Shown piece after piece: positions 1 through 64,000 of a DNA stretch of 64,000 nt (position 1 is the first letter of the stretch; each line of letters begins with the position of its first letter). Location: NCBI RefSeq assembly GCF_039904985.1, contig NZ_CP157005.1:1426001-1490000 (forward strand), in the 5' to 3' direction. Source of the stretch: Methylomonas sp. AM2-LC (lineage in GTDB: Bacteria > Pseudomonadota > Gammaproteobacteria > Methylococcales > Methylomonadaceae). The position numbers were made by a program, and so were the translations under genes. The notes under the pieces were generated by a model, which was given only the letters and a program-made list of their open reading frames with translations, made no database searches and was not told the DNA's origin.

Positions 1-356
1 GTGACCACTGGGACATTAAGCTCTATGGCATAAGCGAGGTAACGGACATCCACTTTTGATGGACCTGGAAATTCGGTTTGTACATAATCCCAAATAAAGT
101 CAAAAGTCTGGGCAATTGACTGACGTTGATTCTTGCTGAGAGTGGGGGTAAGCTTGCGATTTTCAGTATATTCACTCTCTGTTATCCACGGAAACCTTGA
201 TACTAAGCGTCTATTGCTTAGTTCTTGATTGAGTTCTGGGATAATGTATAAACAATAGTGCTCTTCGCCAAAGGGTACAAATAATAACGGTCGTATCGTT
301 TTTGCCAGCCTTAAATAAGCATTTGTATCAACCAGAATCTTGGACTGCGGCGGCAT
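1..356 (-). CDS. PIN-domain protein, VapC-like toxin candidate (3' end outside window)
   Basis: The minus-strand reading frame starts at ATG 356-354 and stays open to base 1, giving about 118 residues with the C-terminus missing. The N-terminus reads MPPQSKILVDTNAYLRLAK, the first PIN-fold block with its metal-binding Asp. Near the truncated end, VDVRYLAYAIELNVPVVT looks like the later Asp / Ala-x-Ala / strand block of PIN nucleases. PIN proteins of this kind are usually RNases that act as toxins. Its ATG overlaps the TAA of the upstream XRE/ImmA gene (TAATG), so the two are translationally coupled, as in a toxin-antitoxin operon. RNase activity is inferred from the family. The protein is longer than a minimal VapC. 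Confidence 0.7.
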   Translation of the reverse strand, partial: MPPQSKILVDTNAYLRLAKTIRPLLFVPFGEEHYCLYIIPELNQELSNRRLVSRFPWITESEYTENRKLTPTLSKNQRQSIAQTFDFIWDYVQTEFPGPSKVDVRYLAYAIELNVPVV

Positions 357-1480
357 TAGCTTAGCTCTGAATATATGCTCTGGGCATCCAGTATCGGCAT
401 ATCAAGAATAGCTTGAATAAAACCAAAGCCTTTTTCTTGCTGTTTAAGATAGGTGCTTAAACTATCAAAAAATGGGGTTGAGAAAGCGTCTTTTACAGTT
501 TCTATATAGTGTTTAGCCGTAATGTTTTCGTTGTCAGTAAAAAGCAATTGGCTGACATTTTGATATTGATTGTTAAAAAGGCTAACCTTTGCATGTAGTG
601 TTTTTAATGCAATGGGTGGGTTATTCGTATAGTTAGCAAAAGCATTAACTTGATAAAAAATAGTGTAAGGTGAAATAGTTTCTTCTTCAGCAATTTTTTT
701 TATGGCTTGCCATCTTGTTGATTCTGTCTTACATTTTGAAATAATCTTGTATGCTTGCTTAGCCTTTATTTCTGGAAATAGTAACGTTGCGGCAAATGCG
801 TCAGCAAAGTCTTCACCTAATTCGCCTTTAAGATTAGGTGCTAAACAGTGTCCTAATTCATGAGCCATCCAAAATTTAAAATCATGAATATTGACATCAA
901 GATTAAGATATATCCAAGTCGTTTCCGAGTCTGGTAGATAAATATGTACTGCGTTCTCATGACGTTGCTTATTACCCCATAAAATCGGAATCAACACGGC
1001 TTGCAGTTCGTTAAAACGACGTATTAAATGCTGAAAATCTATTATTGCTTCAGGACTAACATGAATATCAGCTCGGACTTTTTCAACTACCTTTTGTAGA
1101 TAATCATAATCATTGATCGGATTTTTTAGAATTGGCGGCATTTCCAAGGTGTCAAACGGCAAATAGTTAGCCAAATGTTTAAGGAAGCGCCCCATTTCTT
1201 GGGCTTTTTCGATATGATGATCTTTCGTTTTTGTACCTTTCATTTTACGAAAAGCAACAACGGGTTCATATGTATTTTCTTTGATGACTAACTCATCAAA
1301 GTTTAGTGATAATTGTTTGCCAAGTTGCAATAATTTATTAGGTCTTGGAAATGCTTTATGACTTAGCCATTGAGAAACTGCCTCTTTCGAGACATCAAGC
1401 AGATTCGCTAACGCTGTTTGCGTTAGCCCATTATGGGTCATTTTTTGACTAATATTGTCTAGATTAAGTTTATTTTGCAT
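356..1480 (-). CDS. XRE-type HTH / ImmA-IrrE metallopeptidase fusion, antitoxin-like regulator
   Basis: Residues ~5-60 form an XRE helix-turn-helix (TQTALANLLDVSKEAVSQWL). The middle of the protein holds a COG2856/ImmA-IrrE zinc peptidase domain with the HELGH motif (MAHELGHCLAPN), followed by EDFADAFAATLLFP, which supplies the third ligand. Such fusions act as DNA-binding, protease-regulated repressors in mobile elements and toxin-antitoxin pairs. Here it directly precedes and overlaps a PIN-domain gene, so an antitoxin/autorepressor role is likely. An in-frame ATG lies at 1489, but it overlaps a near-perfect -10 box. I therefore take the second Met (1480, MQNKLNLDN) as the start, which leaves essentially no 5' leader. 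Confidence 0.8.
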   Translation of the reverse strand: MQNKLNLDNISQKMTHNGLTQTALANLLDVSKEAVSQWLSHKAFPRPNKLLQLGKQLSLNFDELVIKENTYEPVVAFRKMKGTKTKDHHIEKAQEMGRFLKHLANYLPFDTLEMPPILKNPINDYDYLQKVVEKVRADIHVSPEAIIDFQHLIRRFNELQAVLIPILWGNKQRHENAVHIYLPDSETTWIYLNLDVNIHDFKFWMAHELGHCLAPNLKGELGEDFADAFAATLLFPEIKAKQAYKIISKCKTESTRWQAIKKIAEEETISPYTIFYQVNAFANYTNNPPIALKTLHAKVSLFNNQYQNVSQLLFTDNENITAKHYIETVKDAFSTPFFDSLSTYLKQQEKGFGFIQAILDMPILDAQSIYSELS

Positions 1481-1518
1481 AAAAATCATTATAGATGTTG
1501 GTCAAGTTTAGTCAAGTT
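1481..1518 (-). promoter_or_regulatory. Promoter with overlapping direct-repeat operator, apparently leaderless
   Basis: On the minus strand a -35 box TTGACT (1515-1510) is followed after 16 nt by TATAAT (1493-1488). The predicted +1 is at 1481/1480, i.e. at the ATG of the XRE/ImmA gene, and no Shine-Dalgarno is visible. The octamer AACTTGAC occurs twice with a 10-bp period (1518-1511 and 1508-1501), covering the -35 and the spacer. This is a plausible autoregulatory operator for the XRE domain, read on one face of the helix. The remaining non-coding DNA up to 1701 shows nothing else I can support. Confidence 0.6.
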
Positions 1519-1701
1519 ATGGTGTTGTTTTTGAGTAAATACAAGGTGAAAATTAGAGTTTAGACGATTCAAGATTGGATTTTACGCTTATGCCAATGAA
1601 TTTATACACACAATGTTCTGTGTAATTTTGATGTAATCGCGCCAAGAATAGTACGGGTTTTTATAGAACAATGGGGATAACTGCTATGAGGCACTAACCT
1701 T

Positions 1702-1822
1702 AGGGAACTTCGAAAAACCTGGCTTTTGTGCTTCGACAGGCTCAGCACGAACGGTAGGCTATTGATATATAAATACCACTGTTCGCCCTGAGCTTGTCGA
1801 AGGGTGGTTTTTCGAAGCTCCC
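1702..1822 (+). repeat. ~120-bp palindromic repeat, copy A (MITE/REP-like)
   Basis: The element starts AGGGAACTTCGAAAAACC and ends GGTTTTTCGAAGCTCC, so its termini are inverted repeats. Inside are a second inverted pair (CTTCGACAGGCTCAGCACGA and CCTGAGCTTGTCGAAG) and an AT-rich centre. A near-identical copy lies in the opposite orientation at 2727-2846. There is no transposase, so it is a non-autonomous palindromic element. The 65-codon frame crossing it (1742-1939, minus) is not a gene. Confidence 0.85.
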
Positions 1823-2124
1823 CTTAATATATTTATTTAAATCAACAAAATAATAAGGGTATTTAGAATTATGCAGAAAAGGTAATCTGCTTACTCCTAA
1901 GGGGCGGGTCGTACGTTCAAATTGTATCCGGGACGCCATTTAAATCAATGACCCTTTGGTGCCTTCCCACAACACGCTAAACCTTAAGTTAGGCTGCGTT
2001 TCGCCGTTCTCTTAAGTAACGTATCAATATAATTTTATATTCTATTCGAGATTATCTTTTACTATTAAAGCTGTAAGGCATTGAAAAATAATGGTTTATG
2101 TTGGAGTATTAAAGATCCTGAAAT

Positions 2125-2662
2125 ATGCCTTTACAGAAAATAATACCCATGCCTGAATTTAATCACCATGAATTATCCTTGCTCAACCCCGCATTCGAAT
2201 CCCTATTGGTGGATGTATTGACGGAGTTGGAGCATTTACGGCGTTTGCAGTTGGGGGGTACAACCCTTCCACAGGTATTTTTTCAACTGAAAGCGATTTT
2301 TCACATGCTGGAGAGCTTGGGTTCTGTGCGTATTGAGGGCAATCATGCAACGTTGGTGGATTATGTAGAAAGCAAGCTGGAGGGGGGCTGCAAAATCCTA
2401 CCGATCAATTACGTGAAATGACCAATATTGAAGTCGCTATGGCGTATATTGAAGAACATTTCCATAGTGGTGATGAGCTTAGCGAATTTTTTATTCGTGA
2501 ACTGCATAGTATTACCGTTACAGAATTGGAGCGTGAAGGTGATGCAATACCTGGAGCCTATCGACAAACCTTGTCAGAATAGCTCAATCAGAGCATTTAC
2601 CGCCAGACGCAATGCGAATGCCAGATTACATGCGTGAGTTGGTAGAAACCAATGAAATTTAA
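2125..2662 (+). pseudogene. Fic/DOC-family protein, N-terminal remnant with two frameshifts
   Basis: The first frame (2125-2421) has the Fic N-terminal helical region: [34 protein letters not shown] and [19 protein letters not shown]. Past a run of six G (2382-2387) the homology continues in another frame ([43 protein letters not shown]). After about 2565 it shifts again ([20 protein letters not shown]), ending at TAA 2662. The HPFxDGNGR AMPylation motif is never reached, so the protein cannot be an active Fic enzyme. Gain of one G in the G run would repair the first shift. The remnant sits between two inverted copies of a palindromic repeat. Confidence 0.85.
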
Positions 2663-2726
2663 GTTTAAATAATACAATTTAATTTTTGTAGTTGGAACAT
2701 TTTGTAATCACTGCAAGCATCTATAG

Positions 2727-2846
2727 TGTACTTCGAAAAACCAACCTTCGACAAGCTCAGGGCGAACGGTGGTATTTATGTATCAATAACTTATCGTTCG
2801 TGCTGAGCCTATTTAAGCACAAAAGCCAGGTTTTTCGAAGTTCCCT
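2727..2846 (-). repeat. ~120-bp palindromic repeat, copy B (inverted relative to copy A)
   Basis: The reverse complement matches copy A (1702-1822) nearly base for base, including AGGGAACTTCGAAAAACC at one end and the CCCTGAGCTTGTCGAAGG block. Differences cluster in the middle and in one inner arm. Its outer end coincides with the TAG stop of the DUF882 gene, so that gene and the element share their boundary. About 900 bp, containing the decayed fic gene, lie between the two copies. Confidence 0.85.
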
Positions 2847-3780
2847 ATAGTGTCCAGTTTCTGAATGTCCCTGTGTCTAAGTGGATAAAGTTAGATTCTG
2901 GATAATAGCCAACGCCGCCTCGATGCATAGCCAGTGCAGCATTGTGGATACGACTTAGACTGTAACGCTCGATACGAATATCGATTGCCCGACCGTGAAT
3001 ATGGAAACTATTATTTGCTACGCCAACACTTTCGGCATGCAGTTTTGCATTAGTCAACGGTGATCGATAACCGCAAACTATATCAAACGGTTGCTTTAAC
3101 CCCAGCATTTGCTTTATTTCATGTAATTGATCCAAGAGTTCGGGGTCGATAGGGTGTACTTCGCCAGAGTGGTGGTCACGTAGCAAAAAGCTTATTTCGT
3201 TTAGTGCATCGTCCAGATAACGGCCTTGTTCATAATAAGTCAGGCTTAATTTGTCGCCTGTATGCGGATTTTGAAATGCCAATGAGCGCTGCGTGATCAA
3301 CTGTACGTGATCCTTTTGTAGCACAGAATTTGAGGCTGAGTTACTCATCGAAGTTTTTGCTCTGGGTTGAATAATCGAGTGCGATCTGCCGTTCTCAACC
3401 TGAGTATGGTTTTTATTCGGTGGTACCTGAGTTTTACTGTTGTAAACAGTCTTTACTCGGTTGTTGTGTTGTGCATGAGGGTGATCCGCACCAGAGACAT
3501 TCAAGTGCTTTTGTTCGGAAGTTGCCTTTTTACTGCTAGAGGTTGCAATTCTGCTGGCATTATTCGCTTGTTGAGTTGTGTGTTTAGGTAATCGCACCGC
3601 TTTTTTGGCCGCTTGATGGTTTATTTTAGTATTCTCAGCGGTATTTTTCGCAGCTTGCACAACATTCGGCAACGCTATCGACGCAGCCACCCCAAAAGCC
3701 AGGCGACTAAAAAAGTTTCGTCGAGCGACTATAGTTTCGTTTTGCGGATGTATATTACATTCTTTAGTAGATCTAAACAT
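2845..3780 (-). CDS. Tat-exported DUF882/M15-like murein endopeptidase (MepK/YcbK type)
   Basis: This is a 311-residue protein. Residues ~20-45 are a Tat signal (ARRNFFSRLAFGVAASIALP, then an AxA-like site). Residues ~45-165 are a low-complexity linker rich in Lys, Ser, Asn, His and Gln. The last ~140 residues are the DUF882 peptidase domain, with FDIVCGYRSP, SFHIHGRAIDIRI and NFIHLDTGTFRNW supplying the His/Asp zinc ligands and catalytic His of LAS peptidases. Family members cut peptidoglycan cross-links in the periplasm. The linker makes it much longer than E. coli MepK (about 180 aa). The stop codon lies at the edge of a palindromic repeat, but the domain ends about where relatives end. 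Upstream 3781-4066 shows nothing recognisable. Confidence 0.85.
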   Translation of the reverse strand: MFRSTKECNIHPQNETIVARRNFFSRLAFGVAASIALPNVVQAAKNTAENTKINHQAAKKAVRLPKHTTQQANNASRIATSSSKKATSEQKHLNVSGADHPHAQHNNRVKTVYNSKTQVPPNKNHTQVENGRSHSIIQPRAKTSMSNSASNSVLQKDHVQLITQRSLAFQNPHTGDKLSLTYYEQGRYLDDALNEISFLLRDHHSGEVHPIDPELLDQLHEIKQMLGLKQPFDIVCGYRSPLTNAKLHAESVGVANNSFHIHGRAIDIRIERYSLSRIHNAALAMHRGGVGYYPESNFIHLDTGTFRNWTL

Positions 3781-4066
3781 TCATTGCTTCCCTATTCAAC
3801 ATCATTCCGATAGTGATTATTTTTTGAAGATTTTAAAATCGATTGAATCGGATTTATAACCTGATTTACGTTAATCTGTAGATTGACTTTTGCTTTATTG
3901 ATATCCAGTCGTATTGTGCGACAAAGGCTTAAGTTTAAAGTAATAGTCATTGCTCAGAGTATTGTTCATGCATATGCAAGTGCTAATAATTTTGGCTTTT
4001 GATATTGATTAGCTGACTATTATACTTTTAAGAATTGATTCTGAGTAATTACTAACAATAAAAGAT

Positions 4067-4615
4067 TTATTTAGGTCGTTTGTCATTAGGATACCAAAAT
4101 TGTGAATGGCATTGTTCGCAGGCGTGTTCCACATCACCACCCGCTTTTTCCAATTCATCCGCATTTTTTTTATCAATCGCTGCCAGGACCAATTCTGTAG
4201 CATTTTGTAGTGAATGTACACGTTGAACATAATCTTCGCGATTGCTTTCGATAAGTTTTTGAATATCTTGCGAATTGAGTTCTGCGCCACCAGAAGAGGT
4301 GTTGGCATTCTGATGCGCTACAATTCGGTTTTCTATCAACAATAGGTTGCCCGCTTCGGCTAGGGTGAGCGCGTGTTGTCTAAGTTGTTCCCATTCTTCG
4401 TCCGTCTCGGGACGGTGTTCTTGCGTACCTTCTGCGGTGCTAACAGAGGATACGGCGTTCCAGACAAAATCGACATTCGGATCGATAATTGACTGCATGA
4501 TATCTTGCAGTGTGGCGATGGGTTTGAATAGCGTTGCCGACGGCGGAGACGATTGGGAACAGGCGGCCAGCAATGCGGCAAATGGAATGGCTGGAAAAAT
4601 CTGTTTTATTTTCAA
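4067..4615 (-). CDS. Haem c-binding lipoprotein, cytochrome c'-like fold
   Basis: I start this at TTG 4615, preceded by a Shine-Dalgarno-like AGAGA. That gives 182 residues beginning with a textbook lipoprotein signal, FAALLAAC, lipobox Cys at 19. ATGs at 4672 and 4717 would add an N-terminus that runs into the upstream gene and buries the signal peptide. The body is helical and the single haem motif CEQCH lies 12 residues from the end, the layout of class II cytochromes (four-helix cytochrome c'). It is the last gene of a minus-strand cassette with two DUF6644 membrane proteins and three exported proteins, and probably carries or buffers electrons for it at a membrane face. Confidence 0.7.
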   Translation of the reverse strand: MKIKQIFPAIPFAALLAACSQSSPPSATLFKPIATLQDIMQSIIDPNVDFVWNAVSSVSTAEGTQEHRPETDEEWEQLRQHALTLAEAGNLLLIENRIVAHQNANTSSGGAELNSQDIQKLIESNREDYVQRVHSLQNATELVLAAIDKKNADELEKAGGDVEHACEQCHSQFWYPNDKRPK

Positions 4616-4676
4616 AGTAATATCTCTAAATGTGGGGAGATTGGTTATCGTTTCTTGGCTGATAATTGGCATTAAA

Positions 4677-5150
4677 TTAAAAAAATCCGATAAAACGTCC
4701 GGCGAAAGCCACACCAAACCATAGGCTCAAGCTGAGTAACGCGGTGAGTTTGGATGCAATGGAATTTGGCATATCCGCTAGGCTAATGTTGCGGAATACC
4801 GTCAAATGAATTAGCAGGGTCAGTCCAAGCAGAATGAACTTGATCCAGAAGAATTCATTGGGATAGTAGCTAGTGGCCGCAGGTATAAAAATCAGCAGGC
4901 CTGATATAACGAGTAATCCTAATCCGGCCCATATAAAACCAGAGGTTGCACGGTAGAGTCTGGTAAGCGATTGGTTGTGCAAGCCAAGTCCCAGTAAACG
5001 CAGGCTCACCAGTATGACAGACGAAAGCACTAGCAGCATGCCGAGGATATGTGCCAGTTCGATGGCGGCGCAAAAAAGGTGATCCAGACCGCCGATTGCC
5101 CGGCCTATACTGCTGGTCTGTATGATTTTGAATATTTCAAATGTAGACAT
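4677..5150 (-). CDS. DUF6644-like four-helix membrane protein
   Basis: It has 157 residues and four predicted membrane helices at about 28-50, 65-88, 95-115 and 132-155. Signature pieces are LDHLFCAAIELAHILGMLL (His and Glu in helix 1), SGFIWAGLGLLVISGLLIF and FFWIKFILLGLTLL. The pattern matches the DUF6644 family, inner-membrane proteins of unknown function whose conserved helix-embedded His could ligate haem or metal (inference). It is a diverged paralogue of the next gene upstream (5187-5684), with only 36 bp between them, so a heterodimer is possible. The predicted cassette order is DUF6152 first, this gene fifth, the haem lipoprotein last. Confidence 0.65.
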   Translation of the reverse strand: MSTFEIFKIIQTSSIGRAIGGLDHLFCAAIELAHILGMLLVLSSVILVSLRLLGLGLHNQSLTRLYRATSGFIWAGLGLLVISGLLIFIPAATSYYPNEFFWIKFILLGLTLLIHLTVFRNISLADMPNSIASKLTALLSLSLWFGVAFAGRFIGFF

Positions 5151-5186
5151 GACGTGCTTTCCTTAATATAACCCCAGTAATGGGTG

Positions 5187-5684
5187 TTATTGGTAACTTA
5201 AATATGGGATCAGGCGGCCGGCAATTACAACCAGACTCCACAAGGTTAGCGAGGTAATGCCTGCGATGCGAACACCTTTGGGTAAAATTGATTGTGTACT
5301 CCATTCGTTAACACGCCGTCCCCAGCGATATTCAAACCACCCCGCATTAAGACCTGCCAGGGCAATGAAAATCAATTTATAGATAAACACTGTAAGCAGA
5401 ATGATTTTGGAGGCCGCCGCAATAAACAGCAAAATGCCAGTAGCAATGGTGGTGGCAAAGCCGCCTAACAACCAGGGTCTGAGCGGCTGCATGATATTCT
5501 CGACTGCTACATCCGCTAAAAAATAGCCCATTAGTCGCAAGTCAACGAACAAAATCAGGCCAACAGATAAGCTTAGTCCAATCAGGTGTAGGCCTTCTAT
5601 GATAGGAAATGCGTACACGGATTCACGCAGCCCCGTACCTATTTCAGAATCGTAGAGTAATTGAGAAAATTCGATTAGCGTCAT
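5187..5684 (-). CDS. DUF6644-family membrane protein
   Basis: It has 165 residues and four predicted membrane helices. The N-terminal half reads IGTGLRESVYAFPIIEGLHL followed by LFVDLRLMGYFL, the hallmark layout of DUF6644 (short amphipathic start, E-x-L-H in helix 1, VDLRL in the loop of helix 2). Then come a LLGGFATTIATGILLF helix and an IYKLIFIALAGLNAGWFEYR helix. The molecular role is unknown in the literature I can recall. Together with the 4677-5150 paralogue and a haem lipoprotein it could form a small membrane electron-transfer unit (inference). Confidence 0.7.
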   Translation of the reverse strand: MTLIEFSQLLYDSEIGTGLRESVYAFPIIEGLHLIGLSLSVGLILFVDLRLMGYFLADVAVENIMQPLRPWLLGGFATTIATGILLFIAAASKIILLTVFIYKLIFIALAGLNAGWFEYRWGRRVNEWSTQSILPKGVRIAGITSLTLWSLVVIAGRLIPYLSYQ

Positions 5685-5766
5685 ATTTTCTGCCGTATGG
5701 GATTTGTCGCATGCCGCTTAGACGAGCCGATATTGTGTAATAGGATATTGAACAAGGACAGCATGC

Positions 5767-6783
5767 TTATTTTTTTCCTTCTTCCGCGACCAAGCCAAAT
5801 CCGCCATTGTTTTCTGCGCAAATGCGTTCATACTGATCAAGGATGATTTCTTTGCCTGCATGCGTGGCGGGTTCTACCTCGAAATGCCAGCCATTGGGCT
5901 TGTCTTTTTCGGTCCACTTGCGGGCGGGAATTGTGATAGTGAATGGTCGGGTATAAACGCTAGGATCGGTCAATTCCGCTTCGTAATTATAACGGTCGCG
6001 TTGCTCATTGCTAAAAATGTAGCGTTCCTGAATATGGCCGTTTTCACTGATGAATTCGCCAGAGCGGCCAAACAAAGCTTTGCCGTTGTGATTGGCGACA
6101 TCTACCACTAAGGTATTGCCTTCCCAATGGCCGCGTGAGTCGCCATTCCATAGTTTTATGCTCTCCGGCAAATGTGGTTTGTCACCCAGATGAATGATAC
6201 GCGTGCCAGAGTTGAACAAAAACACTACATAGCCAGGATATTGATTGATTTCATAGCCATGCCAATACAGCGATTTGGGTACACCGGCTGGCGCACAACG
6301 TGCTAAAGGTTCAATGTATTGAGGTTTGATTGGGTTATTGAAATTTGCCTGAAACTCTTTAACTTTCTCCAATGCCCAGGGTTGGAAAGGCACTTGCCCA
6401 TCTCCAGGATCACTAACGCGGCTGGGTGCGCGTTGCTCTCGCGGACCTTTAGCTCGACGATTGGGATTGGGGTCGTTGGGGATGCCGCCTTGCGGGTCGG
6501 TAAAATTATCATGGTTAGCGATGGTGTTTGACCAATGGCCTTGTACGTCCGGTTGTCCATCTGCCAAGCGTGGGCCGGTCCATTTGCCCGAGCTAATCGC
6601 AGCAAAACTGTGTTCCTGCTGAATTCCGGGGCCGCCTAAGCTTAGCGGTCTTTGCGTAGCGGCTGGCTCCGTAGTCGGTTTCTTGATATCTTCTGCCGCC
6701 ATACCTATCATAGGCGTGATTAGCAGTATTGCTGCTATTGCTTCCGACAGGCCTATAAGTAGATGAATCTTACTGTGGTTCAT
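5767..6783 (-). CDS. Exported protein of the DSRxHWEGxTLxVDV family, unknown function (long form)
   Basis: The gene begins MNHSKIHLLIGLSEAIAAIL at ATG 6783, 5 nt after a GAGG ribosome-binding site. A signal peptide (~1-29) ends at GMAA, followed by a variable linker. The C-terminal ~180 residues contain NSGTRIIHLGDKPHLP, DSRGHWEGNTLVVDVANHNG, ERYIFSNEQRDRYNYEAEL and DPSVYTRPFTITIPARKW. The same blocks recur in the adjacent 6815-7624 protein, so the two are paralogues. This repeated-strand family is common near DUF6152 and DUF6644 genes in soil and aquatic bacteria, with no established activity I can name. The strand-rich make-up and Trp-Glu-Gly-Asp turns suggest a beta-sandwich that binds a small ligand or polymer (inference). 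The protein has 338 residues. Confidence 0.6.
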   Translation of the reverse strand: MNHSKIHLLIGLSEAIAAILLITPMIGMAAEDIKKPTTEPAATQRPLSLGGPGIQQEHSFAAISSGKWTGPRLADGQPDVQGHWSNTIANHDNFTDPQGGIPNDPNPNRRAKGPREQRAPSRVSDPGDGQVPFQPWALEKVKEFQANFNNPIKPQYIEPLARCAPAGVPKSLYWHGYEINQYPGYVVFLFNSGTRIIHLGDKPHLPESIKLWNGDSRGHWEGNTLVVDVANHNGKALFGRSGEFISENGHIQERYIFSNEQRDRYNYEAELTDPSVYTRPFTITIPARKWTEKDKPNGWHFEVEPATHAGKEIILDQYERICAENNGGFGLVAEEGKK

Positions 6784-6814
6784 ATAATCCTCAAAATGTG
6801 TTCGATAGAATTCA

Positions 6815-7624
6815 TCATTGTGCGCCGGGCTTTGGCGGATAATATTGGTCGTAATCCAGCGTAAAGCGGTAATCTTCTATTAGCTGAAAGTCTTTTTCCC
6901 GGTGTCTGTGTAGAATTACATCGATATCCCATGGCCTGCTAAATACATTGGGATCTTCAATCGTGGCCTTGTACTCGATAGTATTGGCATCCAGAAAAGT
7001 CCATTTTTCGATGACATGCAGTGCATCACTATGAAAGTTGCCAGCATGGTCAAACCATGTTTTATCATTAAAGTGTTTAACATCAACGATTAGCGTGTCG
7101 CCCTCCCAATGAGCTCTTGAATCACCAAGCCACCAGTCATAAGGATCTTTGGGGTGATCTGTTCCGTCGGTATGAATGCTTCGTACCGAGTGTCCAAACT
7201 GATGCACCAGAGTCAGATCTTGTTTGCGTTGGAAAATCTGAAACGGTTCTGGATAGTAAATGCCGCGCGGTACACCTAAGGTATAGCCTTTTAAAGCGGG
7301 ATCGTTAGTAGTGCGGGCAGCGAAGTTTTTCTGCTTTTGTTCCAGAGCTTTTGGCAGATAGGGAATAAATTTCCCTTCTACGATACCTGCGCTTGGCGGA
7401 GCATCGGCACGATTGCCATGCGGCTCAAGATCGTAGTCGGCGGCGCTGGTGGTTTGCCAGATACCTGAGAAATCGGGTTTGCCGTTGGCTAAACGTGGAA
7501 TTTTTTTGTCTGCCGCTGAAACAATGCTGGTCCATAGCATTGACAGTATAAAACTGGCAGCTAGTAGCCGCATAATGCCGAGGCAGGCGTTATGTGACGA
7601 TGGTTTCATCGATAGTATATTCAA
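6815..7624 (-). CDS. Exported protein of the DSRxHWEGxTLxVDV family, unknown function (short form)
   Basis: Translation most likely starts at TTG 7624, which has GGAG 8 nt upstream; internal ATGs have poorer sites. A signal peptide covers ~1-38 (AASFILSMLWTSIVSA). RLANGKPDFSGIWQTT is the N-terminal block of the family. It is followed by QFGHSVRSIHTDG, DSRAHWEGDTLIVDVKHFND, EKWTFLDANTIEYKATIEDP and FSRPWDIDVIL, parallel to the downstream paralogue (5767-6783), which lies 31 bp away. Length is 269 residues. Two copies side by side with DUF6152 and two DUF6644 proteins suggest a multi-component exported system. No catalytic motif is recognisable. Confidence 0.6.
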   Translation of the reverse strand: MNILSMKPSSHNACLGIMRLLAASFILSMLWTSIVSAADKKIPRLANGKPDFSGIWQTTSAADYDLEPHGNRADAPPSAGIVEGKFIPYLPKALEQKQKNFAARTTNDPALKGYTLGVPRGIYYPEPFQIFQRKQDLTLVHQFGHSVRSIHTDGTDHPKDPYDWWLGDSRAHWEGDTLIVDVKHFNDKTWFDHAGNFHSDALHVIEKWTFLDANTIEYKATIEDPNVFSRPWDIDVILHRHREKDFQLIEDYRFTLDYDQYYPPKPGAQ

Positions 7625-7663
7625 GTAATGTTCTCCTTGTGTAACGAATCAGTTACGGTTCGT

Positions 7664-8086
7664 TTATTGTGCTGCTGGCTGAGCACCGGGCGCATCCTGT
7701 GCGCCACCCGTTTTAACACTTCTACCATCTGCCAGTATGGTGGTGACAGCATAGCCGAAACTTTTGCCATTTTTGGCACGAAAGCCCTGAATGCTGACTT
7801 CGCTGCCAATCGGTAGGCTGGCTTTAGTGATACCTTTTTCTTTCAAACTGAATGGGGCGCCGAATTCAAATCCCCAATTAGCAACACTGCCGTCATTTTG
7901 TTTAACATCTAGATATAGCCAGCTATGTGGATTAACCAGTTCCAGTTTAGTGACAACGCCTTTCAATTCAATCGGCTGCTCTGCATCAAATTCCGCTGAG
8001 AAGGCATGATGAGCCTGTGCTGGAACCACATGGCAGAAAGCAGTCATTAATGCAAGAATGCCAAATAACTTGCTGTTTGTACGCAT
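7664..8086 (-). CDS. DUF6152-family exported protein
   Basis: It has 140 residues, with a signal peptide of about 25 (LMTAFCHVVPAQAHHAFSAE). The mature protein begins with the diagnostic HHAFSAEFD and continues IELKGVVTKLELVNPHSWLYLDV and WGFEFGAPFSLKEKGI, then an OB-fold-like GSEVSIQGFRAKNG. These are the DUF6152 landmarks (N-terminal His-His, NPHSW). The paired His could bind a metal (inference). The start ATG has GGAG 6 nt upstream. It is the first gene of the minus-strand cassette that runs to 4067, with a candidate sigma-54 promoter about 310 bp upstream. Confidence 0.75.
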   Translation of the reverse strand: MRTNSKLFGILALMTAFCHVVPAQAHHAFSAEFDAEQPIELKGVVTKLELVNPHSWLYLDVKQNDGSVANWGFEFGAPFSLKEKGITKASLPIGSEVSIQGFRAKNGKSFGYAVTTILADGRSVKTGGAQDAPGAQPAAQ

Positions 8087-8747
8087 AAATCACTCCAAAG
8101 TGTTATTGAAACTAATTTTTTGTCCCACGACGAAGCACATCGAATCAGCGTATTTTTATTAAATGGTTAATGTGTAACTACTTACCCAGTTATTGATCTC
8201 TTTAGGTGGTTGGGGGTGGCTCGATAGAGCGTAACCCAATCTACGCATGGCACAACTCAGCCAAGAAATCCCATAGCCAAAAGCCAATTCGTCAGCTTTT
8301 TAACAGTTTTTGAAAAACGCGGAATGTAATTACAGTAATGTTTAATAAAATCAAAGCCGGAAGCTGTTTCGTTGCTCCATTTAAGGTTTTAACCGATTAG
8401 TAACAGCAAAAAATAAGCCAATCTTATTATTTGTGCATTGAGATAGATGCTATTTATTGGTAAGACTTTATTTATTAAGACTTAGTGGATTTATAATATT
8501 TGTAGGCTTCAGATGTAGCTTAAGTAAAATATTGCGCGATAGCTAAATGGGATTGTTCAAAAATCAGCAAGCCATGTGCACTTGCTGTTGTTGTGGATGC
8601 AATTGATTGTTGGTAGAAATTTTGTTTGCTGGTAATTTCTTGAACTGATGTTTACCATGCGAGATGTATTAAAATTGAGTGTGTTGATTTTGAGTTTATT
8701 CAACACGACCCCTTTTTTTCGGAACGAGAGTATTGTTAGAAAACAAT
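8087..8747. other. 660-bp gene-free stretch upstream of the DUF6152 cassette
   Basis: There is no open frame with coding character on either strand. The only signal I can support is the sigma-54-like site at 8405-8420, pointing toward the DUF6152 gene. The rest is AT-rich. If the promoter is used, the transcript has a leader of about 300 nt. Confidence 0.6.
8405..8420 (-). promoter_or_regulatory. Candidate sigma-54 promoter for the DUF6152 cassette
   Basis: The minus strand reads TGGCTTATTTTTTGCT. GG and GC are exactly 10 nt apart, and only the fifth base differs from TGGCAYRN4TTGCW, the same deviation as in the arylsulfotransferase promoter at 33750-33765. The T-rich stretch between the boxes is also typical. 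Transcription would start near 8394. Confidence 0.5.
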
Positions 8748-9287
8748 CTAAACGATTTTATATGCAACTTCATTAAGGATTCGACCTGACATACTTGTTA
8801 CTTTGCCAGTTCTAAATATTCTGCCGTTTAATTTTTCTGCAATTTTCCTGCTGGGTATATTATCTCTGTCGCAAGGATATACCATAAAACTGAAAATCAG
8901 ATTTTCTCTGGCCCAATTAGCCAGAATTTTTATGGCCTCTTGACCGAAACGATTACCATGAGCTTGTTTTTTTAGCCATATACCCAAGCTGGGTTCGTCT
9001 GGGGAAGGCTTTCCATGAAGCCCACAAACGCCCAAGAATTCATCCGATGTATTATCAAGAATTGCAAAAGTTAAATCAGTGTTCTCTTCCATCTTTTTAT
9101 TACTTGCTCGAATAAACTCGTAAATCTGATTAATATGAGTAGGTGTTGATGGAACCATAAACTGCGTTATTTCATCAGTAAACTCTTTAAAAATTATGTC
9201 CGCATATTGATCAGCAATAGGTATTAGTTTTACCCGTACACCATTTATCGTAACTGAGCTGAATCGAATGTGGGTACGGGTCTGCAC
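8748..9287 (-). CDS. GNAT-family N-acetyltransferase (RimJ/RimL-like)
   Basis: It has 179 residues of the Acetyltransf_3 type. FAILDNTSDEFLGVCGLHG and EPSLGIWLKKQAHGNRFGQE supply the beta4 strand and the acetyl-CoA pyrophosphate loop (here AHGNRFG instead of the usual RGxGxG/A). DRDNIPSRKIAEKLNGRIF is the C-terminal helix that packs on CoA. The N-terminus (VRVKLIPIADQYADIIFKEF) is the standard RimJ-like substrate-side start. The substrate may be a small amine or a protein N-terminus and cannot be told from the sequence. It stands alone, 176 bp from the next minus-strand gene. Confidence 0.8.
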   Translation of the reverse strand: MQTRTHIRFSSVTINGVRVKLIPIADQYADIIFKEFTDEITQFMVPSTPTHINQIYEFIRASNKKMEENTDLTFAILDNTSDEFLGVCGLHGKPSPDEPSLGIWLKKQAHGNRFGQEAIKILANWARENLIFSFMVYPCDRDNIPSRKIAEKLNGRIFRTGKVTSMSGRILNEVAYKIV

Positions 9288-9351
9288 GATGTTGGTTCCT
9301 ATTTTTTAATAAGTTTTTAATATATTTACAACTCGATAAGCAGGAATAGGT

Positions 9352-9420
9352 CGTAATAGGTGAAGCCGTATTGCGCAGGTGTCTTCGATCATTCTGCGCA
9401 ATACTTTTCGCTATTGACGC
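9352..9420. repeat. Long imperfect palindrome between the GFA and GNAT genes
   Basis: Perfect 11-bp arms, GTATTGCGCAG (9368-9378) and CTGCGCAATAC (9394-9404), enclose a 15-nt loop. The symmetry extends outward imperfectly (TCGTAATAG near 9352, CTATTGACG near 9411). A T run follows only on the plus strand, where no gene would need it, so it is not an obvious terminator for either neighbour. Confidence 0.5.
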
Positions 9421-9463
9421 CCTATGGGTAACCACTATTATGATTGCGGCTTATGGACTTATG

Positions 9464-9853
9464 TTATGCATGGTGTTTGATTTTGCTTCCATAAATTTTT
9501 TTTATGGGAATCGATTCCAAATCTAGACCTTCCAAGCACCGGACATTGACTGCCCATCCATCGAAAGGCTTCGAGCCTTCGAGAATTTCTTCAGGTGTTG
9601 GATCACTTGGGCGTCTGAATGGTAGGATGCCGCAAGAGGGACAAAAGAAATCTTTCGCGGTTTTACTTCCCCATTGATACAAAACAAGATCATCCCATGG
9701 GGTAAGCAAATTTAAATTCTCTTTTGGAATCCTGTGATTCAATGCCCCCCGTTTCTTACAAATAGAGCAATCGCAAACACGCACATGATCTATTTCTGCT
9801 TCGATTTCGAAGCGAACTCTTCCACAATGGCACGAACCTTTATATTTTGTCAT
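9464..9853 (-). CDS. GFA-family zinc protein (CENP-V/GFA fold)
   Basis: It has 129 residues, the usual family length. The zinc ligands are in place: CHCGRVRFEI (residues ~8-17), CDCSICKKRGA (~28-38) and FFCPSCGILPFR (~70-81). The family was named for glutathione-dependent formaldehyde-activating enzyme, but many members are not proven enzymes. A role in formaldehyde or thiol chemistry is therefore only possible. It is a single gene with no operon partner. The 170 bp upstream up to the efflux genes contains nothing I recognise. Confidence 0.85.
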   Translation of the reverse strand: MTKYKGSCHCGRVRFEIEAEIDHVRVCDCSICKKRGALNHRIPKENLNLLTPWDDLVLYQWGSKTAKDFFCPSCGILPFRRPSDPTPEEILEGSKPFDGWAVNVRCLEGLDLESIPIKKIYGSKIKHHA

Positions 9854-10024
9854 AACTTATTACAAGGGATTAGATAGTTAACCTTATATCTACCAACGAA
9901 AACTCTTCCATACGATAATTTCTTGATCAGAAAAGCCATAAAGCGTATTCAAAAAAGTGTTTATTTTCATAAGTTGGAATAGGTTTTAACCGTATCCCAC
10001 AGATTAAAGTCAATCATTGTTTAA

Positions 10025-11581
10025 TTAAGGTAAAAAATGGAATTGCAGCATATCGCTAAACGGATTTGTAAAGGTGTTTTCGCTTTTTCCCTGGTCCATA
10101 CCTGGAATGATCAAATAATCGGTCCATTTGATTTCACCGCCAATCTGATCGGAGTTAGGCACTTTTTTTAGATCCCAGCCACCACCCAGTGCGGTGACTA
10201 ACTGTACAGAAGCCGTTAAACGAGAGCCTTTCAGTTGTACTGCGGTTACCTGATTATTCAATGCATTGGTTTGTGCGGTCATAACATTGATATAATTGAC
10301 TGTTCCGGCTTTGTATTGATTAATAGTCAGCATTAACGCTTCGTTTGCAGCGGCAACCGCTCTATTCTGTACCTCGATTTCGTCGGCGAGGATGCGTAAA
10401 GCCACCAGATTGTCTTCCACTTGTTGAAATGCGGTTAACACTGTTTGCCTGTAATTGGCGACATTGGCTTCGTAATTGTCTATTGCCTGTTTATACTGGG
10501 CATTTTTTGCGCCACCATCAAACAATGTTATTGCTCCCGCAGCAGGAAATGACCAATAATTTTTAGCCAGCGAATACAACGTATTTAAATTTAAAAAACC
10601 ACTCTGCACACCATCGGTGGCACTCAGGTTCAGAGTCGGAAAATATGCGGCTTTCGCAACACCGATTAAGGCATTGGTGGCAGCCAGTTGGCGTTCCGCA
10701 ACGGCAATGTCGGGCCGTCTTTCCAATAGTTCGGAAGGTAATTCCACCGGAATAGCAGGAACTTGCACGTTTAATAGATCGTTAGACAGGCTTAATTCGG
10801 CGGGGGCTTTGCCTATCAGTACTGCAACCGCATGCTCAAGTTGAGCGCGTTGTATGCCTAGGTTGATGTTCTGAGCGCGAACGGCTTCCAATTGTGCTTC
10901 GGCCTGGGCTACGTCGCTTTTAGCGGCCACACCTGCACCATACCGGTTACGGGTAATATCCAGAGTTTTTGTATAAGCGGCAGTATTTTCATCTAACAAT
11001 CTCTTTTGTTCATCCAGTATTTTTAATTGAAAATAATCAGCGGCCAGACTGGCTTGTAGGGATAGTTGTAAGGCCTGCATAGTGGCTGCACTGGCTTGTG
11101 CAGATTCAGTATTGGCTTCAATTTGTCTCCGTACTCCACCCCATAAATCCGGTTGCCAGGTCATGGATATTGCATTACCAATGAGGTTTCTAACCCCGGC
11201 AGGAGCCACACTGGTACCACTGGCAGCGACAAAGCGATTAAACTGCCCAGTACCCGTGCCGACCGGAAATAAGGACGATTGTGACGATAATACCAAGTGT
11301 TCTGCTTGACGGAATTGCGCTTCAGCTTTTGCCAAGGATTGATTAGCTTTGGCTACTTGTTCTTCCAACTCATTTAGTTTGGGATCTGCAAAAATTTCCC
11401 ACCAGTTACCCAGTACCACATTATCGCGGGGCTGCGCTTGTTTCCAGCCTTTTGCTTCTTTAAAATCAGTTGGCGTGGTTAGCGGTGGACGGACATAATC
11501 CTGACCCATCATGCAAGCTGTTAGATTGGTGGCTATAACGGTATAAAGTAAAGTTTTGTTGGGACGAAATTTCATGCGCAC
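10025..11581 (-). CDS. RND efflux outer-membrane channel lipoprotein (OprM/NodT family)
   Basis: It has 518 residues. The N-terminal lipoprotein signal ends at NLTACMMGQDYVRPP, with lipobox TAC and the DYVRPP start typical of NodT-family channels. Two repeated outer-membrane efflux domains follow (~60-250 and ~270-460), with landmark WWEIFADPKLNEL, ANTESAQASAATMQ and ELLERRPDIAVAERQLAATN. The start may be GTG 11581 or ATG 11575; no ribosome-binding site decides. It is the last gene of the four-gene efflux operon, 11 bp after the second inner-membrane pump, and should form the trimeric exit duct. Residues after ~470 run beyond the usual end. Confidence 0.9.
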   Translation of the reverse strand: MRMKFRPNKTLLYTVIATNLTACMMGQDYVRPPLTTPTDFKEAKGWKQAQPRDNVVLGNWWEIFADPKLNELEEQVAKANQSLAKAEAQFRQAEHLVLSSQSSLFPVGTGTGQFNRFVAASGTSVAPAGVRNLIGNAISMTWQPDLWGGVRRQIEANTESAQASAATMQALQLSLQASLAADYFQLKILDEQKRLLDENTAAYTKTLDITRNRYGAGVAAKSDVAQAEAQLEAVRAQNINLGIQRAQLEHAVAVLIGKAPAELSLSNDLLNVQVPAIPVELPSELLERRPDIAVAERQLAATNALIGVAKAAYFPTLNLSATDGVQSGFLNLNTLYSLAKNYWSFPAAGAITLFDGGAKNAQYKQAIDNYEANVANYRQTVLTAFQQVEDNLVALRILADEIEVQNRAVAAANEALMLTINQYKAGTVNYINVMTAQTNALNNQVTAVQLKGSRLTASVQLVTALGGGWDLKKVPNSDQIGGEIKWTDYLIIPGMDQGKSENTFTNPFSDMLQFHFLP

Positions 11582-11592
11582 ATAGACGAATT

Positions 11593-14500
11593 TTAAGCTG
11601 ATGTATCTGCAGGGTGAACGGATGCAGAGTGGGTAAAACGGGTACGAAAACTTAAACGAAATCGATCCAGATATAAATAAACTACCGGAGTGGTGTATAG
11701 CGTAAGTAATTGACTAAAAACTAAACCACCGACTATTGAAATCCCTAGGGGTTGGCGTAATTCAGCACCATAGCCCGAGCCTAGCGCCAAGGGCAGGGCA
11801 CCAAACAGCGCGGTTAAAGTGGTCATCAATATGGGTCTAAAGCGCAGTATACAAGCCTTAAAAATGGCATCGCGAGAACTCAAACCTTCTGTGCGTTCAG
11901 CATGTAAAGCAAAATCGATCATCATAATGGCATTTTTTTTGACTATGCCGATCAGTAAAATTACACCAATTAAGGCTATTATGCTGAATTCTGTATCACA
12001 AGCCATTAAGGCCAATAGGGCGCCAACACCCGCTGAAGGTAGCGTTGAGAGTATGGTTAGTGGATGAATATAACTTTCATAGAGTATGCCCAGTACCAGA
12101 TAAATACTCACTAGTGCCGCCAGAATCAGCCAGGGTTGGTTTCGTAAGGAGTCTTTAAAAGCTTTCGCAGAGCCTTGAAAGCTACCTTTTAAACTGGTGG
12201 GTAAACCGATAGAAATCATCGATTTTTCAATAGCTTTTGTGGCATCAGATAATGATATGCCTTCTTTAAGATTAAAGGAAATAGTTGCTGCGGCAAATTG
12301 CCCTTGATGATTCACTGTTAATGGTGTGCTGGTGGGAGAAAAGTTGGCTATGCTCGCCAACGGTACCTGATGAGCGGGTATCTGAGCCCCTGATTTTGAG
12401 TTTGATGCTGGCACACTAATAAATATCTGTTTCAGCGCTTCTGGACTTTGCCAGTATTCCGGTGCCAATTCCATCACCACATGATATTGATTGAGGGGGT
12501 TATAGATAACAGAAACCTGTCTTTGCCCAAATGCATCATTTAAACTGGCATCTATCATGGCTTGCGTCACTCCGTAACGGGCGGCAGCATCGCGGTTTAC
12601 CACTAGGCCAATTTGTTGCCCATGATCCTGTTGATTGGTATTGACATCACTGAGTTCTGGTAATTTTGACATGGCCTCGACAACTTTAGGTGTCCAGGTA
12701 CGCAGTAAATCCAGATCATCGGATTGCAATGCGTAATCAAACATACTGGGTGATGGTCTTCCGCCAATACGTAACTCCTGTGCCGGAAATAAATGTATTC
12801 TTGCACCGGGAATACGTTTTAAACTGTCACGCAAACGTTCCATGACTTGTTCAATGGGTTCGCGTTCCTCATGAGGTTTCAATACGGTAAATAGGTCGGC
12901 ACTATTGGTATTTTGTTGGGCACCCGCAAATCCCACCACATTGCTTACGGCTGGGTCTTGTTTGATAATGGCGGCAAATTCGAACAATTTTTTCTGTAAT
13001 GCCCAAAATGAAACGCCTTGATCAGCTTGAATGCCGCCAATTAATCGGCCACCGTCTTGGGTGGGAAAAAATCCTTTTTCTATGTTGATGTATAAATAAA
13101 AATTTAGGCCGATGGTGCCAAACAATAGTAGCAACATAATGCGGCTATGCCTTAGCGCCCAGTTTAGTGACTGTTCATAAAATTTCTGTACGCGTTCAAT
13201 GGATCGACTAATACCATAAAAAAAACGACCAGGATTAGGATTTTCCTTACTTAACCAGCGTGCACAGAGCATGGGTGTGGTGGTCAAAGAAATGAGTAAT
13301 GATACCAGTACCGATGCTGACAGGGTAACGGCAAACTCCCTGAAAATACGCCCCACCACGCCACCCATCAGTAAAATCGGCAAGAACACAGCGACCAGAG
13401 AAACGCTCATGGCGAGTACGGTAAAACTGACTTCTTTGCTAGCCATCAGTGCTGCTTTGTAGGGTTTTATGCCATTTTCAATATGCCGTTTTGCATTTTC
13501 AACCACCACGATAGCATCATCAACCACAAAACCTGTTGCTATGGTTAGTGCCATTAAAGATAGATTGTTCAAGCTATAGTGCAGAAAATACATCACTAAA
13601 CAGGAACCAATTAGTGAAACCGGCACGGAAACGATGGGGATTAGGGTAGAGCGTAAATCCTGTAAAAACAGTAACACTACCAGCATGACCAATCCAATCG
13701 CAATAAATAAACTATGTTCAACTTCGCGAACTGATGCACGAATGGTCAACGAGCGATCTACCACCACAGATAGATCCACACTATTGGGTAGGCTGGCTTT
13801 TAATTCCGGTACGAGTGCCAATACTTGATCTACTGTTTCTATGACATTGGCAGCAGGTTGTTTTTTGAGTATGAGTAATACAGAGGGTTTACCATTTTTT
13901 AGCCCGGTATTGCGCAAATCTTCTACAGAATCTGTTACGTCTCCCAAGTCGGATATTCTGACTGGGGCATTGTTTTTGTAACTGACAATCAATGGCATAT
14001 AGTCTTTAGCCAGGCGTGCCTGATCATTAGCTTGTATTTGCCAGCGCTGTTCAGCATTCTCTATGACGCCTTTGGGGCGGTTAATATTGGTTTGGCTGAT
14101 AGTGTTACGAACATCCTCCAGTCCGATACCGTATTTGGTCAAAGCATTTGGATTGAGATCCAGGCGCACTGCGGGCAAGGCTGCACCGCCCACTTGTACC
14201 TGACTGATACCGGAAATTTGCGAAATTTTTTGTGCCAGAATTGTTGAGGCGAGATCATACATCTGACCACGATCAAATTTTTCAGAGGTGAGTGCCAGAA
14301 TCAAGATGGGTGAGTCAGCAGGATTATCACGTCTATAACTGGGGCGTGATGGTAAGCCTGTTGGTAACAAAGTGGCTGCAGCGTTAATAGCTGCCTGAAC
14401 ATCTCGGCCCGCACCATAAATATCACGCGCCAGATCAAATTGCATTGTGATACGTGTAGAGCCGAGTGAGCTGGTTGAAGTCATTTCATTAATGCCAGCA

Positions 14501-14721
14501 ATACGGCCAAGCGCTCGCTCCAGTGGTGTAGCTACGGTTGCTGCCATAGTTTCGGCACTTGCGCCAGGCAAGTTGGATTGTACGGTAATGGTTGGGAAGT
14601 CAACCTGTGGCAAAGATGACACTGGCAGATTTAGAAATGCCAGGGCACCGGCCAAGGTAATGGCAAGCGTTAGCAGGCTGGTGGCTACGGGCCGATTAAT
14701 AAATAGTGCGGAGATGTTCAT
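11593..14721 (-). CDS. mdtC: RND multidrug efflux permease, MdtC-like
   Basis: It has 1042 residues, the full length of an HAE1 RND pump. It begins [20 protein letters not shown] (TM1) and carries the TM4 proton-relay pair in [20 protein letters not shown]. Two large periplasmic loops are present, and the C-terminal half repeats the fold ([39 protein letters not shown]). Its ATG overlaps the stop of the upstream mdtB-like gene (TGATG), so the two pumps are translationally coupled and probably form a mixed B2C trimer, as shown for E. coli MdtBC. The B/C assignment follows gene order and resemblance. The substrate is unknown (bile salt- or novobiocin-like compounds in known systems). Confidence 0.85.
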   Translation of the reverse strand: MNISALFINRPVATSLLTLAITLAGALAFLNLPVSSLPQVDFPTITVQSNLPGASAETMAATVATPLERALGRIAGINEMTSTSSLGSTRITMQFDLARDIYGAGRDVQAAINAAATLLPTGLPSRPSYRRDNPADSPILILALTSEKFDRGQMYDLASTILAQKISQISGISQVQVGGAALPAVRLDLNPNALTKYGIGLEDVRNTISQTNINRPKGVIENAEQRWQIQANDQARLAKDYMPLIVSYKNNAPVRISDLGDVTDSVEDLRNTGLKNGKPSVLLILKKQPAANVIETVDQVLALVPELKASLPNSVDLSVVVDRSLTIRASVREVEHSLFIAIGLVMLVVLLFLQDLRSTLIPIVSVPVSLIGSCLVMYFLHYSLNNLSLMALTIATGFVVDDAIVVVENAKRHIENGIKPYKAALMASKEVSFTVLAMSVSLVAVFLPILLMGGVVGRIFREFAVTLSASVLVSLLISLTTTPMLCARWLSKENPNPGRFFYGISRSIERVQKFYEQSLNWALRHSRIMLLLLFGTIGLNFYLYINIEKGFFPTQDGGRLIGGIQADQGVSFWALQKKLFEFAAIIKQDPAVSNVVGFAGAQQNTNSADLFTVLKPHEEREPIEQVMERLRDSLKRIPGARIHLFPAQELRIGGRPSPSMFDYALQSDDLDLLRTWTPKVVEAMSKLPELSDVNTNQQDHGQQIGLVVNRDAAARYGVTQAMIDASLNDAFGQRQVSVIYNPLNQYHVVMELAPEYWQSPEALKQIFISVPASNSKSGAQIPAHQVPLASIANFSPTSTPLTVNHQGQFAAATISFNLKEGISLSDATKAIEKSMISIGLPTSLKGSFQGSAKAFKDSLRNQPWLILAALVSIYLVLGILYESYIHPLTILSTLPSAGVGALLALMACDTEFSIIALIGVILLIGIVKKNAIMMIDFALHAERTEGLSSRDAIFKACILRFRPILMTTLTALFGALPLALGSGYGAELRQPLGISIVGGLVFSQLLTLYTTPVVYLYLDRFRLSFRTRFTHSASVHPADTSA

Positions 14722-17700
14722 CAGGGATTCAAATCCGTATTTGTTTGTTCATCAATGGGTTTTAGCTTTAACCAACCAGCAACATTTTTGGCTAATTTAT
14801 CCATCCACAAATAGATGACTGGCGTGGTGTATAAAGTTAATAATTGACTTAACAGTAAACCACCTACCATGGATAAGCCCAACGGGTGACGTAATTCTGA
14901 ACCTACTCCAGTACCAATCATTAAGGGTAATGCACCTAGTAGTGCTGCTAAAGTAGTCATTAAAATTGGGCGAAATCGTAATACGCAAGCCTGATAAATG
15001 GCCTCAGCGGGCAACATAAACTGTTTACGCTCAGCTTCCAGGGCAAAATCGATCATCATAATGGCATTTTTCTTAACGATGCCAATCAGCAAAATGATAC
15101 CGATAATACCAATGATATCTAGGTCGGTGCCTGACAGCATTAGTGCTACCAACGCGCCGACACCGGCGGACGGTAAGGTAGATAAAATAGTAACAGGATG
15201 TATATAACTTTCATATAAGACGCCCAATACAATGTAAACCGTAACAATAGCGGCCAAAATTAACCATAACGTGTTAGTTAATGAGGCTTTAAAGGCTAGT
15301 GCAGCACCTTGAAAACTGGTATGCACACTTAACGGCAAACCAATTTCTTGTTTGCCTCGTTCGATGGTTTGCACCGCATCACCTAAAGAACTGCCCTTAG
15401 CCAGATTAAACGAGAGTGTGGAAACCGGAAATTGATTCAAGTGATTGATTGAAAGGGGTGTGGGTTGAATAGATAATTCCGCAATGGCAGACAAGGGTAC
15501 TTGGGTGCCGTTGGTAGATGGAATACGTAAATCATTGAGCATATTCGGCGTTATTTGTTCACTTGGATCCACCTCCAGGACTACCCGATACTGATTGGAT
15601 TGAGTGAAAATGGTAGATACCAAACGCTGTCCATAGGCGTCATAGAGTGCGTTATCGATCGCAGAAGTACTGACTCCCAGTCGACTGGCGGTACTTCGAT
15701 CAATTTTGACGTAAACTTGTTGACCCTGATCCTGCACGTCACTTGCAACATCACTAAATGCGGGTTGCTCTTGTACCCATTCCACTAGTTTATGCGTCCA
15801 GCTATTCAACTCTTCAAGATTTGCAGATTCCAGGGTAAATTGATATTGGGTACGACTGACACGGTTTTCCATTGTCAAGTCCTGAACAGGTTGTAGAAAT
15901 AATTTAAAATCTGATTGTTTGCTTAGATTTGTTTTTAGACGGTCTATCACTTCACTAGCCGAAATTAAGCGTTCAGCTTTTGGTTTAAGATTAATTAAAA
16001 ATCGACCACTGTTGGGGGTACTATTAATGCCATCAACACCAATAATCGACGATAAACTTTCTACAGCCGGATCATTCAGAATAATGGCAGCCATTTGTTG
16101 TTGGTAATTTGCCATTGCCGTAAATGATACGTCTTGTGGCGCTTCAGAAATGCCTTGAATAATTCCGGTATCCTGTATCGGAAAAAATCCTTTCGGAATG
16201 ACAATATATAAGACTACAGTCAATAAAACGGTGGTAAAAAACACACACATAGTTAGTACTTGTCTGTTTAGCACCCATTGCAATGACCGTCCATAACCTG
16301 CAATTAGTGTTTCGAACCAATTGTTTTTGCTCTGTTGTTCGTGTTGTTGCTCTGGACGCAACAGCTTTGCACACATCATGGGTGTTAATGTTAGTGAGAC
16401 TAGGGCAGAAATTAAAATAGCAACTGCGAGGGTAATGGCAAATTCTCTAAATAGCCGTCCGACAATATCGCCCATAAATAACAATGGAATTAATACGGCA
16501 ACTAAAGAAAAGGTTAGAGAAATAATAGTAAAGCCAATTTGTTCAGAACCTTTTAATGCTGCTTTTAGAGGTGATTCCCCTCGTTCTATATAACGGGAAA
16601 TATTTTCAATCACCACAATGGCATCGTCCACGACAAACCCAGTCGCAATGGTTAATGCCATTAAAGTCAGATTGTTAATACTAAAGTCGGCTATGTACAT
16701 TACGGCAAAAGTGCCTACCAAAGATACTGGCACTGCAATACCCGGAATAATGGTGGCCGGAATATTGCGCAGAAATAAAAAAATCACCATAACGACCAGC
16801 GCGACTGCTAGCAGTAATTCGAATTGTACATCGTGTACCGAAGCACGAATGGTGATGGTACGATCAGTCAGTGGTAAAACTTCTATGCTGACTGGCAGAG
16901 ATGCTTGCAATTCTGGTAACAGTGCTTTAATACGATCAACTACTTCTATGACATTTGCACCGGGTTGACGTTGAATGTTAACGATGATGGATGCCTTATC
17001 ATTTGTCCATGCCGAGAGTCGAGTGTTTTCCGCACCATCAACCACTTTTGCTACTTCGGTTAAACGTACCGGTCCTCCGTTACGATAAGCAATAACCAAA
17101 TCGCGATATTCAACGGCAGAATGTAATTGATCGTTACTATCAATAATGGCTGAACGCAATGGGCCATTAAACATGCCTTTCGGTTGATTGACATTGGCGG
17201 CGGCAATAGCCGAGCGCAAATCTTCCAAACTGATGCCATAGGCAGAAAGTGCTTTGTGATTAGCTTGAATTCTGACCGCAGGACGTTGGCCTCCGCTCAA
17301 ACTAACTAAACCTACACCCGGCAACTGTGCAATTTTTTGTGCGAGTCGAGTGTCAATCAGGTCTTCTACTTTGTATAAGGGTAATGAATTAGAGCTAACT
17401 GCGAGTGTCATGATTGGTGTGTCAGCCGGATTTACTTTGCTATAGATAGGCGCTTGCGGTAAATCCGTAGGCAGAAAACTGGCTGCTGCATTAATGGCAG
17501 CCTGTACTGTTTGTTCGGCAATATCCAGTTCAAGATGCAAATTAAATTGTAAAGTGATGACGGATGCACCACTGGAATTGCTGGAAGACATTTGTGTAAG
17601 TCCAGGCATCTGACCAAATTGACGTTCCAAAGGGGCTGTAATGACTGAGGTCATGACTTCAGGACTTGCTCCTGGATATAATGTAACCACCTGTATGGTT

Positions 17701-17858
17701 GGATAATCAACTTGAGGTAATGCAGATACCGGTAGTAACCGGTAAGCCAGAATACCTACCAATAGTAAGGCTACCATTAAAAGCGAAGTTGCGACGGGTC
17801 GCAGGATAAAAATCCGTGAAGGATTGAAGCCTGATTGCTTAGAATTTGAATTTGGCAT
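14721..17858 (-). CDS. mdtB: RND multidrug efflux permease, MdtB-like
   Basis: It has 1045 residues of the RND HAE1 family, with N-terminal [20 protein letters not shown] and the TM4 acidic pair in [40 protein letters not shown] and [20 protein letters not shown] lie in the second half. It is clearly paralogous to the 11593-14721 pump. It lies 3 bp after the adaptor gene and overlaps the next permease by one base, giving the order adaptor-B-C-channel. That is the mdtABC pattern, but with its own outer-membrane gene instead of a shared TolC. No regulator gene is adjacent. Confidence 0.85.
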
Positions 17859-17861
17859 GCT

Positions 17862-19163
17862 TTATTCTTTACGCCTACTTTGGTGATTTTTCTTTTCCTG
17901 AGGTAGTGCTGAGGACGTTTCGGTATTTTCCGCAAGAGCCAAACCATCTTTTTGCGCTATGTCGATTTTGCTGCCTTCTTTCAAGCGGTCGATGCCTTCT
18001 ATGACCACGACTTCATTCGCCGCAAGATTATTGAGAACGGCAACTTTATCTTGTGCCGAAGTGCCTGGTGCTAAAGAAATATGGCGTAGTTCAGCCTTTT
18101 TATCAGAATTGATAACATACACATAAGGGCCTTGCGTGTCTTGTTGTAATGCGGCACTGGGTATCAATGTAACACCGGTTAATGTATCCAATAACATTTT
18201 TATGTTAACGAATTGATTGGCAAATAGCGTAGATTCAGTATTGTCAAATTGTGCTTTTAGCTTCAAAGTACCGGTAGTTGGGTCAATTTGATTATCAATA
18301 GCTGTCAGTTTGCCATCCGCCAGTTTATTGGTGCCTGCTCGATCATAAGCTTCAATCGGAATAGTCTGGTGGGTGCGCAAACGTTTAATAAGTGGTTGAA
18401 CCTTATCCTCTGGCAGGGTAAAAACCACGCTAATGGGTTGCATTTGTGTGATAACAACTAGGCCATTACTATCAGATGCATGGATAATATTACCTTGATC
18501 AATTTGCCGTAAGCCTACACGTCCAGTGATGGGGGCGGTAAGTTTGGCGTAATTAAGTTGCAGCTTTGCATTGTCCAGTTGTGATTTATCTATTTCAACG
18601 ACACCTTGATATTGCGTAATCAGTGCCGCTTGAGTGGCAGTTTGCTGTGCTGCGATAGACTCCTGTTCCAGCAATGTTTGATAGCGCCTGTAATCCAATT
18701 CTGCATTTTTTAGTAGTGCTTCGTCTTTTAGTAGTTGTCCTTCAGCTTGTTTTTGTAGTATTGCAAAGGGTCTGGGATCTATTTCCGCCAGTAGATCTCC
18801 CTCTTTAATCATTTGCCCTTCGGTAAATACAATATTTTTTAATTCACCATCTACCCGAGAATGTACTGTAACCGTTTTTAGAGCAGTAACCGTTCCTAAA
18901 CAATTTAGAAAAATGGGATAGTCTCCTTGGATCGCTGTTTCAACCGCTACTACAACAGCCTCATCCTCGTCGTGAAAGTGATCTCGGCCAGATCTGCGCT
19001 TATGTTTATCGGATTTATCCGTCAAAGCTGTTTTAGTCTCTGCTACTGTCGGTTGGTTGTTTTGATAAACATATACCCCGCCTGCAATGATTGTTACTAA
19101 CAACCCTAAAGAAACTATGCGTTTCCCACTATGTCCATAGGGTTTATTCTTAGTTTGATTCAT
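17862..19163 (-). CDS. mdtA: RND efflux periplasmic adaptor, MdtA-like
   Basis: It has 433 residues. An N-terminal anchor (~17-30) precedes a charged His/Asp-rich linker (KRRSGRDHFHDEDEA). The membrane-fusion core follows: a lipoyl half-motif VTVHSRVDGELKNIVFTEGQ and DLLAEIDPRPF, a coiled hairpin (~125-190), the second lipoyl half LTAPITGRVGLRQIDQGNII, and the beta-barrel and membrane-proximal domains. GRVGLRQID and the general layout match MdtA. The C-terminal tail (~400-433) is Lys/Arg-rich and may be disordered. It is first in the efflux operon. The 200 bp upstream (19164-19364) holds its promoter region, but no site stands out there. Confidence 0.88.
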   Translation of the reverse strand: MNQTKNKPYGHSGKRIVSLGLLVTIIAGGVYVYQNNQPTVAETKTALTDKSDKHKRRSGRDHFHDEDEAVVVAVETAIQGDYPIFLNCLGTVTALKTVTVHSRVDGELKNIVFTEGQMIKEGDLLAEIDPRPFAILQKQAEGQLLKDEALLKNAELDYRRYQTLLEQESIAAQQTATQAALITQYQGVVEIDKSQLDNAKLQLNYAKLTAPITGRVGLRQIDQGNIIHASDSNGLVVITQMQPISVVFTLPEDKVQPLIKRLRTHQTIPIEAYDRAGTNKLADGKLTAIDNQIDPTTGTLKLKAQFDNTESTLFANQFVNIKMLLDTLTGVTLIPSAALQQDTQGPYVYVINSDKKAELRHISLAPGTSAQDKVAVLNNLAANEVVVIEGIDRLKEGSKIDIAQKDGLALAENTETSSALPQEKKNHQSRRKE

Positions 19164-19364
19164 AAGAACTTAAATAGGTTACATGTTTTGCGCTATTCCA
19201 CAAAAATAGCTTAGTTGAATAGCGCAACTGTTTTAGATTAATGGTTATACACTTAACAAAGGCTACTTATTTCATAGTCTGGCAACGGGACAATCCTCAA
19301 CATATGATGATTTAGGTAAAAGTTCATGCACCCGTTGCGCAGTTTAAGGTTTAACTAATGTGTA

Positions 19365-19826
19365 TTATTCGCGTACACGAATCAAATCGTGACAGCTTTT
19401 GCAAGAAGCACCCACTTTACCAAATTGAGCTTTAATCTCAGCTGCATCTCCTGATGCTGCAACGCTTTGCAATTCATTGGCTTCTTTGATGAAAGTGGCT
19501 TCAATTTCTTTTACTTCATCCTTTTTTTGGAAATATTCTGGTTTTAAGCGGGTTGGTTTCCAACCTGTGCCTTGATCTGTGCCGGGGCCATAGAGTTCCA
19601 AAACACCCGAATTTGCAACTGCGGCTATGGCATTAGCCGCGGCAATTACTTGGTCTTTGTTATACGTTTCTGGATGATCTACCGCCTGAGACTTGATTTT
19701 GGCGGTATTCCAACCTAAGAAAGAGTAAGTAGATTGCCGAAATCTGATTTGATCCTCAACAGGCCCGGCAAAACTGCTGACTGTGGTAACGGCTAGAAAA
19801 ACGCCTAGCGCAAGTTTTTTTCTCAT
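19365..19826 (-). CDS. Cytochrome c' (class II, periplasmic)
   Basis: It has 153 residues with a signal peptide ending at SSFAGP (~1-21). The mature protein starts VEDQIRFRQSTYSFLGWNTAKI, the standard cytochrome c' helix A. Its single haem motif CKSCH (142-146) sits at the C-terminus, as expected for a four-helix class II cytochrome. Family members bind NO or CO at the open haem face and are linked to nitric oxide tolerance. The ATG has AAGGAG 8 nt upstream. It follows a cytochrome b561 gene by 46 bp, a common pairing in which b561 reduces the soluble cytochrome. Confidence 0.88.
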   Translation of the reverse strand: MRKKLALGVFLAVTTVSSFAGPVEDQIRFRQSTYSFLGWNTAKIKSQAVDHPETYNKDQVIAAANAIAAVANSGVLELYGPGTDQGTGWKPTRLKPEYFQKKDEVKEIEATFIKEANELQSVAASGDAAEIKAQFGKVGASCKSCHDLIRVRE

Positions 19827-19872
19827 GGATTTATCTCCTTAAGGTGTTGTGGTAGAAATTAAAATTTTAGGT

Positions 19873-20583
19873 TTAGGTGTGGGTCTGTGTAGCGGGTCGT
19901 TGAATACTGGCTTGCGGTGTGAGCAGTTTTGTAAGGCCCCCGTTCCATACTCCCCATACCAGACTGGCTGAGACTATGAGAGTTAATGTAAAGCGTAAAA
20001 GACTTACAGCGGTGATAGATACAGGTGCGAAAGATTTGGGAAGATCTTTCTTGCCAGTAATCATTGGCACAATAAGATTGGTTTTTTTAACTTTATGGTA
20101 AAAAACAATGGCACACACATGGATAGCAACCAGCAATATGAGTATATTTACTAGGCTGATATGCCAGCCGCTAAGTTTGTCACTGATGTCTTTGTCGACT
20201 AAATGAAAAAGTGGCCCTTCAAAAGCGATGTCGTCGTTGGCGAATAATCCTGTTACGACCAAAAGACTCAAACTAATCAACAAGGCTATTACCGCTAAAG
20301 CACCTACTGGATTATGACCAACACCTTGCCATTCACCTTTAACATAGGTTTTTAAACGTAAAATGGTAGGAAAAAAACTGCTAAATCGGGCGTGTGTTGT
20401 GCCAATAAAACCCCATATTAGGCGGAAAATGATTAAGCCTAATGCTAAACTGCCCAGACGACCATGCCAATCTGTGAGGGAGCCACCTAATTTACCGGTG
20501 ATATACGAACCTACTACTACTAGTACCAGTAACCAGTGAAACAGGCGTAACGGCCAGTCCCAGATATGAACGCTCACTTTCAT
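19873..20583 (-). CDS. Cytochrome b561-type membrane haem protein
   Basis: It has 236 residues. The N-terminal start VHIWDWPLRLFHWLLVLVVV is diagnostic for the bacterial b561/Ni-Fe-hydrogenase cytochrome b family. Helices lie at ~13-30, 40-60, 95-112 and 150-170, with His residues in DWPLRLFHW, TDWHGRLG and VNILILLVAIHVC placed to ligate two b haems. A fifth hydrophobic segment is near the C-terminus (~205-222). It probably passes quinol electrons to the cytochrome c' encoded 46 bp downstream. The stop of the upstream hydrolase gene is 15 bp before its start. Confidence 0.85.
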   Translation of the reverse strand: MKVSVHIWDWPLRLFHWLLVLVVVGSYITGKLGGSLTDWHGRLGSLALGLIIFRLIWGFIGTTHARFSSFFPTILRLKTYVKGEWQGVGHNPVGALAVIALLISLSLLVVTGLFANDDIAFEGPLFHLVDKDISDKLSGWHISLVNILILLVAIHVCAIVFYHKVKKTNLIVPMITGKKDLPKSFAPVSITAVSLLRFTLTLIVSASLVWGVWNGGLTKLLTPQASIQRPATQTHT

Positions 20584-20598
20584 CTTTTATTTTCCTGG

Positions 20599-21492
20599 TT
20601 AGCTATCACGTAAGTAGGTATTGAAAAAACTGATGGTTCTATCCCATGCCAATTTTGCGGTAGCCGCATCGTAGCGTGGTGTCGTGTTATTGTTAAACCC
20701 ATGTTGAACACCTGGATAAATATGAACTTCATAATTGACATTGGCTGCTTGCAAAGCAGATTCGTAAGCAGGCCAACCCGCATTGATACGTTCGTCAACA
20801 CCCGCATAATGAATTAATAAAGGGGCTTTGATTTTAGCTGCATCTGTTGCACTGGGTTGCACGCCATAAAAAGGTACACCTGCGGCTAAATCTGGAATTT
20901 TGGTTGCTAAGTAGTTCACTATGCCACCGCCATAGCAAAAGCCTACTGCCCCGACATTACCATTACCCTGTGGTAGTTTTTTTAATATGTGTGCCGCAGT
21001 CAGAAAATCTGCTTGAGTTTTTTCCTTATCTAGTTTTTGAAACAACTCGCGGGCTTTATCTTCATCACCTGGATAACCACCCAGGCTATACAGCCCATCC
21101 GGTGCAAAGGCAATAAAATTGTTAAGTGCCAGACGGCGGGTGATATCTTCAATGTGCGGATTAAGTCCTCGGTTTTCATGGATCACTAGCACGGTAGGGA
21201 GTTTGCCGGTGAAATGTGCTGGCTGTACCAGATAGCCGCGAATTTTGCCATTACCATGCGGCGATGGGTATTCAACAAAAGTCGCTTTGATACGTGGGTC
21301 GTTGTCTTTAACTTCCTGTGCTTGCGCAAACTTTGGATTCAATGCCTCAAGTAATGCTTCTGCCGATAAACCTAGCAGTGCGTATTTGGGGATTGAGGAT
21401 AGAAAATCACGTCGGCTAATATCTCCGTGTACGTATTTATCGAAAATTTGCAGTGCTTCCGGATGAAAGTCATGTGCTGTTTTTCGTGCCAT
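20599..21492 (-). CDS. Dienelactone hydrolase-family protein with Tat-like N-terminus
   Basis: It has 297 residues of alpha/beta-hydrolase fold. The catalytic triad is Cys in VGFCYGGGIVNYLA, Asp in YAGVDERINAGW and His in YPGVQHGFNNN, the dienelactone-hydrolase arrangement. A twin-arginine motif DISRRDFLSS lies at ~28-37, ahead of a short hydrophobic stretch and AQAQ, giving an unusually long n-region. Similar N-terminally extended DLH proteins exist, and the true ester or lactone substrate is unknown. GGAG stands 8 nt before the ATG. Cytochrome b561 and c' follow in the same direction with short gaps, so this is the first gene of a three-gene unit. Confidence 0.85.
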   Translation of the reverse strand: MARKTAHDFHPEALQIFDKYVHGDISRRDFLSSIPKYALLGLSAEALLEALNPKFAQAQEVKDNDPRIKATFVEYPSPHGNGKIRGYLVQPAHFTGKLPTVLVIHENRGLNPHIEDITRRLALNNFIAFAPDGLYSLGGYPGDEDKARELFQKLDKEKTQADFLTAAHILKKLPQGNGNVGAVGFCYGGGIVNYLATKIPDLAAGVPFYGVQPSATDAAKIKAPLLIHYAGVDERINAGWPAYESALQAANVNYEVHIYPGVQHGFNNNTTPRYDAATAKLAWDRTISFFNTYLRDS

Positions 21493-21807
21493 CTAGAAAA
21501 CTCCATAAAAAATAAAAATGCTCTGTGTCTGTCATAGCCGAACTGCTAGCAGATACTAATGTGCAATGACGGTGAGTGTTTAAACTGACTCTTATCGTTA
21601 AGTTTTTTGTAACTATTCACCTGGTTTAAATCCATTCCGATATTCAGCAAACAGAATATATACGGGCAGTTTGTACTCGCCAGAAACCAAAGTATTAACA
21701 AAAGTCCGTGTTTTTGCTTATGCAGTAATTATGCGTAAGGAGTACGAACTTACCAATGAGTTTACTTAGGTAAATTGACTTAATAGTTATAATTTTCAAA
21801 GTGTTGT

Positions 21808-22782
21808 CTATTTTACTCGTCCTGAATATCCCGCAGTTTTTAAAGCAATTTTATAAGCCGAACCGCGACCAACTATAAATAAAGTTTTTTTGTCTTTACC
21901 CACAAAAGCAATATTTTGCGGTTTTTTCGGTACAGGAATAATGCCTAGCGCTTCACCTTTGTCTGTGAAAACCTCTATACCAAGATTCGAAACCGCAAAA
22001 ACTCTGCCTTCCGCATCAATAGCCAGTCCATCTGCACCACTAGACCAAACATTGTCTGTTTGACTCCATCCCTGTAATTTTGCGAAATTCCTTTTACCGC
22101 TAATAGAACCGTCTGAGGCAATATCGTAAGCCAGCAAATATTCACCCGCTGTGTTGGCCACATACAGGGTTTTTTCATTGGGACTTAATTGGATGCCATT
22201 TGGACGTTCAATGTCGGCAGGTGTTGCCAGTCGTTTAAGATCTCCAATCGGTGAAATGTAATAAACGCCTGGATTTGATCGCGGAGGATTTGGGTTCTCT
22301 TTACTGGCGCGAGTGCCGCTGTCGGTAAAATAAATTCCACCGTTTTTAGCCAGTACTAAATCATTCGGACGCTGAAAAGCTGTACCCGCAAAATTTTCGG
22401 CCAACACTTTTTCCTTGCCGGCGGGATAAATAATGCCAACCTTTGTATTTAAGGTTTGTACCGCAATTAATTCACCACTGGGTGTAAAGGCCAAGCCATT
22501 AGCTCCATTGGTATTTTCCAGAAACGTTGAGATAGTATTGTCGATTCCAACCCGCGTAATTCGATTAGCAGTGGTTTCGGTGAAAATAGCGCTACCGTCT
22601 GGCAGAGAAATAGGCCCTTCCGTGCCGTTAAAGCCTTCTTTAATTAATTCAACTTTGGTTCCTGCATCTGCTACACCCGGTATCGAAGTAACGACACTAT
22701 CCTCTGCCTTTACTGAGCCTGTTAGTGCTATAACAATGGCAAGTGACAGTACACTCCTTTGTATAGGTTTTATAAAAGACAT
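21808..22782 (-). CDS. SMP-30/gluconolactonase-like exported beta-propeller
   Basis: It has 324 residues with a signal peptide ending GSVKAEDS (~1-27). FNGTEGPISLPDGSAIFTET, RPNDLVLAKNGGIYFTDSG and RPNGIQLSPNEKTLYVANT are the metal-binding Glu, Asn and Asp blocks of SMP-30/LRE lactonases. SGADGLAIDAEGRVFAVSNL provides the last Asp. These six-bladed propellers hydrolyse sugar or other lactones with Ca or Zn. The gene follows exbD by 84 bp on the same strand and may share the TonB operon transcript. 21493-21807 upstream of the next unit contains no clear site. Confidence 0.85.
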   Translation of the reverse strand: MSFIKPIQRSVLSLAIVIALTGSVKAEDSVVTSIPGVADAGTKVELIKEGFNGTEGPISLPDGSAIFTETTANRITRVGIDNTISTFLENTNGANGLAFTPSGELIAVQTLNTKVGIIYPAGKEKVLAENFAGTAFQRPNDLVLAKNGGIYFTDSGTRASKENPNPPRSNPGVYYISPIGDLKRLATPADIERPNGIQLSPNEKTLYVANTAGEYLLAYDIASDGSISGKRNFAKLQGWSQTDNVWSSGADGLAIDAEGRVFAVSNLGIEVFTDKGEALGIIPVPKKPQNIAFVGKDKKTLFIVGRGSAYKIALKTAGYSGRVK

Positions 22783-22866
22783 TTGTTCTCCGTATCTTGA
22801 ATATGAGTAGTTTAGGGCAGTGCTGATAAATTAAAACAAACCAACACTGCCAGCATATAAATCAAC

Positions 22867-23274
22867 CTAGTTAGGAATAGTTAATACCGAAAGCTTTGTG
22901 ACCCCTGCACGCTCAATGGAAGACATGACTTTAGCTACCGTGCCATACTGAACGGCATCATCTGCGTTAAGATTTAAAGCCAACTCAGGATCTGCCGCTT
23001 TGCGGTTTTTGAGTTCATTTTCAATGGCATCAACTGGGTATTCTTGTTTATCAAGAAAAACTTTACCTTGTGCATCCACACTTAAATAAATGGCCGCTTT
23101 TTCTTCTGGTGGTGCGGTTTCAGCAGTTTTTGGCAGGTTAACGTGGATAGCCTGCGTCAATAATGGTGCGGTCACAATAAATACCACCAGGAGTACCAAC
23201 ATTACATCGACCAATGGCGTAACATTGATTTCACCCATTACATCATCGCCATCATCTTGAGTTTTAAATGCCAT
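22867..23274 (-). CDS. exbD: ExbD/TolR-family energy-transduction protein
   Basis: It has 135 residues with one N-terminal helix. MGEINVTPLVDVMLVLLVVF contains the essential membrane Asp of ExbD (NVTPLVDVMLVLL), and LLTQAIHVNLPKTAET is the usual start of the periplasmic domain. It overlaps exbB by one base (TAATG). With ExbB it forms the proton channel that energises TonB. Confidence 0.93.
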   Translation of the reverse strand: MAFKTQDDGDDVMGEINVTPLVDVMLVLLVVFIVTAPLLTQAIHVNLPKTAETAPPEEKAAIYLSVDAQGKVFLDKQEYPVDAIENELKNRKAADPELALNLNADDAVQYGTVAKVMSSIERAGVTKLSVLTIPN

Positions 23275-24053
23275 TATGCATGCGCCTCTTTCGCTAGTAA
23301 TTCATCGTGAGTATTAACAGTTTCTTTGCCACTGGTTTTTTTGCCACCGGTAATATCAGTCAGTCGCGAAGACGTAGTTGCTTGTTTATTGTTTAATCGC
23401 TCGATCACAAATGAACTTTTTAGTGCTAAGTGAATAAAATCAATAGCAAAATCGTCCAGATAGGCCCAGATTACTTTATTGCGGCGAATAAAAAAGTTAT
23501 AGCCAATCACGGCAGGTACCGCAACAGCAATCCCAACCGCTGTTGCCACCAAAGCTTCACCAATAGGACCTGCTACGACTTCAAGACTGGCTGAACCACT
23601 TTTACTAATATTGGTTAATGCCCCCATAATGCCCCAAACCGTACCGAATAAGCCAACGAATGGCGATACACTGCCTATGGTTGCCAAAATGGCCAGACCA
23701 CTTTCTAGGGAACCACGTTCTTTTTGCATTTGTTGACGTAAACGTCTATCCAGCAATTCTTGACGGTCCCAAGTGTGCTCCAAATCATGGGTGGTGGCAT
23801 TATCATCGGTTTCTATTAAGGTCGTAAAACCAATGCCAGCGACGCGTGCTGCCGGCCCGTGCTGATTTTCCAGTTGCGAAGCAGCCAGAATATTGGGGGC
23901 AGTCCAGAATTTTTTGCCAAAATTACGGTTGTAATAGGAAATTCGTAGATGCTGGATACCTTTAATCAAGATTAAAGACCAGGTGATAACAGATGCGCCA
24001 ATCAATAGAGACAGCGTACCATCGACGATAACGTTAGTTGAAATATCAGACAT
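23274..24053 (-). CDS. exbB: ExbB/TolQ/MotA-family proton channel protein
   Basis: It has 259 residues and three helices. The first is near the N-terminus (LSLLIGASVITWSLILIKGI). The other two are the conserved pair in LAILATIGSVSPFVGLFGTV and IGEALVATAVGIAVAVPAVI, with the GLFGTVWGIM signature. About 50 C-terminal cytoplasmic residues are charged. It lies 16 bp after tonB and overlaps exbD. Confidence 0.93.
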   Translation of the reverse strand: MSDISTNVIVDGTLSLLIGASVITWSLILIKGIQHLRISYYNRNFGKKFWTAPNILAASQLENQHGPAARVAGIGFTTLIETDDNATTHDLEHTWDRQELLDRRLRQQMQKERGSLESGLAILATIGSVSPFVGLFGTVWGIMGALTNISKSGSASLEVVAGPIGEALVATAVGIAVAVPAVIGYNFFIRRNKVIWAYLDDFAIDFIHLALKSSFVIERLNNKQATTSSRLTDITGGKKTSGKETVNTHDELLAKEAHA

Positions 24054-24069
24054 TTAAATAACCTCAGAA

Positions 24070-24879
24070 TTATAAATTAAAAGAAATTGGCACTGTTACC
24101 CAGCCATCAATCGGGGTATCTCCACGCATTGCGGGTACAAAAGACCATTTGTTTACTGCTTTTATGGCTGCATCATCCAGTTCCTTGTGGCCACTGGATT
24201 TTGCTAAGCTGACGCTGTTGGGTTTACCATCCGCTTGAACATGAACTTTCAATAACACTTTGCCTTCCCAAGCCATTTCCTGTGCAAGATCAGGATATTC
24301 CGGTGCCGGATTATGCAGATAATCAGCGCCCGCTGTAGGTGCGGTTACTTTTTCCTGTACAACGGGTGCTGGTGGAGCAGGGGGGGCGGTAGATGCCGTT
24401 GGCACTGCTTCAGTTACCGGGCTGGGAGTAGGCTGAGGAGCCTGTTCTACCACTTTGGGAACTGGTTTAGGTTTTGGTGGTTTTAACGGCACAGCGTTTA
24501 CAATGGGTGGTTTTGGCTGCACAATAGGCGGTGGCGGCGCAACCGGTTTAGGTTGTGGTCTGGTTAGGGTAATTTGCACTTTAGGTGGTGGCTTAATGGC
24601 TTCTACAATTTCCTGTTCAAACGAAAGTCCTTCAAAATGTGAAATGACGGTGTTATGAACTAATAGTGTCAATATGCCGATCAAAAAATAATCGACGATT
24701 TTGTGATCATTATTTTTTGCATTAAATTTAAAACTGCCAATGGCAGCAGCAATGGCTGTTGGATTGAAGTTTTCTGCTAAAGTATGGTTGGATGTATTGA
24801 GTGTAATTACTTTTGCCGATTCCCAACTGCTGGTTTCCCCCTGAGTAAATTTTTCTAACGTGGCTGCATGACTGCTCAT
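24070..24879 (-). CDS. tonB: TonB with unusually long cytoplasmic N-terminus
   Basis: It has 269 residues. The membrane anchor is at ~65-82 (YFLIGILTLLVHNTVISHF), preceded by about 60 soluble residues; most TonBs begin with the anchor. The anchor His expected in TonB (SxxxH pattern) could be LLVHN. A Pro/Lys/Val-rich rod follows (~95-175), then the C-terminal domain AGADYLHNPAPEYPDLAQEM with LKVHVQADGKPNSVSLAKSS and WSFVPAMRGDTPIDGWV. It is first in the tonB-exbB-exbD order, about 100 bp downstream of a sigma-54-type promoter. Confidence 0.92.
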   Translation of the reverse strand: MSSHAATLEKFTQGETSSWESAKVITLNTSNHTLAENFNPTAIAAAIGSFKFNAKNNDHKIVDYFLIGILTLLVHNTVISHFEGLSFEQEIVEAIKPPPKVQITLTRPQPKPVAPPPPIVQPKPPIVNAVPLKPPKPKPVPKVVEQAPQPTPSPVTEAVPTASTAPPAPPAPVVQEKVTAPTAGADYLHNPAPEYPDLAQEMAWEGKVLLKVHVQADGKPNSVSLAKSSGHKELDDAAIKAVNKWSFVPAMRGDTPIDGWVTVPISFNL

Positions 24880-25491
24880 TTTGATTGTCCTGTATAAAAT
24901 TAAATAGCTGTCTTATTGATTAGCCGGAAGAATGCTGTTGTGCTTGTTTAATCAAGTTAGAACAGGTTCAGTTCCTTATGCTATTTATTGCACGACTCAT
25001 GCCAAATTTTGAAAGTTGAGTATTTAATTAGTAAATTATGTGTTTATTAGTAACAAGTTAATGTTTAATATAGAGAAAATTAATAAATATATTGGTGTTT
25101 TTGTTGCGTGTAAGTACTGCCTCTCTGGAAATTAAAAAAATAAGTAACTGCTAGGTTGTTTGTAAATCAGCAGAATTTTGTTGCTGTTGTTTGTCTGGTG
25201 TTTTTTTATCAACAGTATGAGTTGAAAATACTGTACATGACTAAATAAATACTCACTAAATGGTTTGTTTTCTGCAATGATAATTTGTCAGCTTTTTATT
25301 GCCGTCAAATTTAAAGGGTATGGATGTCTGCGGTTATATTGGTGCTGCCTTAATCCTCTCGTATTAAGGGTGGTTAAGCATATTTATAAAACGGCTAAAA
25401 CAAAAAAGAGGCTAATTTCTGTATCGATAATTAAATTGAGTCATAGTCTGCTACGACTGGGTTTTGAAAGTACGCGTGTAAAATAAATACA
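24880..25491. other. 611-bp gene-free stretch holding the tonB promoter
   Basis: The region contains the sigma-54 site at 24989-25004 and, near 25350-25370, a small inverted repeat (CCTTAAT / ATTAAGG). A 73-codon plus-strand frame (25265-25486) has no ribosome-binding site or protein-like composition, so I do not call it. Confidence 0.55.
24989..25004 (-). promoter_or_regulatory. Sigma-54 promoter of tonB-exbB-exbD
   Basis: The minus strand reads TGGCATGAGTCGTGCA. The -24 box TGGCATG is exact, and the -12 box GTGCA differs from TTGCW at one base. GG and GC are 10 nt apart. Predicted start near 24978, about 100 nt before the tonB ATG. Sigma-54 control of a TonB system is unusual and links it to the other such promoters in this window. 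Confidence 0.65.
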
Positions 25492-26766
25492 TTAGATTGT
25501 TGTAGTGTCTGCGATTGATAAACTAATCGGCAAAGGACCTTTTAACGCCTGCATAATTAAACTGGCTGGTTGCTTGTAATAAATCAATTTAGCCATAGCC
25601 TGCATATAACGATTAATATGTTTAAAATACTTTTTATAGCTGGGGCATAAATAATTGAGTCCAGGTTCACCCTGCAAAGTCTGTTTGAAGCGATTTTTCG
25701 GGCATTCTCCGTGACAGGCAAATAAGAATTCGCATTGTTTACAATCCCTTGGTAGCGTTGCTGATTTTGTTTTACCAAACCTGATTTGCTGCGCAGAATC
25801 TGCTAGCGCCGCTATATCATTGTTTTGCAGATTACCCAAGCGATAATCCGGATACATATAGTGATCACAAGAATAAACGTCGCCATTGTGTTCAACAATT
25901 AAAGCCTTACCACAATTTTCTGAGAATAAGCACACATTTGCTGGTAACTTTAACCAGGAAGCCAGTGCCCATTCAAAATTCATCACATAGACTTTTCCAA
26001 CATCCTGTTTGATCCATTCATTAAATATAGCTACCAGAAAATCACCATAGGCTGCAGGTTCAACACTCTGTTCTGTGACAGGTAACAATGATTCGGTATC
26101 TGGTATAGCAAAACTAAGCCCTAAATTCTCGGTATCTAGTGGTACAACGCGTTCCACGACCGGATTAAATTGCAGATGAAAAAGATCGTGTTGTTTAAAA
26201 AAATCATAAACACGTATTGGATGTTTGCATAATTCTCGCGTAACTGTTACCAATACATTAAATTCAATTTGATAGTTTTTTAAATATTCAATGCCTTGCA
26301 TAACGGCGTCAAAAGTTGGCTTGCCTTGTTTGTTAACCCGATGAGCATTGTGTAAATCACGCGGGCCATCTAGACTGATTCCCACCATAAATTTTTCAGC
26401 TGCTAAAAACTGGCACCATTCCTTATTTAATAACACACCGTTAGTTTGTAGACTGTTACGGATAGTTTTACCCTTTGCAAATTCTTGTTGAATCATTACC
26501 GCTTGTTGATAGAAAGCCAAGCCGCGCAGCATGGGTTCGCCCCCTTGCCAAGTGAAAAGTACCTCAGATGAGTTTTCACTACTAATGTTCTGTTTTATGT
26601 AGCTACGCAATACTTCTTCTGACATTAAAAAACGTTGCCCTGTTGGAAACAATTGTTCTTTTTCCAAATAAAAGCAATAGTTGCAATCCAGATTACAAAT
26701 GGGGCCTACCGGTTTAGCCATGAGGTGTAGGCCTGGGGTCTGATCTGTTGTTTCCATGTTGTACAT
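25492..26766 (-). CDS. Radical-SAM anaerobic sulfatase-maturating enzyme (anSME)
   Basis: It has 424 residues. The radical SAM cluster motif is C24-x3-C28-x2-C31 (PICNLDCNYCFYLEK), followed by FTWQGGEPMLRG. The C-terminal SPASM region has CLFSENCGKALIVEHNGDVY, CDHYMYPDYRLGN and CKQCEFLFACHGECPKNRF, supplying the two auxiliary 4Fe-4S clusters. QTNGVLLN and FMVGISLDGP are further anSME landmarks. The enzyme oxidises a Ser or Cys of a sulfatase to formylglycine without oxygen. Its client is evidently the Ser-type sulfatase encoded 120 bp upstream in the same direction; a hairpin terminator lies between them, so the maturase is probably made at a lower level by read-through. The start could be Met1 or Met4. 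Confidence 0.92.
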   Translation of the reverse strand: MYNMETTDQTPGLHLMAKPVGPICNLDCNYCFYLEKEQLFPTGQRFLMSEEVLRSYIKQNISSENSSEVLFTWQGGEPMLRGLAFYQQAVMIQQEFAKGKTIRNSLQTNGVLLNKEWCQFLAAEKFMVGISLDGPRDLHNAHRVNKQGKPTFDAVMQGIEYLKNYQIEFNVLVTVTRELCKHPIRVYDFFKQHDLFHLQFNPVVERVVPLDTENLGLSFAIPDTESLLPVTEQSVEPAAYGDFLVAIFNEWIKQDVGKVYVMNFEWALASWLKLPANVCLFSENCGKALIVEHNGDVYSCDHYMYPDYRLGNLQNNDIAALADSAQQIRFGKTKSATLPRDCKQCEFLFACHGECPKNRFKQTLQGEPGLNYLCPSYKKYFKHINRYMQAMAKLIYYKQPASLIMQALKGPLPISLSIADTTTI

Positions 26767-26802
26767 CTAAATTATCAGAGTGGGGAAGGTGGTAGCTATT
26801 GG

Positions 26803-26877
26803 AAAAAAACGAAGAGCCGATAACTTGATTTATGGAACAGAGCAGTGGCTGTTGCTTTAATAAATCAGTTATCGGGC
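26803..26877 (-). terminator. Hairpin terminator/attenuator between sulfatase and maturase
   Basis: Arms of 18 bases, GCCGATAACTTGATTTAT (26816-26833) and ATAAATCAGTTATCGGGC (26860-26877), are complementary apart from one bulge per arm. On the minus strand the stem is followed, after CTCTTCG-like sequence, by seven T (26809-26803). It lies just after the sulfatase stop and would limit transcription into the anSME gene. Confidence 0.7.
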
Positions 26878-26885
26878 TAGATTTG

Positions 26886-29135
26886 TCAGTTTTTGGCGTA
26901 GTCTATAGTCACTTTTTCTATATTACCGGTAAAACTATAGGGTGTTTGGTAAGTATCGCTCACTGGTGTTTGCTGATCTCGGCCTATATCAAATCCTTCA
27001 TCATAGGCAAAATAAGGGATACCGCCACTTATGGGCAGTAAGGGTATTTTTCCTTCGGCCACTTTTTCATCGTTTACAAACAAACTAATGCTTGCCGTTT
27101 GCGGATTTTTGTTGGTTTCGGGCGCATAATCAACCCGTAGTTTGGCTTTACCTGCACTGATAGGCTTATTAGCAGAGATTAAAGTTTGTTGGCTTCCATC
27201 GCTAAAGGCAAAGTTTAATTTGTTATTTTGCACGAACAAACTGGAACCACCAAAACGACCACCATTAGCAATCAGGACTCCTTCTGCTCCATTAGTCGGT
27301 ATCTCAACGTCGGCGTTAAGGCTGTAAGCTTTAGTAATTATATCCGGTGCTGATAAAGAGAAGATTTGTTCAATGCCTGGGTAAAGCACAATTTGTTGTC
27401 GATTTTGGAATGCGCCTTTGTAACTCAGGAAATCGGTAAATAAGGTGTCTTTCAATGGAAAGACATGATATTTCTTGCCTTCTGCAGTAAACAGGGCTTG
27501 CAACTCTTTAAGTTTTCCAGGTTCTTTGGTAGACAAGTCATTGATTTCGGTAGGGTCGTTATTCAAATTATAGAGTTCCCAGGTGTCTTTATCAAACGGC
27601 GTGCCGGGTTTATGCAAGGTGCCTGCTTTCCATCCCTCTTTATAAATTGAGCGTGAACCATTAATTTCATAGTATTGTATTTTGTGTCTAGAAGTTGCTT
27701 TTGCATCACTGATACTATAGGCCAAGCTTGTACCTTCCAAGCTGTCTTGTGTGATACCCGCAATACTTTTAGGTTGATTAACTTTTGCTAATTCTAAAGT
27801 AGTGGGTAGTAAGTCGATGACATGTGCATACTGTTGGCGAATGCCACCTTTATCTTGAATACCTTGTGGATACGATAAGATCAATGGATTATGTGTGCCG
27901 CCTTCTGAGTTGGCATCTTGTTTCCAGTATTTGAATGGTGTATTAGCGGCTTGCGCCCAGCCCAATGGGTAGTTGGGTGATGAATATTCTGTGCCAATAG
28001 AGTCTAATTTTTGTACTAGTTTATCTGCATCACCATCTGGTTTTGCCCTGGCACTCAAGCCTATGGTGGTGCCGTATTCTGTACCTTCCTTGCTGGCACC
28101 ATTATCACCTATCAATACTGCAATAATGGTATTGTCAAATTGTCCGGTTTTTTTCAGAAACTCTAGCAAACGACCAATTTCAGCATCGGTATAGCTGAAA
28201 AAACCGGCGTAAGTTTCAAAATAACGTGCATATAAACGTTTTTGATTGTCATTCAGAGTATCCCACGCTTTGATATTTGGATTACGTTCTGGAAGTAGTG
28301 CCTGTTGCGGAATAACCCCTAGCTTTTTTTGGTTGGCAAATACCTGTTCCCGGTATTTATCCCAGCCGCCATCAAATTTACCTTTGTATTTATCTATCCA
28401 GGGTTGAGCAACTTGATGTGGTGCATGTGTTGCGCCGGGAGCAAAATAAACAAAGAAAGGTTTGTCAGGGTGTATCGATTTTTCAGCACTAATATATTGG
28501 ATGGCTTTATTGGTCAGTAACGCATTTAAATGCTGTCCACTGGTTTGGCTGTCAACCCGATGTGTTTCTTCAATTAACTGCGGATGCCATTGATCTGTTT
28601 CGCCATACAAAAAACCATAATAATGGTCAAAGCCTTTACCGGTAGGCCAACGATTGAAGGGTCCCGCCTGGGTTGCTTCTGTAATGGGTGTCAAATGCCA
28701 TTTGCCCAGTGCGTAGGTGCTATAACCACTTTCATGTAATATTTCGGCAATATTGCCCTTACTTGCCGGAATTTTGGCTTGGTAACCTGGTTGATCGTTG
28801 GCTGTTTCCGGAAATAAGCCCATGCTGACGCTATGATGATTTCGGCCAGTAAGTAAGGCTGCACGGGTAGGTGAGCTTATTGCAGTGGTATGAAAGTTGG
28901 TATAGCGTAACCCTTGTGCTGCAAGCGCATCCAGGTTGGGAGTTTCTATTAAGCCGCCAAATGCAGAACTGGCTCCAAATCCCACATCATCCAATAATAT
29001 CCAGATGACATTAGGTGCTGGTTGTTGTGTTGTGGCTACGGGTGCTGTTTTGGCGGGAGCCTCCACTGCTTCAACAGCTTGGGAAATGCCCAGAGCGCCG
29101 CCCATTAGCAATGTGGTTTCTAGTATTTTATGCAT
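26886..29135 (-). CDS. Arylsulfatase, Ser-type, exported
   Basis: From ATG 29135 (MHKILETTLLMGG, with AAGGA 9 nt upstream) the protein has 749 residues and a signal peptide of about 26. The open frame extends to 29279, but that stretch overlaps a sigma-54 promoter, so it cannot all be transcribed from there. The sulfatase active site is S87-S-P-T-R91-AALLTGR: the residue turned into formylglycine is Ser, not Cys. Metal ligands are LLDD (49-50) and VLIGDNGASKEGTEYG further on. The C-terminal ~200 residues form an extra beta domain, as in large bacterial arylsulfatases (AtsA class). It cleaves sulfate esters in the periplasm. The Ser-type site matches the radical-SAM maturase encoded next door. 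Confidence 0.92.
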   Translation of the reverse strand: MHKILETTLLMGGALGISQAVEAVEAPAKTAPVATTQQPAPNVIWILLDDVGFGASSAFGGLIETPNLDALAAQGLRYTNFHTTAISSPTRAALLTGRNHHSVSMGLFPETANDQPGYQAKIPASKGNIAEILHESGYSTYALGKWHLTPITEATQAGPFNRWPTGKGFDHYYGFLYGETDQWHPQLIEETHRVDSQTSGQHLNALLTNKAIQYISAEKSIHPDKPFFVYFAPGATHAPHQVAQPWIDKYKGKFDGGWDKYREQVFANQKKLGVIPQQALLPERNPNIKAWDTLNDNQKRLYARYFETYAGFFSYTDAEIGRLLEFLKKTGQFDNTIIAVLIGDNGASKEGTEYGTTIGLSARAKPDGDADKLVQKLDSIGTEYSSPNYPLGWAQAANTPFKYWKQDANSEGGTHNPLILSYPQGIQDKGGIRQQYAHVIDLLPTTLELAKVNQPKSIAGITQDSLEGTSLAYSISDAKATSRHKIQYYEINGSRSIYKEGWKAGTLHKPGTPFDKDTWELYNLNNDPTEINDLSTKEPGKLKELQALFTAEGKKYHVFPLKDTLFTDFLSYKGAFQNRQQIVLYPGIEQIFSLSAPDIITKAYSLNADVEIPTNGAEGVLIANGGRFGGSSLFVQNNKLNFAFSDGSQQTLISANKPISAGKAKLRVDYAPETNKNPQTASISLFVNDEKVAEGKIPLLPISGGIPYFAYDEGFDIGRDQQTPVSDTYQTPYSFTGNIEKVTIDYAKN

Positions 29136-29262
29136 GGCATTGAGTCCTTGATGAAAATATAAACCACACGGTTCAAGTTTTAATTGATCTGTAGGTTTTA
29201 AACGGTTTAGTAATTTTTCAATTGCTTGATTGCACCTTCCAAGCAAACTACTATTTATTGTG

Positions 29263-29278
29263 AGCATGCTTTGTGCCA
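29263..29278 (-). promoter_or_regulatory. Sigma-54 promoter of the arylsulfatase gene
   Basis: The minus strand reads TGGCACAAAGCATGCT. The -24 box TGGCACA is exact, and the -12 box ATGCT has one mismatch to TTGCW. GG and GC are 10 nt apart. Predicted start is near 29252, so the first in-frame ATG (29279) is untranscribed and the ATG at 29135 is supported. The rest of 29136-29512 shows only a weaker, two-mismatch site near 29444-29459. Confidence 0.65.
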
Positions 29279-29512
29279 TTTTTTACAAACGAATAAAGAA
29301 CCATTGCATTTTTGTAAAATGTATTAGATATTATTACTTAATAGCCTGTATCAATTCGTTAGTAGGCTAGTGCCAAGTGTAGGGGTGTTATTAATCGTGC
29401 ACCCTTTGTGCAGCTACTGTTTGAGATTAAGCAAGGCCATAGGTGCTAATCGTATTCCACCGATGGAAGTTATTCACCGTCAAGTTAAGGCTTTAGTGTT
29501 TTACTACCCAAT

Positions 29513-29857
29513 TCACTTGTCCAGTTTTTTTTCAGTTGCGGCAATGGTTTCACGTATTTTTTCTACGGTATCACGATGATTATTCTGCTCTCGATTGGCG
29601 CTAAGTGCTATGGCTGAATTATCATTATTGGCTTCTTTTATTAGACAATCGTAATAGGTTTTGGCTTTTAGCTGCCAATTATTAATACTTTCTACGCTGG
29701 CATTGAACGCATCAATATCGGTGTCTTTAATCGCTGGAGCAATCGGTTTTTCACCGCAGCTACTGGGCGTCCAGTTACCGTTTACGACAGTGCCTGCATA
29801 AGAAAAGGCTGATAATTGCACTAAAACCACGCTAGCCAGCAAAGGAAAAGTTTTCAT
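29513..29857 (-). CDS. Small exported helical protein, unknown
   Basis: It has 114 residues with a clean signal peptide (MKTFPLLASVVLVQLSAFSYA). The mature part has two Cys, one in WTPSSCGEKP and one in YYDCLIKEAN, which may form a disulfide, and a helical charged C-terminus. AGGAGA stands 4 nt before the ATG. It lies between the arylsulfatase and the MBL gene on the same strand. I recognise no family. Exported Cys pairs of this kind are found in small periplasmic accessory proteins. Expression and role are open. Confidence 0.6.
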   Translation of the reverse strand: MKTFPLLASVVLVQLSAFSYAGTVVNGNWTPSSCGEKPIAPAIKDTDIDAFNASVESINNWQLKAKTYYDCLIKEANNDNSAIALSANREQNNHRDTVEKIRETIAATEKKLDK

Positions 29858-29945
29858 AGATTCTCCTGTTGATAAAAAATATATAAAGTTAATTTTGTTG
29901 ATGTTTACAACCGTCAGTTAGTGTTAAACACAACTGAAAATAAAT

Positions 29946-29973
29946 GGGCGAGAAATACTGATTTTTCTCGCCC
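29946..29973 (-). terminator. Rho-independent-like terminator after the MBL gene
   Basis: Perfect arms GGGCGAGAAA (29946-29955) and TTTCTCGCCC (29964-29973) enclose an 8-nt loop. On the minus strand it follows the MBL stop codon by about 22 nt and is trailed by a moderately T-rich stretch (ATTTATTTTC). Confidence 0.65.
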
Positions 29974-29995
29974 TGATGCACGGACAGGCTTATGA

Positions 29996-31453
29996 TTAGT
30001 TTTGTGCTTTTTGTAAGCCTATAGTCGTTAGCAGGTCAGAAAAAGGTACATCCCTACCATGTAACCCCGCAATCTGATTAACATCCAGTTTGAACTTTCT
30101 GATATTTTCGTACAAATTTAAACTGTAGGGGTTAATAGCCGCAGGCGTGGTTGCAGGACCTGCTGTGGGTGTATAGGCATCTGCTTCAATGAGGATTTTT
30201 TCTTTGGGTAAATAAACAAAATCAAAAGCATCATTGTGACTGTTGCCAGCTAGTGAATAGATTTCAATGTTACGATTACCATCTGATAAGGTGTGTTTGC
30301 CGGTAAAGCTTTCAAATATCGCCGGTTTATTCGATTTACTTAAGCGATCAGGATTAATTTTATGCGGATATGCCCAAACTTTTTGGTAATACGCTTGATT
30401 GGCTTGCTCGGTAACGATAGTGGCACCTGCATCTACGTAGGTGCGAAGGCCGCCGGAATGATCGAAATGAGCGTGAGAATTAACCAGATATTTAATCGGT
30501 TTATTGGGAATAATCTCTTTAACTTTGGCAATAACGGCTTGTGAGCGTTCTTCGTTCAGAGGCGCTTCTACGATCACAACATGATCACGTTGTTCAATGG
30601 CAACGCTGTGGTGGGTTCCTCCTGTCAAATAATAAACACCATTAGCGAGTGGTTTAACCACTACCGAAACGGCGGGAGGATTCGAGACTTCCGTTGGTAT
30701 ACTGATTTCAACAGTAGGATTAATCTTAACTGCAGAAACCGTTAGGTCGAGAATAGGAAAACCACCTGCGCTACGCACGATGTGTGCAGGAAACTGCAAA
30801 CCACCAAAGTCTTTATAGTCGCTATACTGGCTTTCTATGACTGTATCACCCAATACTGGATTGTCGATGCAGGTTTTTACCTGAACTAATTGATCGTCAT
30901 CATTGATAATGCCGATGAAACGGTATTTATCACTTAAGCTAAAGCTGATTTTGGTGCCATTATCGACAGGCTCGGAAACGGCATGATTAACCAGAGCCGC
31001 TTTTAGAAAGCCTTGTGGACTTTCCCATATTTCCGCTACACGTTCTTCAACTGCGGCAGGTTGTGCGGTATTGGCTGGGCTGGCATTTGCGCTAGTCGCT
31101 TTATTCCAGGCAGTAGTACCACTAATATATTGATCAACTTTTTGTTCAACAGGTACTGGGCGATTACGGCCGGTTTCAACCACTTGTAAGCGGCTGATCT
31201 GTACCCTTGCACTGGCAGCACTATAGTTAATGTTTGCAGTAAAGCTTTTGACATCAAAAGGTGGCCAGGGCAGGTCAGGGTTAGGTGCTTGTCCAAATTG
31301 ATACCAACGGCCGGTTCCAGAAAACTCGATGCTTTGAATATTTTTTACACCCGCAGCCTCGCTGGCCGAATTTAGACTCGGATTAAGCAGGCTGCATCCC
31401 GTCGTAGCCAAAGCCATGGCAATGCCTACCATAATGGGGTTTAATTTATACAT
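29996..31453 (-). CDS. MBL-fold metallo-hydrolase lipoprotein
   Basis: The start is ATG 31453 (MYKLNPIMVGIAMALATTGC), with AAAGGAG 5 nt upstream. An in-frame codon at 31498 lies about at the predicted transcription start and is rejected. The protein has 485 residues and a lipobox ATTGC (Cys 20). Residues ~40-250 form a DUF-type beta region. The C-terminal part is a metallo-beta-lactamase domain with NSHAHFDHSGGL (HxHxDH), SLAGNSHNDAFDFVYLPKEK and a final GLHGRD, giving the binuclear zinc site. MBL proteins of this shape include lactonases, sulfatases and quinoprotein-relay-like hydrolases. The sulfur-ester context suggests an alkyl- or aryl-ester substrate (inference). It has its own sigma-54-type promoter and a terminator. 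Confidence 0.85.
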   Translation of the reverse strand: MYKLNPIMVGIAMALATTGCSLLNPSLNSASEAAGVKNIQSIEFSGTGRWYQFGQAPNPDLPWPPFDVKSFTANINYSAASARVQISRLQVVETGRNRPVPVEQKVDQYISGTTAWNKATSANASPANTAQPAAVEERVAEIWESPQGFLKAALVNHAVSEPVDNGTKISFSLSDKYRFIGIINDDDQLVQVKTCIDNPVLGDTVIESQYSDYKDFGGLQFPAHIVRSAGGFPILDLTVSAVKINPTVEISIPTEVSNPPAVSVVVKPLANGVYYLTGGTHHSVAIEQRDHVVIVEAPLNEERSQAVIAKVKEIIPNKPIKYLVNSHAHFDHSGGLRTYVDAGATIVTEQANQAYYQKVWAYPHKINPDRLSKSNKPAIFESFTGKHTLSDGNRNIEIYSLAGNSHNDAFDFVYLPKEKILIEADAYTPTAGPATTPAAINPYSLNLYENIRKFKLDVNQIAGLHGRDVPFSDLLTTIGLQKAQN

Positions 31454-31509
31454 GAAAACTCCTTTAGTTTTATCAAGGTCAGAAGATGACTGAAGCAAAA
31501 CTCGAATAG

Positions 31510-31525
31510 AGCAATTCCCATACCA
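31510..31525 (-). promoter_or_regulatory. Sigma-54 promoter of the MBL-fold lipoprotein gene
   Basis: The minus strand reads TGGTATGGGAATTGCT. The only deviation from TGGCAYRN4TTGCW is T for C at the fourth base. GG-GC spacing is 10 nt. Predicted start is near 31499, about 45 nt before the ATG at 31453. The rest of 31454-31777 holds only the terminator at 31720-31751. Confidence 0.65.
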
Positions 31526-31719
31526 TTTATCTGATATTTGACTAACTTAGTGCTAAGCCAGTGCATTAGTTACAATAGGTTTTTACCATGGCAATAACAA
31601 TAAACCTTCAAACATGAACAATATGCTGCATAATCAACAGTCGTTGTTGATAGGGTGTGATTAATTAAACAGTCGGTTCGGGTACAAAGCAGGTTTAATG
31701 GTTTCATAGCGTCAGTTGC

Positions 31720-31751
31720 AAAAAATGACCGCAAGCAAAGATCGAGCGGTC
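31720..31751 (-). terminator. Terminator after the arylsulfotransferase-cupin unit
   Basis: On the minus strand, arms GACCGC/GCGGTC (31751-31746 and 31732-31727) enclose a 13-nt loop. The stem is followed by AT then a run of T (31725-31720). It lies about 27 nt past the cupin stop codon. Confidence 0.7.
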
Positions 31752-31777
31752 GTTGATTACATTTGTGGCCTTAGTGT

Positions 31778-32257
31778 TTATTGATGGCTTTCTAATTCCG
31801 GTGCGGGTGTGGCGGTTGCTGGTCCTATACCGACAATTTCCAATACCGTATCTTCCTCTTTTGCGCCATCGTAATGCACTTCGTTGCCAAAATGGGTAAC
31901 AAAGCTACCTGCCGGTAAGGGTTGTAATTGTTCGATGTCGTAGTGGGTGCCGGTACCCACCCACCAAGTTCCAGAAATTACCGTGATGAAACGGTCGTTG
32001 GGATGAGAATGCGGCTTACTATTATGGTGAGCTTTCCATTTATTTAACACCACATACAATCCGGGTTTGCTGGGGTCGCCGACTAAAACAGCTGTTTCAG
32101 AACCGCCCGGATTGCTTACCCAATTGATTTTATCCGGTAATTTTACTGAGATGGCTTTAGGGTCAAGCTCAACGGCGTAGGCTGATTGTGTATGCCAGCA
32201 AAGAAATGTTAATGGCAATAACCATCGGCCAATACCGGTTGCAGTGATGTGAGGCAT
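31778..32257 (-). CDS. Exported cupin-domain protein
   Basis: The start is ATG 32257 (MPHITATGIGRW), with GGAG 6 nt upstream; the TTG at 32269 belongs to the ribosome-binding site itself. The protein has 159 residues and a signal peptide of about 26 (LLPLTFLCWHTQSAYA). The cupin core has NSKPHSHPNDRFITVISGTW (first motif: two His and, further on, Glu/Arg-like positions) and GSFVTHFGNEVHYDGAKEED (second motif His). This single-domain cupin class often appears as exported small-molecule dioxygenase-like or binding proteins. It follows the arylsulfotransferase gene by 24 bp, so both come from the same sigma-54 promoter and act on the same extracytoplasmic pathway (inference). Confidence 0.85.
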   Translation of the reverse strand: MPHITATGIGRWLLPLTFLCWHTQSAYAVELDPKAISVKLPDKINWVSNPGGSETAVLVGDPSKPGLYVVLNKWKAHHNSKPHSHPNDRFITVISGTWWVGTGTHYDIEQLQPLPAGSFVTHFGNEVHYDGAKEEDTVLEIVGIGPATATPAPELESHQ

Positions 32258-32281
32258 ATATTTCTCCAAAATACGGGTTAC

Positions 32282-33712
32282 TTAAGGGGTAGTTGGAATA
32301 TGAAACTGAGTAATATCTGGCGGAGTAACGGGTTTTTCGCTCCGGGGTGTTTCTGGTGGAACCCAGTCATAAGGTATGGGTTGACCACGATAGATTTGAT
32401 TATTACGCATGGTACGACCATTGATGGGGTCTTTGCCTATGCGTGCATAGGGGTTGATATATTCCCAGACAATTTCACCATCAGGTGTAACCTGAAATAA
32501 ACGTCCGCTTTGTCCTTCATCTATAAAGGTATTACCGTTCGGTAGACGCCGAGCGGCACTAATGTGAGTGCTGCGAAATGACCAACTGGGTCCACCGGAA
32601 TCAAGCCCAGTATATTGCCAGACTATTTCGTTCGTGACTGGATTAATTTCTAAAACCCGTGAGCCGCCCGTAAATGGTAGCTCTGCTATCGGAAATCCCG
32701 CGATGCCTTGATTGTCGAATATCAGCAAATTCCCTGCTCCAGGCAGATTTTCCGGTATCAAGTGTGCATCATGTTGACCACTAATCTGATCAACAGGTCT
32801 GGGTACTTGGCGATTTTGCGCTTGTTCAGTGTTGATTGGTGGGTAATGCGGCCCGAGTCGCCAAACAATTTTGCCGGTTTTTTTATCGATGATAGCCGTA
32901 AAATTAGCGTTACGCGAATCGAAAATCAGGTTGTCTGGGTTGAAGCGTTTGTCTCCTGAGTCAAACCAGTGGTTGTTTCCAACCACTTTCAAATTATTAA
33001 TATGTAAGTAATCTGGCGAGTCGGAGTTTCTTAGCAGTATTAATTCGGCGGGTGTGAAGCCAAATTCATCTATATGTTCAGAAGCGATCCATTTCCACAC
33101 TACGTCACCCTTTGGGTTGACTTCATAAATCACATCATCCATAAGTAGCGGATGTTTGAAGCCATTAATACGATGCGTTAAATTGGCCAAAATTAGTGTA
33201 TTGCCGTTAGTCAGGCGTGCCCAGTCATGATGTTGCTGAGCAGCTCCGCCGGGTGTATTTTCGCTTTCGCCGAACGACCATACTTTATTACCGTCCCAGT
33301 CCAGTTCTCCGACAATTTTGGAAATGCGCCGATTTAATTGTCCAGGAACTAGGTCAGTGCCTTTTCCTTCGATAGTTTCCAGAGTGACAAACACATGCCC
33401 AAGTTTGCCTTGAATCAGAGCTGGATTAATCAGGGTACTGTGCGCAGCGGCATCTTTCCATTCATGTACAGAGTTGCCGTTTAAATCGATTAAGTGCGCG
33501 ATATTATCGCCACCGCTAAATAATACAAAAGAGTTATAAGCTTTGTTGGGATCATAACGTGTGGTTCCGGTAGGGTAAATACTGGGGCCCGCCATGACAC
33601 AAAGACTGGTTAGTAAACAGCTGGCTGCTAACCCGATTATTGCTATGTTGTATTTCCAATAGTCCACGGGGCGATGTTTAGCCACTTGGGTGGCTTTAAT
33701 ATTAATAGGCAT
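32282..33712 (-). CDS. Arylsulfotransferase (ASST)-family exported protein
   Basis: I start at ATG 33712 (MPINIKATQVAKH). The TTG at 33754 lies within the predicted sigma-54 promoter, upstream of its transcription start. The protein has 476 residues with a membrane/signal segment ~20-45 (IAIIGLAASCLLTSLCVMAG). The rest is a six-bladed propeller with repeated Trp-turn strands: AHLIDLNGNSVHEWKDAAAH, QQHHDWARLTNGNTLILANL, QHDAHLIPENLPGAGNLLIF, STHISAARRLPNGNTFIDEG and ITPDGEIVWEY-like. The conserved His in three blades (HDWARL, HDAHLI, RSTHIS) match the catalytic His cluster of PF05935/PF14269 enzymes. These move sulfate between phenolic sulfate esters without PAPS. Which donor and acceptor are used is unknown. 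Confidence 0.85.
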   Translation of the reverse strand: MPINIKATQVAKHRPVDYWKYNIAIIGLAASCLLTSLCVMAGPSIYPTGTTRYDPNKAYNSFVLFSGGDNIAHLIDLNGNSVHEWKDAAAHSTLINPALIQGKLGHVFVTLETIEGKGTDLVPGQLNRRISKIVGELDWDGNKVWSFGESENTPGGAAQQHHDWARLTNGNTLILANLTHRINGFKHPLLMDDVIYEVNPKGDVVWKWIASEHIDEFGFTPAELILLRNSDSPDYLHINNLKVVGNNHWFDSGDKRFNPDNLIFDSRNANFTAIIDKKTGKIVWRLGPHYPPINTEQAQNRQVPRPVDQISGQHDAHLIPENLPGAGNLLIFDNQGIAGFPIAELPFTGGSRVLEINPVTNEIVWQYTGLDSGGPSWSFRSTHISAARRLPNGNTFIDEGQSGRLFQVTPDGEIVWEYINPYARIGKDPINGRTMRNNQIYRGQPIPYDWVPPETPRSEKPVTPPDITQFHIPTTP

Positions 33713-33749
33713 GAATAAGTCGTGTTTGTGGTAATAATTGCGAATATTA

Positions 33750-33765
33750 AGCAATTAGTAAGCCA
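33750..33765 (-). promoter_or_regulatory. Sigma-54 promoter of the arylsulfotransferase-cupin operon
   Basis: The minus strand reads TGGCTTACTAATTGCT. The -12 box TTGCT is exact, and the -24 box differs at the fifth base only. GG-GC spacing is 10 nt. Predicted start near 33740, 28 nt before the ATG at 33712. Confidence 0.65.
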
Positions 33766-34291
33766 ATATAAGAGCTCTATCTATTTAGTCATTTAATACA
33801 GTCAGCTTTGCGGGTATGTTTCGTTACTAGGTATGTTAGCAATGTCAATTACCATTAGAGTATGTCGTAAATACGCCCGTATAGTCTTGATAAAAGCTTT
33901 AGCTACAAGCATGTAGTGTATGCATAGAATGCAGGAGCATTTCTATGTTTCTGCTGCCAACAACCTGGTATAAAAAGCCAAGATTGCCTGCTATTTAGCG
34001 ATGTTTTAAAAACGGGGTAGGTAGTTATTTAAAATCAATTGTTACTCCCATCATAAAATCTGGATTTTTTTTATATCCAGGTGTTTTCAAAACTAAAAAC
34101 TGTTGATTGTCACGCAGACTTACAACAGCGTATGAACGTATTTCAGCAAATCTCTGATTTTAAAAATATCCGCAATTGCAAAATTATATTAAGTACTTGT
34201 GAAAAGACTAGAAGAAATTAGTTATATTATTTCAATGGCATAGAGAGTTTTTTCGTGAATTTTTTCTTATTTGTGACAATAGTTACACAAT

Positions 34292-34307
34292 TGGCATGGG
34301 CATTGCT
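34292..34307 (+). promoter_or_regulatory. Sigma-54 promoter of the TonB-dependent receptor
   Basis: TGGCATGGGCATTGCT is an exact match to TGGCAYRN4TTGCW with the required 10 nt between GG and GC. Predicted start is near 34318, leaving a leader of about 77 nt before the GTG start at 34395. Confidence 0.75.
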
Positions 34308-34394
34308 ATTTCCTAAAGTGGAAAGTTTGACAATCTTGACTGCAAAACAAGGATGTTGGCTTGAATTACTGGATTAAATAAATAAGGTGAAATA

Positions 34395-37300
34395 GTGAAA
34401 AATTACTTAGCGAGTGCAACTCAGGCTAACGCAAATCAAAAGGATGCCGTTCCTCTTATTATCAGTCGTCGCAGGAAAATATCTTCAATTATGGCGCTGG
34501 CAATGGCCGGAGTAACCATGATTACCGCAATTGATGCCAATGCAATTGATACCGCAGCTACCGAAGTAGCAAATACAGATGTTAAGAAAAAGGTTAAAAA
34601 ATCGAAAAACCTGAAACCGCAAAAGTCGGCTGAGGATGTAAGTGCCTTAAAAGATCAGGTTGAGCAGTTAAAGCAGCAGTTGGCAGCGTCAAAGCAACGT
34701 GAACAGCAATTATTAAAGAGTAGTGTTACAGCCGGTGCAGCATCTGTACCAGTCACTCAAGCCGAAAACAGTGGCGAACCACCTTTGGATGTGGCGCAAG
34801 CAGAAACAATTCCTGAAGAAAAAGAAGTTAAACAGGAAAAACCCAAAAATCTGGGTGAAGTGGTGGTGCGTTCCCGACAAAGGATAGAAAAATTACAGGA
34901 TGTACCGTTATCTATTTCTGTGGTTACTGGTCAGGATCTGGAGCGAGAGCAATCCATGGATCTGAGTTCAATCACCCGGCGTGCAGCTAACATTAACTGG
35001 AATCAGGGTAACCAGCGTACCAGCAGTCTTTCCATTCGTGGTATAGGTAAAGTGGGACAAACCGAGGCGCAAGACCCCAGCGTAGGTATTATCGTTGATG
35101 GTATCAACTACGCTTACAATCCTATGAGTTCCAGTTACGACTTTACCGATGTGGAGGCTGTGGAAGTTACTCGTGGTCCGCAAGGTACTTTGCAGGGCAA
35201 GGGAGCTACTATGGGGGTGGTTAATATTTTTACCAAACGGCCCACCTTTACCAATACCGCTGATTATTCGTTTACCTATGGTAATTATGATAGCTATATT
35301 GGCAAAGGTGCTTTTGGTGGTGCGGTGATAGACGATTTGTTAGCCTTCCGCGGTGCTTTTGTTGCGCAAAAGCAGCGTGGATTTATGACTAATCAGTGGA
35401 ACCAGGACAGTACCTTTCAAAACATTGATAGGTTGACTGGGCGAGCACAATTTTTACTGACACCCACTCAGAATTTTAATGCGCGTTTGTCGGTTAACAT
35501 TACCCCTAATACCGGCGAAAATACCAATGGTGGTGTATACAATACCTTTCCACCTCAAGGTTTTAAATATACCAATGGTAATACTATTACCTCAGTTACC
35601 AATTTTCGGCAACGTTTGGCTCGCCCTTGGTTTACCGGTAGTGGTTTGAATTACGGGCTATCAAATTATATCTATGGTGATAACGGTATGAATTCCGTAG
35701 ATTTGAATACCCAGCAACCGGTAATTTCCGGTAGTGAAGGGGCTTCGCTGGAAATGAATTGGGATGTGGCTGATCATCATCTTACCTCTATTACCGGCTT
35801 CCAAGGATACCACTTTAATGCGCCTACCAATGATGATGGTACACCTTATAATATCAACACCAATGCGGGTGGTTATTCCAATAATTATCACCAGTTAAGT
35901 CAGGAGTTACGTATTAATTCCAAGGCAGGTGGTTTTATTGATTACACGGCTGGTTTATTTTTGATGCAGAACGAAAACCAGACTGCGTTTAATAAATCTT
36001 ATGGCAGTGATGCGGGTGCTTGGTTCGCTTCAAATGCTCAGTACACTGCATTAACCAATCCTTCGGGTGCTACCAGCGCCGTAATAAACTCGGGTAACTT
36101 ATTGCTGCAAAATTCGTTGAATAACTTGTGGCTAGATACTAATCATCAGGATATTCAGAATCAGAGTGAGGCCATTTTTGGTCAAGCCAATACGCATTTA
36201 AATGATGATCTAACCTTAACCACTGGTTTTAGAGTAACTAATGAGCATCGCGAGAATCCAAATAGCGCTTACATTATCAATGAAGGTACCGGCGCATTGC
36301 TGGATCCGACCAATATAAATGGTGTTAACACTGGGTATGGCTTTAATGCAACTTATGCAAACGCCACTGGCGCTAGCGGTTGTAACAGTTCCACTACCCT
36401 AATTGGCGCAGCAACGGGTTGTGCTGGCCAATTGCAAACAAATACGGCTCAACAAGCCGCAAATGCAGACAAATTGGCGCAACAATATTATGGGGTAAAC
36501 TATGCAGCATTAACCTCTCAGCAAGCAGCACAAATTGCGGCAGCCAGAAGTATTCGTCTATCGCAGATTGGGGGGTTGTTTAGTACTGCTAAACCAGTCT
36601 ATAACGGTATTTTGCCTTCCTGGAACATCAGCCCCAGCTACAAGCTATCAGAAAACTATACCGCTTATGTATCTTGGCAGCATGGTATGAAAGCGGGTAT
36701 TGCTCAATCCCTTAACGGTGTTGGTTACATTGCATCGCCTGAAACAGATGATAGCTACGAGATCGGTTTAAAATCAACGCTGTTTGATAGAAAATTGGTC
36801 CTCAATGCCGATCTTTTCTGGGCAAATATCAAAAACTATCAAACTCAGGTTGCTACTTATAATAGTTATACCGCATATACCAATCAACTGACCAATGCGG
36901 CAAATAACACCTCAGTTTATTCATCTATTACCGGTAATGTACCCTTGGCCAGAACCGCAGGTCTTGAGATAGACGGTGTATTTACTGGCTTGCCTTATAC
37001 TTCAATTCGTTTTGCTGGCGCTTATACAGATGCTATCTATGTGGAATACAATAACGCGCCAAATCCAACTGAAGTGCAGGTAACTACTGCTAATCAATCT
37101 GGGTATAACGCATCTGGTCGAACTTTGCCGGGTGCTTCCAAATTCACGGCCAATATCAGCCCGGAAGTACGTGTAGCCAGTGAGATTTTGGGCTTGGGTG
37201 ATTACTTGCCGAAAACGGAGTTTCATACCAGTTTTACTGAGAGTTATCTCAGTCGTTACAATTCAGACTCAAGCTTATCAGCTTATGCTTGGATTCCTTA

Positions 37301-37472
37301 TCAGTTTAATACCGATTTTTCGTTTGGTATTGGTCGGCGCGACAAAAAGTTCGATATCAGCTTTGTGGCTAAAAACCTGCTAAATAATCATACCCCATCC
37401 GTACAAACCATGACTAGCTATACACCCAGCTACCCACAATGGTTAGGATTGCAATTTAGCGGTAAATTCTAA
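34395..37472 (+). CDS. TonB-dependent outer-membrane receptor with N-terminal coiled-coil extension
   Basis: The start is GTG 34395, 5 nt after AAGGTG. The protein has 1025 residues. The signal peptide is at ~30-52 (after a charged KNYLASATQ... lead, IMALAMAGVTMITAIDANA). Residues ~65-160 are a Lys-rich and coiled-coil segment (LKDQVEQLKQQLAASKQREQ) that most receptors lack. The plug begins at NLGEVVVRSRQRIEKLQDVP with DVPLSISVVTGQDLER, and GPQGTLQGKGATMGVVNIFT marks its centre. The 22-strand barrel ends in the expected aromatic C-terminus (WLGLQFSGKF). The substrate is unknown. The placement with sulfatase, arylsulfotransferase, TonB genes and sigma-54 promoters suggests uptake of a sulfated or organosulfur ligand (inference). 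A terminator follows. Confidence 0.92.
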   Translation: MKNYLASATQANANQKDAVPLIISRRRKISSIMALAMAGVTMITAIDANAIDTAATEVANTDVKKKVKKSKNLKPQKSAEDVSALKDQVEQLKQQLAASKQREQQLLKSSVTAGAASVPVTQAENSGEPPLDVAQAETIPEEKEVKQEKPKNLGEVVVRSRQRIEKLQDVPLSISVVTGQDLEREQSMDLSSITRRAANINWNQGNQRTSSLSIRGIGKVGQTEAQDPSVGIIVDGINYAYNPMSSSYDFTDVEAVEVTRGPQGTLQGKGATMGVVNIFTKRPTFTNTADYSFTYGNYDSYIGKGAFGGAVIDDLLAFRGAFVAQKQRGFMTNQWNQDSTFQNIDRLTGRAQFLLTPTQNFNARLSVNITPNTGENTNGGVYNTFPPQGFKYTNGNTITSVTNFRQRLARPWFTGSGLNYGLSNYIYGDNGMNSVDLNTQQPVISGSEGASLEMNWDVADHHLTSITGFQGYHFNAPTNDDGTPYNINTNAGGYSNNYHQLSQELRINSKAGGFIDYTAGLFLMQNENQTAFNKSYGSDAGAWFASNAQYTALTNPSGATSAVINSGNLLLQNSLNNLWLDTNHQDIQNQSEAIFGQANTHLNDDLTLTTGFRVTNEHRENPNSAYIINEGTGALLDPTNINGVNTGYGFNATYANATGASGCNSSTTLIGAATGCAGQLQTNTAQQAANADKLAQQYYGVNYAALTSQQAAQIAAARSIRLSQIGGLFSTAKPVYNGILPSWNISPSYKLSENYTAYVSWQHGMKAGIAQSLNGVGYIASPETDDSYEIGLKSTLFDRKLVLNADLFWANIKNYQTQVATYNSYTAYTNQLTNAANNTSVYSSITGNVPLARTAGLEIDGVFTGLPYTSIRFAGAYTDAIYVEYNNAPNPTEVQVTTANQSGYNASGRTLPGASKFTANISPEVRVASEILGLGDYLPKTEFHTSFTESYLSRYNSDSSLSAYAWIPYQFNTDFSFGIGRRDKKFDISFVAKNLLNNHTPSVQTMTSYTPSYPQWLGLQFSGKF

Positions 37473-37497
37473 GTTTTTTCTCGTGGTGAAAGGCTCG

Positions 37498-37535
37498 GCG
37501 GGTTAGAGGGTAATACTTCTAATCCGCTTTTTTTT
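37498..37535 (+). terminator. Rho-independent terminator of the TonB-receptor gene
   Basis: GCGGGTTAGA (37498-37507) pairs with TCTAATCCGC (37518-37527) with one G-T pair. Eight T follow (37528-37535). It sits 26 bp after the receptor stop codon. Confidence 0.9.
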
Positions 37536-37821
37536 GCCTGTCGTTTTAATGGAATGTTATTTTCACAAAATTCATTTATTAATTTGATTAAGTCGAGTTT
37601 ATAAATAGGACAGTCTTCGTTAGTGAATGGATATATTTAGCTGTTTATAAATGCTAATAAATGAGCAGTGATTGTTGAGGGTGTGTTGAATTATCACCAG
37701 ATTATTTTATAAATAAGGTGATAAATTTACATGGCAATATAAATACAGGAGATTATAAAAAAATACAAATAATATCAATTGGATATATTGTTTTAATTTT
37801 TATTTATCTTTTATAAAATAA

Positions 37822-37837
37822 TGGCATGTTGATTGCT
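37822..37837 (+). promoter_or_regulatory. Sigma-54 promoter of the rhodanese-DUF1549-DUF1501 operon
   Basis: TGGCATGTTGATTGCT matches TGGCAYRN4TTGCW exactly, with 10 nt between GG and GC. Predicted start near 37848, about 64 nt before the rhodanese ATG. Confidence 0.75.
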
Positions 37838-37911
37838 TGCTAATAATACTGAAGCTGTGCGTATAACTTACTTATAGCACATTGGAATATTATTATTTAG
37901 GAATTAGATAA

Positions 37912-38424
37912 ATGAAAAAAATAATACTGCTAGCCTTATCGCTGGCTCTGTTAGTAACACAGTCTGTTCAAGCAGCTGAAGCCGATGCCACTAAAAAACC
38001 GGATGCAGCTGCTGAACAAAAATGGACTTATAAAACGCCAAAACTGGACCGTGCCAAACTGGAAGCTTTGCTCGCCAAGCCTTCACAGCTTTTGATTATA
38101 GATGTGCGTCGTCCAGATGAAATTAGCAAGATCGGTGGCTTTCCTGTCTATTTGAGTATTCAAAGTAAAGATATTGAAAATTCCCTGAAATATATACCTA
38201 AGGATAGAAAAATCGTCACTGTCTCAAATCACGCGCATCGTGCGGGTATTGCTGCCGATTTGTTGGCGAGTAAAGGTTTTAAGGTGGTTGGTGCGGTGGG
38301 CTCGCAGAATTATGAAGAAGAAGGCGGTGTAATCAATAAGATTGAAATTCCACCACCAAAAGCTGCGGCTTCAAGCACTGATACGCCAAAAGCTGAGGTG
38401 TCAACCACACAACCAAAAATCTAA
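37912..38424 (+). CDS. Exported rhodanese-like domain protein lacking the catalytic Cys
   Basis: It has 170 residues with a signal peptide ending VQAAEAD (~1-24). The rhodanese fold is seen in LLIIDVRRPDEISKIGGFPV and KIVTVSNHAHRAGIAADLLA, followed by GFKVVGAVGSQNYEEEGG. At the active-site loop, where active rhodaneses have C-x5-R, this reads SNHAHR, so there is no Cys and the domain cannot transfer sulfur by the usual persulfide chemistry. It may be a binding or structural module. It is first in a plus-strand operon driven by an exact sigma-54 promoter, followed by DUF1549/DUF1553 and DUF1501 genes. The C-terminal tail (~145-170) is Pro/Ala/Thr-rich. Confidence 0.8.
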   Translation: MKKIILLALSLALLVTQSVQAAEADATKKPDAAAEQKWTYKTPKLDRAKLEALLAKPSQLLIIDVRRPDEISKIGGFPVYLSIQSKDIENSLKYIPKDRKIVTVSNHAHRAGIAADLLASKGFKVVGAVGSQNYEEEGGVINKIEIPPPKAAASSTDTPKAEVSTTQPKI

Positions 38425-38502
38425 AAAAATTGCCCGATTTTGTCTGCTGGGATGCCTTTTAGGTTAAATCAGGGCGCTATAAATCATGTTTTGGAGAGTT
38501 CA

Positions 38503-40833
38503 ATGAAAATTAAAGTGTATTCTGCCTTTATCTGGGGTTTATCAACACTATTGGCGGCTGATGTATTGGCTGCAGATCAGGCGCCGGCAAGCGCACCAGC
38601 AGTTGCTGCTGAGGGGAATGCCGCTCCAGAAGCTAAGAGCAAGTTTTGGTCTTATCAACCTGTAAAGGCACCCGTTGTTCCCAATGTTAAACAAAATGAC
38701 TGGGTAAAAACCCCAATTGATGCTTATGTTTTGGCCCCTTTGGAGGCAAAAAACCTTGCACCCTCAGCAGAAGCTGATCGAGCTACTTTTATCAGGCGTG
38801 CTACGCTCGACGCTTGGGGAGTAATACCTACACCTGCCGAAGTGGAAGCTTTTGTTAATGATAAGTCTCCGGATGCTTACGCTAACTTGGCGGATAGATT
38901 ATTAGCTTCTCCTAAATATGGTGAGCGTCAAGCGCGGCGCTGGCTGGACTTGGCAAGATATGCTGATAGTGCGGGTTTTCAGAATGATCAAACTCGGCCT
39001 AATTTTTGGCGTTATCGTGATTATGTGATTAATTCATTTAATCAGGATAAGCCTTATTCGCAATTTCTAAAGGAGCAGATTGCCGGTGATGAGATTGCGC
39101 CTGATAAACCAGAGGCCTTGATTGCGACGGGCTTTTTAGCAGGGTATCCTGATAACTATAACTCGCGCGATTTGGTACAACGTAAATACCAAATTACCAC
39201 GGATATGACTGATACTGTAGGTAAGGTTGTGTTAGGACAGACAGTTGAGTGCGCACGCTGCCACAATCATAAATTCGATAAAATCAGTCAGAAAGATTAC
39301 TTCTCTTTGCAATCATTCTTTGCTAATACTAGTTTTACCGACAAAATTCCTGCGAGTAAAGGTGAAGTAGAAAACAAATACCTAAAACAACAGGCAAAAT
39401 GGGAAGAAGCAACCAAAGACATCCGTGATAAACAAGCTGCCTTGTTAGCACCGTACAAAGAGCGTGGTGAGAAGTATCATAAAGAACGTTATCTGACCGA
39501 TAGTCGTGAATCGATCTTTAAACCTAAAGAAAAATGGACGTCTCTGGATCGATGGGTTAACTGGCGACTTGAAAAAGTTACTCAGGAAAATGACTATGTG
39601 GGTTGGGTGCGAATTGCGGTAGAAACGCACAACAAAGACTATACCCCTGAAATGGCAGCCAGATATTATGAGTATAAGGATCTGGAAGAGGATTTAAAAA
39701 AACTCGATAACCTTAAACCAACTGCAGGTTCCGATACCATTACAGCGGCTACCGAGTTAGGTAAATCCGATTCCCCCAAAAGTTTTATATTCTTTGGCGG
39801 TGATCATGAAAGACCATTAGATGAAGTGCAACCGGCGTTTCCAGAAGCCATTACTGATGAAAAACCGGTCATTAATGCAACTGCCACCTCTTCGGGACGT
39901 AGAACTGCTTTGGCAAACTGGTTGGCTAGTGATACCAATCCGTTAACCGCACGTGTTTATGTTAACCGGGTTTGGGAACAATACTTTGGTCATGGAATTG
40001 TTGAAACCGTTAGTGATTTTGGTAAAGCCGGACAACGTCCAACTAATCAGGCCTTACTTGACTACTTGGCTGATAAGTTTGTCAAAGAGGGCTGGAGCAT
40101 CAAAAAACTACATCGTGAAATTTTATTGTCCAGTGTCTATCGGCAAGCATCTGATTATCGTGAAGACGCACATCAGGCTGATCCAGATAATAAATTGCTG
40201 GCGGTATTTCCACGCAAACGTTTAGAGGCCGAAGAAATTCGCGATTCTTTATTAGTTGCTTCAGGTAAATTGGAAGAACAAGTGGGTGGCCCTGGCGTAT
40301 TTCCGCCTATTCCAGCTAATCTGGGTGCGGCAAATACGCAATGGGTAGTCTCTAAAGACAAGAAAGACCATAACCGTCGCAGTATCTATATCTTCACCCG
40401 TCGTAGTTTGCCTTATCCCATTTTGGAAACTTTTGATATGGCAACGGCACAGGAAGCGCATAGTAAACGTGATGTTACCACTACGCCTTTGCAATCTTTA
40501 ACATTGTTTAATAGCGATATCGTCTTAGGTTGGTCGCAAGCTTTAGCGGGCAGAGTTATCCAGGAAGTGGGTAATAACGAGTCTGCTCAGATTGACCGCC
40601 TATATGAAATTTTGTTTGCACGTCCTGCTAGCGATGTTGAAAAAGAAACCTTACAAACTTTTCTGGATGAACATCAACAGGCCGTTAAAGACAAAGTTAA
40701 AGACGGAAAATATGAGCTAAGTGAGCCGACGGGTCTAAAAGAAGATACCAAGATCGATCCAATTCGTGCTGCTGCTTTCGTTGATTTGGTACATACCGTT
40801 GCAAATTCAAACGAGTTTATATACCGGTTTTAA
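38503..40833 (+). CDS. DUF1549-DUF1553 protein, planctomycete-type exported protein
   Basis: The start is ATG 38503 (MKIKVYSAFIWG), with GGAGA 5 nt upstream; an in-frame ATG at 38440 lies before the ribosome-binding site. It has 776 residues and a signal peptide ~1-22. FWSYQPVKAPVVPNV and LARYADSAGFQNDQTRPN begin DUF1549; CARCHNHKFDKI holds a CxxCH that could bind haem. TNPLTARVYVNRVWEQYFGH, GWSIKKLHREILLSSVYRQA and RRSLPYPILETFDMATAQEA define DUF1553. The PSCyt1 haem domain that often precedes DUF1549 in Planctomycetes is absent. Function is not established; these genes accompany sulfatases in polysaccharide-degrading bacteria. The DUF1501 partner follows after 36 bp. Confidence 0.88.
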   Translation: MKIKVYSAFIWGLSTLLAADVLAADQAPASAPAVAAEGNAAPEAKSKFWSYQPVKAPVVPNVKQNDWVKTPIDAYVLAPLEAKNLAPSAEADRATFIRRATLDAWGVIPTPAEVEAFVNDKSPDAYANLADRLLASPKYGERQARRWLDLARYADSAGFQNDQTRPNFWRYRDYVINSFNQDKPYSQFLKEQIAGDEIAPDKPEALIATGFLAGYPDNYNSRDLVQRKYQITTDMTDTVGKVVLGQTVECARCHNHKFDKISQKDYFSLQSFFANTSFTDKIPASKGEVENKYLKQQAKWEEATKDIRDKQAALLAPYKERGEKYHKERYLTDSRESIFKPKEKWTSLDRWVNWRLEKVTQENDYVGWVRIAVETHNKDYTPEMAARYYEYKDLEEDLKKLDNLKPTAGSDTITAATELGKSDSPKSFIFFGGDHERPLDEVQPAFPEAITDEKPVINATATSSGRRTALANWLASDTNPLTARVYVNRVWEQYFGHGIVETVSDFGKAGQRPTNQALLDYLADKFVKEGWSIKKLHREILLSSVYRQASDYREDAHQADPDNKLLAVFPRKRLEAEEIRDSLLVASGKLEEQVGGPGVFPPIPANLGAANTQWVVSKDKKDHNRRSIYIFTRRSLPYPILETFDMATAQEAHSKRDVTTTPLQSLTLFNSDIVLGWSQALAGRVIQEVGNNESAQIDRLYEILFARPASDVEKETLQTFLDEHQQAVKDKVKDGKYELSEPTGLKEDTKIDPIRAAAFVDLVHTVANSNEFIYRF

Positions 40834-40869
40834 TGCTGCTAACTTATTAAATAATTATAGGAATATAAA

Positions 40870-42315
40870 ATGAAAAATATATCTCGTAGAGATTTTATGA
40901 TTAAAACCGGTTTGGCAGCAGGTGCATACGGTTTGAGTGGATTATTACCGGGTGGTGGGGTTATCCAGGGAGCCTTTGCGGCTGATTTACTGGATCCATT
41001 GGCCCCAAAACCGACGCACTTTCCAGCCAAAGTTAAATCTGTGATCTGGCTGCATATGGATGGTGCGCCTAGTACTATCGATTTGTACGATTATAAACCT
41101 GAGTTGATAAAACTGGCTGGCAAAGAAGTACCTGCTTCTTTTATGAAAGGTATTAAAACCAGTACTCAGGGTGGTGTAGGTAAACTGTGGGTATCAAACA
41201 GAACCTGGAAACAATACGGAGAAAGCGGCGCTTGGTTTTCGGATTTATTGCCTAACCTTGCACAGCATGCGGATAAATTAAATTTTATTAAATCCAGCTT
41301 CACCGTGGGAGCAACCCATGATATTTCAATTTTGAAATTAAATACGGGCGGTTTAAATCCGGGTCGTCCTTCATTGGGTGCGTGGATTCAATATGCTTTG
41401 GGTTCGGCAAATCCAGATTTACCGGCTTATGTGGTTTTGTATAACGGTAAAAGAGAACCAACGGGTGGTTCTGTTAATTGGAGCTCAGGCTTTTTACCTG
41501 CGGTGTATCAAGGTACGGCTTTCCGTCCTGGCGATACACCTATTTTGTATCTGGATCGTCCTGAAACTATTTCGGCTGGACAACAAAATGAAAATCTGTC
41601 TTTGCTGAAACAGCTTAACGGTATAAAGGACGCTCAATATCCAGAAGATACTGAATTACAAGCCAGAGTGCGTGCTTATGAGTTAGCGCAACGCATGCAG
41701 GTTACAGCGCCGGAAGCGGTTGATTTAAGTAAGGAAACGCAAGCGACCAAAGATGCTTATGGATTAAATGATGATGCTACCAAAGGTTACGGTACCAGTT
41801 TATTAAGGGCAAGACGCCTAGTGGAACGTGGAGTACGTTTTATTCAAGTAGTATCGGGTCCTACCGAAGTGGGTGGCGATAGCAGAAACTGGGATGCGCA
41901 TAACAGTCTGGAAGAGAATCACGGTAAACATGCTAAAGCGGTTGATAAACCCATTGCCGCGTTACTGGCCGATTTAAAAGAGCGCGGCTTGCTGGATTCT
42001 ACCCTGGTGGTTTGGACCTCTGAATTTGCACGTACCTCATATGGTGAATCTGGGACAGGTCGTGATCACAATGCCTGGGGTTACACACAATGGCTGGCAG
42101 GTGGCGGTACCAATGCAGGTACGACCTATGGCGCAACTGATGATATTGGTTTACAGATTGCCGATAAGAGCAAAGGGGTTGATACCTATGATTTACATGC
42201 CACAGTGCTAAATCTATTAGGTTTAGATCATTTAAAAGTTATTTACCCTTATCAAGGACGCTCTGAACGCCCAACGGTTGTTTATGGAAAAGTTATTAAA
42301 GAATTAATTGCTTAG
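40870..42315 (+). CDS. DUF1501 protein, Tat-exported, alkaline-phosphatase/sulfatase-like fold
   Basis: It has 481 residues. The N-terminal Tat signal ISRRDFMIKTGLAAGAYGLS (~4-23) precedes an AFAAD cleavage region. The core has VIWLHMDGAPSTIDLYDYKP (metal-binding Asp start), VGATHDISILKLNTGGL, RRLVERGVRFIQVVSG and STLVVWTSEFARTSYGESG, with GRDHNAWGYTQWLAGGG near the end. This is DUF1501, related to the alkaline phosphatase superfamily that includes sulfatases. It is nearly always next to DUF1549/DUF1553 in Planctomycetes, as here. A hydrolase acting on sulfate or phosphate esters is possible (inference). Such a pair in a gammaproteobacterium is likely horizontally acquired. Confidence 0.88.
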   Translation: MKNISRRDFMIKTGLAAGAYGLSGLLPGGGVIQGAFAADLLDPLAPKPTHFPAKVKSVIWLHMDGAPSTIDLYDYKPELIKLAGKEVPASFMKGIKTSTQGGVGKLWVSNRTWKQYGESGAWFSDLLPNLAQHADKLNFIKSSFTVGATHDISILKLNTGGLNPGRPSLGAWIQYALGSANPDLPAYVVLYNGKREPTGGSVNWSSGFLPAVYQGTAFRPGDTPILYLDRPETISAGQQNENLSLLKQLNGIKDAQYPEDTELQARVRAYELAQRMQVTAPEAVDLSKETQATKDAYGLNDDATKGYGTSLLRARRLVERGVRFIQVVSGPTEVGGDSRNWDAHNSLEENHGKHAKAVDKPIAALLADLKERGLLDSTLVVWTSEFARTSYGESGTGRDHNAWGYTQWLAGGGTNAGTTYGATDDIGLQIADKSKGVDTYDLHATVLNLLGLDHLKVIYPYQGRSERPTVVYGKVIKELIA

Positions 42316-42571
42316 TTTTAGATAGTGAATATCTCAGTTGCTCTATAGGTATTAAGTTCAATGGAACGATACTTGAGTAACTGAGTTTACTTAACAAGGT
42401 TGATCAGCTATCCGGCCTCAGAAACCAAGATTGTGCAATATAGAGGTTTTTAAAAAGCTGGGTGTGTATTTGCGTTTTTACTTGGGTATTAAGCCCTGCC
42501 CAGTAAAAATTAAAGAGATTAAATCTGTATTAAAGGGCTGATAACGTTAGCAAACAGGATTAAATAGAATC

Positions 42572-42958
42572 ATGCGAATGACGCAAAATGCCATTGGAAT
42601 TCTTTTTATGCTACTTAGCAATATTGCGGGGGCAGATGCAGAATTTGATTTTGAAGAAATGATGAAAGATGTTGAAACACAAACACAAAGTGTGCAAAAC
42701 AGTATTGCCGCAAAAGATGTAGATACAGCTACAGCGGATGCCAAGAAGTTGCAGGATGAATTTAAGTTAGTAGAAAACTATTTCACAAAACGTGGTAATG
42801 CTTCAGATGCTGTGGGGATTGCCAAAGAATATCAGGAAAAGGCTGCCACATTACAGAAGTCGTTAGCCGTGAGTGACTATGATACTGCTAATCATGTGGC
42901 GCAAGAATTTTCTCAACAGTGTCGTGGTGCTTGTCACGATAGTTATAAACCCCTATAA
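42572..42958 (+). CDS. Small exported cytochrome with CX3CH haem motif
   Basis: It has 128 residues with a short signal peptide (LFMLLSNIAGADA, ~10-22). A helical body follows, then the C-terminal haem motif C117-R-G-A-C121-H, i.e. three residues between the Cys instead of two. The layout otherwise resembles the C-terminal CxxCHDxY of class II cytochromes (CRGACHDSY here). CX3CH haem sites are known but uncommon, and some need dedicated lyases. The gap before it (42316-42571) has no clear promoter. A peroxiredoxin and a dihaem cytochrome follow on the same strand. Confidence 0.75.
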   Translation: MRMTQNAIGILFMLLSNIAGADAEFDFEEMMKDVETQTQSVQNSIAAKDVDTATADAKKLQDEFKLVENYFTKRGNASDAVGIAKEYQEKAATLQKSLAVSDYDTANHVAQEFSQQCRGACHDSYKPL

Positions 42959-42963
42959 ATAAA

Positions 42964-43557
42964 ATGAACATGAAAACAACTTTATTGAAAATTCTGACCC
43001 TAAGCATAATGACATTGCCAGGTTGGGCTGCTTTACCCGAGGGTCATCCAGCTCCCAGCTTTAAGGCACAAGCGTCATTGGCTGGAAAAGCATTCAATTA
43101 TTCATTGCAAGATGCATTAAAAAAAGGTCCGGTGGTCGTGTATTTTTACCCATCGGCCTATACCGGGGGTTGTAATATTCAGGCGCATAGTTTTGCGGTT
43201 AATCATGAGAAGTTTGCCAGTGCTGGTGCCAGTATTGTGGGTGTCTCACTGGATAGCATTGAAAGATTGAATGATTTTTCGGCTGATCCTAATTATTGTG
43301 CCAGTAAGTTTCCAGTTGCTTCGGATGCTGATGGCGCAATTGCCAAATCTTATGATTTATCGATTCGCGATGCTGCACCGGGTAAAACTGATAGCCGAGG
43401 CGTTGAAATTACTCATGGCTTTGCGGAGCGTACCACTTTTGTAATAACACCCGACGGTAAAATTACTGCCACCCTGGGTGGGCTTAAACCGGAAGAAAAT
43501 GTGGCTAAAGCATTGGAAACTGTACAGAAGTTGGGTTTTACAGCACAAACAAACTAA
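42964..43557 (+). CDS. Exported peroxiredoxin (AhpC/TSA, PrxQ-like)
   Basis: It has 197 residues with a signal peptide of about 23 (LTLSIMTLPGWAA). The peroxidatic loop is VVVYFYPSAYTGGC (Cys 70), and a second Cys at DPNYCASKF could resolve it. GASIVGVSLDSIERLNDFSA and AERTTFVITPDGKITATLGG are the PrxQ/BCP-like strands. It reduces peroxides in the periplasm using a thiol or cytochrome donor. It starts 5 bp after the CX3CH cytochrome gene and is followed by a dihaem cytochrome, which may be its electron source (inference). Confidence 0.88.
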   Translation: MNMKTTLLKILTLSIMTLPGWAALPEGHPAPSFKAQASLAGKAFNYSLQDALKKGPVVVYFYPSAYTGGCNIQAHSFAVNHEKFASAGASIVGVSLDSIERLNDFSADPNYCASKFPVASDADGAIAKSYDLSIRDAAPGKTDSRGVEITHGFAERTTFVITPDGKITATLGGLKPEENVAKALETVQKLGFTAQTN

Positions 43558-43611
43558 TAGAAATAATGGGTTCATATTATTCGGGTTGCTGCTTAATAGG
43601 GTAGCTGGAAT

Positions 43612-44271
43612 GTGTATTTATTAGTGTTATATCAATCATTGCCTAAGCGACGGATGTTTCACATTGTCTTGTGGATTTACACATTATTGCTGGTCAGTAA
43701 TAGCTTGTATGCAGATCAAGGCAATGGCGATGCAGTTAGAGGCAAGTTGAAGGCAATAGAAGAAAGATGTGTGGAATGTCATGGGGAAGATGGTAATAGC
43801 GTTGATGTCAAAACTCCCAATCATGCTGGGCAGATTGCAGGATACCTGATTAAGCAGTTGTTAAACTTTCAATCTGGTGAGCGTAAGCACGAAACCATGA
43901 CCATTATGGCTGCTGACCTAACCGCCAATGATATAGATGATATTGCCGCTTATTTTTCGGGACAGAAAGTTATGCAAGGTGAGGGTAGTATAGATAATCC
44001 GTTGGCTGGCAATTTAATGTTAAACGGCGATCAGCTCCGCGACCTTCCTGCTTGTGGTAGTTGCCATGGTGAAAAGGGTAAAGGTGCTGTAAAGAACAAT
44101 GTTGTTTACCCTGTGATAGGTGGGCAGCGAAAGGTGTATTTATTTCAGCAGTTACAAAGTTGGCGTATGGGCGAACGTAAAAACAGCCCTGAGGGTGTTA
44201 TGAATAAAATAGCCAAATCATTGCAGGATGAGGAAATTGAAGCGTTAGCTGATTATTTGTCCAGGCTTTAA
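43612..44271 (+). CDS. Dihaem cytochrome c4-like protein
   Basis: It has 219 residues from GTG 43612; ATG 43654 (MFHIVLWIYTLLLV) is an alternative with a better signal peptide but no better ribosome-binding site. Two repeated cytochrome c domains carry CVECHGEDG (first half) and CGSCHGEKG (second half), each with a distal Met region (TMTIMAADL and NSPEGVMNKI). This is the c4 pattern: periplasmic, dihaem, usually passing electrons to a terminal oxidase. Here it may serve the neighbouring peroxiredoxin or the PepSY reductase-like protein (inference). Confidence 0.85.
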   Translation: MYLLVLYQSLPKRRMFHIVLWIYTLLLVSNSLYADQGNGDAVRGKLKAIEERCVECHGEDGNSVDVKTPNHAGQIAGYLIKQLLNFQSGERKHETMTIMAADLTANDIDDIAAYFSGQKVMQGEGSIDNPLAGNLMLNGDQLRDLPACGSCHGEKGKGAVKNNVVYPVIGGQRKVYLFQQLQSWRMGERKNSPEGVMNKIAKSLQDEEIEALADYLSRL

Positions 44272-44439
44272 TGTTTCCGAATGGCAATGTATCTCAATTG
44301 GGGTTAGGTGGAAATGATAATGAGCTGGCTGTTTGGCTTTGTAAACAAGAACGGCTTAACTTGATGCCATAGATTGCTAATCGATGCGGTTAGTTTCACC
44401 TGATTACGATTAGATTAAGAATACGATACAGGAGCAAGC

Positions 44440-46065
44440 ATGAAGTTTTTAAATTGGTTGTTATACGAAGTGCATCGTTGGTTAGGTATAGCGGTGGGAA
44501 TATTTATGTTTGTCTGGTTTTTAACGGGTCTGGTGATTATGTATTCCACACCTACCACCCAAACCCCGACTCAACAATTAGCCCATGCGGAAATACTAGC
44601 AGTCGAGCCGGGTTGGTTAAGCTTGGGCGATGTATGGCAGCATAGCGAAGTGCAGCGTAAGTTGGCTAGCAACCAACGCGCAGTTAAAAAAGAGTCTAAT
44701 AGCAGCCAAAAGCAGAAACAGGAAGAGCCTGCTATTACTGATGCACGTTTAGTAAGAATTAATGGTGAACCGTTGTGGTTAGTGGATGATACTCGTAATC
44801 AGCGTTTTGCCTTGTCGGCTAACGATGGTGCATTACGTGAGTTTTCCGAAGCACAATCCTTACAAATTGCCCAGAGCTGGTATAAAGCCATCAATGAGCA
44901 CGATGTGCCTAAAGTACGTTATCTGGAGCTGGTTGACAGCCCGATTATTTTACGTAATCAGGAAAGTTTACGTCCTTTTCATCATATTGCGGTAGGTGAA
45001 GCGGGTGATGAATTATTAATTTCATCACGCACTGGTGAAGTTTTACATGCTTCAACACGCTTAGAAAGAGCCTTTTTCTGGGCGGGTAACTGGATACATT
45101 TGTTTAAGCCATTGGAAGCTTTAGGCTATGGCAGTATTCGTCACGATGTGCAGTTATGGTCTAGTTTGATAGCAACCATAGCGACGCTGACCGGTTTGAT
45201 TATCGGCTGGTTACGCTGGCGTCCCGGCTTTAATGGCAAACGCACTTATTCTGAGGGGCGTACCCAACCCTACAGAGAATTCTGGTTTAAATGGCATTTT
45301 TGGACTGGATTATTAGGCGGTACGCTAGCCTTGTTTTGGGCGCTTAGCGGCTTTATTGATACCAATCCTGGCAAACTATTTTCTCAAGGAGACTATACAC
45401 GCGAGGAACTAAACCATTATCTGGATAATGCATTGCCCGAGGTAATGTCCAACTCGAAACCTATAGAGCTGATTGGTGAAAACAAAGTTCAAGATTTGGT
45501 GCAGTTAAACTGGCGTCGTTTAGGTAATGAAGCTGTTTTGTTGGCCTATGGACGTGATGGAGTGCGCATACCGCAGATAGTAGGTAGCAGTTTGCCACAA
45601 TTCAGTTCTGCTGCTTTGGTGTCTGGGGTTAATCGCGTGCAAGCAATCACCGAGATGGAAACGACTACGCTATTAAATGAGTACGATAGTTATTACTATC
45701 CTAGACATCATCAAACCAAATTGGATAAACCATTGCCAGTGTTATTGGTGAAATTATCTGACGAAGCAGCTACTCGTTTTTATCTGGATCCACAGGATGG
45801 TCGGTTGCTCAGTAAATTTGATAAAAGTCGTCGGATATTACGTTGGCTTTATTCCGCCTTACATCACTGGGATTTTGGTTGGTTATATTATCGGCCGTTG
45901 TGGGATATTTGGATGATTATCTGGGTTAGTTGTGGTTTGGTATTAGGCGCTAGTTCTCTGGTGATCGGTTGGCGGCGTTTAAAGAAAACCCTTGCGCCCA
46001 AAAAGCATAAAGCTAGGCGTCCTGCATTTATTAGTGAGTTGGTTACTGAGAATGTAACAGATTAA
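44440..46065 (+). CDS. PepSY-domain membrane protein, ferric reductase-like
   Basis: It has 541 residues. Four long helices are at ~12-34 (LGIAVGIFMFVWFLTGLVIM), ~215-250, ~285-310 and ~485-505, with PepSY regions in the two periplasmic loops. YEVHRWLGIAVGIFMFVWF and FKWHFWTGLLGGTLALFWAL carry the His that ligate haem in PepSY-TM/flavocytochrome-like iron reductases, and LRWLYSALHHWDFGWLYYRP is the last such block. AGGAG stands 5 nt before the ATG. Members reduce ferric chelates or other periplasmic acceptors. A role in reducing imported ligand or supporting the periplasmic peroxiredoxin is possible (inference). Confidence 0.8.
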   Translation: MKFLNWLLYEVHRWLGIAVGIFMFVWFLTGLVIMYSTPTTQTPTQQLAHAEILAVEPGWLSLGDVWQHSEVQRKLASNQRAVKKESNSSQKQKQEEPAITDARLVRINGEPLWLVDDTRNQRFALSANDGALREFSEAQSLQIAQSWYKAINEHDVPKVRYLELVDSPIILRNQESLRPFHHIAVGEAGDELLISSRTGEVLHASTRLERAFFWAGNWIHLFKPLEALGYGSIRHDVQLWSSLIATIATLTGLIIGWLRWRPGFNGKRTYSEGRTQPYREFWFKWHFWTGLLGGTLALFWALSGFIDTNPGKLFSQGDYTREELNHYLDNALPEVMSNSKPIELIGENKVQDLVQLNWRRLGNEAVLLAYGRDGVRIPQIVGSSLPQFSSAALVSGVNRVQAITEMETTTLLNEYDSYYYPRHHQTKLDKPLPVLLVKLSDEAATRFYLDPQDGRLLSKFDKSRRILRWLYSALHHWDFGWLYYRPLWDIWMIIWVSCGLVLGASSLVIGWRRLKKTLAPKKHKARRPAFISELVTENVTD

Positions 46066-46311
46066 TGGCGATAGTATTTTTAAGACTTAGGTTGTGTTAG
46101 CCGCAAGCCTTAACCCAATCTGTCAGCTTGGCAATAGTTTACAGCTTTGATTGTTCGGTTACTCGCTATTGTGATAACTCAACCTACGTTAGTTATATGT
46201 TTTCGTAATGTATTGATTTAAATAAGCTATAACCTTAAATGAGAGTCATTCTGGTGAGTAGTTTTCGAATGTTTAGTATTGGCAAAAATTGAATTTATTG
46301 AGGAGTAAAAC

Positions 46312-46518
46312 ATGGGTTTAAGTGTTCCGCATCTGTTAGTTGTTTTGGCTATAGTCGTTTTAGTGTTTGGTACTCGACGTTTAAAAAATGTGGGGGCTGA
46401 TTTAGGGGATGCCATCAAGGGATTTAGAAAGGCTGTTAAGGAAGGCGAAGCACTTAATGAAGAAACTGATTTATCAAAATCGGTATACGTTTTTGATAAA
46501 GAGAAACATTCTGTTTAA
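46312..46518 (+). CDS. tatA: TatA/TatE twin-arginine translocase subunit
   Basis: It has 68 residues: a single N-terminal helix ([20 protein letters not shown]), then the amphipathic helix [19 protein letters not shown], the TatA hallmark with [16 protein letters not shown] lies 6 nt before the ATG. TatB and TatC are not adjacent, so this is a separated or extra TatA. It sits among genes for Tat-signal proteins (DUF1501, DUF882, DLH), which it may serve. Confidence 0.88.
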
Positions 46519-46673
46519 TTTTGGCGTCGATACTGGTCAGTAACGGTGTCGACAAAAATGTTGTATAGGTGATTGTTATTGTTTTTTACCTTTAATGAAG
46601 CATCGGTAAAAGGTAGCAGTATTTTAATTTTATGGCAGCTCATTATCGCTAGCCAAGCCAAAAGAGGTTTACT

Positions 46674-47747
46674 ATGACATTATTAGCCTTTGATGAAAAT
46701 CAGACTCGTTCGCTGTCTCACTCAGTGCGCGCAACTGCGCTGGTGTTTGAAGATCCAGTATCGAGACGCCTGCTTGATCAAATTGAACGGATTGCGCCGA
46801 GTGATGCAACTGTATTAATTATTGGTGAAACCGGAACCGGTAAAGAATTGGTAGCCAGGCATATCCACGCCTTAAGTAAGCGCAATCAACAAACATTTGG
46901 AGCCTTAAATTGCGCTGCGCTGAGTGAAGGATTGATTGAAAGTGAACTGTTTGGACATGAAAAAGGCTCATTTACTGGTGCAATATCAGCAAAAGACGGT
47001 TGGTTCGAGACGGCTAATAAAGGCAGTTTGTTTCTGGATGAAGTGGGTGATTTGCCTTTAGGCTTGCAGGCCAAATTACTGCGCGTTTTACAGGAACGTG
47101 AAGTGGTTAAGGTGGGGTCAAGAACAGCTGTGCCAGTTGACGTAAGAATTATTGCTGCCACTAATATCAATCTTGAAGAAGCTGTTGCAGCTTCGCATTT
47201 CCGTGCTGATTTGTATTATCGCTTTAATGTTGCCACTATTTATTTGGCACCCTTGCGTGAGCGTCCAGGTGATATTTTGCCTTTAACGGAACATTTCCTT
47301 AAATTATACGGTGATCGCCTAGGCTATAGTGAAGTCAAACTATCCGCAGCAACTGAGTTGGCTTTGTTGAATTATGATTGGCCCGGTAATATTCGCGAAC
47401 TTGAAAATGCTGTACATCGTGCGTTGCTAGTTTGCCCTGGTAATCGTCTGCGTCCAGAAGATTTTAAGTTATCAGACCACAGAGTTCCAGATGAAACGCC
47501 GCCTATCTCCACCCGTTCTTTAGAAAGTTCTCTGTTAAAGCTACTCGAACAAGCGCCGCCGAATCTATTTGAGATCATTGAGGAAACTGTCATTCGTACT
47601 GCTTTTGAGTTTTGCGACGAAAACCAGGTGCAAACAGCGCGTTTACTGGATATTAGTCGTAACGTGCTACGCCATAAGCTGGCGGCGTATGAAATGCTCG
47701 CCAATTCGCATAAGAAGCTGATTGATAATTCTGCCTTGTTGGCATAG
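46674..47747 (+). CDS. Sigma-54-dependent transcriptional activator, SfnR/PspF-like (no receiver domain)
   Basis: It has 357 residues. After a short N-terminus (~25, no receiver, GAF or PAS) comes the AAA+ core: Walker A GETGTGKE (51-58), sigma-54 contact loop GSFTGA (98-103; canonical GAFTGA with Ala to Ser), Walker B FLDEVGDLP, sensor I AATNINLEE and the arginine-finger region LREREP-like. The C-terminal Fis HTH is QTARLLDISRNVLRHKLAAY (~318-338). AGAGG lies 6 nt before the ATG. Lack of a regulatory domain and the sequence (SDATVLIIGETGTGKELVAR, FETANKGSLFLDEVGDLPLG) resemble SfnR, which controls organosulfur genes in pseudomonads. It is the obvious candidate for driving the seven sigma-54 promoters in this window. 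Confidence 0.9.
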   Translation: MTLLAFDENQTRSLSHSVRATALVFEDPVSRRLLDQIERIAPSDATVLIIGETGTGKELVARHIHALSKRNQQTFGALNCAALSEGLIESELFGHEKGSFTGAISAKDGWFETANKGSLFLDEVGDLPLGLQAKLLRVLQEREVVKVGSRTAVPVDVRIIAATNINLEEAVAASHFRADLYYRFNVATIYLAPLRERPGDILPLTEHFLKLYGDRLGYSEVKLSAATELALLNYDWPGNIRELENAVHRALLVCPGNRLRPEDFKLSDHRVPDETPPISTRSLESSLLKLLEQAPPNLFEIIEETVIRTAFEFCDENQVQTARLLDISRNVLRHKLAAYEMLANSHKKLIDNSALLA

Positions 47748-47926
47748 CGTGTTATATATGTGCATATTTAATTTGCGTAGCCTATTGCATCGAACTATCC
47801 GATGTTAATATCTACGCTATTATGCCCACAAAAGCCTAAGTAATTAGCTTCATTAAGTTTTTTTGATAAACTGGCTGAATATTGCCCAGCTTTAGCATCA
47901 TTCAGACCAGCCTATCTATAAAAACC

Positions 47927-49516
47927 CTATTTAGAAAAAGTAGAGATAAACCGATCCCGCACTTTATCCATTGCCCAAACCGGTGCGTTATCGGCTGGTA
48001 GCATACCGTCTGTCCACTGCCAGTCTCGCACTGCTTCCATAATTTTGCTATCTCGGCTGATTAGATGTACCAGAACATCGTGGCTTTCAGACTCGCCCGT
48101 TACAAACGGTGCAGGCTGGTGATCGCCTAATACCAGAATAACCAGCTTTTCGTCAGCATAGTGGGTGGCATAAGAAACCAGTGTGGAAAGGGTATATTCG
48201 ATGGATTTACGGTATTGCTCACGAATCCGCTCGGTATTTTGCCATACCACTTCTGGTGTATCGCCAACTCTATTCTGTGAATTGAAGAGTGCGCCGTCAC
48301 CTACTTGCTGCCAATCGACAGGCATGGGCAAGGGTGTCCATGGTGCATGCGATGAGATTAAGGCAATCTCGGCCATTACCGGGGTATGCGGTTCTGGGCG
48401 CTCCCTGGATTGGAATGCAGATAGCGTATATTGGTCTGGCATGGTTATCCAGTTGAAAGGCTGGCCTTGATAACCTAAATCGGGTGCCGCATAGATTTTG
48501 TCGTAACCAAAATACTGGCCTTGTGGCCAATCCATGGTATGCGCTGGTTGCACAGCTACCGTTCGCCAGCCAGCGCGTTTGAATAGACGATTGAGAGAGG
48601 GGCGTTCACTCATCACCAGGCGGTCGTAACGGGTCTGGCTATTGATCCACAGACCAGATAGCAATGTTCCATGCGCAAGCCAACTGATACCGCCATAGGT
48701 AGGTGAGGTTAAGTAAGCGCTACGAGCAAAAAGACCTGCACTTGCCAGAGTTTCACTACTTTTTTCCAATAGTGGGCGGATATATTCAGAAAAATCGGCT
48801 TTATCAAGCACGGTGCGTCCATAAGACTCGATGAATACCACTAGCACATCTTTCCCTTTTAGTTTTGCCAGCAGGGTGTTGTCAGGGACTTCTGCATAGG
48901 GATCACTGTCGACGATACCATTAAAACTGTTTAGATCCGCATAGCTGTTCAGTGTGTTAGTAACGTGCATGGAAAGCAATTGGTAAAAGGGTGTCGACGC
49001 TTTTTGCCAGCCAGCAACGGCACAGACTGTCCATATTACTAGTCCTGCAAGTAAGCCAAGGCCGTTGGTTTTTGCTGATAATTGCAACAATGCTCGCACT
49101 TGTTCAAGTGCTATATAGACCAACACAAAAATGCCGATTAGTAATGCAACAAGTAGTGATATGGCTAGATAAGCACCCATCTGCCCAGTCAAGCCTTCGA
49201 GAAAGTTTATGCCGTTGGGTAGAAAGTTGCCGTCCAATACCGGATTGAATGGACGGTCAAAAAACTGGTAGGTAGCCATGTCGGCAATCTTGAAGATTAT
49301 CCCAAGTCCTAGCAAAAACGCTATTAGACTGCGGAACGCAATACCTGTTTGCGAGGGGATAAGCAAGCTTAGCGCGACTAACAGTACTTCTAATGGAAAA
49401 TTGGCAAAAGAGTTGGGCGTAATTGCACTAATGCGGTTTGGAATAAGCAGCGTTAGTAAAAGGAAAACTAAGGCCGCTAGTTTTTTGCCTCTGCTTAACA
49501 AATTAGTACTTAACAT
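47927..49516 (-). CDS. Membrane-anchored sulfatase-fold transferase/hydrolase (phosphoglycerol-transferase-like)
   Basis: It has 529 residues with five N-terminal helices (~10-28, 38-55, 62-80, 115-135, 150-170). The extracytoplasmic domain has VLVVFIESYGRTVLDKADFS, SPTYGGISWLAHGTLLSGLW (the Thr-containing LtaS/OpgB-type active-site region), RTVAVQPAHTMDWPQGQYFG and LVILVLGDHQPAPFVTGESE for metal binding. This class moves phosphoethanolamine or phosphoglycerol, or cleaves esters, on envelope lipids. The divergent CDP-alcohol phosphatidyltransferase and LPG-synthase-like genes make lipid headgroup work likely (inference). The 187-bp divergent spacer holds the promoters, but I see no strong match. 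Confidence 0.82.
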   Translation of the reverse strand: MLSTNLLSRGKKLAALVFLLLTLLIPNRISAITPNSFANFPLEVLLVALSLLIPSQTGIAFRSLIAFLLGLGIIFKIADMATYQFFDRPFNPVLDGNFLPNGINFLEGLTGQMGAYLAISLLVALLIGIFVLVYIALEQVRALLQLSAKTNGLGLLAGLVIWTVCAVAGWQKASTPFYQLLSMHVTNTLNSYADLNSFNGIVDSDPYAEVPDNTLLAKLKGKDVLVVFIESYGRTVLDKADFSEYIRPLLEKSSETLASAGLFARSAYLTSPTYGGISWLAHGTLLSGLWINSQTRYDRLVMSERPSLNRLFKRAGWRTVAVQPAHTMDWPQGQYFGYDKIYAAPDLGYQGQPFNWITMPDQYTLSAFQSRERPEPHTPVMAEIALISSHAPWTPLPMPVDWQQVGDGALFNSQNRVGDTPEVVWQNTERIREQYRKSIEYTLSTLVSYATHYADEKLVILVLGDHQPAPFVTGESESHDVLVHLISRDSKIMEAVRDWQWTDGMLPADNAPVWAMDKVRDRFISTFSK

Positions 49517-49703
49517 AGTTAAGAATCTCCCTGTATTGATGACATTCCATGTATTAATCTCGTTACTAATGGTTAGTTTGAATTATTGTGGACCAAATAT
49601 TGCATTTATATAAATTAAAATATTATCAGCTTATTATTTTACCATTAAAAAATAGTAGGGTGATTTCTGATAAATGCAATTTTAATGAATAATATCTGCT
49701 GAG

Positions 49704-50843
49704 ATGCAGAGTAAGCTTAATAAGGGTTTTAATAATAAGTTTATGATACAGGAACTGAAAATAATTATAGAGTTGGGTTGTGGTATTTTGTTAAGTGGCT
49801 TTGCTTTGTTAGGCATTACGCAAGATTGGTATACAGCTGTGCAGTGGTCGTTACAGGCTGGCTTGCTGTGGGCAGGCGTTTGTCTATACGTATCAAGACT
49901 GGTCACACTTAATCGGGCCACTGTTGACAGCACTCTATATAGCTGTTTGGGATGGGGCAATCGTCTGACTATTTTACGCGGTGGGCTAGTTGCTTTGGTC
50001 GGTGGTTTTCTATACCTTAATCAGGCTATGTCAGTTAACGTGTTACTGCCTGCTGCATTTTATACAATGGCTGCTGTGCTTGATCGTTTTGATGGCTATG
50101 TGGCTCGGCGCACTAAGCAGGTGAGTATGCTAGGTAACCAGCTGGATATTGCCTTTGATGCGTTGGGACTAGTTGTTGCCCCTCTGCTGGCAATCAGTTG
50201 GGGGAAAGTTCACGGTTCATATCTGTTGTTAAGTGTGGCCTATTATGTTTATCAATGGGGGTTGCGGCACCGTCAACTACTGGGTTTGCCCTATTATGCT
50301 TTGCCGGAAAATTCGTTGCGCCGTACTTTAGCTGGCTTTCAAATGGGTTTTATTGCTTTGGCACTTTGGCCAGTACTTAATTCCAAGCTAACCAACATTG
50401 CCAGTATTGCCTTTATGTTGCCTGTGTTGTTTGGTTTTGTTCTGGATTGGTATGTAGTCACTGGTAGGCTGTCTACAAGATTTTATAACCGTGTGGGAGC
50501 CTGGAGCGAACATATTTTTCAACCCGGACTTAGAGTGTTAATTATTTTGAGCGTGATTTTGATGGTCACGAATACTCGCTCATTTTTCTCAGCCGTAATT
50601 GATGATCCACTACTATTTTTCGGTGTAATAGCTGCTGCCAGCCTTATTTTGTTGGGTTGTGCTGGACGTCTGGGCGCGTTGCTATTAATCCTGTTGTTAG
50701 GTTGGTGCTATCCTACTGTGGGCAGTCATGCTATCGACTATCTACTTATTTTTATTGCTAGTTGGCTTTTATTACTGGGTACCGGAAAATATAGTATCTG
50801 GCATTGGGGTGATGAGTGGCTTAGCCGTTATACAGGTGCCTGA
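49704..50843 (+). CDS. CDP-alcohol phosphatidyltransferase with C-terminal membrane extension
   Basis: It has 379 residues. The CDP-OH-P motif D127-x2-DG-x2-AR-x8-G-x3-D-x3-D152 is complete (DRFDGYVARRTK...GNQLDIAFD), so the enzyme should be active. It condenses a CDP-activated alcohol or diacylglycerol with another alcohol to make a phospholipid. About eight helices span the protein; the C-terminal ~130 residues (VLIILSVILMVTNTRSFFSA onward) add helices beyond the ~200-residue catalytic core, which is atypical. ATG 49743 is an alternative start. It is coupled to the next gene by TGATG. The acceptor is unknown. Confidence 0.8.
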   Translation: MQSKLNKGFNNKFMIQELKIIIELGCGILLSGFALLGITQDWYTAVQWSLQAGLLWAGVCLYVSRLVTLNRATVDSTLYSCLGWGNRLTILRGGLVALVGGFLYLNQAMSVNVLLPAAFYTMAAVLDRFDGYVARRTKQVSMLGNQLDIAFDALGLVVAPLLAISWGKVHGSYLLLSVAYYVYQWGLRHRQLLGLPYYALPENSLRRTLAGFQMGFIALALWPVLNSKLTNIASIAFMLPVLFGFVLDWYVVTGRLSTRFYNRVGAWSEHIFQPGLRVLIILSVILMVTNTRSFFSAVIDDPLLFFGVIAAASLILLGCAGRLGALLLILLLGWCYPTVGSHAIDYLLIFIASWLLLLGTGKYSIWHWGDEWLSRYTGA

Positions 50844-51826
50844 TGAACGGGCTTAAAGTCGTTTCCGTTTTGCTGCGGCTAATAGCTCTGCTTCTGGTCG
50901 GCTGGATACTTAGCCAGTTACCTGTTGAACTTATTGTTAAGTTTATTGGCAGTTTGTCCTTTTGGCAATGGTTTGTCTGGTTGGGTATTAATCTGCTTAT
51001 CATGATATTAGCTACTCAACGCTGGCAGTTATTAATTACGTTGATGTCTTCACCTGTGCGTTTTTTTGCGTTACTGATGATCCGCCAAGCAGGGCAATTA
51101 ATTAGTTTTATTACTCCAGGCCCACAATTTGGTGGTGAACCACTGCAGATTTATTGGTTGTGGAAACGCGAGCAACTGCCCTTAGATTGCAGCGTGCTAG
51201 CCTTGGGTCTGGATAGATTTTACGAATTATGGATTAACTTTAGCATGTTGGTGCTTGGTGTGCTTCTACTGCTGGCTTCACCTATGGCTGAGGTGGGTAA
51301 CTGGCAAGAAGTTTTGCTAATTGTGATTACCCTATTGAGTATACTATCGGTGCTTGGCGGTTTAATTCTGCGCCAGCCAGAGCGCGCGTTTCGCTGGGTA
51401 ACACGCTTAGTGCAACGCTGGCAACATCATCCAAGTCTAAAACAGATAGAAACGCAATGTCAGCAGTTAACTGGTAATATAAACACTGTTTTTGTCGAAC
51501 GGAAAGCGCTATTACTACAAGCATTATTATTGTCGCTATGCGGTTGGCTGGCACTGATCGGTGAGTTGTGGTTGCTACTTGGTTTTGTCAATATTAATCT
51601 GGACTTTTCTGCCTTTCTAATCATTCTGATGTCGATACGCTTAGCTTTTCTGTTGCCGTTGCCAGGCGGGATCGGTACTTTGGAAGCTGCGCTGTTTTGG
51701 GCTTTTCATTATTTGCAACTGCCTACAGAGACGGTGGTGAGTTTGATTGCACTGATGCGTTTACGAGATGCACTTGTGTTACTGCTAGGTTTGTGGTGTC
51801 TTCAGTGCTTGCGCAAACTGCACTAG
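50843..51826 (+). CDS. Lysylphosphatidylglycerol-synthase-TM / flippase-like membrane protein
   Basis: It has 327 residues and about eight helices, matching the LPG_synthase_TM (UPF0104) family. Landmarks are IRQAGQLISFITPGPQFGGE, the conserved loop seen in this family, and LLPLPGGIGTLEAALFWAFH near the C-terminus. MprF-type enzymes use such a domain as a lipid flippase, but without the aminoacyl-transferase half this protein would only move a lipid. The ATG overlaps the previous stop (TGATG). With the adjacent CDP-alcohol transferase and the divergent sulfatase-fold enzyme it forms a lipid synthesis-flipping-modification set (inference). Confidence 0.82.
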   Translation: MNGLKVVSVLLRLIALLLVGWILSQLPVELIVKFIGSLSFWQWFVWLGINLLIMILATQRWQLLITLMSSPVRFFALLMIRQAGQLISFITPGPQFGGEPLQIYWLWKREQLPLDCSVLALGLDRFYELWINFSMLVLGVLLLLASPMAEVGNWQEVLLIVITLLSILSVLGGLILRQPERAFRWVTRLVQRWQHHPSLKQIETQCQQLTGNINTVFVERKALLLQALLLSLCGWLALIGELWLLLGFVNINLDFSAFLIILMSIRLAFLLPLPGGIGTLEAALFWAFHYLQLPTETVVSLIALMRLRDALVLLLGLWCLQCLRKLH

Positions 51827-52031
51827 GTGTTCCGCTTTAATTTGTTAGCCTAGGTGGTGTTTGTTTAATAGCAGCTAATCAGCATATCCTGTCTGATAGG
51901 CAGCAATTAACTGCCTGATATGTTCTGCAAAAGCGAAAATTTCTCATCATGTAATACGGCACGATAAATGCTCACGGTATGGTCTAGAGCCTAGCTCTAA
52001 TTATCCTTTTACTAACCGATCATCTGAGACA

Positions 52032-52724
52032 ATGAATAAAAAAACTAGCTTTCTAACCAGCCTATTGGTGATATCCGCTTCAGCAGTCTATGCACAACAG
52101 CCCGCCACTGATGCACCCAAACCCCCATTGGGATTTTTTGTAACCAGTGTTGGTCTAGGCAAGGGTGCTGATCTGGGTGGCTTAACCGGTGCGGATGCAC
52201 ATTGTCAAAAATTGGCCAGCGAAGTCGGTGCCGGAAACCGCACTTGGAGAGCATATTTAAGTACCCAGGCTGATGGCAACCAACCTGCTGTAAACGCCCG
52301 TGACCGCATTGGCAACGGACCTTGGGCTAATGCAAACGGTGCTATCATCGCTAACGATCTTGCCCATTTGCATGGCGATACCGTAGAACTCGGTCAGCTG
52401 GGTAACAACGTCCATCGTAAGACCACGTTGACTGAAAAGGGCGCATCGATCAACGGCGTTGGCGATACCCCCAATCAGCACGATATTCTCACAGGTTCAA
52501 AACCCGATGGCAGAGCCTACAGCGATGCTGCCGATCATACTTGTAAAAACTACACTAGCAGTGGCGATGGCACTGTTCAGTTAGGTCATTCCGATCGCAC
52601 CAACCGGGGTGCGACTGGTGGCAATGTTTCCTGGAACTCGACCCATGCTAGTCGTGGCTGTAGTCAGGATAATTTGGTCAGTACCGGTGGTGCCGGTTAT
52701 TTCTACTGCTTTGCTACCGACTAA
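52032..52724 (+). CDS. Secreted lectin-like protein (DUF1554/endostatin-like region)
   Basis: It has 230 residues with a signal peptide ending SAVYAQQP (~1-22). The mature part begins PLGFFVTSVGLGKGADLGGL then TGADAHCQKLASEVGAGNRT, the opening layout of DUF1554-type lectin-fold proteins (FVTS...LGGL.GADA.C). The C-terminal YSDAADHTCKNYTSSGDGTV and ASRGCSQDNLVSTGGAGYFY with paired Cys are also lectin-like (disulfides). A carbohydrate- or collagen-binding surface role is inferred. It sits alone between the lipid module and the chromate-island remnant. The following 52725-52799 shows nothing. Confidence 0.6.
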   Translation: MNKKTSFLTSLLVISASAVYAQQPATDAPKPPLGFFVTSVGLGKGADLGGLTGADAHCQKLASEVGAGNRTWRAYLSTQADGNQPAVNARDRIGNGPWANANGAIIANDLAHLHGDTVELGQLGNNVHRKTTLTEKGASINGVGDTPNQHDILTGSKPDGRAYSDAADHTCKNYTSSGDGTVQLGHSDRTNRGATGGNVSWNSTHASRGCSQDNLVSTGGAGYFYCFATD

Positions 52725-52799
52725 ACAATCACTATCAGTATAATGGTCAGGGTACGCGATGCGCACTCTGGCCTTGTAGATGAGCAATAGGCAGACACA

Positions 52800-53095
52800 A
52801 TGAATAAAGTCGCAGAAATCACTATTTATTTTTGGATCATCAAAATTTGCGCCACTACTTTAGGTGAAACCGCGGGTGATTTATTGTACATGACATTGGA
52901 TATTGGCTATGGGCCGAGTTCACTGATTCTGATTGGTCTATTTCTGATCACGCTCATTTGGCAGTTACTAGCGAAACGTTTTAACCCGTACTGTATTGGA
53001 CAGTGATACTCACTACCAGTACTGTGGGCACCACCATGTCGCACTATATGGATAGAACTTTAGAATTGGGTTATGCCAAAGGTTCGGTATATTTA
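52800..53095 (+). pseudogene. COG4705-type membrane protein, frameshifted and truncated
   Basis: The first frame gives MNKVAEITIYFWIIKICATT then LGETAGDLLYMTLDIGYGPS, the start of COG4705 membrane proteins (one helix per repeat, GETxGD). After KRFNP (about 52985) the homology moves to another frame (VLYWTVILTTSTVGTTMSHY, DRTLELGYAKGS), so there is one frameshift. It then breaks off near 53090 and chrA-derived sequence begins. Intact relatives are about three times longer. Their function is unknown, but they often sit by metal or chromate genes. Confidence 0.75.
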
Positions 53096-53362
53096 TTTTG
53101 GCTGGCGGTCCATCGACAATGTGATCTGAAATTCACTGCGCCATTAACAGGCATAACCGCTGCAGTGGTTGGCGTGATTCTAAATTTGGCCATATTTTTT
53201 GGTTAGCAAGTGTTCTGGTCACAAGGCTTTACAGGGACGTTTGATGCTATATCCGCAATTATTAGTTTATACGCTATTTTGGCGTTGATTCGTTACAAAG
53301 TCGGCGTTATCTCTGCTCTGGTAGTATCGGTTTTTTATTTAGTAATATCAAAATCTGGTTAG
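53092..53362 (+). pseudogene. chrA: Chromate transporter (chrA), C-terminal remnant with frameshift and nonsense codon
   Basis: The reading FTAPLTGITAAVVGVILNLA (about 53140-53200) is the last conserved helix region of ChrA. An in-frame TAG follows at 53204-53206. The same frame continues QVFWSQGFTGTFDAISAIIS and IRYKVGVISALVVSVFYLVI to TAG 53360-53362, the normal ChrA C-terminus. Upstream, IDNVI appears in another frame, so there is at least one frameshift too. It is fused directly to the COG4705 fragment, so a deletion joined two dead genes. Confidence 0.78.
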
Positions 53363-53381
53363 CCCAGGAAGGAGTTTTTAT

Positions 53382-54296
53382 ATGAATACCCTGATTCAAT
53401 CTCAAGTTCTAGCTCTGTTAATCTCATCACTGTTGAGCAGTGCGGTCTATGCTCAGGAGCCTGGTCAGCATACAGGTATACTGGATGCCGCCAAGATAGA
53501 ACAATTGACAGGAGCAAAAGGAAAACTCGATACTGCAGAAAATGTCTTCAAAGTTTCTGTCCCTCGGAGCGATTTAACCGTTACCGTTGCTGGTGTAAAA
53601 ATGTCAGCAGCTACTGGCTTTACTTCCTGGGCTGCCTTTTCTTTTGTAGGTGAGAAAGTAATGATTATGGGCGACATGGTGTTGCAGGAGGACCAGATCA
53701 ACCCGGTGATGAGCACCGCACTGGAAAACGGCATTGAAGTTACTGCGTTGCACAATCATTTTCTATGGGATACCCCGAAAGTGATGTTTATGCATATTGG
53801 TGGTTCTGGTGAATTAGATAATCTGGCGTCTGGCGTCGGCAAGGTATTTGCTAAAATTAAGGAAACCAGCACAACTAAAATCACAACAAAACCTAAGTCA
53901 TTCGATGTGAGTAAAACATCGCTAGATCCAAAGTCCATAGAAACTATCATTGGTGCCACCCTAGAAAAAACGGGCGAAGTATATAAAGCCACCATTGGCC
54001 GTACTACGCAAATGGATGGTCATACTGTTGGCAAGAGCATGGGTGTCAATACTTGGGCGGTATTTGCAGGCAGCAATGACAAAGCCATCGTCGAAGGTGA
54101 CTTTGCAGTGCTGGAGTCCGAACTACAAGGTGTACTGAAAGCCTTACGCGGTGCTGGTATCGCAATTACTACGATTCACAATCACATGGTTGGGGAATCA
54201 CCAAGAATTGTATTTCTGCACTACTGGGGTGAAGGTAGCAGCAATGATTTGGCGAAAGCTTTTAAATCCGCACTAGATACTCAGACTAAAACTTAA
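53382..54296 (+). CDS. DUF1259 exported protein (LppY/LpqO family), two tandem domains
   Basis: It has 304 residues with a signal peptide ending SAVYAQEP (~1-24). Two similar halves repeat: KIEQLTGAKGKLDTAENVFK ... EVTALHNHFLWDTPKVMFMH and SIETIIGATLEKTGEVYKAT ... AITTIHNHMVGESPRIVFLH. The HNHxxxxxPxxxFxH blocks look metal-binding. DUF1259 has no proven activity. In several genomes it sits beside chromate-resistance genes, and here both neighbours are chr fragments, so it is the last intact gene of that island. AGGAAGGAG lies 8 nt before the ATG. Confidence 0.85.
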   Translation: MNTLIQSQVLALLISSLLSSAVYAQEPGQHTGILDAAKIEQLTGAKGKLDTAENVFKVSVPRSDLTVTVAGVKMSAATGFTSWAAFSFVGEKVMIMGDMVLQEDQINPVMSTALENGIEVTALHNHFLWDTPKVMFMHIGGSGELDNLASGVGKVFAKIKETSTTKITTKPKSFDVSKTSLDPKSIETIIGATLEKTGEVYKATIGRTTQMDGHTVGKSMGVNTWAVFAGSNDKAIVEGDFAVLESELQGVLKALRGAGIAITTIHNHMVGESPRIVFLHYWGEGSSNDLAKAFKSALDTQTKT

Positions 54297-54304
54297 AAAA
54301 TCCC

Positions 54305-54480
54305 CATAAATGGATCATAAGAGAACATCCCAAAATTGATCGGATTGTTTGTCCATGGTTGATCAAGCGGTTTATCAAGCAGGACGCCGAATTTCTTTAC
54401 TATCCAGAAGAATAAATTTTAAGGGTTGTAAAGGAAAAGGGTGCTATCCCTTATAATATCCACAGTGCCGAACTATACGC
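54305..54480 (+). pseudogene. chrB: Chromate resistance protein ChrB, C-terminal-domain remnant
   Basis: In one frame, HPKIDRIVCPWLIKRFIKQD then AEFLYYPEE and a TAA, continuing ILRVVKEKGAIPYNIHSAEL. This matches the ChrB C-terminal domain (HPKIDRIACPWLIRRFID...). It has no start, holds a nonsense codon and is cut short near 54480. It supports reading 52800-54480 as a decaying chromate island. The remaining DNA to 54607 contains only the dispersed repeat at 54491-54556. Confidence 0.75.
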
Positions 54481-54490
54481 AATTAGGGTG

Positions 54491-54556
54491 CTGTGCTTTT
54501 TAATTTTCTAATTATGCGATGTGACTACTCAAGATTACGAAGCTTTTAAGCTTTAT
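54491..54556 (+). repeat. ~66-bp dispersed repeat, copy 1
   Basis: It starts CTGTGCTTTTTAATTTTC and ends TACGAAGCTTTTAAGCTTTAT. It matches the 58442-58508 copy in the same orientation at roughly four out of five bases. It lies at the end of the chr remnant, just before the ABC transporter. Confidence 0.7.
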
Positions 54557-54607
54557 GTCATTATTTTCCATCATAAAAAACCTACAGTTCATGGATGCCT
54601 ATAGCGA

Positions 54608-56362
54608 ATGGATATTATATTTAAAGAATACTGCAAAATTATCTGGCAAAAAAAAGGCTATTTCTTATTAACTTTATTCGCTTTAGGCAGTGCCATCACC
54701 CTGGATTTATCTGCACCTGTCTATTATAAAAACATTGCTAATGGCCTAGCCTTACCTTATTCCAAAGCTACCCTTGCTCTATTACTAGACAATTTAAAAA
54801 CCCTAGCTGGTATTTATGCTGGAATCTGGATATCTTGGCGCTTTCTGGAAATAGCCATCATACCCTTAGAAGCGGGTGGTATTAATCTGTTAGATAAACG
54901 CTGTTTTGATATCCTTAAAAAACAGAAGTATTCTTTCTTTGAAGATCGCTTTTCTGGCAGTCTAATAAAACAAGCCTATCGCTTCACTCATTCATTTGAA
55001 GCTATTATGGATTGGTTTTTATTTCAGTTTTACATGAATATTTTAGCCATCTCTATTTCTTTCACCTTGTTTTATCAACAGGAACCAGAGTTTGCGTATT
55101 ACTTTTTAATTTGGGTTGTAGTATTTATCGCTTGGAATATCGGCTATTCCATCTGGAAATTGCGTTTTGAGAAAGCTGTGGCCGAAGCAGACTCACTGGT
55201 GGGAGGTGCTTATTCGGATGCTATTAGCAATATGTTTATTGTCAAAAGCTTTGCCTTAGAAAATAGAGAGCAAAAGCTCATTAACAAAGCCACTGACCAT
55301 GTTTACAAAAAGAAAAAAGTTGCTTGGGCTTTTACTTTCCTTTCTTTTGCTGTCCAAGGCTTAATGACCTTTGGCTTCGAACTACTCTTAATTGATCTCA
55401 TGATCCAAAAATGGCAAGCCGGGAATTTTGAGATAGGCTTATTTGTTTTATTTCAATCAATTATGCTTATGCTGATTCAACGCTTATGGGAGTTTGGGCG
55501 TAATATTAGAAACTTGTTTACCTCTTTGGCGGACGCCTCAGAAATGGCAGAAGTCTTTAGACAAAAAGAACTTGAAGTCGATAGCCCTGAGGCACAACCA
55601 CATATCATTAGCTTAGGGGATATTGATTTTAAAAACCTTTACTTTAGCTATCACTCAAATAATAGCCAGCAAACGGCTCTTTTTAAAAACTTTTCGCTTA
55701 ATATTAAAGCTGGCGAAAAGGTGGCGCTGGTTGGTCATTCTGGCTCTGGTAAATCCAGTTTGACCAAGCTACTGTTTCGATTCTTAGATCCTCAGCAAGG
55801 TCATATTTACTTTGATGGAATTGACGCAAAAAACTTTACCCTGGAATCCCTACGTCAACAAATCTCCATGGTTCCACAACAGCCTGAGTTATTTCATCGC
55901 TCGATTCGCGATAACATCACTTTAGGTGCGGAAGTATCAGACGAACAACTACTGGATGTGGCTCAAAAATCGCGCAGCCTGGATTTTATCAGCGCATTAC
56001 CACAAACCTTTGATACGCTGGTGGGTGAGCGGGGGGTTAAGCTTTCAGGTGGAGAAAGACAGCGAATTGCGATTGCTCGTGCCTTTTTAGAAGATGCGCC
56101 TATCGTGGTGCTGGACGAGGCCACCAGTGCCTTAGATTCACTCACTGAACAACAAATACAGGTCGCTATCTTCGAACTCATAAAACATAAAACAGCTTTG
56201 GTTATTGCTCACCGTCTATCCACTATCTTGAGTATGGATCGGATTATTGTGTTAGATCAAGGTAATATCATCGAACAAGGCACCCACCAAGAACTTCTGG
56301 CCAAACAAGGTATGTATTTCGCAATGTGGCAACATCAAAGTGGTGGTTTCTTGATTGATTAA
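54608..56362 (+). CDS. ABC exporter, fused permease and ATPase (lipid/peptide type)
   Basis: It has 584 residues, the normal size for a half-transporter that works as a dimer. Six helices lie in ~16-320. The ATPase has Walker A VGHSGSGKSS (~375), Q-loop SMVPQQPELFHRSI, signature LSGGERQR and Walker B IVVLDEATSALD, with the H-loop IAHRLST. The substrate could be lipid, peptide or drug. No accessory gene is adjacent and the start has no obvious ribosome-binding site. The upstream repeat and following small genes suggest it arrived as its own cassette (inference). Confidence 0.9.
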   Translation: MDIIFKEYCKIIWQKKGYFLLTLFALGSAITLDLSAPVYYKNIANGLALPYSKATLALLLDNLKTLAGIYAGIWISWRFLEIAIIPLEAGGINLLDKRCFDILKKQKYSFFEDRFSGSLIKQAYRFTHSFEAIMDWFLFQFYMNILAISISFTLFYQQEPEFAYYFLIWVVVFIAWNIGYSIWKLRFEKAVAEADSLVGGAYSDAISNMFIVKSFALENREQKLINKATDHVYKKKKVAWAFTFLSFAVQGLMTFGFELLLIDLMIQKWQAGNFEIGLFVLFQSIMLMLIQRLWEFGRNIRNLFTSLADASEMAEVFRQKELEVDSPEAQPHIISLGDIDFKNLYFSYHSNNSQQTALFKNFSLNIKAGEKVALVGHSGSGKSSLTKLLFRFLDPQQGHIYFDGIDAKNFTLESLRQQISMVPQQPELFHRSIRDNITLGAEVSDEQLLDVAQKSRSLDFISALPQTFDTLVGERGVKLSGGERQRIAIARAFLEDAPIVVLDEATSALDSLTEQQIQVAIFELIKHKTALVIAHRLSTILSMDRIIVLDQGNIIEQGTHQELLAKQGMYFAMWQHQSGGFLID

Positions 56363-56456
56363 CTACATTGTATCCTTGCCGGGTTATGGGTGTCTTGTTA
56401 TCGTCAATATGCTTGGAGATTATTGTGATACTAATTTAGCTCGCGTTCCATTTGAT

Positions 56457-56735
56457 CTAATTGCTGGGTTTAGAACCGAGCTTTTCTATTATGATTTCTT
56501 GATTTTGAAGAATCTTATCAAGTTTTTTTTGATTATCCTGTATCTTTTCCTGATTACCTAATATGGTTTTCTGATTATCTATAATTTTATCAAGCTTAGT
56601 TTGGTTATTAAGTATCTTGTCTAGGTTATTTAAGATGATTTTTTGGTTGGTGATCACTTGATTGTTATTTTCTGCTGCTATAGCGGACATAGAAAATAAA
56701 GAAATCATGGTCAGTGCTGCAATGATGGTTTTCAT
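56457..56735 (-). CDS. Small exported coiled-coil protein with Asn-Gln repeats
   Basis: It has 92 residues with a signal peptide ending SAIAAENN (~1-22). The mature part is a run of helical repeats with an NQ pair recurring every 7 or 10 residues (NQKIILNN, NNQTKLDKIIDNQK, NQEKIQDNQKK, QNQEIIIEKL). The heptad spacing and alternating Ile/Leu predict a long single coiled coil. GGAG stands 7 nt before the ATG. I recognise no family. A lipoprotein-like spacer or binding rod in the periplasm is plausible (inference). It is convergent with the ABC exporter. Confidence 0.7.
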   Translation of the reverse strand: MKTIIAALTMISLFSMSAIAAENNNQVITNQKIILNNLDKILNNQTKLDKIIDNQKTILGNQEKIQDNQKKLDKILQNQEIIIEKLGSKPSN

Positions 56736-57157
56736 CTATTATCTCCATTGATTATCAATTGTTATGGTGAAGTTCTGGTAGCCGCGAGTAGCAACGCGTA
56801 ATATTGGGAATAAGTTGTAGTCTAACCTTACCGTTAAACGTAACAGAAGTAAATTACCGATTAATATAATATTGCCATTTTGAAAAACTTGTAACTATTA
56901 AGCGTATTGTCTGCTATTTGGCTTTGGGTGCCGGGGTTCCTGGTAGAGGACGCCGTGAATACATCCATGTAGGCTTGATGCCAGCATCCATGCTGGCAAC
57001 ACCTCTACCAGGACCCCCTGCACCCAAAGCCAAGGTTATCAACTGCCTATAAGTTTTTTGATAATCTAGCTGAATAGTTACAAAAACTTTTAAATATATA
57101 AAGGCAAACAATTCAGGCTATTAGGCGTTGATTATAGGGCAGGCTATTTTTTTGAAA
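56736..57157. other. 420-bp gene-free stretch with a long palindrome
   Basis: The only structure is the 112-bp palindrome at 56920-57031. The rest is unremarkable, and frames crossing it have no coding character. Confidence 0.6.
56920..57031. repeat. 112-bp palindromic element
   Basis: GGCTTTGGGTGC (56920-56931) pairs with GCACCCAAAGCC (57020-57031), and GGTTCCTGGTAGAGG pairs with CCTCTACCAGGACCC further in. A second hairpin, GCCAGCAT / ATGCTGGC, lies near the centre. This is a MITE- or REP-like element with no protein. The central stretch GTGAATACATCCATGTAGGC is a type of word seen in dispersed repeats of aquatic gammaproteobacteria (recollection, unchecked). Confidence 0.8.
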
Positions 57158-57757
57158 CTAAGCCCTAAATCGCCAATGCCAAGGTTCGTAAATATAGCCG
57201 AAGGGATTGTCTTTTGGAAACGACAGAAAAAATCCAAAGCTGTTGGCGTATTCGGACAACCAGCCATAGGACGGGATGGTATCGAACCGTTCATCCACAG
57301 GCAGACAGCCGGGAGCGCCGATATCAATGGCGGTACCGCTATGGTGCTCACTGTAACCGGGAGGAGCCAATACCTTAAGAATATTGTCTAAACTTTGGCC
57401 TCGCTCAAGCTTGTGGCGGATGATGGCTGCCTGATGTTCCAGGCTTCGGTAGGCCGATATCATTTGTAGTTCTATGCAATCGTCTGCGGCAGCAGTTCGA
57501 AGCTTATGCCAAGCAGAGGAAGCTTCAGGCGTTAACAGAAATTCTTTACCGTTAGCCGCAATCTCGGCGACAACAAGTTCGGACGGCGGCGACCACAACA
57601 CCAAACCACGGGCTGCCGGCATGTCTTCTGCTATGCCTAGTTCATGAAGAATTGAGCGTACCTGCGCCTGAAAGTCGTCAAGCGGAGTTGGCATTTTGAT
57701 CATGCCGTTTTTCGAGCAGCTATAGGTGCCAGCATAATTACTTCGTCTGCTAATCAC
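57158..57757 (-). CDS. M15 D,D-carboxypeptidase (VanY/DacB-like)
   Basis: The protein has 199 residues from GTG 57757, which overlaps the GNAT stop; MIKMPTPLDD (about 57706) is an alternative. The catalytic region has SAYRSLEHQAAIIRHKL, the zinc motif GYSEHHSGTAIDIGAPGC and the final EPWHWRFRA, the H...D...H and catalytic His of LAS peptidases. It trims D-Ala-D-Ala or peptidoglycan stems. No signal peptide is evident at the N-terminus, so it may be cytoplasmic or the start may be wrong. It overlaps the GNAT gene by 8 bases and is probably co-expressed with it. Confidence 0.82.
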   Translation of the reverse strand: MISRRSNYAGTYSCSKNGMIKMPTPLDDFQAQVRSILHELGIAEDMPAARGLVLWSPPSELVVAEIAANGKEFLLTPEASSAWHKLRTAAADDCIELQMISAYRSLEHQAAIIRHKLERGQSLDNILKVLAPPGYSEHHSGTAIDIGAPGCLPVDERFDTIPSYGWLSEYANSFGFFLSFPKDNPFGYIYEPWHWRFRA

Positions 57758-58271
57758 GGTTACGCCGACTGGCGATATTAAAAATCATGCTGTCCATCCC
57801 CAAAAGGCGCTCTTGATGGCTGAATTGAAATCCTGTTTTTTCTAGAACATGTATTGAAGCCAAATTTTTTGTATGCGTAAAAGCCATTAAATTTTTCAAG
57901 CCTAATACTTGAAAGCAATACCGAATCCAGGCAGTTGCAACTTCGGTTGCTATACCTTGGTTCCAGAAGCTAGGCAACAATCTATAGCCTAACTCGAAAC
58001 TCTGACATTCTGGAAAATACATGGGGCCTGAGTCACCAATGGGTTTCATGGTAGTACTATCAATAATCATCCATTTTGCATACCCATATTGCTCTTGGTG
58101 ATCAATATAATGAGTGATCCTTGAAAGGGTGGTTTCCAGTGTGACATCTGGACCATAAGGAGTCAACTTCATTACATCTGGATCGCCAAACCACGAAAAT
58201 GCTTGTTTAGCATCATTGTTGGTAAATGGCCTGAGGATCGTTCGAGCTGTTTGCAATTCTGTTATGTGCAT
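57750..58271 (-). CDS. GNAT-family acetyltransferase (RimJ/RimL-like)
   Basis: It has 173 residues, the Acetyltransf_3 pattern: ARTILRPFTNNDAKQAFSWF, IGDSGPMYFPECQSFELGYR, the CoA loop LLPSFWNQGIATEVATAWIR (GxG/A form WNQGIATE) and TKNLASIHVLEKTGFQF. It acetylates an amine of unknown identity. It overlaps the downstream M15 gene and shares its direction. Confidence 0.85.
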   Translation of the reverse strand: MHITELQTARTILRPFTNNDAKQAFSWFGDPDVMKLTPYGPDVTLETTLSRITHYIDHQEQYGYAKWMIIDSTTMKPIGDSGPMYFPECQSFELGYRLLPSFWNQGIATEVATAWIRYCFQVLGLKNLMAFTHTKNLASIHVLEKTGFQFSHQERLLGMDSMIFNIASRRNRD

Positions 58272-58441
58272 ATGGTACGTAGATTGGGTAGAACAACGCG
58301 AAACCCAGCAAATGCTTTGAAATAACCGAGTTTTTTTACATTCAAGCTATCCTTTGGATTTATAACCATATCTGCTTTTAAGCTGGGCTTTATTCTCATT
58401 CAAGTCAACTAACGGCCGCAAAAAAATCCGTAAGTAGGATA

Positions 58442-58508
58442 CTGGGCTTTTATCATTTTCTAATCATGAGATGCGACGAACATATATTACGAAGATTTTA
58501 AGCTTTAT
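58442..58508 (+). repeat. ~66-bp dispersed repeat, copy 2
   Basis: It starts CTGGGCTTTTATCATTTTC and ends TTACGAAGATTTTAAGCTTTAT. It matches 54491-54556 in direct orientation. The two copies bracket about 3.9 kb with the ABC exporter, the coiled-coil gene, the palindrome, the M15 gene and the GNAT. Confidence 0.7.
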
Positions 58509-58583
58509 TGGGTATTTAGATAGAAAAGATTTATTTGATAAAAAAAGTGTTGTTGTTTGATTTTATCCTAGAGCGTTACCCAA

Positions 58584-58610
58584 TAAAAATGGCGGGATAA
58601 ATCCCGCCAT
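58584..58610 (-). terminator. Terminator of the pterin/glycosyltransferase operon
   Basis: Perfect arms ATGGCGGGAT (58589-58598) and ATCCCGCCAT (58601-58610) have a 2-nt spacer, so the real loop is larger. On the minus strand a run of T follows (58588-58584). It lies about 160 bp past the glycosyltransferase stop. Confidence 0.75.
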
Positions 58611-58767
58611 CAATAAATCCATTTCAGTAATTGTCCTTAATCACCCAATCCTCTAATCAAGGTATTAATCATAAAAGCAGGTTTATTATATCTGCTTAAT
58701 TTTCTTAAAGATAATGATAGATTTAGAATGAAATATCATTTATGTTGATAAGTATTATTTTGTGTTT

Positions 58768-59859
58768 TTAATCACCGTCCAATCGCGCATATAAATATTC
58801 GCGTATGGTTTTGCAACTGTTTTTCCAAGTTGGATGGCGGCTATAAGCGGCTAAGGAATTCTGGCTTAATTCTAGTAAAAGTGAACGCTTATTTTGTAAT
58901 GTTTGCAGGTGATCGGCTAAGGCTTGCCAGTCTTCAACCGCTATTAAATAACCATTATCGCCGTGTTTGATAATTTCTTTAGCAGCACCTGCGCGGGTGC
59001 CGATTACTGGCAGACCAAACTGCTGGGCTTCTACATAGACGATGCCATAGCTTTCATAGGCAGAGGGTAATACCATTATATGATGCTGCAGGTATAGATT
59101 GGCCAGGGCTTGGCCTTGTACCGGCCCTTTTAGCAGCACTTGTTTTTGCAACTGTGAATCGTGAATAAGCGTTTCTATCCGCTTTACATAGTCAGGCTCC
59201 ATGTCCAGTCGTCCGGCTACTGTCAGCTGAAAGTTCTCGGTTGGCAGTTGCCGTAGTGCTTGCAATAATACATGTAAACCCTTACGCTGAATGACATTAC
59301 CTACCAGCAGAATGTGCAAAGGGCCGGGTGTTAGTACGCGTTGGTTGATAGCATCAAACTCTATCTGCGCGCAGGGAAAATTATCGCCTGCTGGTACTGC
59401 CAAACACAGGGGCGGGGGGTGGTTGTTGGTTAACTCAATTGCTTGTGCTTTAGTGGTTTGGCTGTTAACTATTATTCCCGCTACGGATTTAAGATAATGG
59501 CGTTCGATGGATCGATAAAACCAGACGCTAAACCACGGGTGGTGATCGAAACTTGTCAGTAAGTGTATCAGTGCAATAAGAGGTATCTTGAGCTGTTTGC
59601 TTAAGCGTTGATTCAGCATAAATACTGAAGGATGCACCATGGCATCCTGTATCAATATGTCAATATCGGCTGCGCTGATTTGCGCAAGGCAAAACTGGCT
59701 GAAATTATCGCCTAGTTGCTGCCAGTATCTGCGCTGCGGCAGACTGATAATCTGCACCTGTTCTCCCTGTTCGCGTAGATAAGATACCAGTTTCCGGTTG
59801 TACAGATAGCCACCGCTCACTGTGTTCAAATCACCATAAATCAACAAACCGATGCGCAT
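58768..59859 (-). CDS. GT4-family glycosyltransferase
   Basis: It has 363 residues of GT-B fold. The N-terminal half starts MRIGLLIYGDLNTVSGGYLY. The C-terminal nucleotide-sugar domain has LHILLVGNVIQRKGLHVLLQ, VLLKGPVQGQALANLYLQHH and VLPSAYESYGIVYVEAQQFG with GTRAGAAKEII, the GT4 E-x7-E and Rossmann landmarks. It transfers a sugar from a nucleotide donor to an unknown acceptor. It is the last gene of the operon starting at 62657, so the pterin-type product of the first four genes is a good acceptor candidate (inference). It lies 13 bp after the PTPS-like gene. Confidence 0.85.
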   Translation of the reverse strand: MRIGLLIYGDLNTVSGGYLYNRKLVSYLREQGEQVQIISLPQRRYWQQLGDNFSQFCLAQISAADIDILIQDAMVHPSVFMLNQRLSKQLKIPLIALIHLLTSFDHHPWFSVWFYRSIERHYLKSVAGIIVNSQTTKAQAIELTNNHPPPLCLAVPAGDNFPCAQIEFDAINQRVLTPGPLHILLVGNVIQRKGLHVLLQALRQLPTENFQLTVAGRLDMEPDYVKRIETLIHDSQLQKQVLLKGPVQGQALANLYLQHHIMVLPSAYESYGIVYVEAQQFGLPVIGTRAGAAKEIIKHGDNGYLIAVEDWQALADHLQTLQNKRSLLLELSQNSLAAYSRHPTWKNSCKTIREYLYARLDGD

Positions 59860-59872
59860 GGTTTAGGATTGC

Positions 59873-60250
59873 TTAGAAAGGCTGTTTATAAGCAGCCCAG
59901 CAACTGGCATTCTCCCACAGTTTTACCCGTAGTGAACCAGTACCGGGTGGGTTGATGGTTGCGATGAGTTTTTCGCTGATAATGCGACTAAAGTGCTCGA
60001 TACTAGGGTTAAGTCCGGCGAATTCTGCTTTATCATTAAGCAATTGATCGCGGAACTCTGACACTATCAGGTCTAGAGCCGCTTCAATGGCAACAATATC
60101 GACCAGATAGCCGTGTTGGTCGAGCTGTTCGCCCTTAATTCTAACTTCTGCAACATACTGATGGGCATGGGGCTGATTTTCGCTCCCCCAGTCGCCTCCA
60201 AATAAGAAATGACGGGCAATGAATTCACGGGTTACGGCTACACTATACAC
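59873..60250 (-). CDS. PTPS/QueD-fold enzyme with Glu in the catalytic Cys position
   Basis: It has 125 residues from GTG 60250 (AAGGA about 9 nt upstream). The zinc ligands are present: H14, H28 and H30 (ARHFLFGGDW and PHAHQY). QueD and PTPS have a Cys four residues before HxH; here that position is Glu (S23-E24-N-Q-P-H28). Cys to Glu is the mark of PTPS-III, which acts on dihydroneopterin triphosphate to give 6-hydroxymethyldihydropterin. So this is probably not a canonical queuosine QueD. The rest, HYLVDIVAIEAALD-like and NPSIEHFSRIISEK, fits the fold. It lies between the dehydrogenase and glycosyltransferase genes. Confidence 0.8.
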   Translation of the reverse strand: MYSVAVTREFIARHFLFGGDWGSENQPHAHQYVAEVRIKGEQLDQHGYLVDIVAIEAALDLIVSEFRDQLLNDKAEFAGLNPSIEHFSRIISEKLIATINPPGTGSLRVKLWENASCWAAYKQPF

Positions 60251-60269
60251 TTTGGTTTTTCCTTCACTT

Positions 60270-61310
60270 TTAATAAATAAAAATAGCTTGCAAGACTTTT
60301 TCGGGGGTTTGGTCTAGTTGTTGATAGATGCTGTTCGCTTGCGTAAGCGGCAGTCGATGACTAATCAATGATTGTGGTTGCACCCGGCGCAGCATGTCCC
60401 AACTGGTGTGAAAACGGCGTGCTTTATCCCAGCGGCCAGTGAGTTCCGGGGCAATGCTACTGACCTGACTGCTAATGAGTTTTATGCGATTACGGTGTGC
60501 AACACCACCCAAGTGTAGAGTGCCGGCTTTGTTGCCATACCAGCTACCGATAACGATACGTCCGCTATAGCCGCATAAATCAATAGCCAGATTCAAGGCA
60601 TCTGGTACACCGCTCAGTTCGTAGATTAAATCAACGCCTGTGCCAGGTGTTGCCAGTTGTGGTGAGGGTAATTGTAGCGCCTGTTTTAACACGGCAATTT
60701 GTGTAGCAGAGCCAGGGTCGTAAACTTGTTGCACACCCATGCGCAAAGCACGACTCCGCCGTTCAACCAAGCCATCCATACCATACAGTGCCGCTAATGG
60801 AAACTGTGCCAGTAAGCTAGAAACCAACAGACCAACGACCCCTTGTCCTAAGATCAGTACGCGTTCGCCTAGTGCAGGATTGCCATCCAGCAGCAGATTG
60901 ACCGCTGTTTCCATATTGGCCAAAAACACCGCTGCTTCGGGGGTCATGTCATCCGGTAAGGCGATGACTTGTTCCGGGGTAGTGATAAAATGGCTGGCAT
61001 GTGGCTGAAAGGCAAACACCCGTTTGTCTTGCCAATGGCTTGCGACAGCTGTGCCAGTCTGTGCCACTCTGCCAACACTGGCATAGCCATATTGCAAAGG
61101 ATAAGTGGGCGCGTTTTGTAAAGCGCTTAGTGTGGCATCCAGGGTAAGATCGGCTGGCAATTGTCCACGATACACCAGCATTTCTGTGCCAGCACTAATA
61201 GCAGAGCAATCGTTTTTGATGAGTATCTGCTCAGCTTGCAAGGTAGGTAATGACTGCTCACGGATTTCGATTTGATAGGGATTGGTAAACCAGAGCTGTT
61301 GTGCTTTCAC
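60270..61310 (-). CDS. Medium-chain dehydrogenase (zinc ADH family, BchC-like)
   Basis: I start at GTG 61310, which overlaps the RibD stop (GTGA); an ATG at 61346 would lie inside the upstream gene. The protein has 346 residues. LPLQYGYASVGRVAQTGTAV-like and ERVLILGQGVVGLLVSSLLA are the NAD-binding Rossmann region, and YELSGVPDALNLAIDLCGY follows. The N-terminal SAISAGTEMLVYRG replaces the usual catalytic-zinc Cys region and resembles BchC-type dehydrogenases, so it may act without catalytic zinc. It would oxidise or reduce an alcohol or ketone on the pathway intermediate (inference). Confidence 0.8.
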   Translation of the reverse strand: MKAQQLWFTNPYQIEIREQSLPTLQAEQILIKNDCSAISAGTEMLVYRGQLPADLTLDATLSALQNAPTYPLQYGYASVGRVAQTGTAVASHWQDKRVFAFQPHASHFITTPEQVIALPDDMTPEAAVFLANMETAVNLLLDGNPALGERVLILGQGVVGLLVSSLLAQFPLAALYGMDGLVERRSRALRMGVQQVYDPGSATQIAVLKQALQLPSPQLATPGTGVDLIYELSGVPDALNLAIDLCGYSGRIVIGSWYGNKAGTLHLGGVAHRNRIKLISSQVSSIAPELTGRWDKARRFHTSWDMLRRVQPQSLISHRLPLTQANSIYQQLDQTPEKVLQAIFIY

Positions 61311-62023
61311 GATAAGGCTGGCTCTTGGTATTGCAAATCTCCCCACATAATCAGGTCATCCTCAAGCATCTGTGAATATAGCGGGCGAATTTTAGGTAAC
61401 TGCTGTTTGCTGGTAATGCCCAAGTTTCCAACGCCTTTGTAGCCGCCAATTAAAGTGGGGGCAATGGTTAGTACCAGCGCATCCGCTAATTGTGCTTTCA
61501 GAAATGCAGTAATCACTTGGCTACCGCCTTCTACCATCAGCATTTTTATCCCTTTTTCCCAGAGTAAGCCGAGTGCGTGTTGTAAGTTAACCCTACCTTC
61601 GTTATCACCCTCCATAGTGATGATTTCAACCTGGTTACCAAAATCTGAATCATCGTTTAAACTGGTAAAAATCCAGCAATTTTTATCAGAATGTTGGCAA
61701 AGACGGGCGTTGGGTGGCATGCGTAGGTGGCTGTCCAGTACGATGGGTTGCGGGTTAGCGCCGGTCCATTCGCGGACGGTGAGTTGCGGATCGTCGGTTA
61801 GCACAGTCCCGATACCCACCAGTATGCCATCATGCAAGCTGCGTAGTTGATGGGTCAGGCGGGTTGATTCTGCGCCACTTAACGCCAGTGTTTCGCCGGT
61901 ACGCGTAGTAATACTGCCATCCCAGCTCTGTGCGTAGCTAAGTGTCACAAACGGGCGGTTTTCAAACTCAAAAGTGGTTTTGCGCGAAGCCAGCCAGTTT
62001 TCAATCTGCTGATTGATAGTCAT
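61307..62023 (-). CDS. RibD C-terminal reductase domain protein (5-amino-6-(ribosylamino)uracil reductase-like)
   Basis: It has 238 residues with the RibD_C/dihydrofolate-reductase fold only; the N-terminal deaminase domain of RibD is missing. Landmarks are RPFVTLSYAQSWDGSITTRT, LHDGILVGIGTVLTDDPQLT, PIVLDSHLRMPPNARL and MLMVEGGSQVITAFLKAQLA. It uses NADPH to reduce a ribosyl to a ribityl pyrimidine or a related carbonyl. It overlaps RibA-like upstream by 23 bases and the dehydrogenase downstream by 4. The missing deaminase suggests a substrate other than the standard riboflavin intermediate (inference). Confidence 0.85.
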   Translation of the reverse strand: MTINQQIENWLASRKTTFEFENRPFVTLSYAQSWDGSITTRTGETLALSGAESTRLTHQLRSLHDGILVGIGTVLTDDPQLTVREWTGANPQPIVLDSHLRMPPNARLCQHSDKNCWIFTSLNDDSDFGNQVEIITMEGDNEGRVNLQHALGLLWEKGIKMLMVEGGSQVITAFLKAQLADALVLTIAPTLIGGYKGVGNLGITSKQQLPKIRPLYSQMLEDDLIMWGDLQYQEPALS

Positions 62024-62657
62024 AAGCTGCTCTATGGTTTTTGGCGTAAGAAAAAGAAGTAATCTGTAGCTGGTGATCCATGCGCATGGCTTTAGTTAAC
62101 AGGTAAGTTTCGTTGTCGGCGTTGACTTGGGCCTCTAAGGGAATGCGCGCATTAACTTGGATGCCTTCCGCTTTGAGTGCGCTAATTTTTAGTGGATTGT
62201 TAGTCATCAGTAATACGGATTTTACTTGTAATTCTTCCAGAATACGTGCGGCCAGCGCATAATTTCTTTCGTCGGCACCATGCCCCAGTAGCAAGTTGGC
62301 ATCCACCGTATCATATCCTTGGTCCTGTAAGTTGTATGCACGCATTTTTTGCAACAAACCAATACCGCGACCTTCCTGGCGGAGGTAGACCAGTATTCCT
62401 GCGCCGCGTTTGGCTATCATTTTTAGCGAGTTATCCAGTTGTTCTCCACAATCGCAACGTCTGGAACCCAATACATCACCCGTAAAGCATTCGGAATGTA
62501 TGCGGACCAGCACCTCATCTACTTCGTTTATGTTTCCAGTATAAAAGGCCAAATGTTCTTTTTTATCCTCAGTATTGGTGTAATAACAAAGTTGAAAGTC
62601 GCCATAGGCGGTAGGGATGCGCGCACTGGCCATGCGATGAACTGAAGATTTGGACAT
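62001..62657 (-). CDS. ribA: GTP cyclohydrolase II
   Basis: It has 218 residues. The zinc motif is C57-x10-C68-x-C70 (ECFTGDVLGSRRCDC), and the catalytic region is LVYLRQEGRGIGLLQKMRAY with the Arg/Glu of GCH II. The TNNPLKI region (MTNNPLKISALKAEG) is typical. It opens GTP to the 2,5-diamino-pyrimidinone that feeds riboflavin and some pterin-like natural products. It is first in this operon, so a dedicated GCH II feeds the RibD, dehydrogenase, PTPS-like and glycosyltransferase steps. Upstream (62658-63234) there is no FMN riboswitch, arguing against simple riboflavin control. Confidence 0.9.
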   Translation of the reverse strand: MSKSSVHRMASARIPTAYGDFQLCYYTNTEDKKEHLAFYTGNINEVDEVLVRIHSECFTGDVLGSRRCDCGEQLDNSLKMIAKRGAGILVYLRQEGRGIGLLQKMRAYNLQDQGYDTVDANLLLGHGADERNYALAARILEELQVKSVLLMTNNPLKISALKAEGIQVNARIPLEAQVNADNETYLLTKAMRMDHQLQITSFSYAKNHRAAYDYQSAD

Positions 62658-63234
62658 AAGTATTGCAAATAATAAGCGGATTTATCGAGTGTTTATTGTG
62701 ATACACGATTTTTTGCATTATGCATATCGCTTAATTTGATAATCAATTAATATGCCACTTTTCAAGTCTTTGTTTGAAATAATAAATAACATTAAAAAAT
62801 AAATTTTGTGTTGCTGAAGAAACAGCAGCTGTTGATGTGCTGTTGGTAATTAAACTATTTGCCGGTATTTCTAAATGGAATACTGATATGTGTTCTAGAA
62901 AATTATTGAATTTTTTGTAATTTGATTGATATTCAAATACCTACGAAATTGTGCGTTGTCTAATTTATACTTGCTATAGTCGGTACAATTTTTGCTTCCT
63001 ACTAACAGGACTAAATATATGTGTTTATTTCATGGTAACTATTCACCTTTGTATTAACTAAGGCTTTTTCTTCGGTCAGATCCTTTGGGTACTCGGCTTT
63101 TTGGGCCTAGGCAGTCAGTGCTTACGAACGTTGTTAGCTTGGTATCTTGAATGAATAAATAGTTACATTTTATGTAGACATAATTTTAGTTTGGTTAAAA
63201 ACATCAATAATAATTATCAGCAGAATCATTTCAT
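62658..63234. other. 577-bp divergent spacer between ribA-like and iorA-like genes
   Basis: It is AT-rich, with palindrome-like words near 62720 (TGCATTATGCATA), and is the expected site of both promoters. I find no sigma-54 site, no FMN riboswitch and no credible open frame. Confidence 0.5.
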
Positions 63235-63708
63235 ATGAGCAAATACACAGTCAGGGTAAACGGAGTGCACAAAACTGTAGAGGTGGCGGCAGAAACACCT
63301 TTGTTATGGGTATTGCGAGACCATCTGCAACTGGTCGGCACTAAATTCGGTTGCGGAATCGGTCAGTGCGGCGCATGTACAGTGCATATTGACGGCCAGC
63401 CGACCCGCAGTTGTCAGACGCCAATATCTAAAGTGGGGCAAAGCAAAATAACCACCATAGAAGGTTTGCATCCCCATGGCGAACATCCTTTGCAAAGGGC
63501 ATGGCAAGAGTTGGACGTACCGCAATGCGGATATTGCCAAGCTGGACAACTAATGACAGCAGCAGCGCTTTTGAAAAAAACGCCGCAACCCACCGATGCT
63601 GATATAGATAGCGCCCTGGCAGGTAATTTATGTCGTTGCGGTACTTATCTGCGTATTCGTGCGGGTATACATCTGGCGGCGAAACTAACCAGTCAGGAGT
63701 CCATATGA
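63235..63708 (+). CDS. iorA: Isoquinoline 1-oxidoreductase-like [2Fe-2S] subunit
   Basis: It has 157 residues. The plant-type 2Fe-2S cluster uses [20 protein letters not shown] and C further on. The C-terminal helical 2Fe-2S domain uses [19 protein letters not shown] and [15 protein letters not shown]. This is the small subunit of xanthine-oxidase-family molybdenum hydroxylases, of the IorA type that works with a large subunit and a cytochrome acceptor. It overlaps iorB by 4 bases (ATGA). The N-terminus has no signal, so export would depend on the partner. Substrate (N-heterocycle or aldehyde) unknown. Confidence 0.9.
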
Positions 63709-64000
63709 TTAGGTCCCAACTTGAAAATCCCGGCCGCCGTAGTTTTTTGCGTACTTCTGCGCTAGCTGGTGGTGGTTTGGTGCTCGGTTTTTATCTTGAT
63801 GAAGCGAATAGCGCTAGCAAACATGTGGCTAAACCCTCTGCTATTTCCGAAGCGTCAAGCTTTAAACCCAATGCTTTTATTCGCATTGCTACCAATGGTA
63901 TCGTCACCCTGATTAGCAAGCAACCGGAAATTGGTCAAGGTATAAAAACCTCGCTGCCTATGATTATTGCGGAAGAACTGGAAGTTAATTGGCGGGATGT
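63705..64000 (+). CDS. iorB: Isoquinoline oxidoreductase-like molybdopterin subunit (5' part, cut by window end)
   Basis: The ATG at 63705 overlaps the iorA stop (ATGA), with AGGAG about 6 nt upstream. The 98 visible residues start [20 protein letters not shown], a Tat signal (GRRSFLRTS). The mature part begins [20 protein letters not shown] and [20 protein letters not shown], the start of IorB-type molybdopterin subunits. It would bind Mo-pterin and the substrate in the periplasm, with IorA carried along. The rest lies beyond the window. Confidence 0.88.

Follow-up and report, generated by a model that had tools for sequence, protein, structure and literature searches.

Do the sigma-54 (RpoN)-like promoter sites scattered over both strands of a 64-kb stretch of the Methylomonas sp. 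AM2-LC genome (hereafter the window) belong to one regulon, which activator would serve it, and what would it take up? Scattered outer-membrane uptake and periplasmic genes of this methanotroph appear, from their sequences, to be jointly switched on by one kind of regulator. Very likely this is a conserved Methylomonas RpoN regulon, in which a sensor-less activator of the SfnR clade would act through a palindrome on a TonB energiser, receptors and periplasmic enzymes. The established part comprises the sites, their conservation, the common palindrome and the co-occurrence of member genes with the activator.

Sigma-54 sites and their conservation

The original prediction had named seven -24/-12 sites, and all seven are present, each aimed into the unit assigned to it (Table 1). 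Two are exact (34292 and 37822) and the remaining five carry one mismatch to TGGCAYRN4TTGCW, with GG at -24, GC at -12 and the fixed spacing of sigma-54 promoters. Sites 29263 and 33750 extend into the opening codons of the longest possible open reading frames, so that the true starts must lie further in. Together with four further sites (60630, 61041, 62742 and 63491, only 62742 having an enhancer), the window holds 11 sites on both strands, where dinucleotide shuffling predicts 4.3 and none of 100 shuffled versions gets to 11; a hand estimate of about two chance sites was therefore too low, and the excess is still real. Over the whole genome (5.39 Mb), the pattern with at most one mismatch occurs 322 times and its reversal 87 times; exact matches number 13 and one, respectively. 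At densities of 3.8 sites per 64 kb genome-wide or 2.6 in an 800 kb sample, finding 11 sites here has a Poisson probability of 0.002 or 8e-5, respectively, values that are weak alone because the choice of window was non-random. What settles the reality of the sites is their conservation at relatives' promoters, together with the common enhancer.

Conservation was scored as a site with at most one mismatch within 400 bp and compared with 200 permuted patterns. In orthologous Methylomonas promoters the site is kept at 13 of 14 arylsulfotransferase-like (ASST), 18 of 19 rhodanese-DUF1549, 14 of 19 tonB and 13 of 14 MBL loci, counts that overstate the evidence, as related genomes are not independent; paralogous tonB promoters, taken as a control, have it in 0 of 10 cases. 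The best permuted pattern reached five loci at ASST and five at MBL. That the sites are chance matches to a loose consensus, as the 322 matches genome-wide might suggest, is contradicted by this comparison and by the joint matches described below, and retains practically no probability.

A common palindrome as putative enhancer

Sigma-54 promoters depend on an AAA+ activator bound at an enhancer. A palindromic motif, cTGnTGnt-nn-anCAnCAg, recurs in the relatives' promoters, in most cases 60-200 bp before the -24/-12 site. A-tracts had the highest likelihood in the first motif search, with the palindrome next, and were set aside as composition; in a retrained symmetric search the palindrome ranked first and an AT-rich motif second. 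The palindrome matrix was trained on 52 promoters of relatives, the window genome being excluded, and the background was 800 kb of this genome (40 evenly spaced 20 kb stretches with 32 sigma-54-like sites). An earlier background of random pieces from regulon loci was discarded because it contained real palindromes.

At a score of at least 10 the palindrome accompanies 6 of 7 window sites and 2 of 32 sample sites (Fisher 5.7e-5), and at a score of at least 12, 4 of 7 and 0 of 32, respectively. The position-matrix scan that had been proposed as a check, carried out with both matrices on the window and the sample (about 1 Mb of DNA covered), found the pairs enriched: the window has seven joint matches (site PWM at least 9, palindrome at least 12), at 8405, 24989, 31510, 37822, 62742 and, doubtfully, 53837 and 62981, compared with 0.32 expected (4 in 800 kb). 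Promoters outside the training set also score, namely all three sites of the sfn locus, where two different palindromes score 18-19, and the ExbB2 unit at C1:1546028 (19.4). No palindrome of at least 12.5 was found in the 300 bp upstream of the exact sites before nifH, nifE, iscA-like and nirB-like genes.

Real sigma-54 promoters might still be divided among several regulons under different activators. Such a division would suit the weak or absent palindrome at the ASST and sulfatase sites and the many sigma-54 activators of this genome (15 matches to the activator query), but it is very improbable given the same palindrome (at least 10) at six of the seven sites and in many relatives' promoters, and its absence from nif and nir-type sites. 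The proposal of a single sigma-54 regulon is backed by genus-wide conservation and by an enhancer matrix trained without this genome.

Members of the proposed regulon

Table 1. Positions of promoter sites, enhancers (with palindrome scores) and genes in the window.
Feature	Position	Strand	Remarks
DUF6152 unit	7664..8086	-	PF19649; with 6815-7624 and 5767-6783
-24/-12 site, DUF6152 unit	8405..8420	-	one mismatch; PWM 16.7
Enhancer (UAS), DUF6152 unit	8553..8570		12.3; 141 bp upstream of site
tonB-exbB-exbD	22867..24879	-	then SMP30 21808-22782, DLH 20599-21492, cytochrome b561 19873-20583
-24/-12 site, tonB	24989..25004	-	one mismatch
Enhancer, tonB	25156..25173		15.9; 160 bp upstream; second copy 25198-25215
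Ser-type arylsulfatase (S-S-P-T-R)	26886..29279	-	PF00884; maturase anSME 25492-26766, TIGR03942 over cut-off
-24/-12 site, sulfatase unit	29263..29278	-	one mismatch; PWM 11.4; palindrome 10.9 at 29417-29434
MBL-fold lipoprotein (HAHFDH)	29996..31498	-	PF00753; in 15/37 genus genomes
-24/-12 site, MBL unit	31510..31525	-	one mismatch
Enhancer, MBL unit	31623..31640		14.8; 106 bp upstream
ASST-like 32282-33754 and cupin 31778-32269	31778..33754	-	PF14269/PF05935 over cut-off
-24/-12 site, ASST unit	33750..33765	-	one mismatch
Enhancer between divergent ASST and TBDR units	34100..34117		10.3
-24/-12 site, TonB receptor	34292..34307	+	exact
TonB-dependent receptor (TBDR)	34395..37472	+	PF07715, PF00593
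Enhancer, rhodanese-like operon	37683..37700		14.0; 130 bp upstream
-24/-12 site, rhodanese-like operon	37822..37837	+	exact
Rhodanese-like, PSCyt2/PSD1 with CxxCH, DUF1501	37912..42315	+	domain profiles
Small protein, AhpC-like, c-type cytochrome, PepSY_TM protein	42572..46065	+	domain profiles
Candidate activator	46674..47747	+	PF00158, PF25601, PF02954
Enhancer, 52032 unit	51889..51906		11.5
-24/-12-like site, 52032-52724 unit	51957..51972	+	escapes strict pattern
-24/-12-like site, ribA/RibD-like/ADH/PTPS operon (62657 down to 59873)	62742..62757	-	probable member
Enhancer, ribA operon	62811..62828		15.7; 62 bp upstream

The regulon is not made up of exactly the seven units first named. 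Of the 37 genus genomes 14 carry DUF6152, and each of these has the activator too; the strict pattern (at most one mismatch) is found at only 3 of 13 orthologues, and all 13 have a palindrome at most 400 bp upstream (scores 12.6-18.8), followed before the gene by a GG-N10-GC site with 1-3 mismatches. The order tonB-exbB-exbD-DLH-cytb561 is the same in the relatives G002 and G005. The ASST product belongs to the arylsulfate sulfotransferase sequence family, which predicts that activity, and the adjoining cupin scores just under the PF12973 cut-off. The departure TGGC[T/C] at the ASST site is itself frequent in relatives. Its own-side enhancer scores only 1.8 here, and only 5 of 23 relatives' ASST promoters reach a palindrome score of 12 (first matrix); the unit may use the UAS at 34100 jointly with the TBDR, whose ASST-adjacent counterparts in relatives are preceded by sites too. 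Overall divergence of the ASST-TBDR spacer across relatives is too high for its DNA alignment to be read.

The rhodanese-like protein lacks the catalytic Cys of rhodanese sulfurtransferases: the active-site loop reads SNHA[GH]RAG in 22 of 22 alignment rows. The window's own copy has no Cys in its whole sequence. In the PSCyt2/PSD1 protein the CxxCH motif reads CARCH in 24 of 24 rows; some strains are counted twice in these rows. In two relatives (L050 and L066) the counterpart of 42572 is preceded by both promoter site and enhancer; neither was found before 42572 in this genome.

The sulfatase has the S-x-P-x-R motif and radical-SAM maturase of Ser-type formylglycine sulfatases, and its best solved-structure matches are arylsulfatases. 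As a predicted member it is the weakest, its membership not being supported by conservation: none of the 11 sulfatases compared from relatives, which are 37-45% identical to it, has a site within 400 bp. One sulfatase of the relative G019 (L207) has a site with a palindrome some 720 bp ahead of it, beyond the 400 bp range.

Three units had been missed. The regulon looks to include 51957, whose 230-aa product (52032-52724) has no Pfam or NCBIfam match and whose arrangement (UAS at -59) is repeated in one relative (L294), and the second ExbB-ExbD-TonB unit at C1:1546028, 56 kb past the window end; the 62742 unit probably belongs to it as well. The conserved core is TonB transport and predicted haem/redox proteins.

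The candidate activator

SfnR of Pseudomonas is a sigma-54 activator for dimethylsulfone use. The protein encoded at 46674 has the SfnR-type architecture, an AAA+ sigma-54 domain from residue 24 and a Fis-type HTH without an N-terminal sensor. A paralogue with 56-58% identity sits in a dimethylsulfone/sulfonate locus (sfnG/ssuD/sfnB) with the same palindrome, and through this paralogue and the architecture the predicted receiver-less, SfnR-like assignment is supported; linkage to sfn/msu/ssu genes is seen for the paralogue and not for the window activator gene. GSFTGA in place of GAFTGA was dropped as the mark of a dead activator, since 90 of 154 fetched proteins have it. Among 369 genomes from the class, four carry sfnG, this one included. 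Of the other three loci, one (L282) has neither element and two (L284 and L285) have a site but lack the palindrome in the 300 bp before it; that the palindrome is general for SfnR is thus not established.

Of the 37 genus genomes, 23 have an orthologue of the activator (at least 78%), and all genomes with DUF1549 (18), exbB (20 at at least 79%), ASST (13), MBL (15) or DUF6152 (14) are among these 23. Five of the 23 are without DUF1549 and three without this exbB, so the activator may have additional work. Another Methylococcales locus (L064) has activator and ASST, yet no joint site and palindrome match at the thresholds used. In relatives the activator adjoins regulon genes and its own gene is often preceded by site and palindrome; no such promoter was found before 46674 in this genome. 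A second paralogue elsewhere in the genome is 85% identical, and the activator tree could not place 46674 versus this paralogue as the counterpart of the relatives' regulator.

We propose that an SfnR-clade enhancer-binding protein without receiver or sensor domain, either 46674 or its 85% paralogue, would bind the palindrome and switch on the -24/-12 promoter mostly 60-200 bp downstream. The targets would be the TonB-ExbB-ExbD energiser, outer-membrane receptors, periplasmic hydrolases and haem/redox proteins, the last two processing an imported compound, which may be an organic ligand that perhaps carries sulfate or binds metal. Activity would be set by the amount of activator, because it has no sensor and its own gene carries promoter and palindrome in many relatives.

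Ligand and signal

The original prediction of a regulon for sulfated or organosulfur ligands survives as to the regulon; its ligand part is not shown, given the Cys-less rhodanese, a close sulfatase (at least 70%) in 2 of 37 genomes and ASST in 13 of 37.

Scavenging of sulfur from sulfate esters or organosulfur compounds, induced by sulfate starvation, is possible but doubtful. The paralogue in the sfnG-ssuD-sfnB locus, the arylsulfatase with maturase and the ASST-like gene within the cluster, and the pair upstream of the G019 sulfatase are all consistent with it. SfnR-type activators are typically expressed under CysB and sulfate starvation. Against it speak the unconserved sulfatase, the rarity of ASST compared with exbB and DUF1549, and the missing rhodanese Cys. 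NMS medium is sulfate-rich. Apparent counterparts in Methylomonas sp. DH-1 are, according to the main text of that study, up on methanol in NMS medium (PMC13274454), which again argues against sulfur starvation.

Uptake of a siderophore or another compound that binds metal, with periplasmic haem/redox proteins freeing the metal and a redox tie to RegB/RegA, comes closer to an even chance without reaching it. The receptor is similar to those for siderophores (TIGR01783, below cut-off), and the solved structures it matches are receptors for siderophores, colicin and pesticin, but the similarity is limited to the plug end and generic. The DH-1 main text reports that the TonB receptor AYM39_03125 and the tonB operon AYM39_03230-03210 rise on methanol and drop to 3-23% when regA is deleted, and that RegA does not bind appreciably to the promoters of either (PMC13274454). 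The DH-1 tag spacing (16 between) fits the receptor-to-tonB order of G002 (16 or 17 ORFs), but G002 is not DH-1, glgA and tonB being 2.3 Mb apart in G002 and 108 tags apart in DH-1.

More tentatively, and with considerable doubt, an SfnR-family activator of methanotrophs might have moved from sulfone scavenging to a widespread TonB uptake regulon, with fast-diverging receptors and a fixed promoter, enhancer, energiser and periplasmic redox enzymes, and be the missing link from RegB/RegA to tbdr/tonB on methanol.

Relation to known systems

Control of TonB receptors is usually attributed to Fur, to ECF sigma factors or to two-component systems. An entire uptake system that depends on sigma-54 and a single enhancer code would be out of the ordinary. 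No prior description of such a regulon was found in the open-licence literature, as judged by titles and opening lines. The proposed regulon would link conserved genes without known function (DUF1549/1553, DUF1501, DUF6152 and the 230-aa protein at 52032). With the Pseudomonas SfnR regulon it shares sigma-54 promoters and the activator architecture, and the paralogue here beside sfnG, ssuD and sfnB has the common palindrome; in contrast, the units served in this genome encode TonB transport and periplasmic enzymes instead of flavin monooxygenases. The nif promoters of the same genome, whose activator is presumably NifA, likewise have exact -24/-12 sites before nifH and nifE, but no such palindrome in the 300 bp upstream. 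In DH-1 a receptor and a five-tag tonB operon, 17 tags apart, are likewise co-regulated under RegB/RegA, whereas the main text of that 2026 study contains neither 'sigma-54' nor 'RpoN' and leaves the intermediary open (PMC13274454); the activator described here would be a concrete candidate for this missing step.

Conservation of the sites at orthologous promoters

The seven −24/−12 sites of the original prediction are all present as described (Table) in the host genome of 5.39 Mb and three contigs, in which the window occupies C1:1426001-1490000 (C1, contig NZ_CP157005.1). Because the consensus pattern with at most one mismatch has 322 matches in this genome, counting sites cannot by itself support a regulon, whereas three tests can. 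By conservation, a shared enhancer and promoters outside the training set, the proposed sigma-54 regulon is real and wider than the seven units assigned to it.

For six units, relatives' loci from 37 genomes of the genus were searched for a coding-strand site in the stretch between 400 bp upstream of the ORF and 110 bp within it, excluding the window's own copy and using 200 permutations of the pattern as control. Of 20 DUF1549 loci and 12 sulfatase loci, one apiece was left out because the gene or sufficient upstream DNA was absent. The DUF1549 set includes second and third copies from two genomes, and the arylsulfotransferase-like (ASST) set three more distant copies (58% identical), two of them with the site. 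A control tonB paralogue showed the site in 0 of 10 loci. Departures from the consensus were frequently common to the relatives, with TGGC[T/C] at ASST promoters, and most tonB promoters carry a −12 element of the CGTGC or CATGC kind. The site of the TonB receptor (TBDR) was seen beside ASST in relatives' loci.

Positions, site conservation (≤1-mismatch pattern; 400 bp upstream to 110 bp within the ORF) and palindrome scores (retrained matrix)
Feature	Position	Relatives' loci with site	Score	Joint hit
DUF6152 site	8405	3/13 (strict pattern)	12.3	yes
tonB site	24989	14/19	15.9	yes
Sulfatase site	29263	0/11	10.9	
MBL site	31510	13/14	14.8	yes
ASST site	33750	13/14	1.8	
TBDR site	34292		10.3	
Rhodanese-DUF1549-DUF1501 site	37822	18/19	14.0	yes
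Rhodanese-like protein	37912-38424			
TatA-like gene, stand-alone, between PepSY_TM gene and activator, directly before the latter	46312-46518 (+)			
Activator	46674-47747 (+)			
52032 unit	site 51957; UAS 51889			
Further pairs	53837; 62981			doubtful
Pterin/flavin-type operon	59873-62657 (−); sigma-54-like site 62742-62757; strong UAS 62811-62828, 62 bp upstream		15.7	yes

The DUF6152 count was reached by 2 of the 200 permutations. All 13 relatives carry a palindrome (described below; scores 12.6-18.8) and, between it and the gene, a GG-N10-GC site with one to three mismatches; because such relaxed sites easily arise by chance, support for this unit comes from the palindrome. The sulfatases of the relatives are 37-45% identical to that of the window, so their lack of a site in the searched stretch means only that membership is unproven. 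The locus of the sole close relative (70%, L201) stops short of the promoter, and the sulfatase of locus L207 has a site and palindrome ~720 bp upstream, beyond the tested stretch.

A shared palindromic enhancer

An expectation-maximisation motif search on the 260 bp upstream of the sites recovered the palindrome cTGnTGnt-nn-anCAnCAg whether or not symmetry was imposed, A-tracts scoring higher in the first search. Retrained on 52 promoters under symmetry, leaving out every sequence of the window's genome, the search ranked the palindrome first. As orthologues of the window promoters sit in the training set, this test measures conservation and not full independence. At six of the seven sites the palindrome scores at least 10 and lies 106-183 bp upstream; among 32 sites in 800 kb sampled from this genome, two scored at least 10 and none at least 12. 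When site and palindrome are both scored by matrix, seven joint hits fall in the window versus 0.32 expected. ASST promoters are the weak spot, 5 of 23 reaching 12 with the first matrix. TBDR and ASST are divergent, and a palindrome at 34100, whose distance is ~180 bp to the site of the former and ~340 bp to that of the latter, may be a common enhancer. A further palindrome lies within the activator's own coding sequence (46975-46992; score 15.8, first matrix).

Promoters beyond the training set

Thirteen exact sites occur in the genome. Those at 37822 in the window, at C1:1546028 and at C1:3482294 have a palindrome scoring at least 12.5 within 300 bp upstream, and the one in front of a WecG-type gene (locus L010) has a palindrome ~460 bp upstream. 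The exact sites before nifH, nifE, iscA-like and nirB-like genes have no palindrome of at least 12.5 within 300 bp upstream. Downstream of the site at C1:1546028 (palindrome 19.4) come genes for DUF2341-ExbB, ExbD and a TonB-like protein, followed by a porin; this unit is a second energiser. A relative, G002, has a similar ExbB-ExbD unit with site and palindrome near its second activator copy.

The genome encodes two further activators close to that of the window, one 85% identical (C1:3683941) and adjoining eutBC, the other 56-58% identical (C1:3483644). The latter sits with sfnG, ssuD and sfnB genes (above NCBIfam cut-offs) and three sigma-54 sites, each below a palindrome scoring 18-19, one palindrome being common to two sites. 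The SfnR-like label was right as to clade; an organosulfur purpose of the regulon is one of two candidate readings. In locus L035 (11310-13522 and 13531-13580; C1:3683531 region), eutBC (ethanolamine ammonia-lyase) is divergent from the 85% paralogue, with two strong palindromes between.

Extent and gene content of the regulon

Further joint hits in relatives stand before a second receptor, an RND efflux operon, the activator's own gene and the counterparts of the window's 42572 and 52032 units; 11 of 39 scanned loci have none. In the window, the pair is present at the 52032 unit and absent from the RND genes (10025-19163) and the 42572 unit. The activator (at least 78% identity) occurs in 23 of 37 genus genomes, among which fall all genomes with the other units; DUF1549 is absent from five of the 23 (G004, G009, G010, G019 and G022). 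The pterin/flavin-type operon (GTP cyclohydrolase II, RibD C-terminal domain, zinc dehydrogenase, 6-pyruvoyl-tetrahydropterin synthase) may supply cofactors under control of this family of activators. The sfn locus also holds a ribBA gene. Two pairs in a locus of relative G018 (L039, 10089 and 10432) have no ORF of at least 100 aa within 500 bp downstream on the same strand and might drive small genes or RNAs.

Alongside import (TonB-ExbB-ExbD and receptors), the conserved core comprises periplasmic enzymes and redox proteins, namely SMP30, DLH, b561, PSCyt2/PSD1, c-type cytochrome and PepSY_TM; the PSCyt2/PSD1 haem motif is present in 24 of 24 sequences, and the best ASST relatives are mostly from methanotrophs. 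In named relatives, the receptor adjoining ASST shares only 37-40% identity with that of the window, yet its promoter is kept, a pattern suggestive of ligands that change while control stays constant. The catalytic Cys is missing from all 22 sequences of the rhodanese-like protein (the window's and 21 more), although its gene comes first in a strongly conserved operon; the protein is probably a binding or structural domain. Since a TatA-like gene adjoins the activator and the DUF1501 N-terminus reads as an apparent Tat signal (SRRDF), the export of DUF1501 may be handled locally.

Signal and a possible link to RegA

The activator lacks a sensor domain, so its abundance is probably what limits it. 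Among relatives, the activator gene carries a site 266-313 bp ahead of its ORF in 13 of 16 cases, with a palindrome above it, an arrangement that would provide positive feedback. In Methylomonas sp. DH-1, a published account (PMC13274454) describes a receptor and a tonB operon as up on methanol and RegA-dependent, without appreciable RegA binding. The locus-tag spacing of these genes fits the gene order in G002 (ORFs counted by hand), which is unlike DH-1 in the position of glgA. If the DH-1 genes are the same genes, an SfnR-type activator would be the natural intermediary for RegA.
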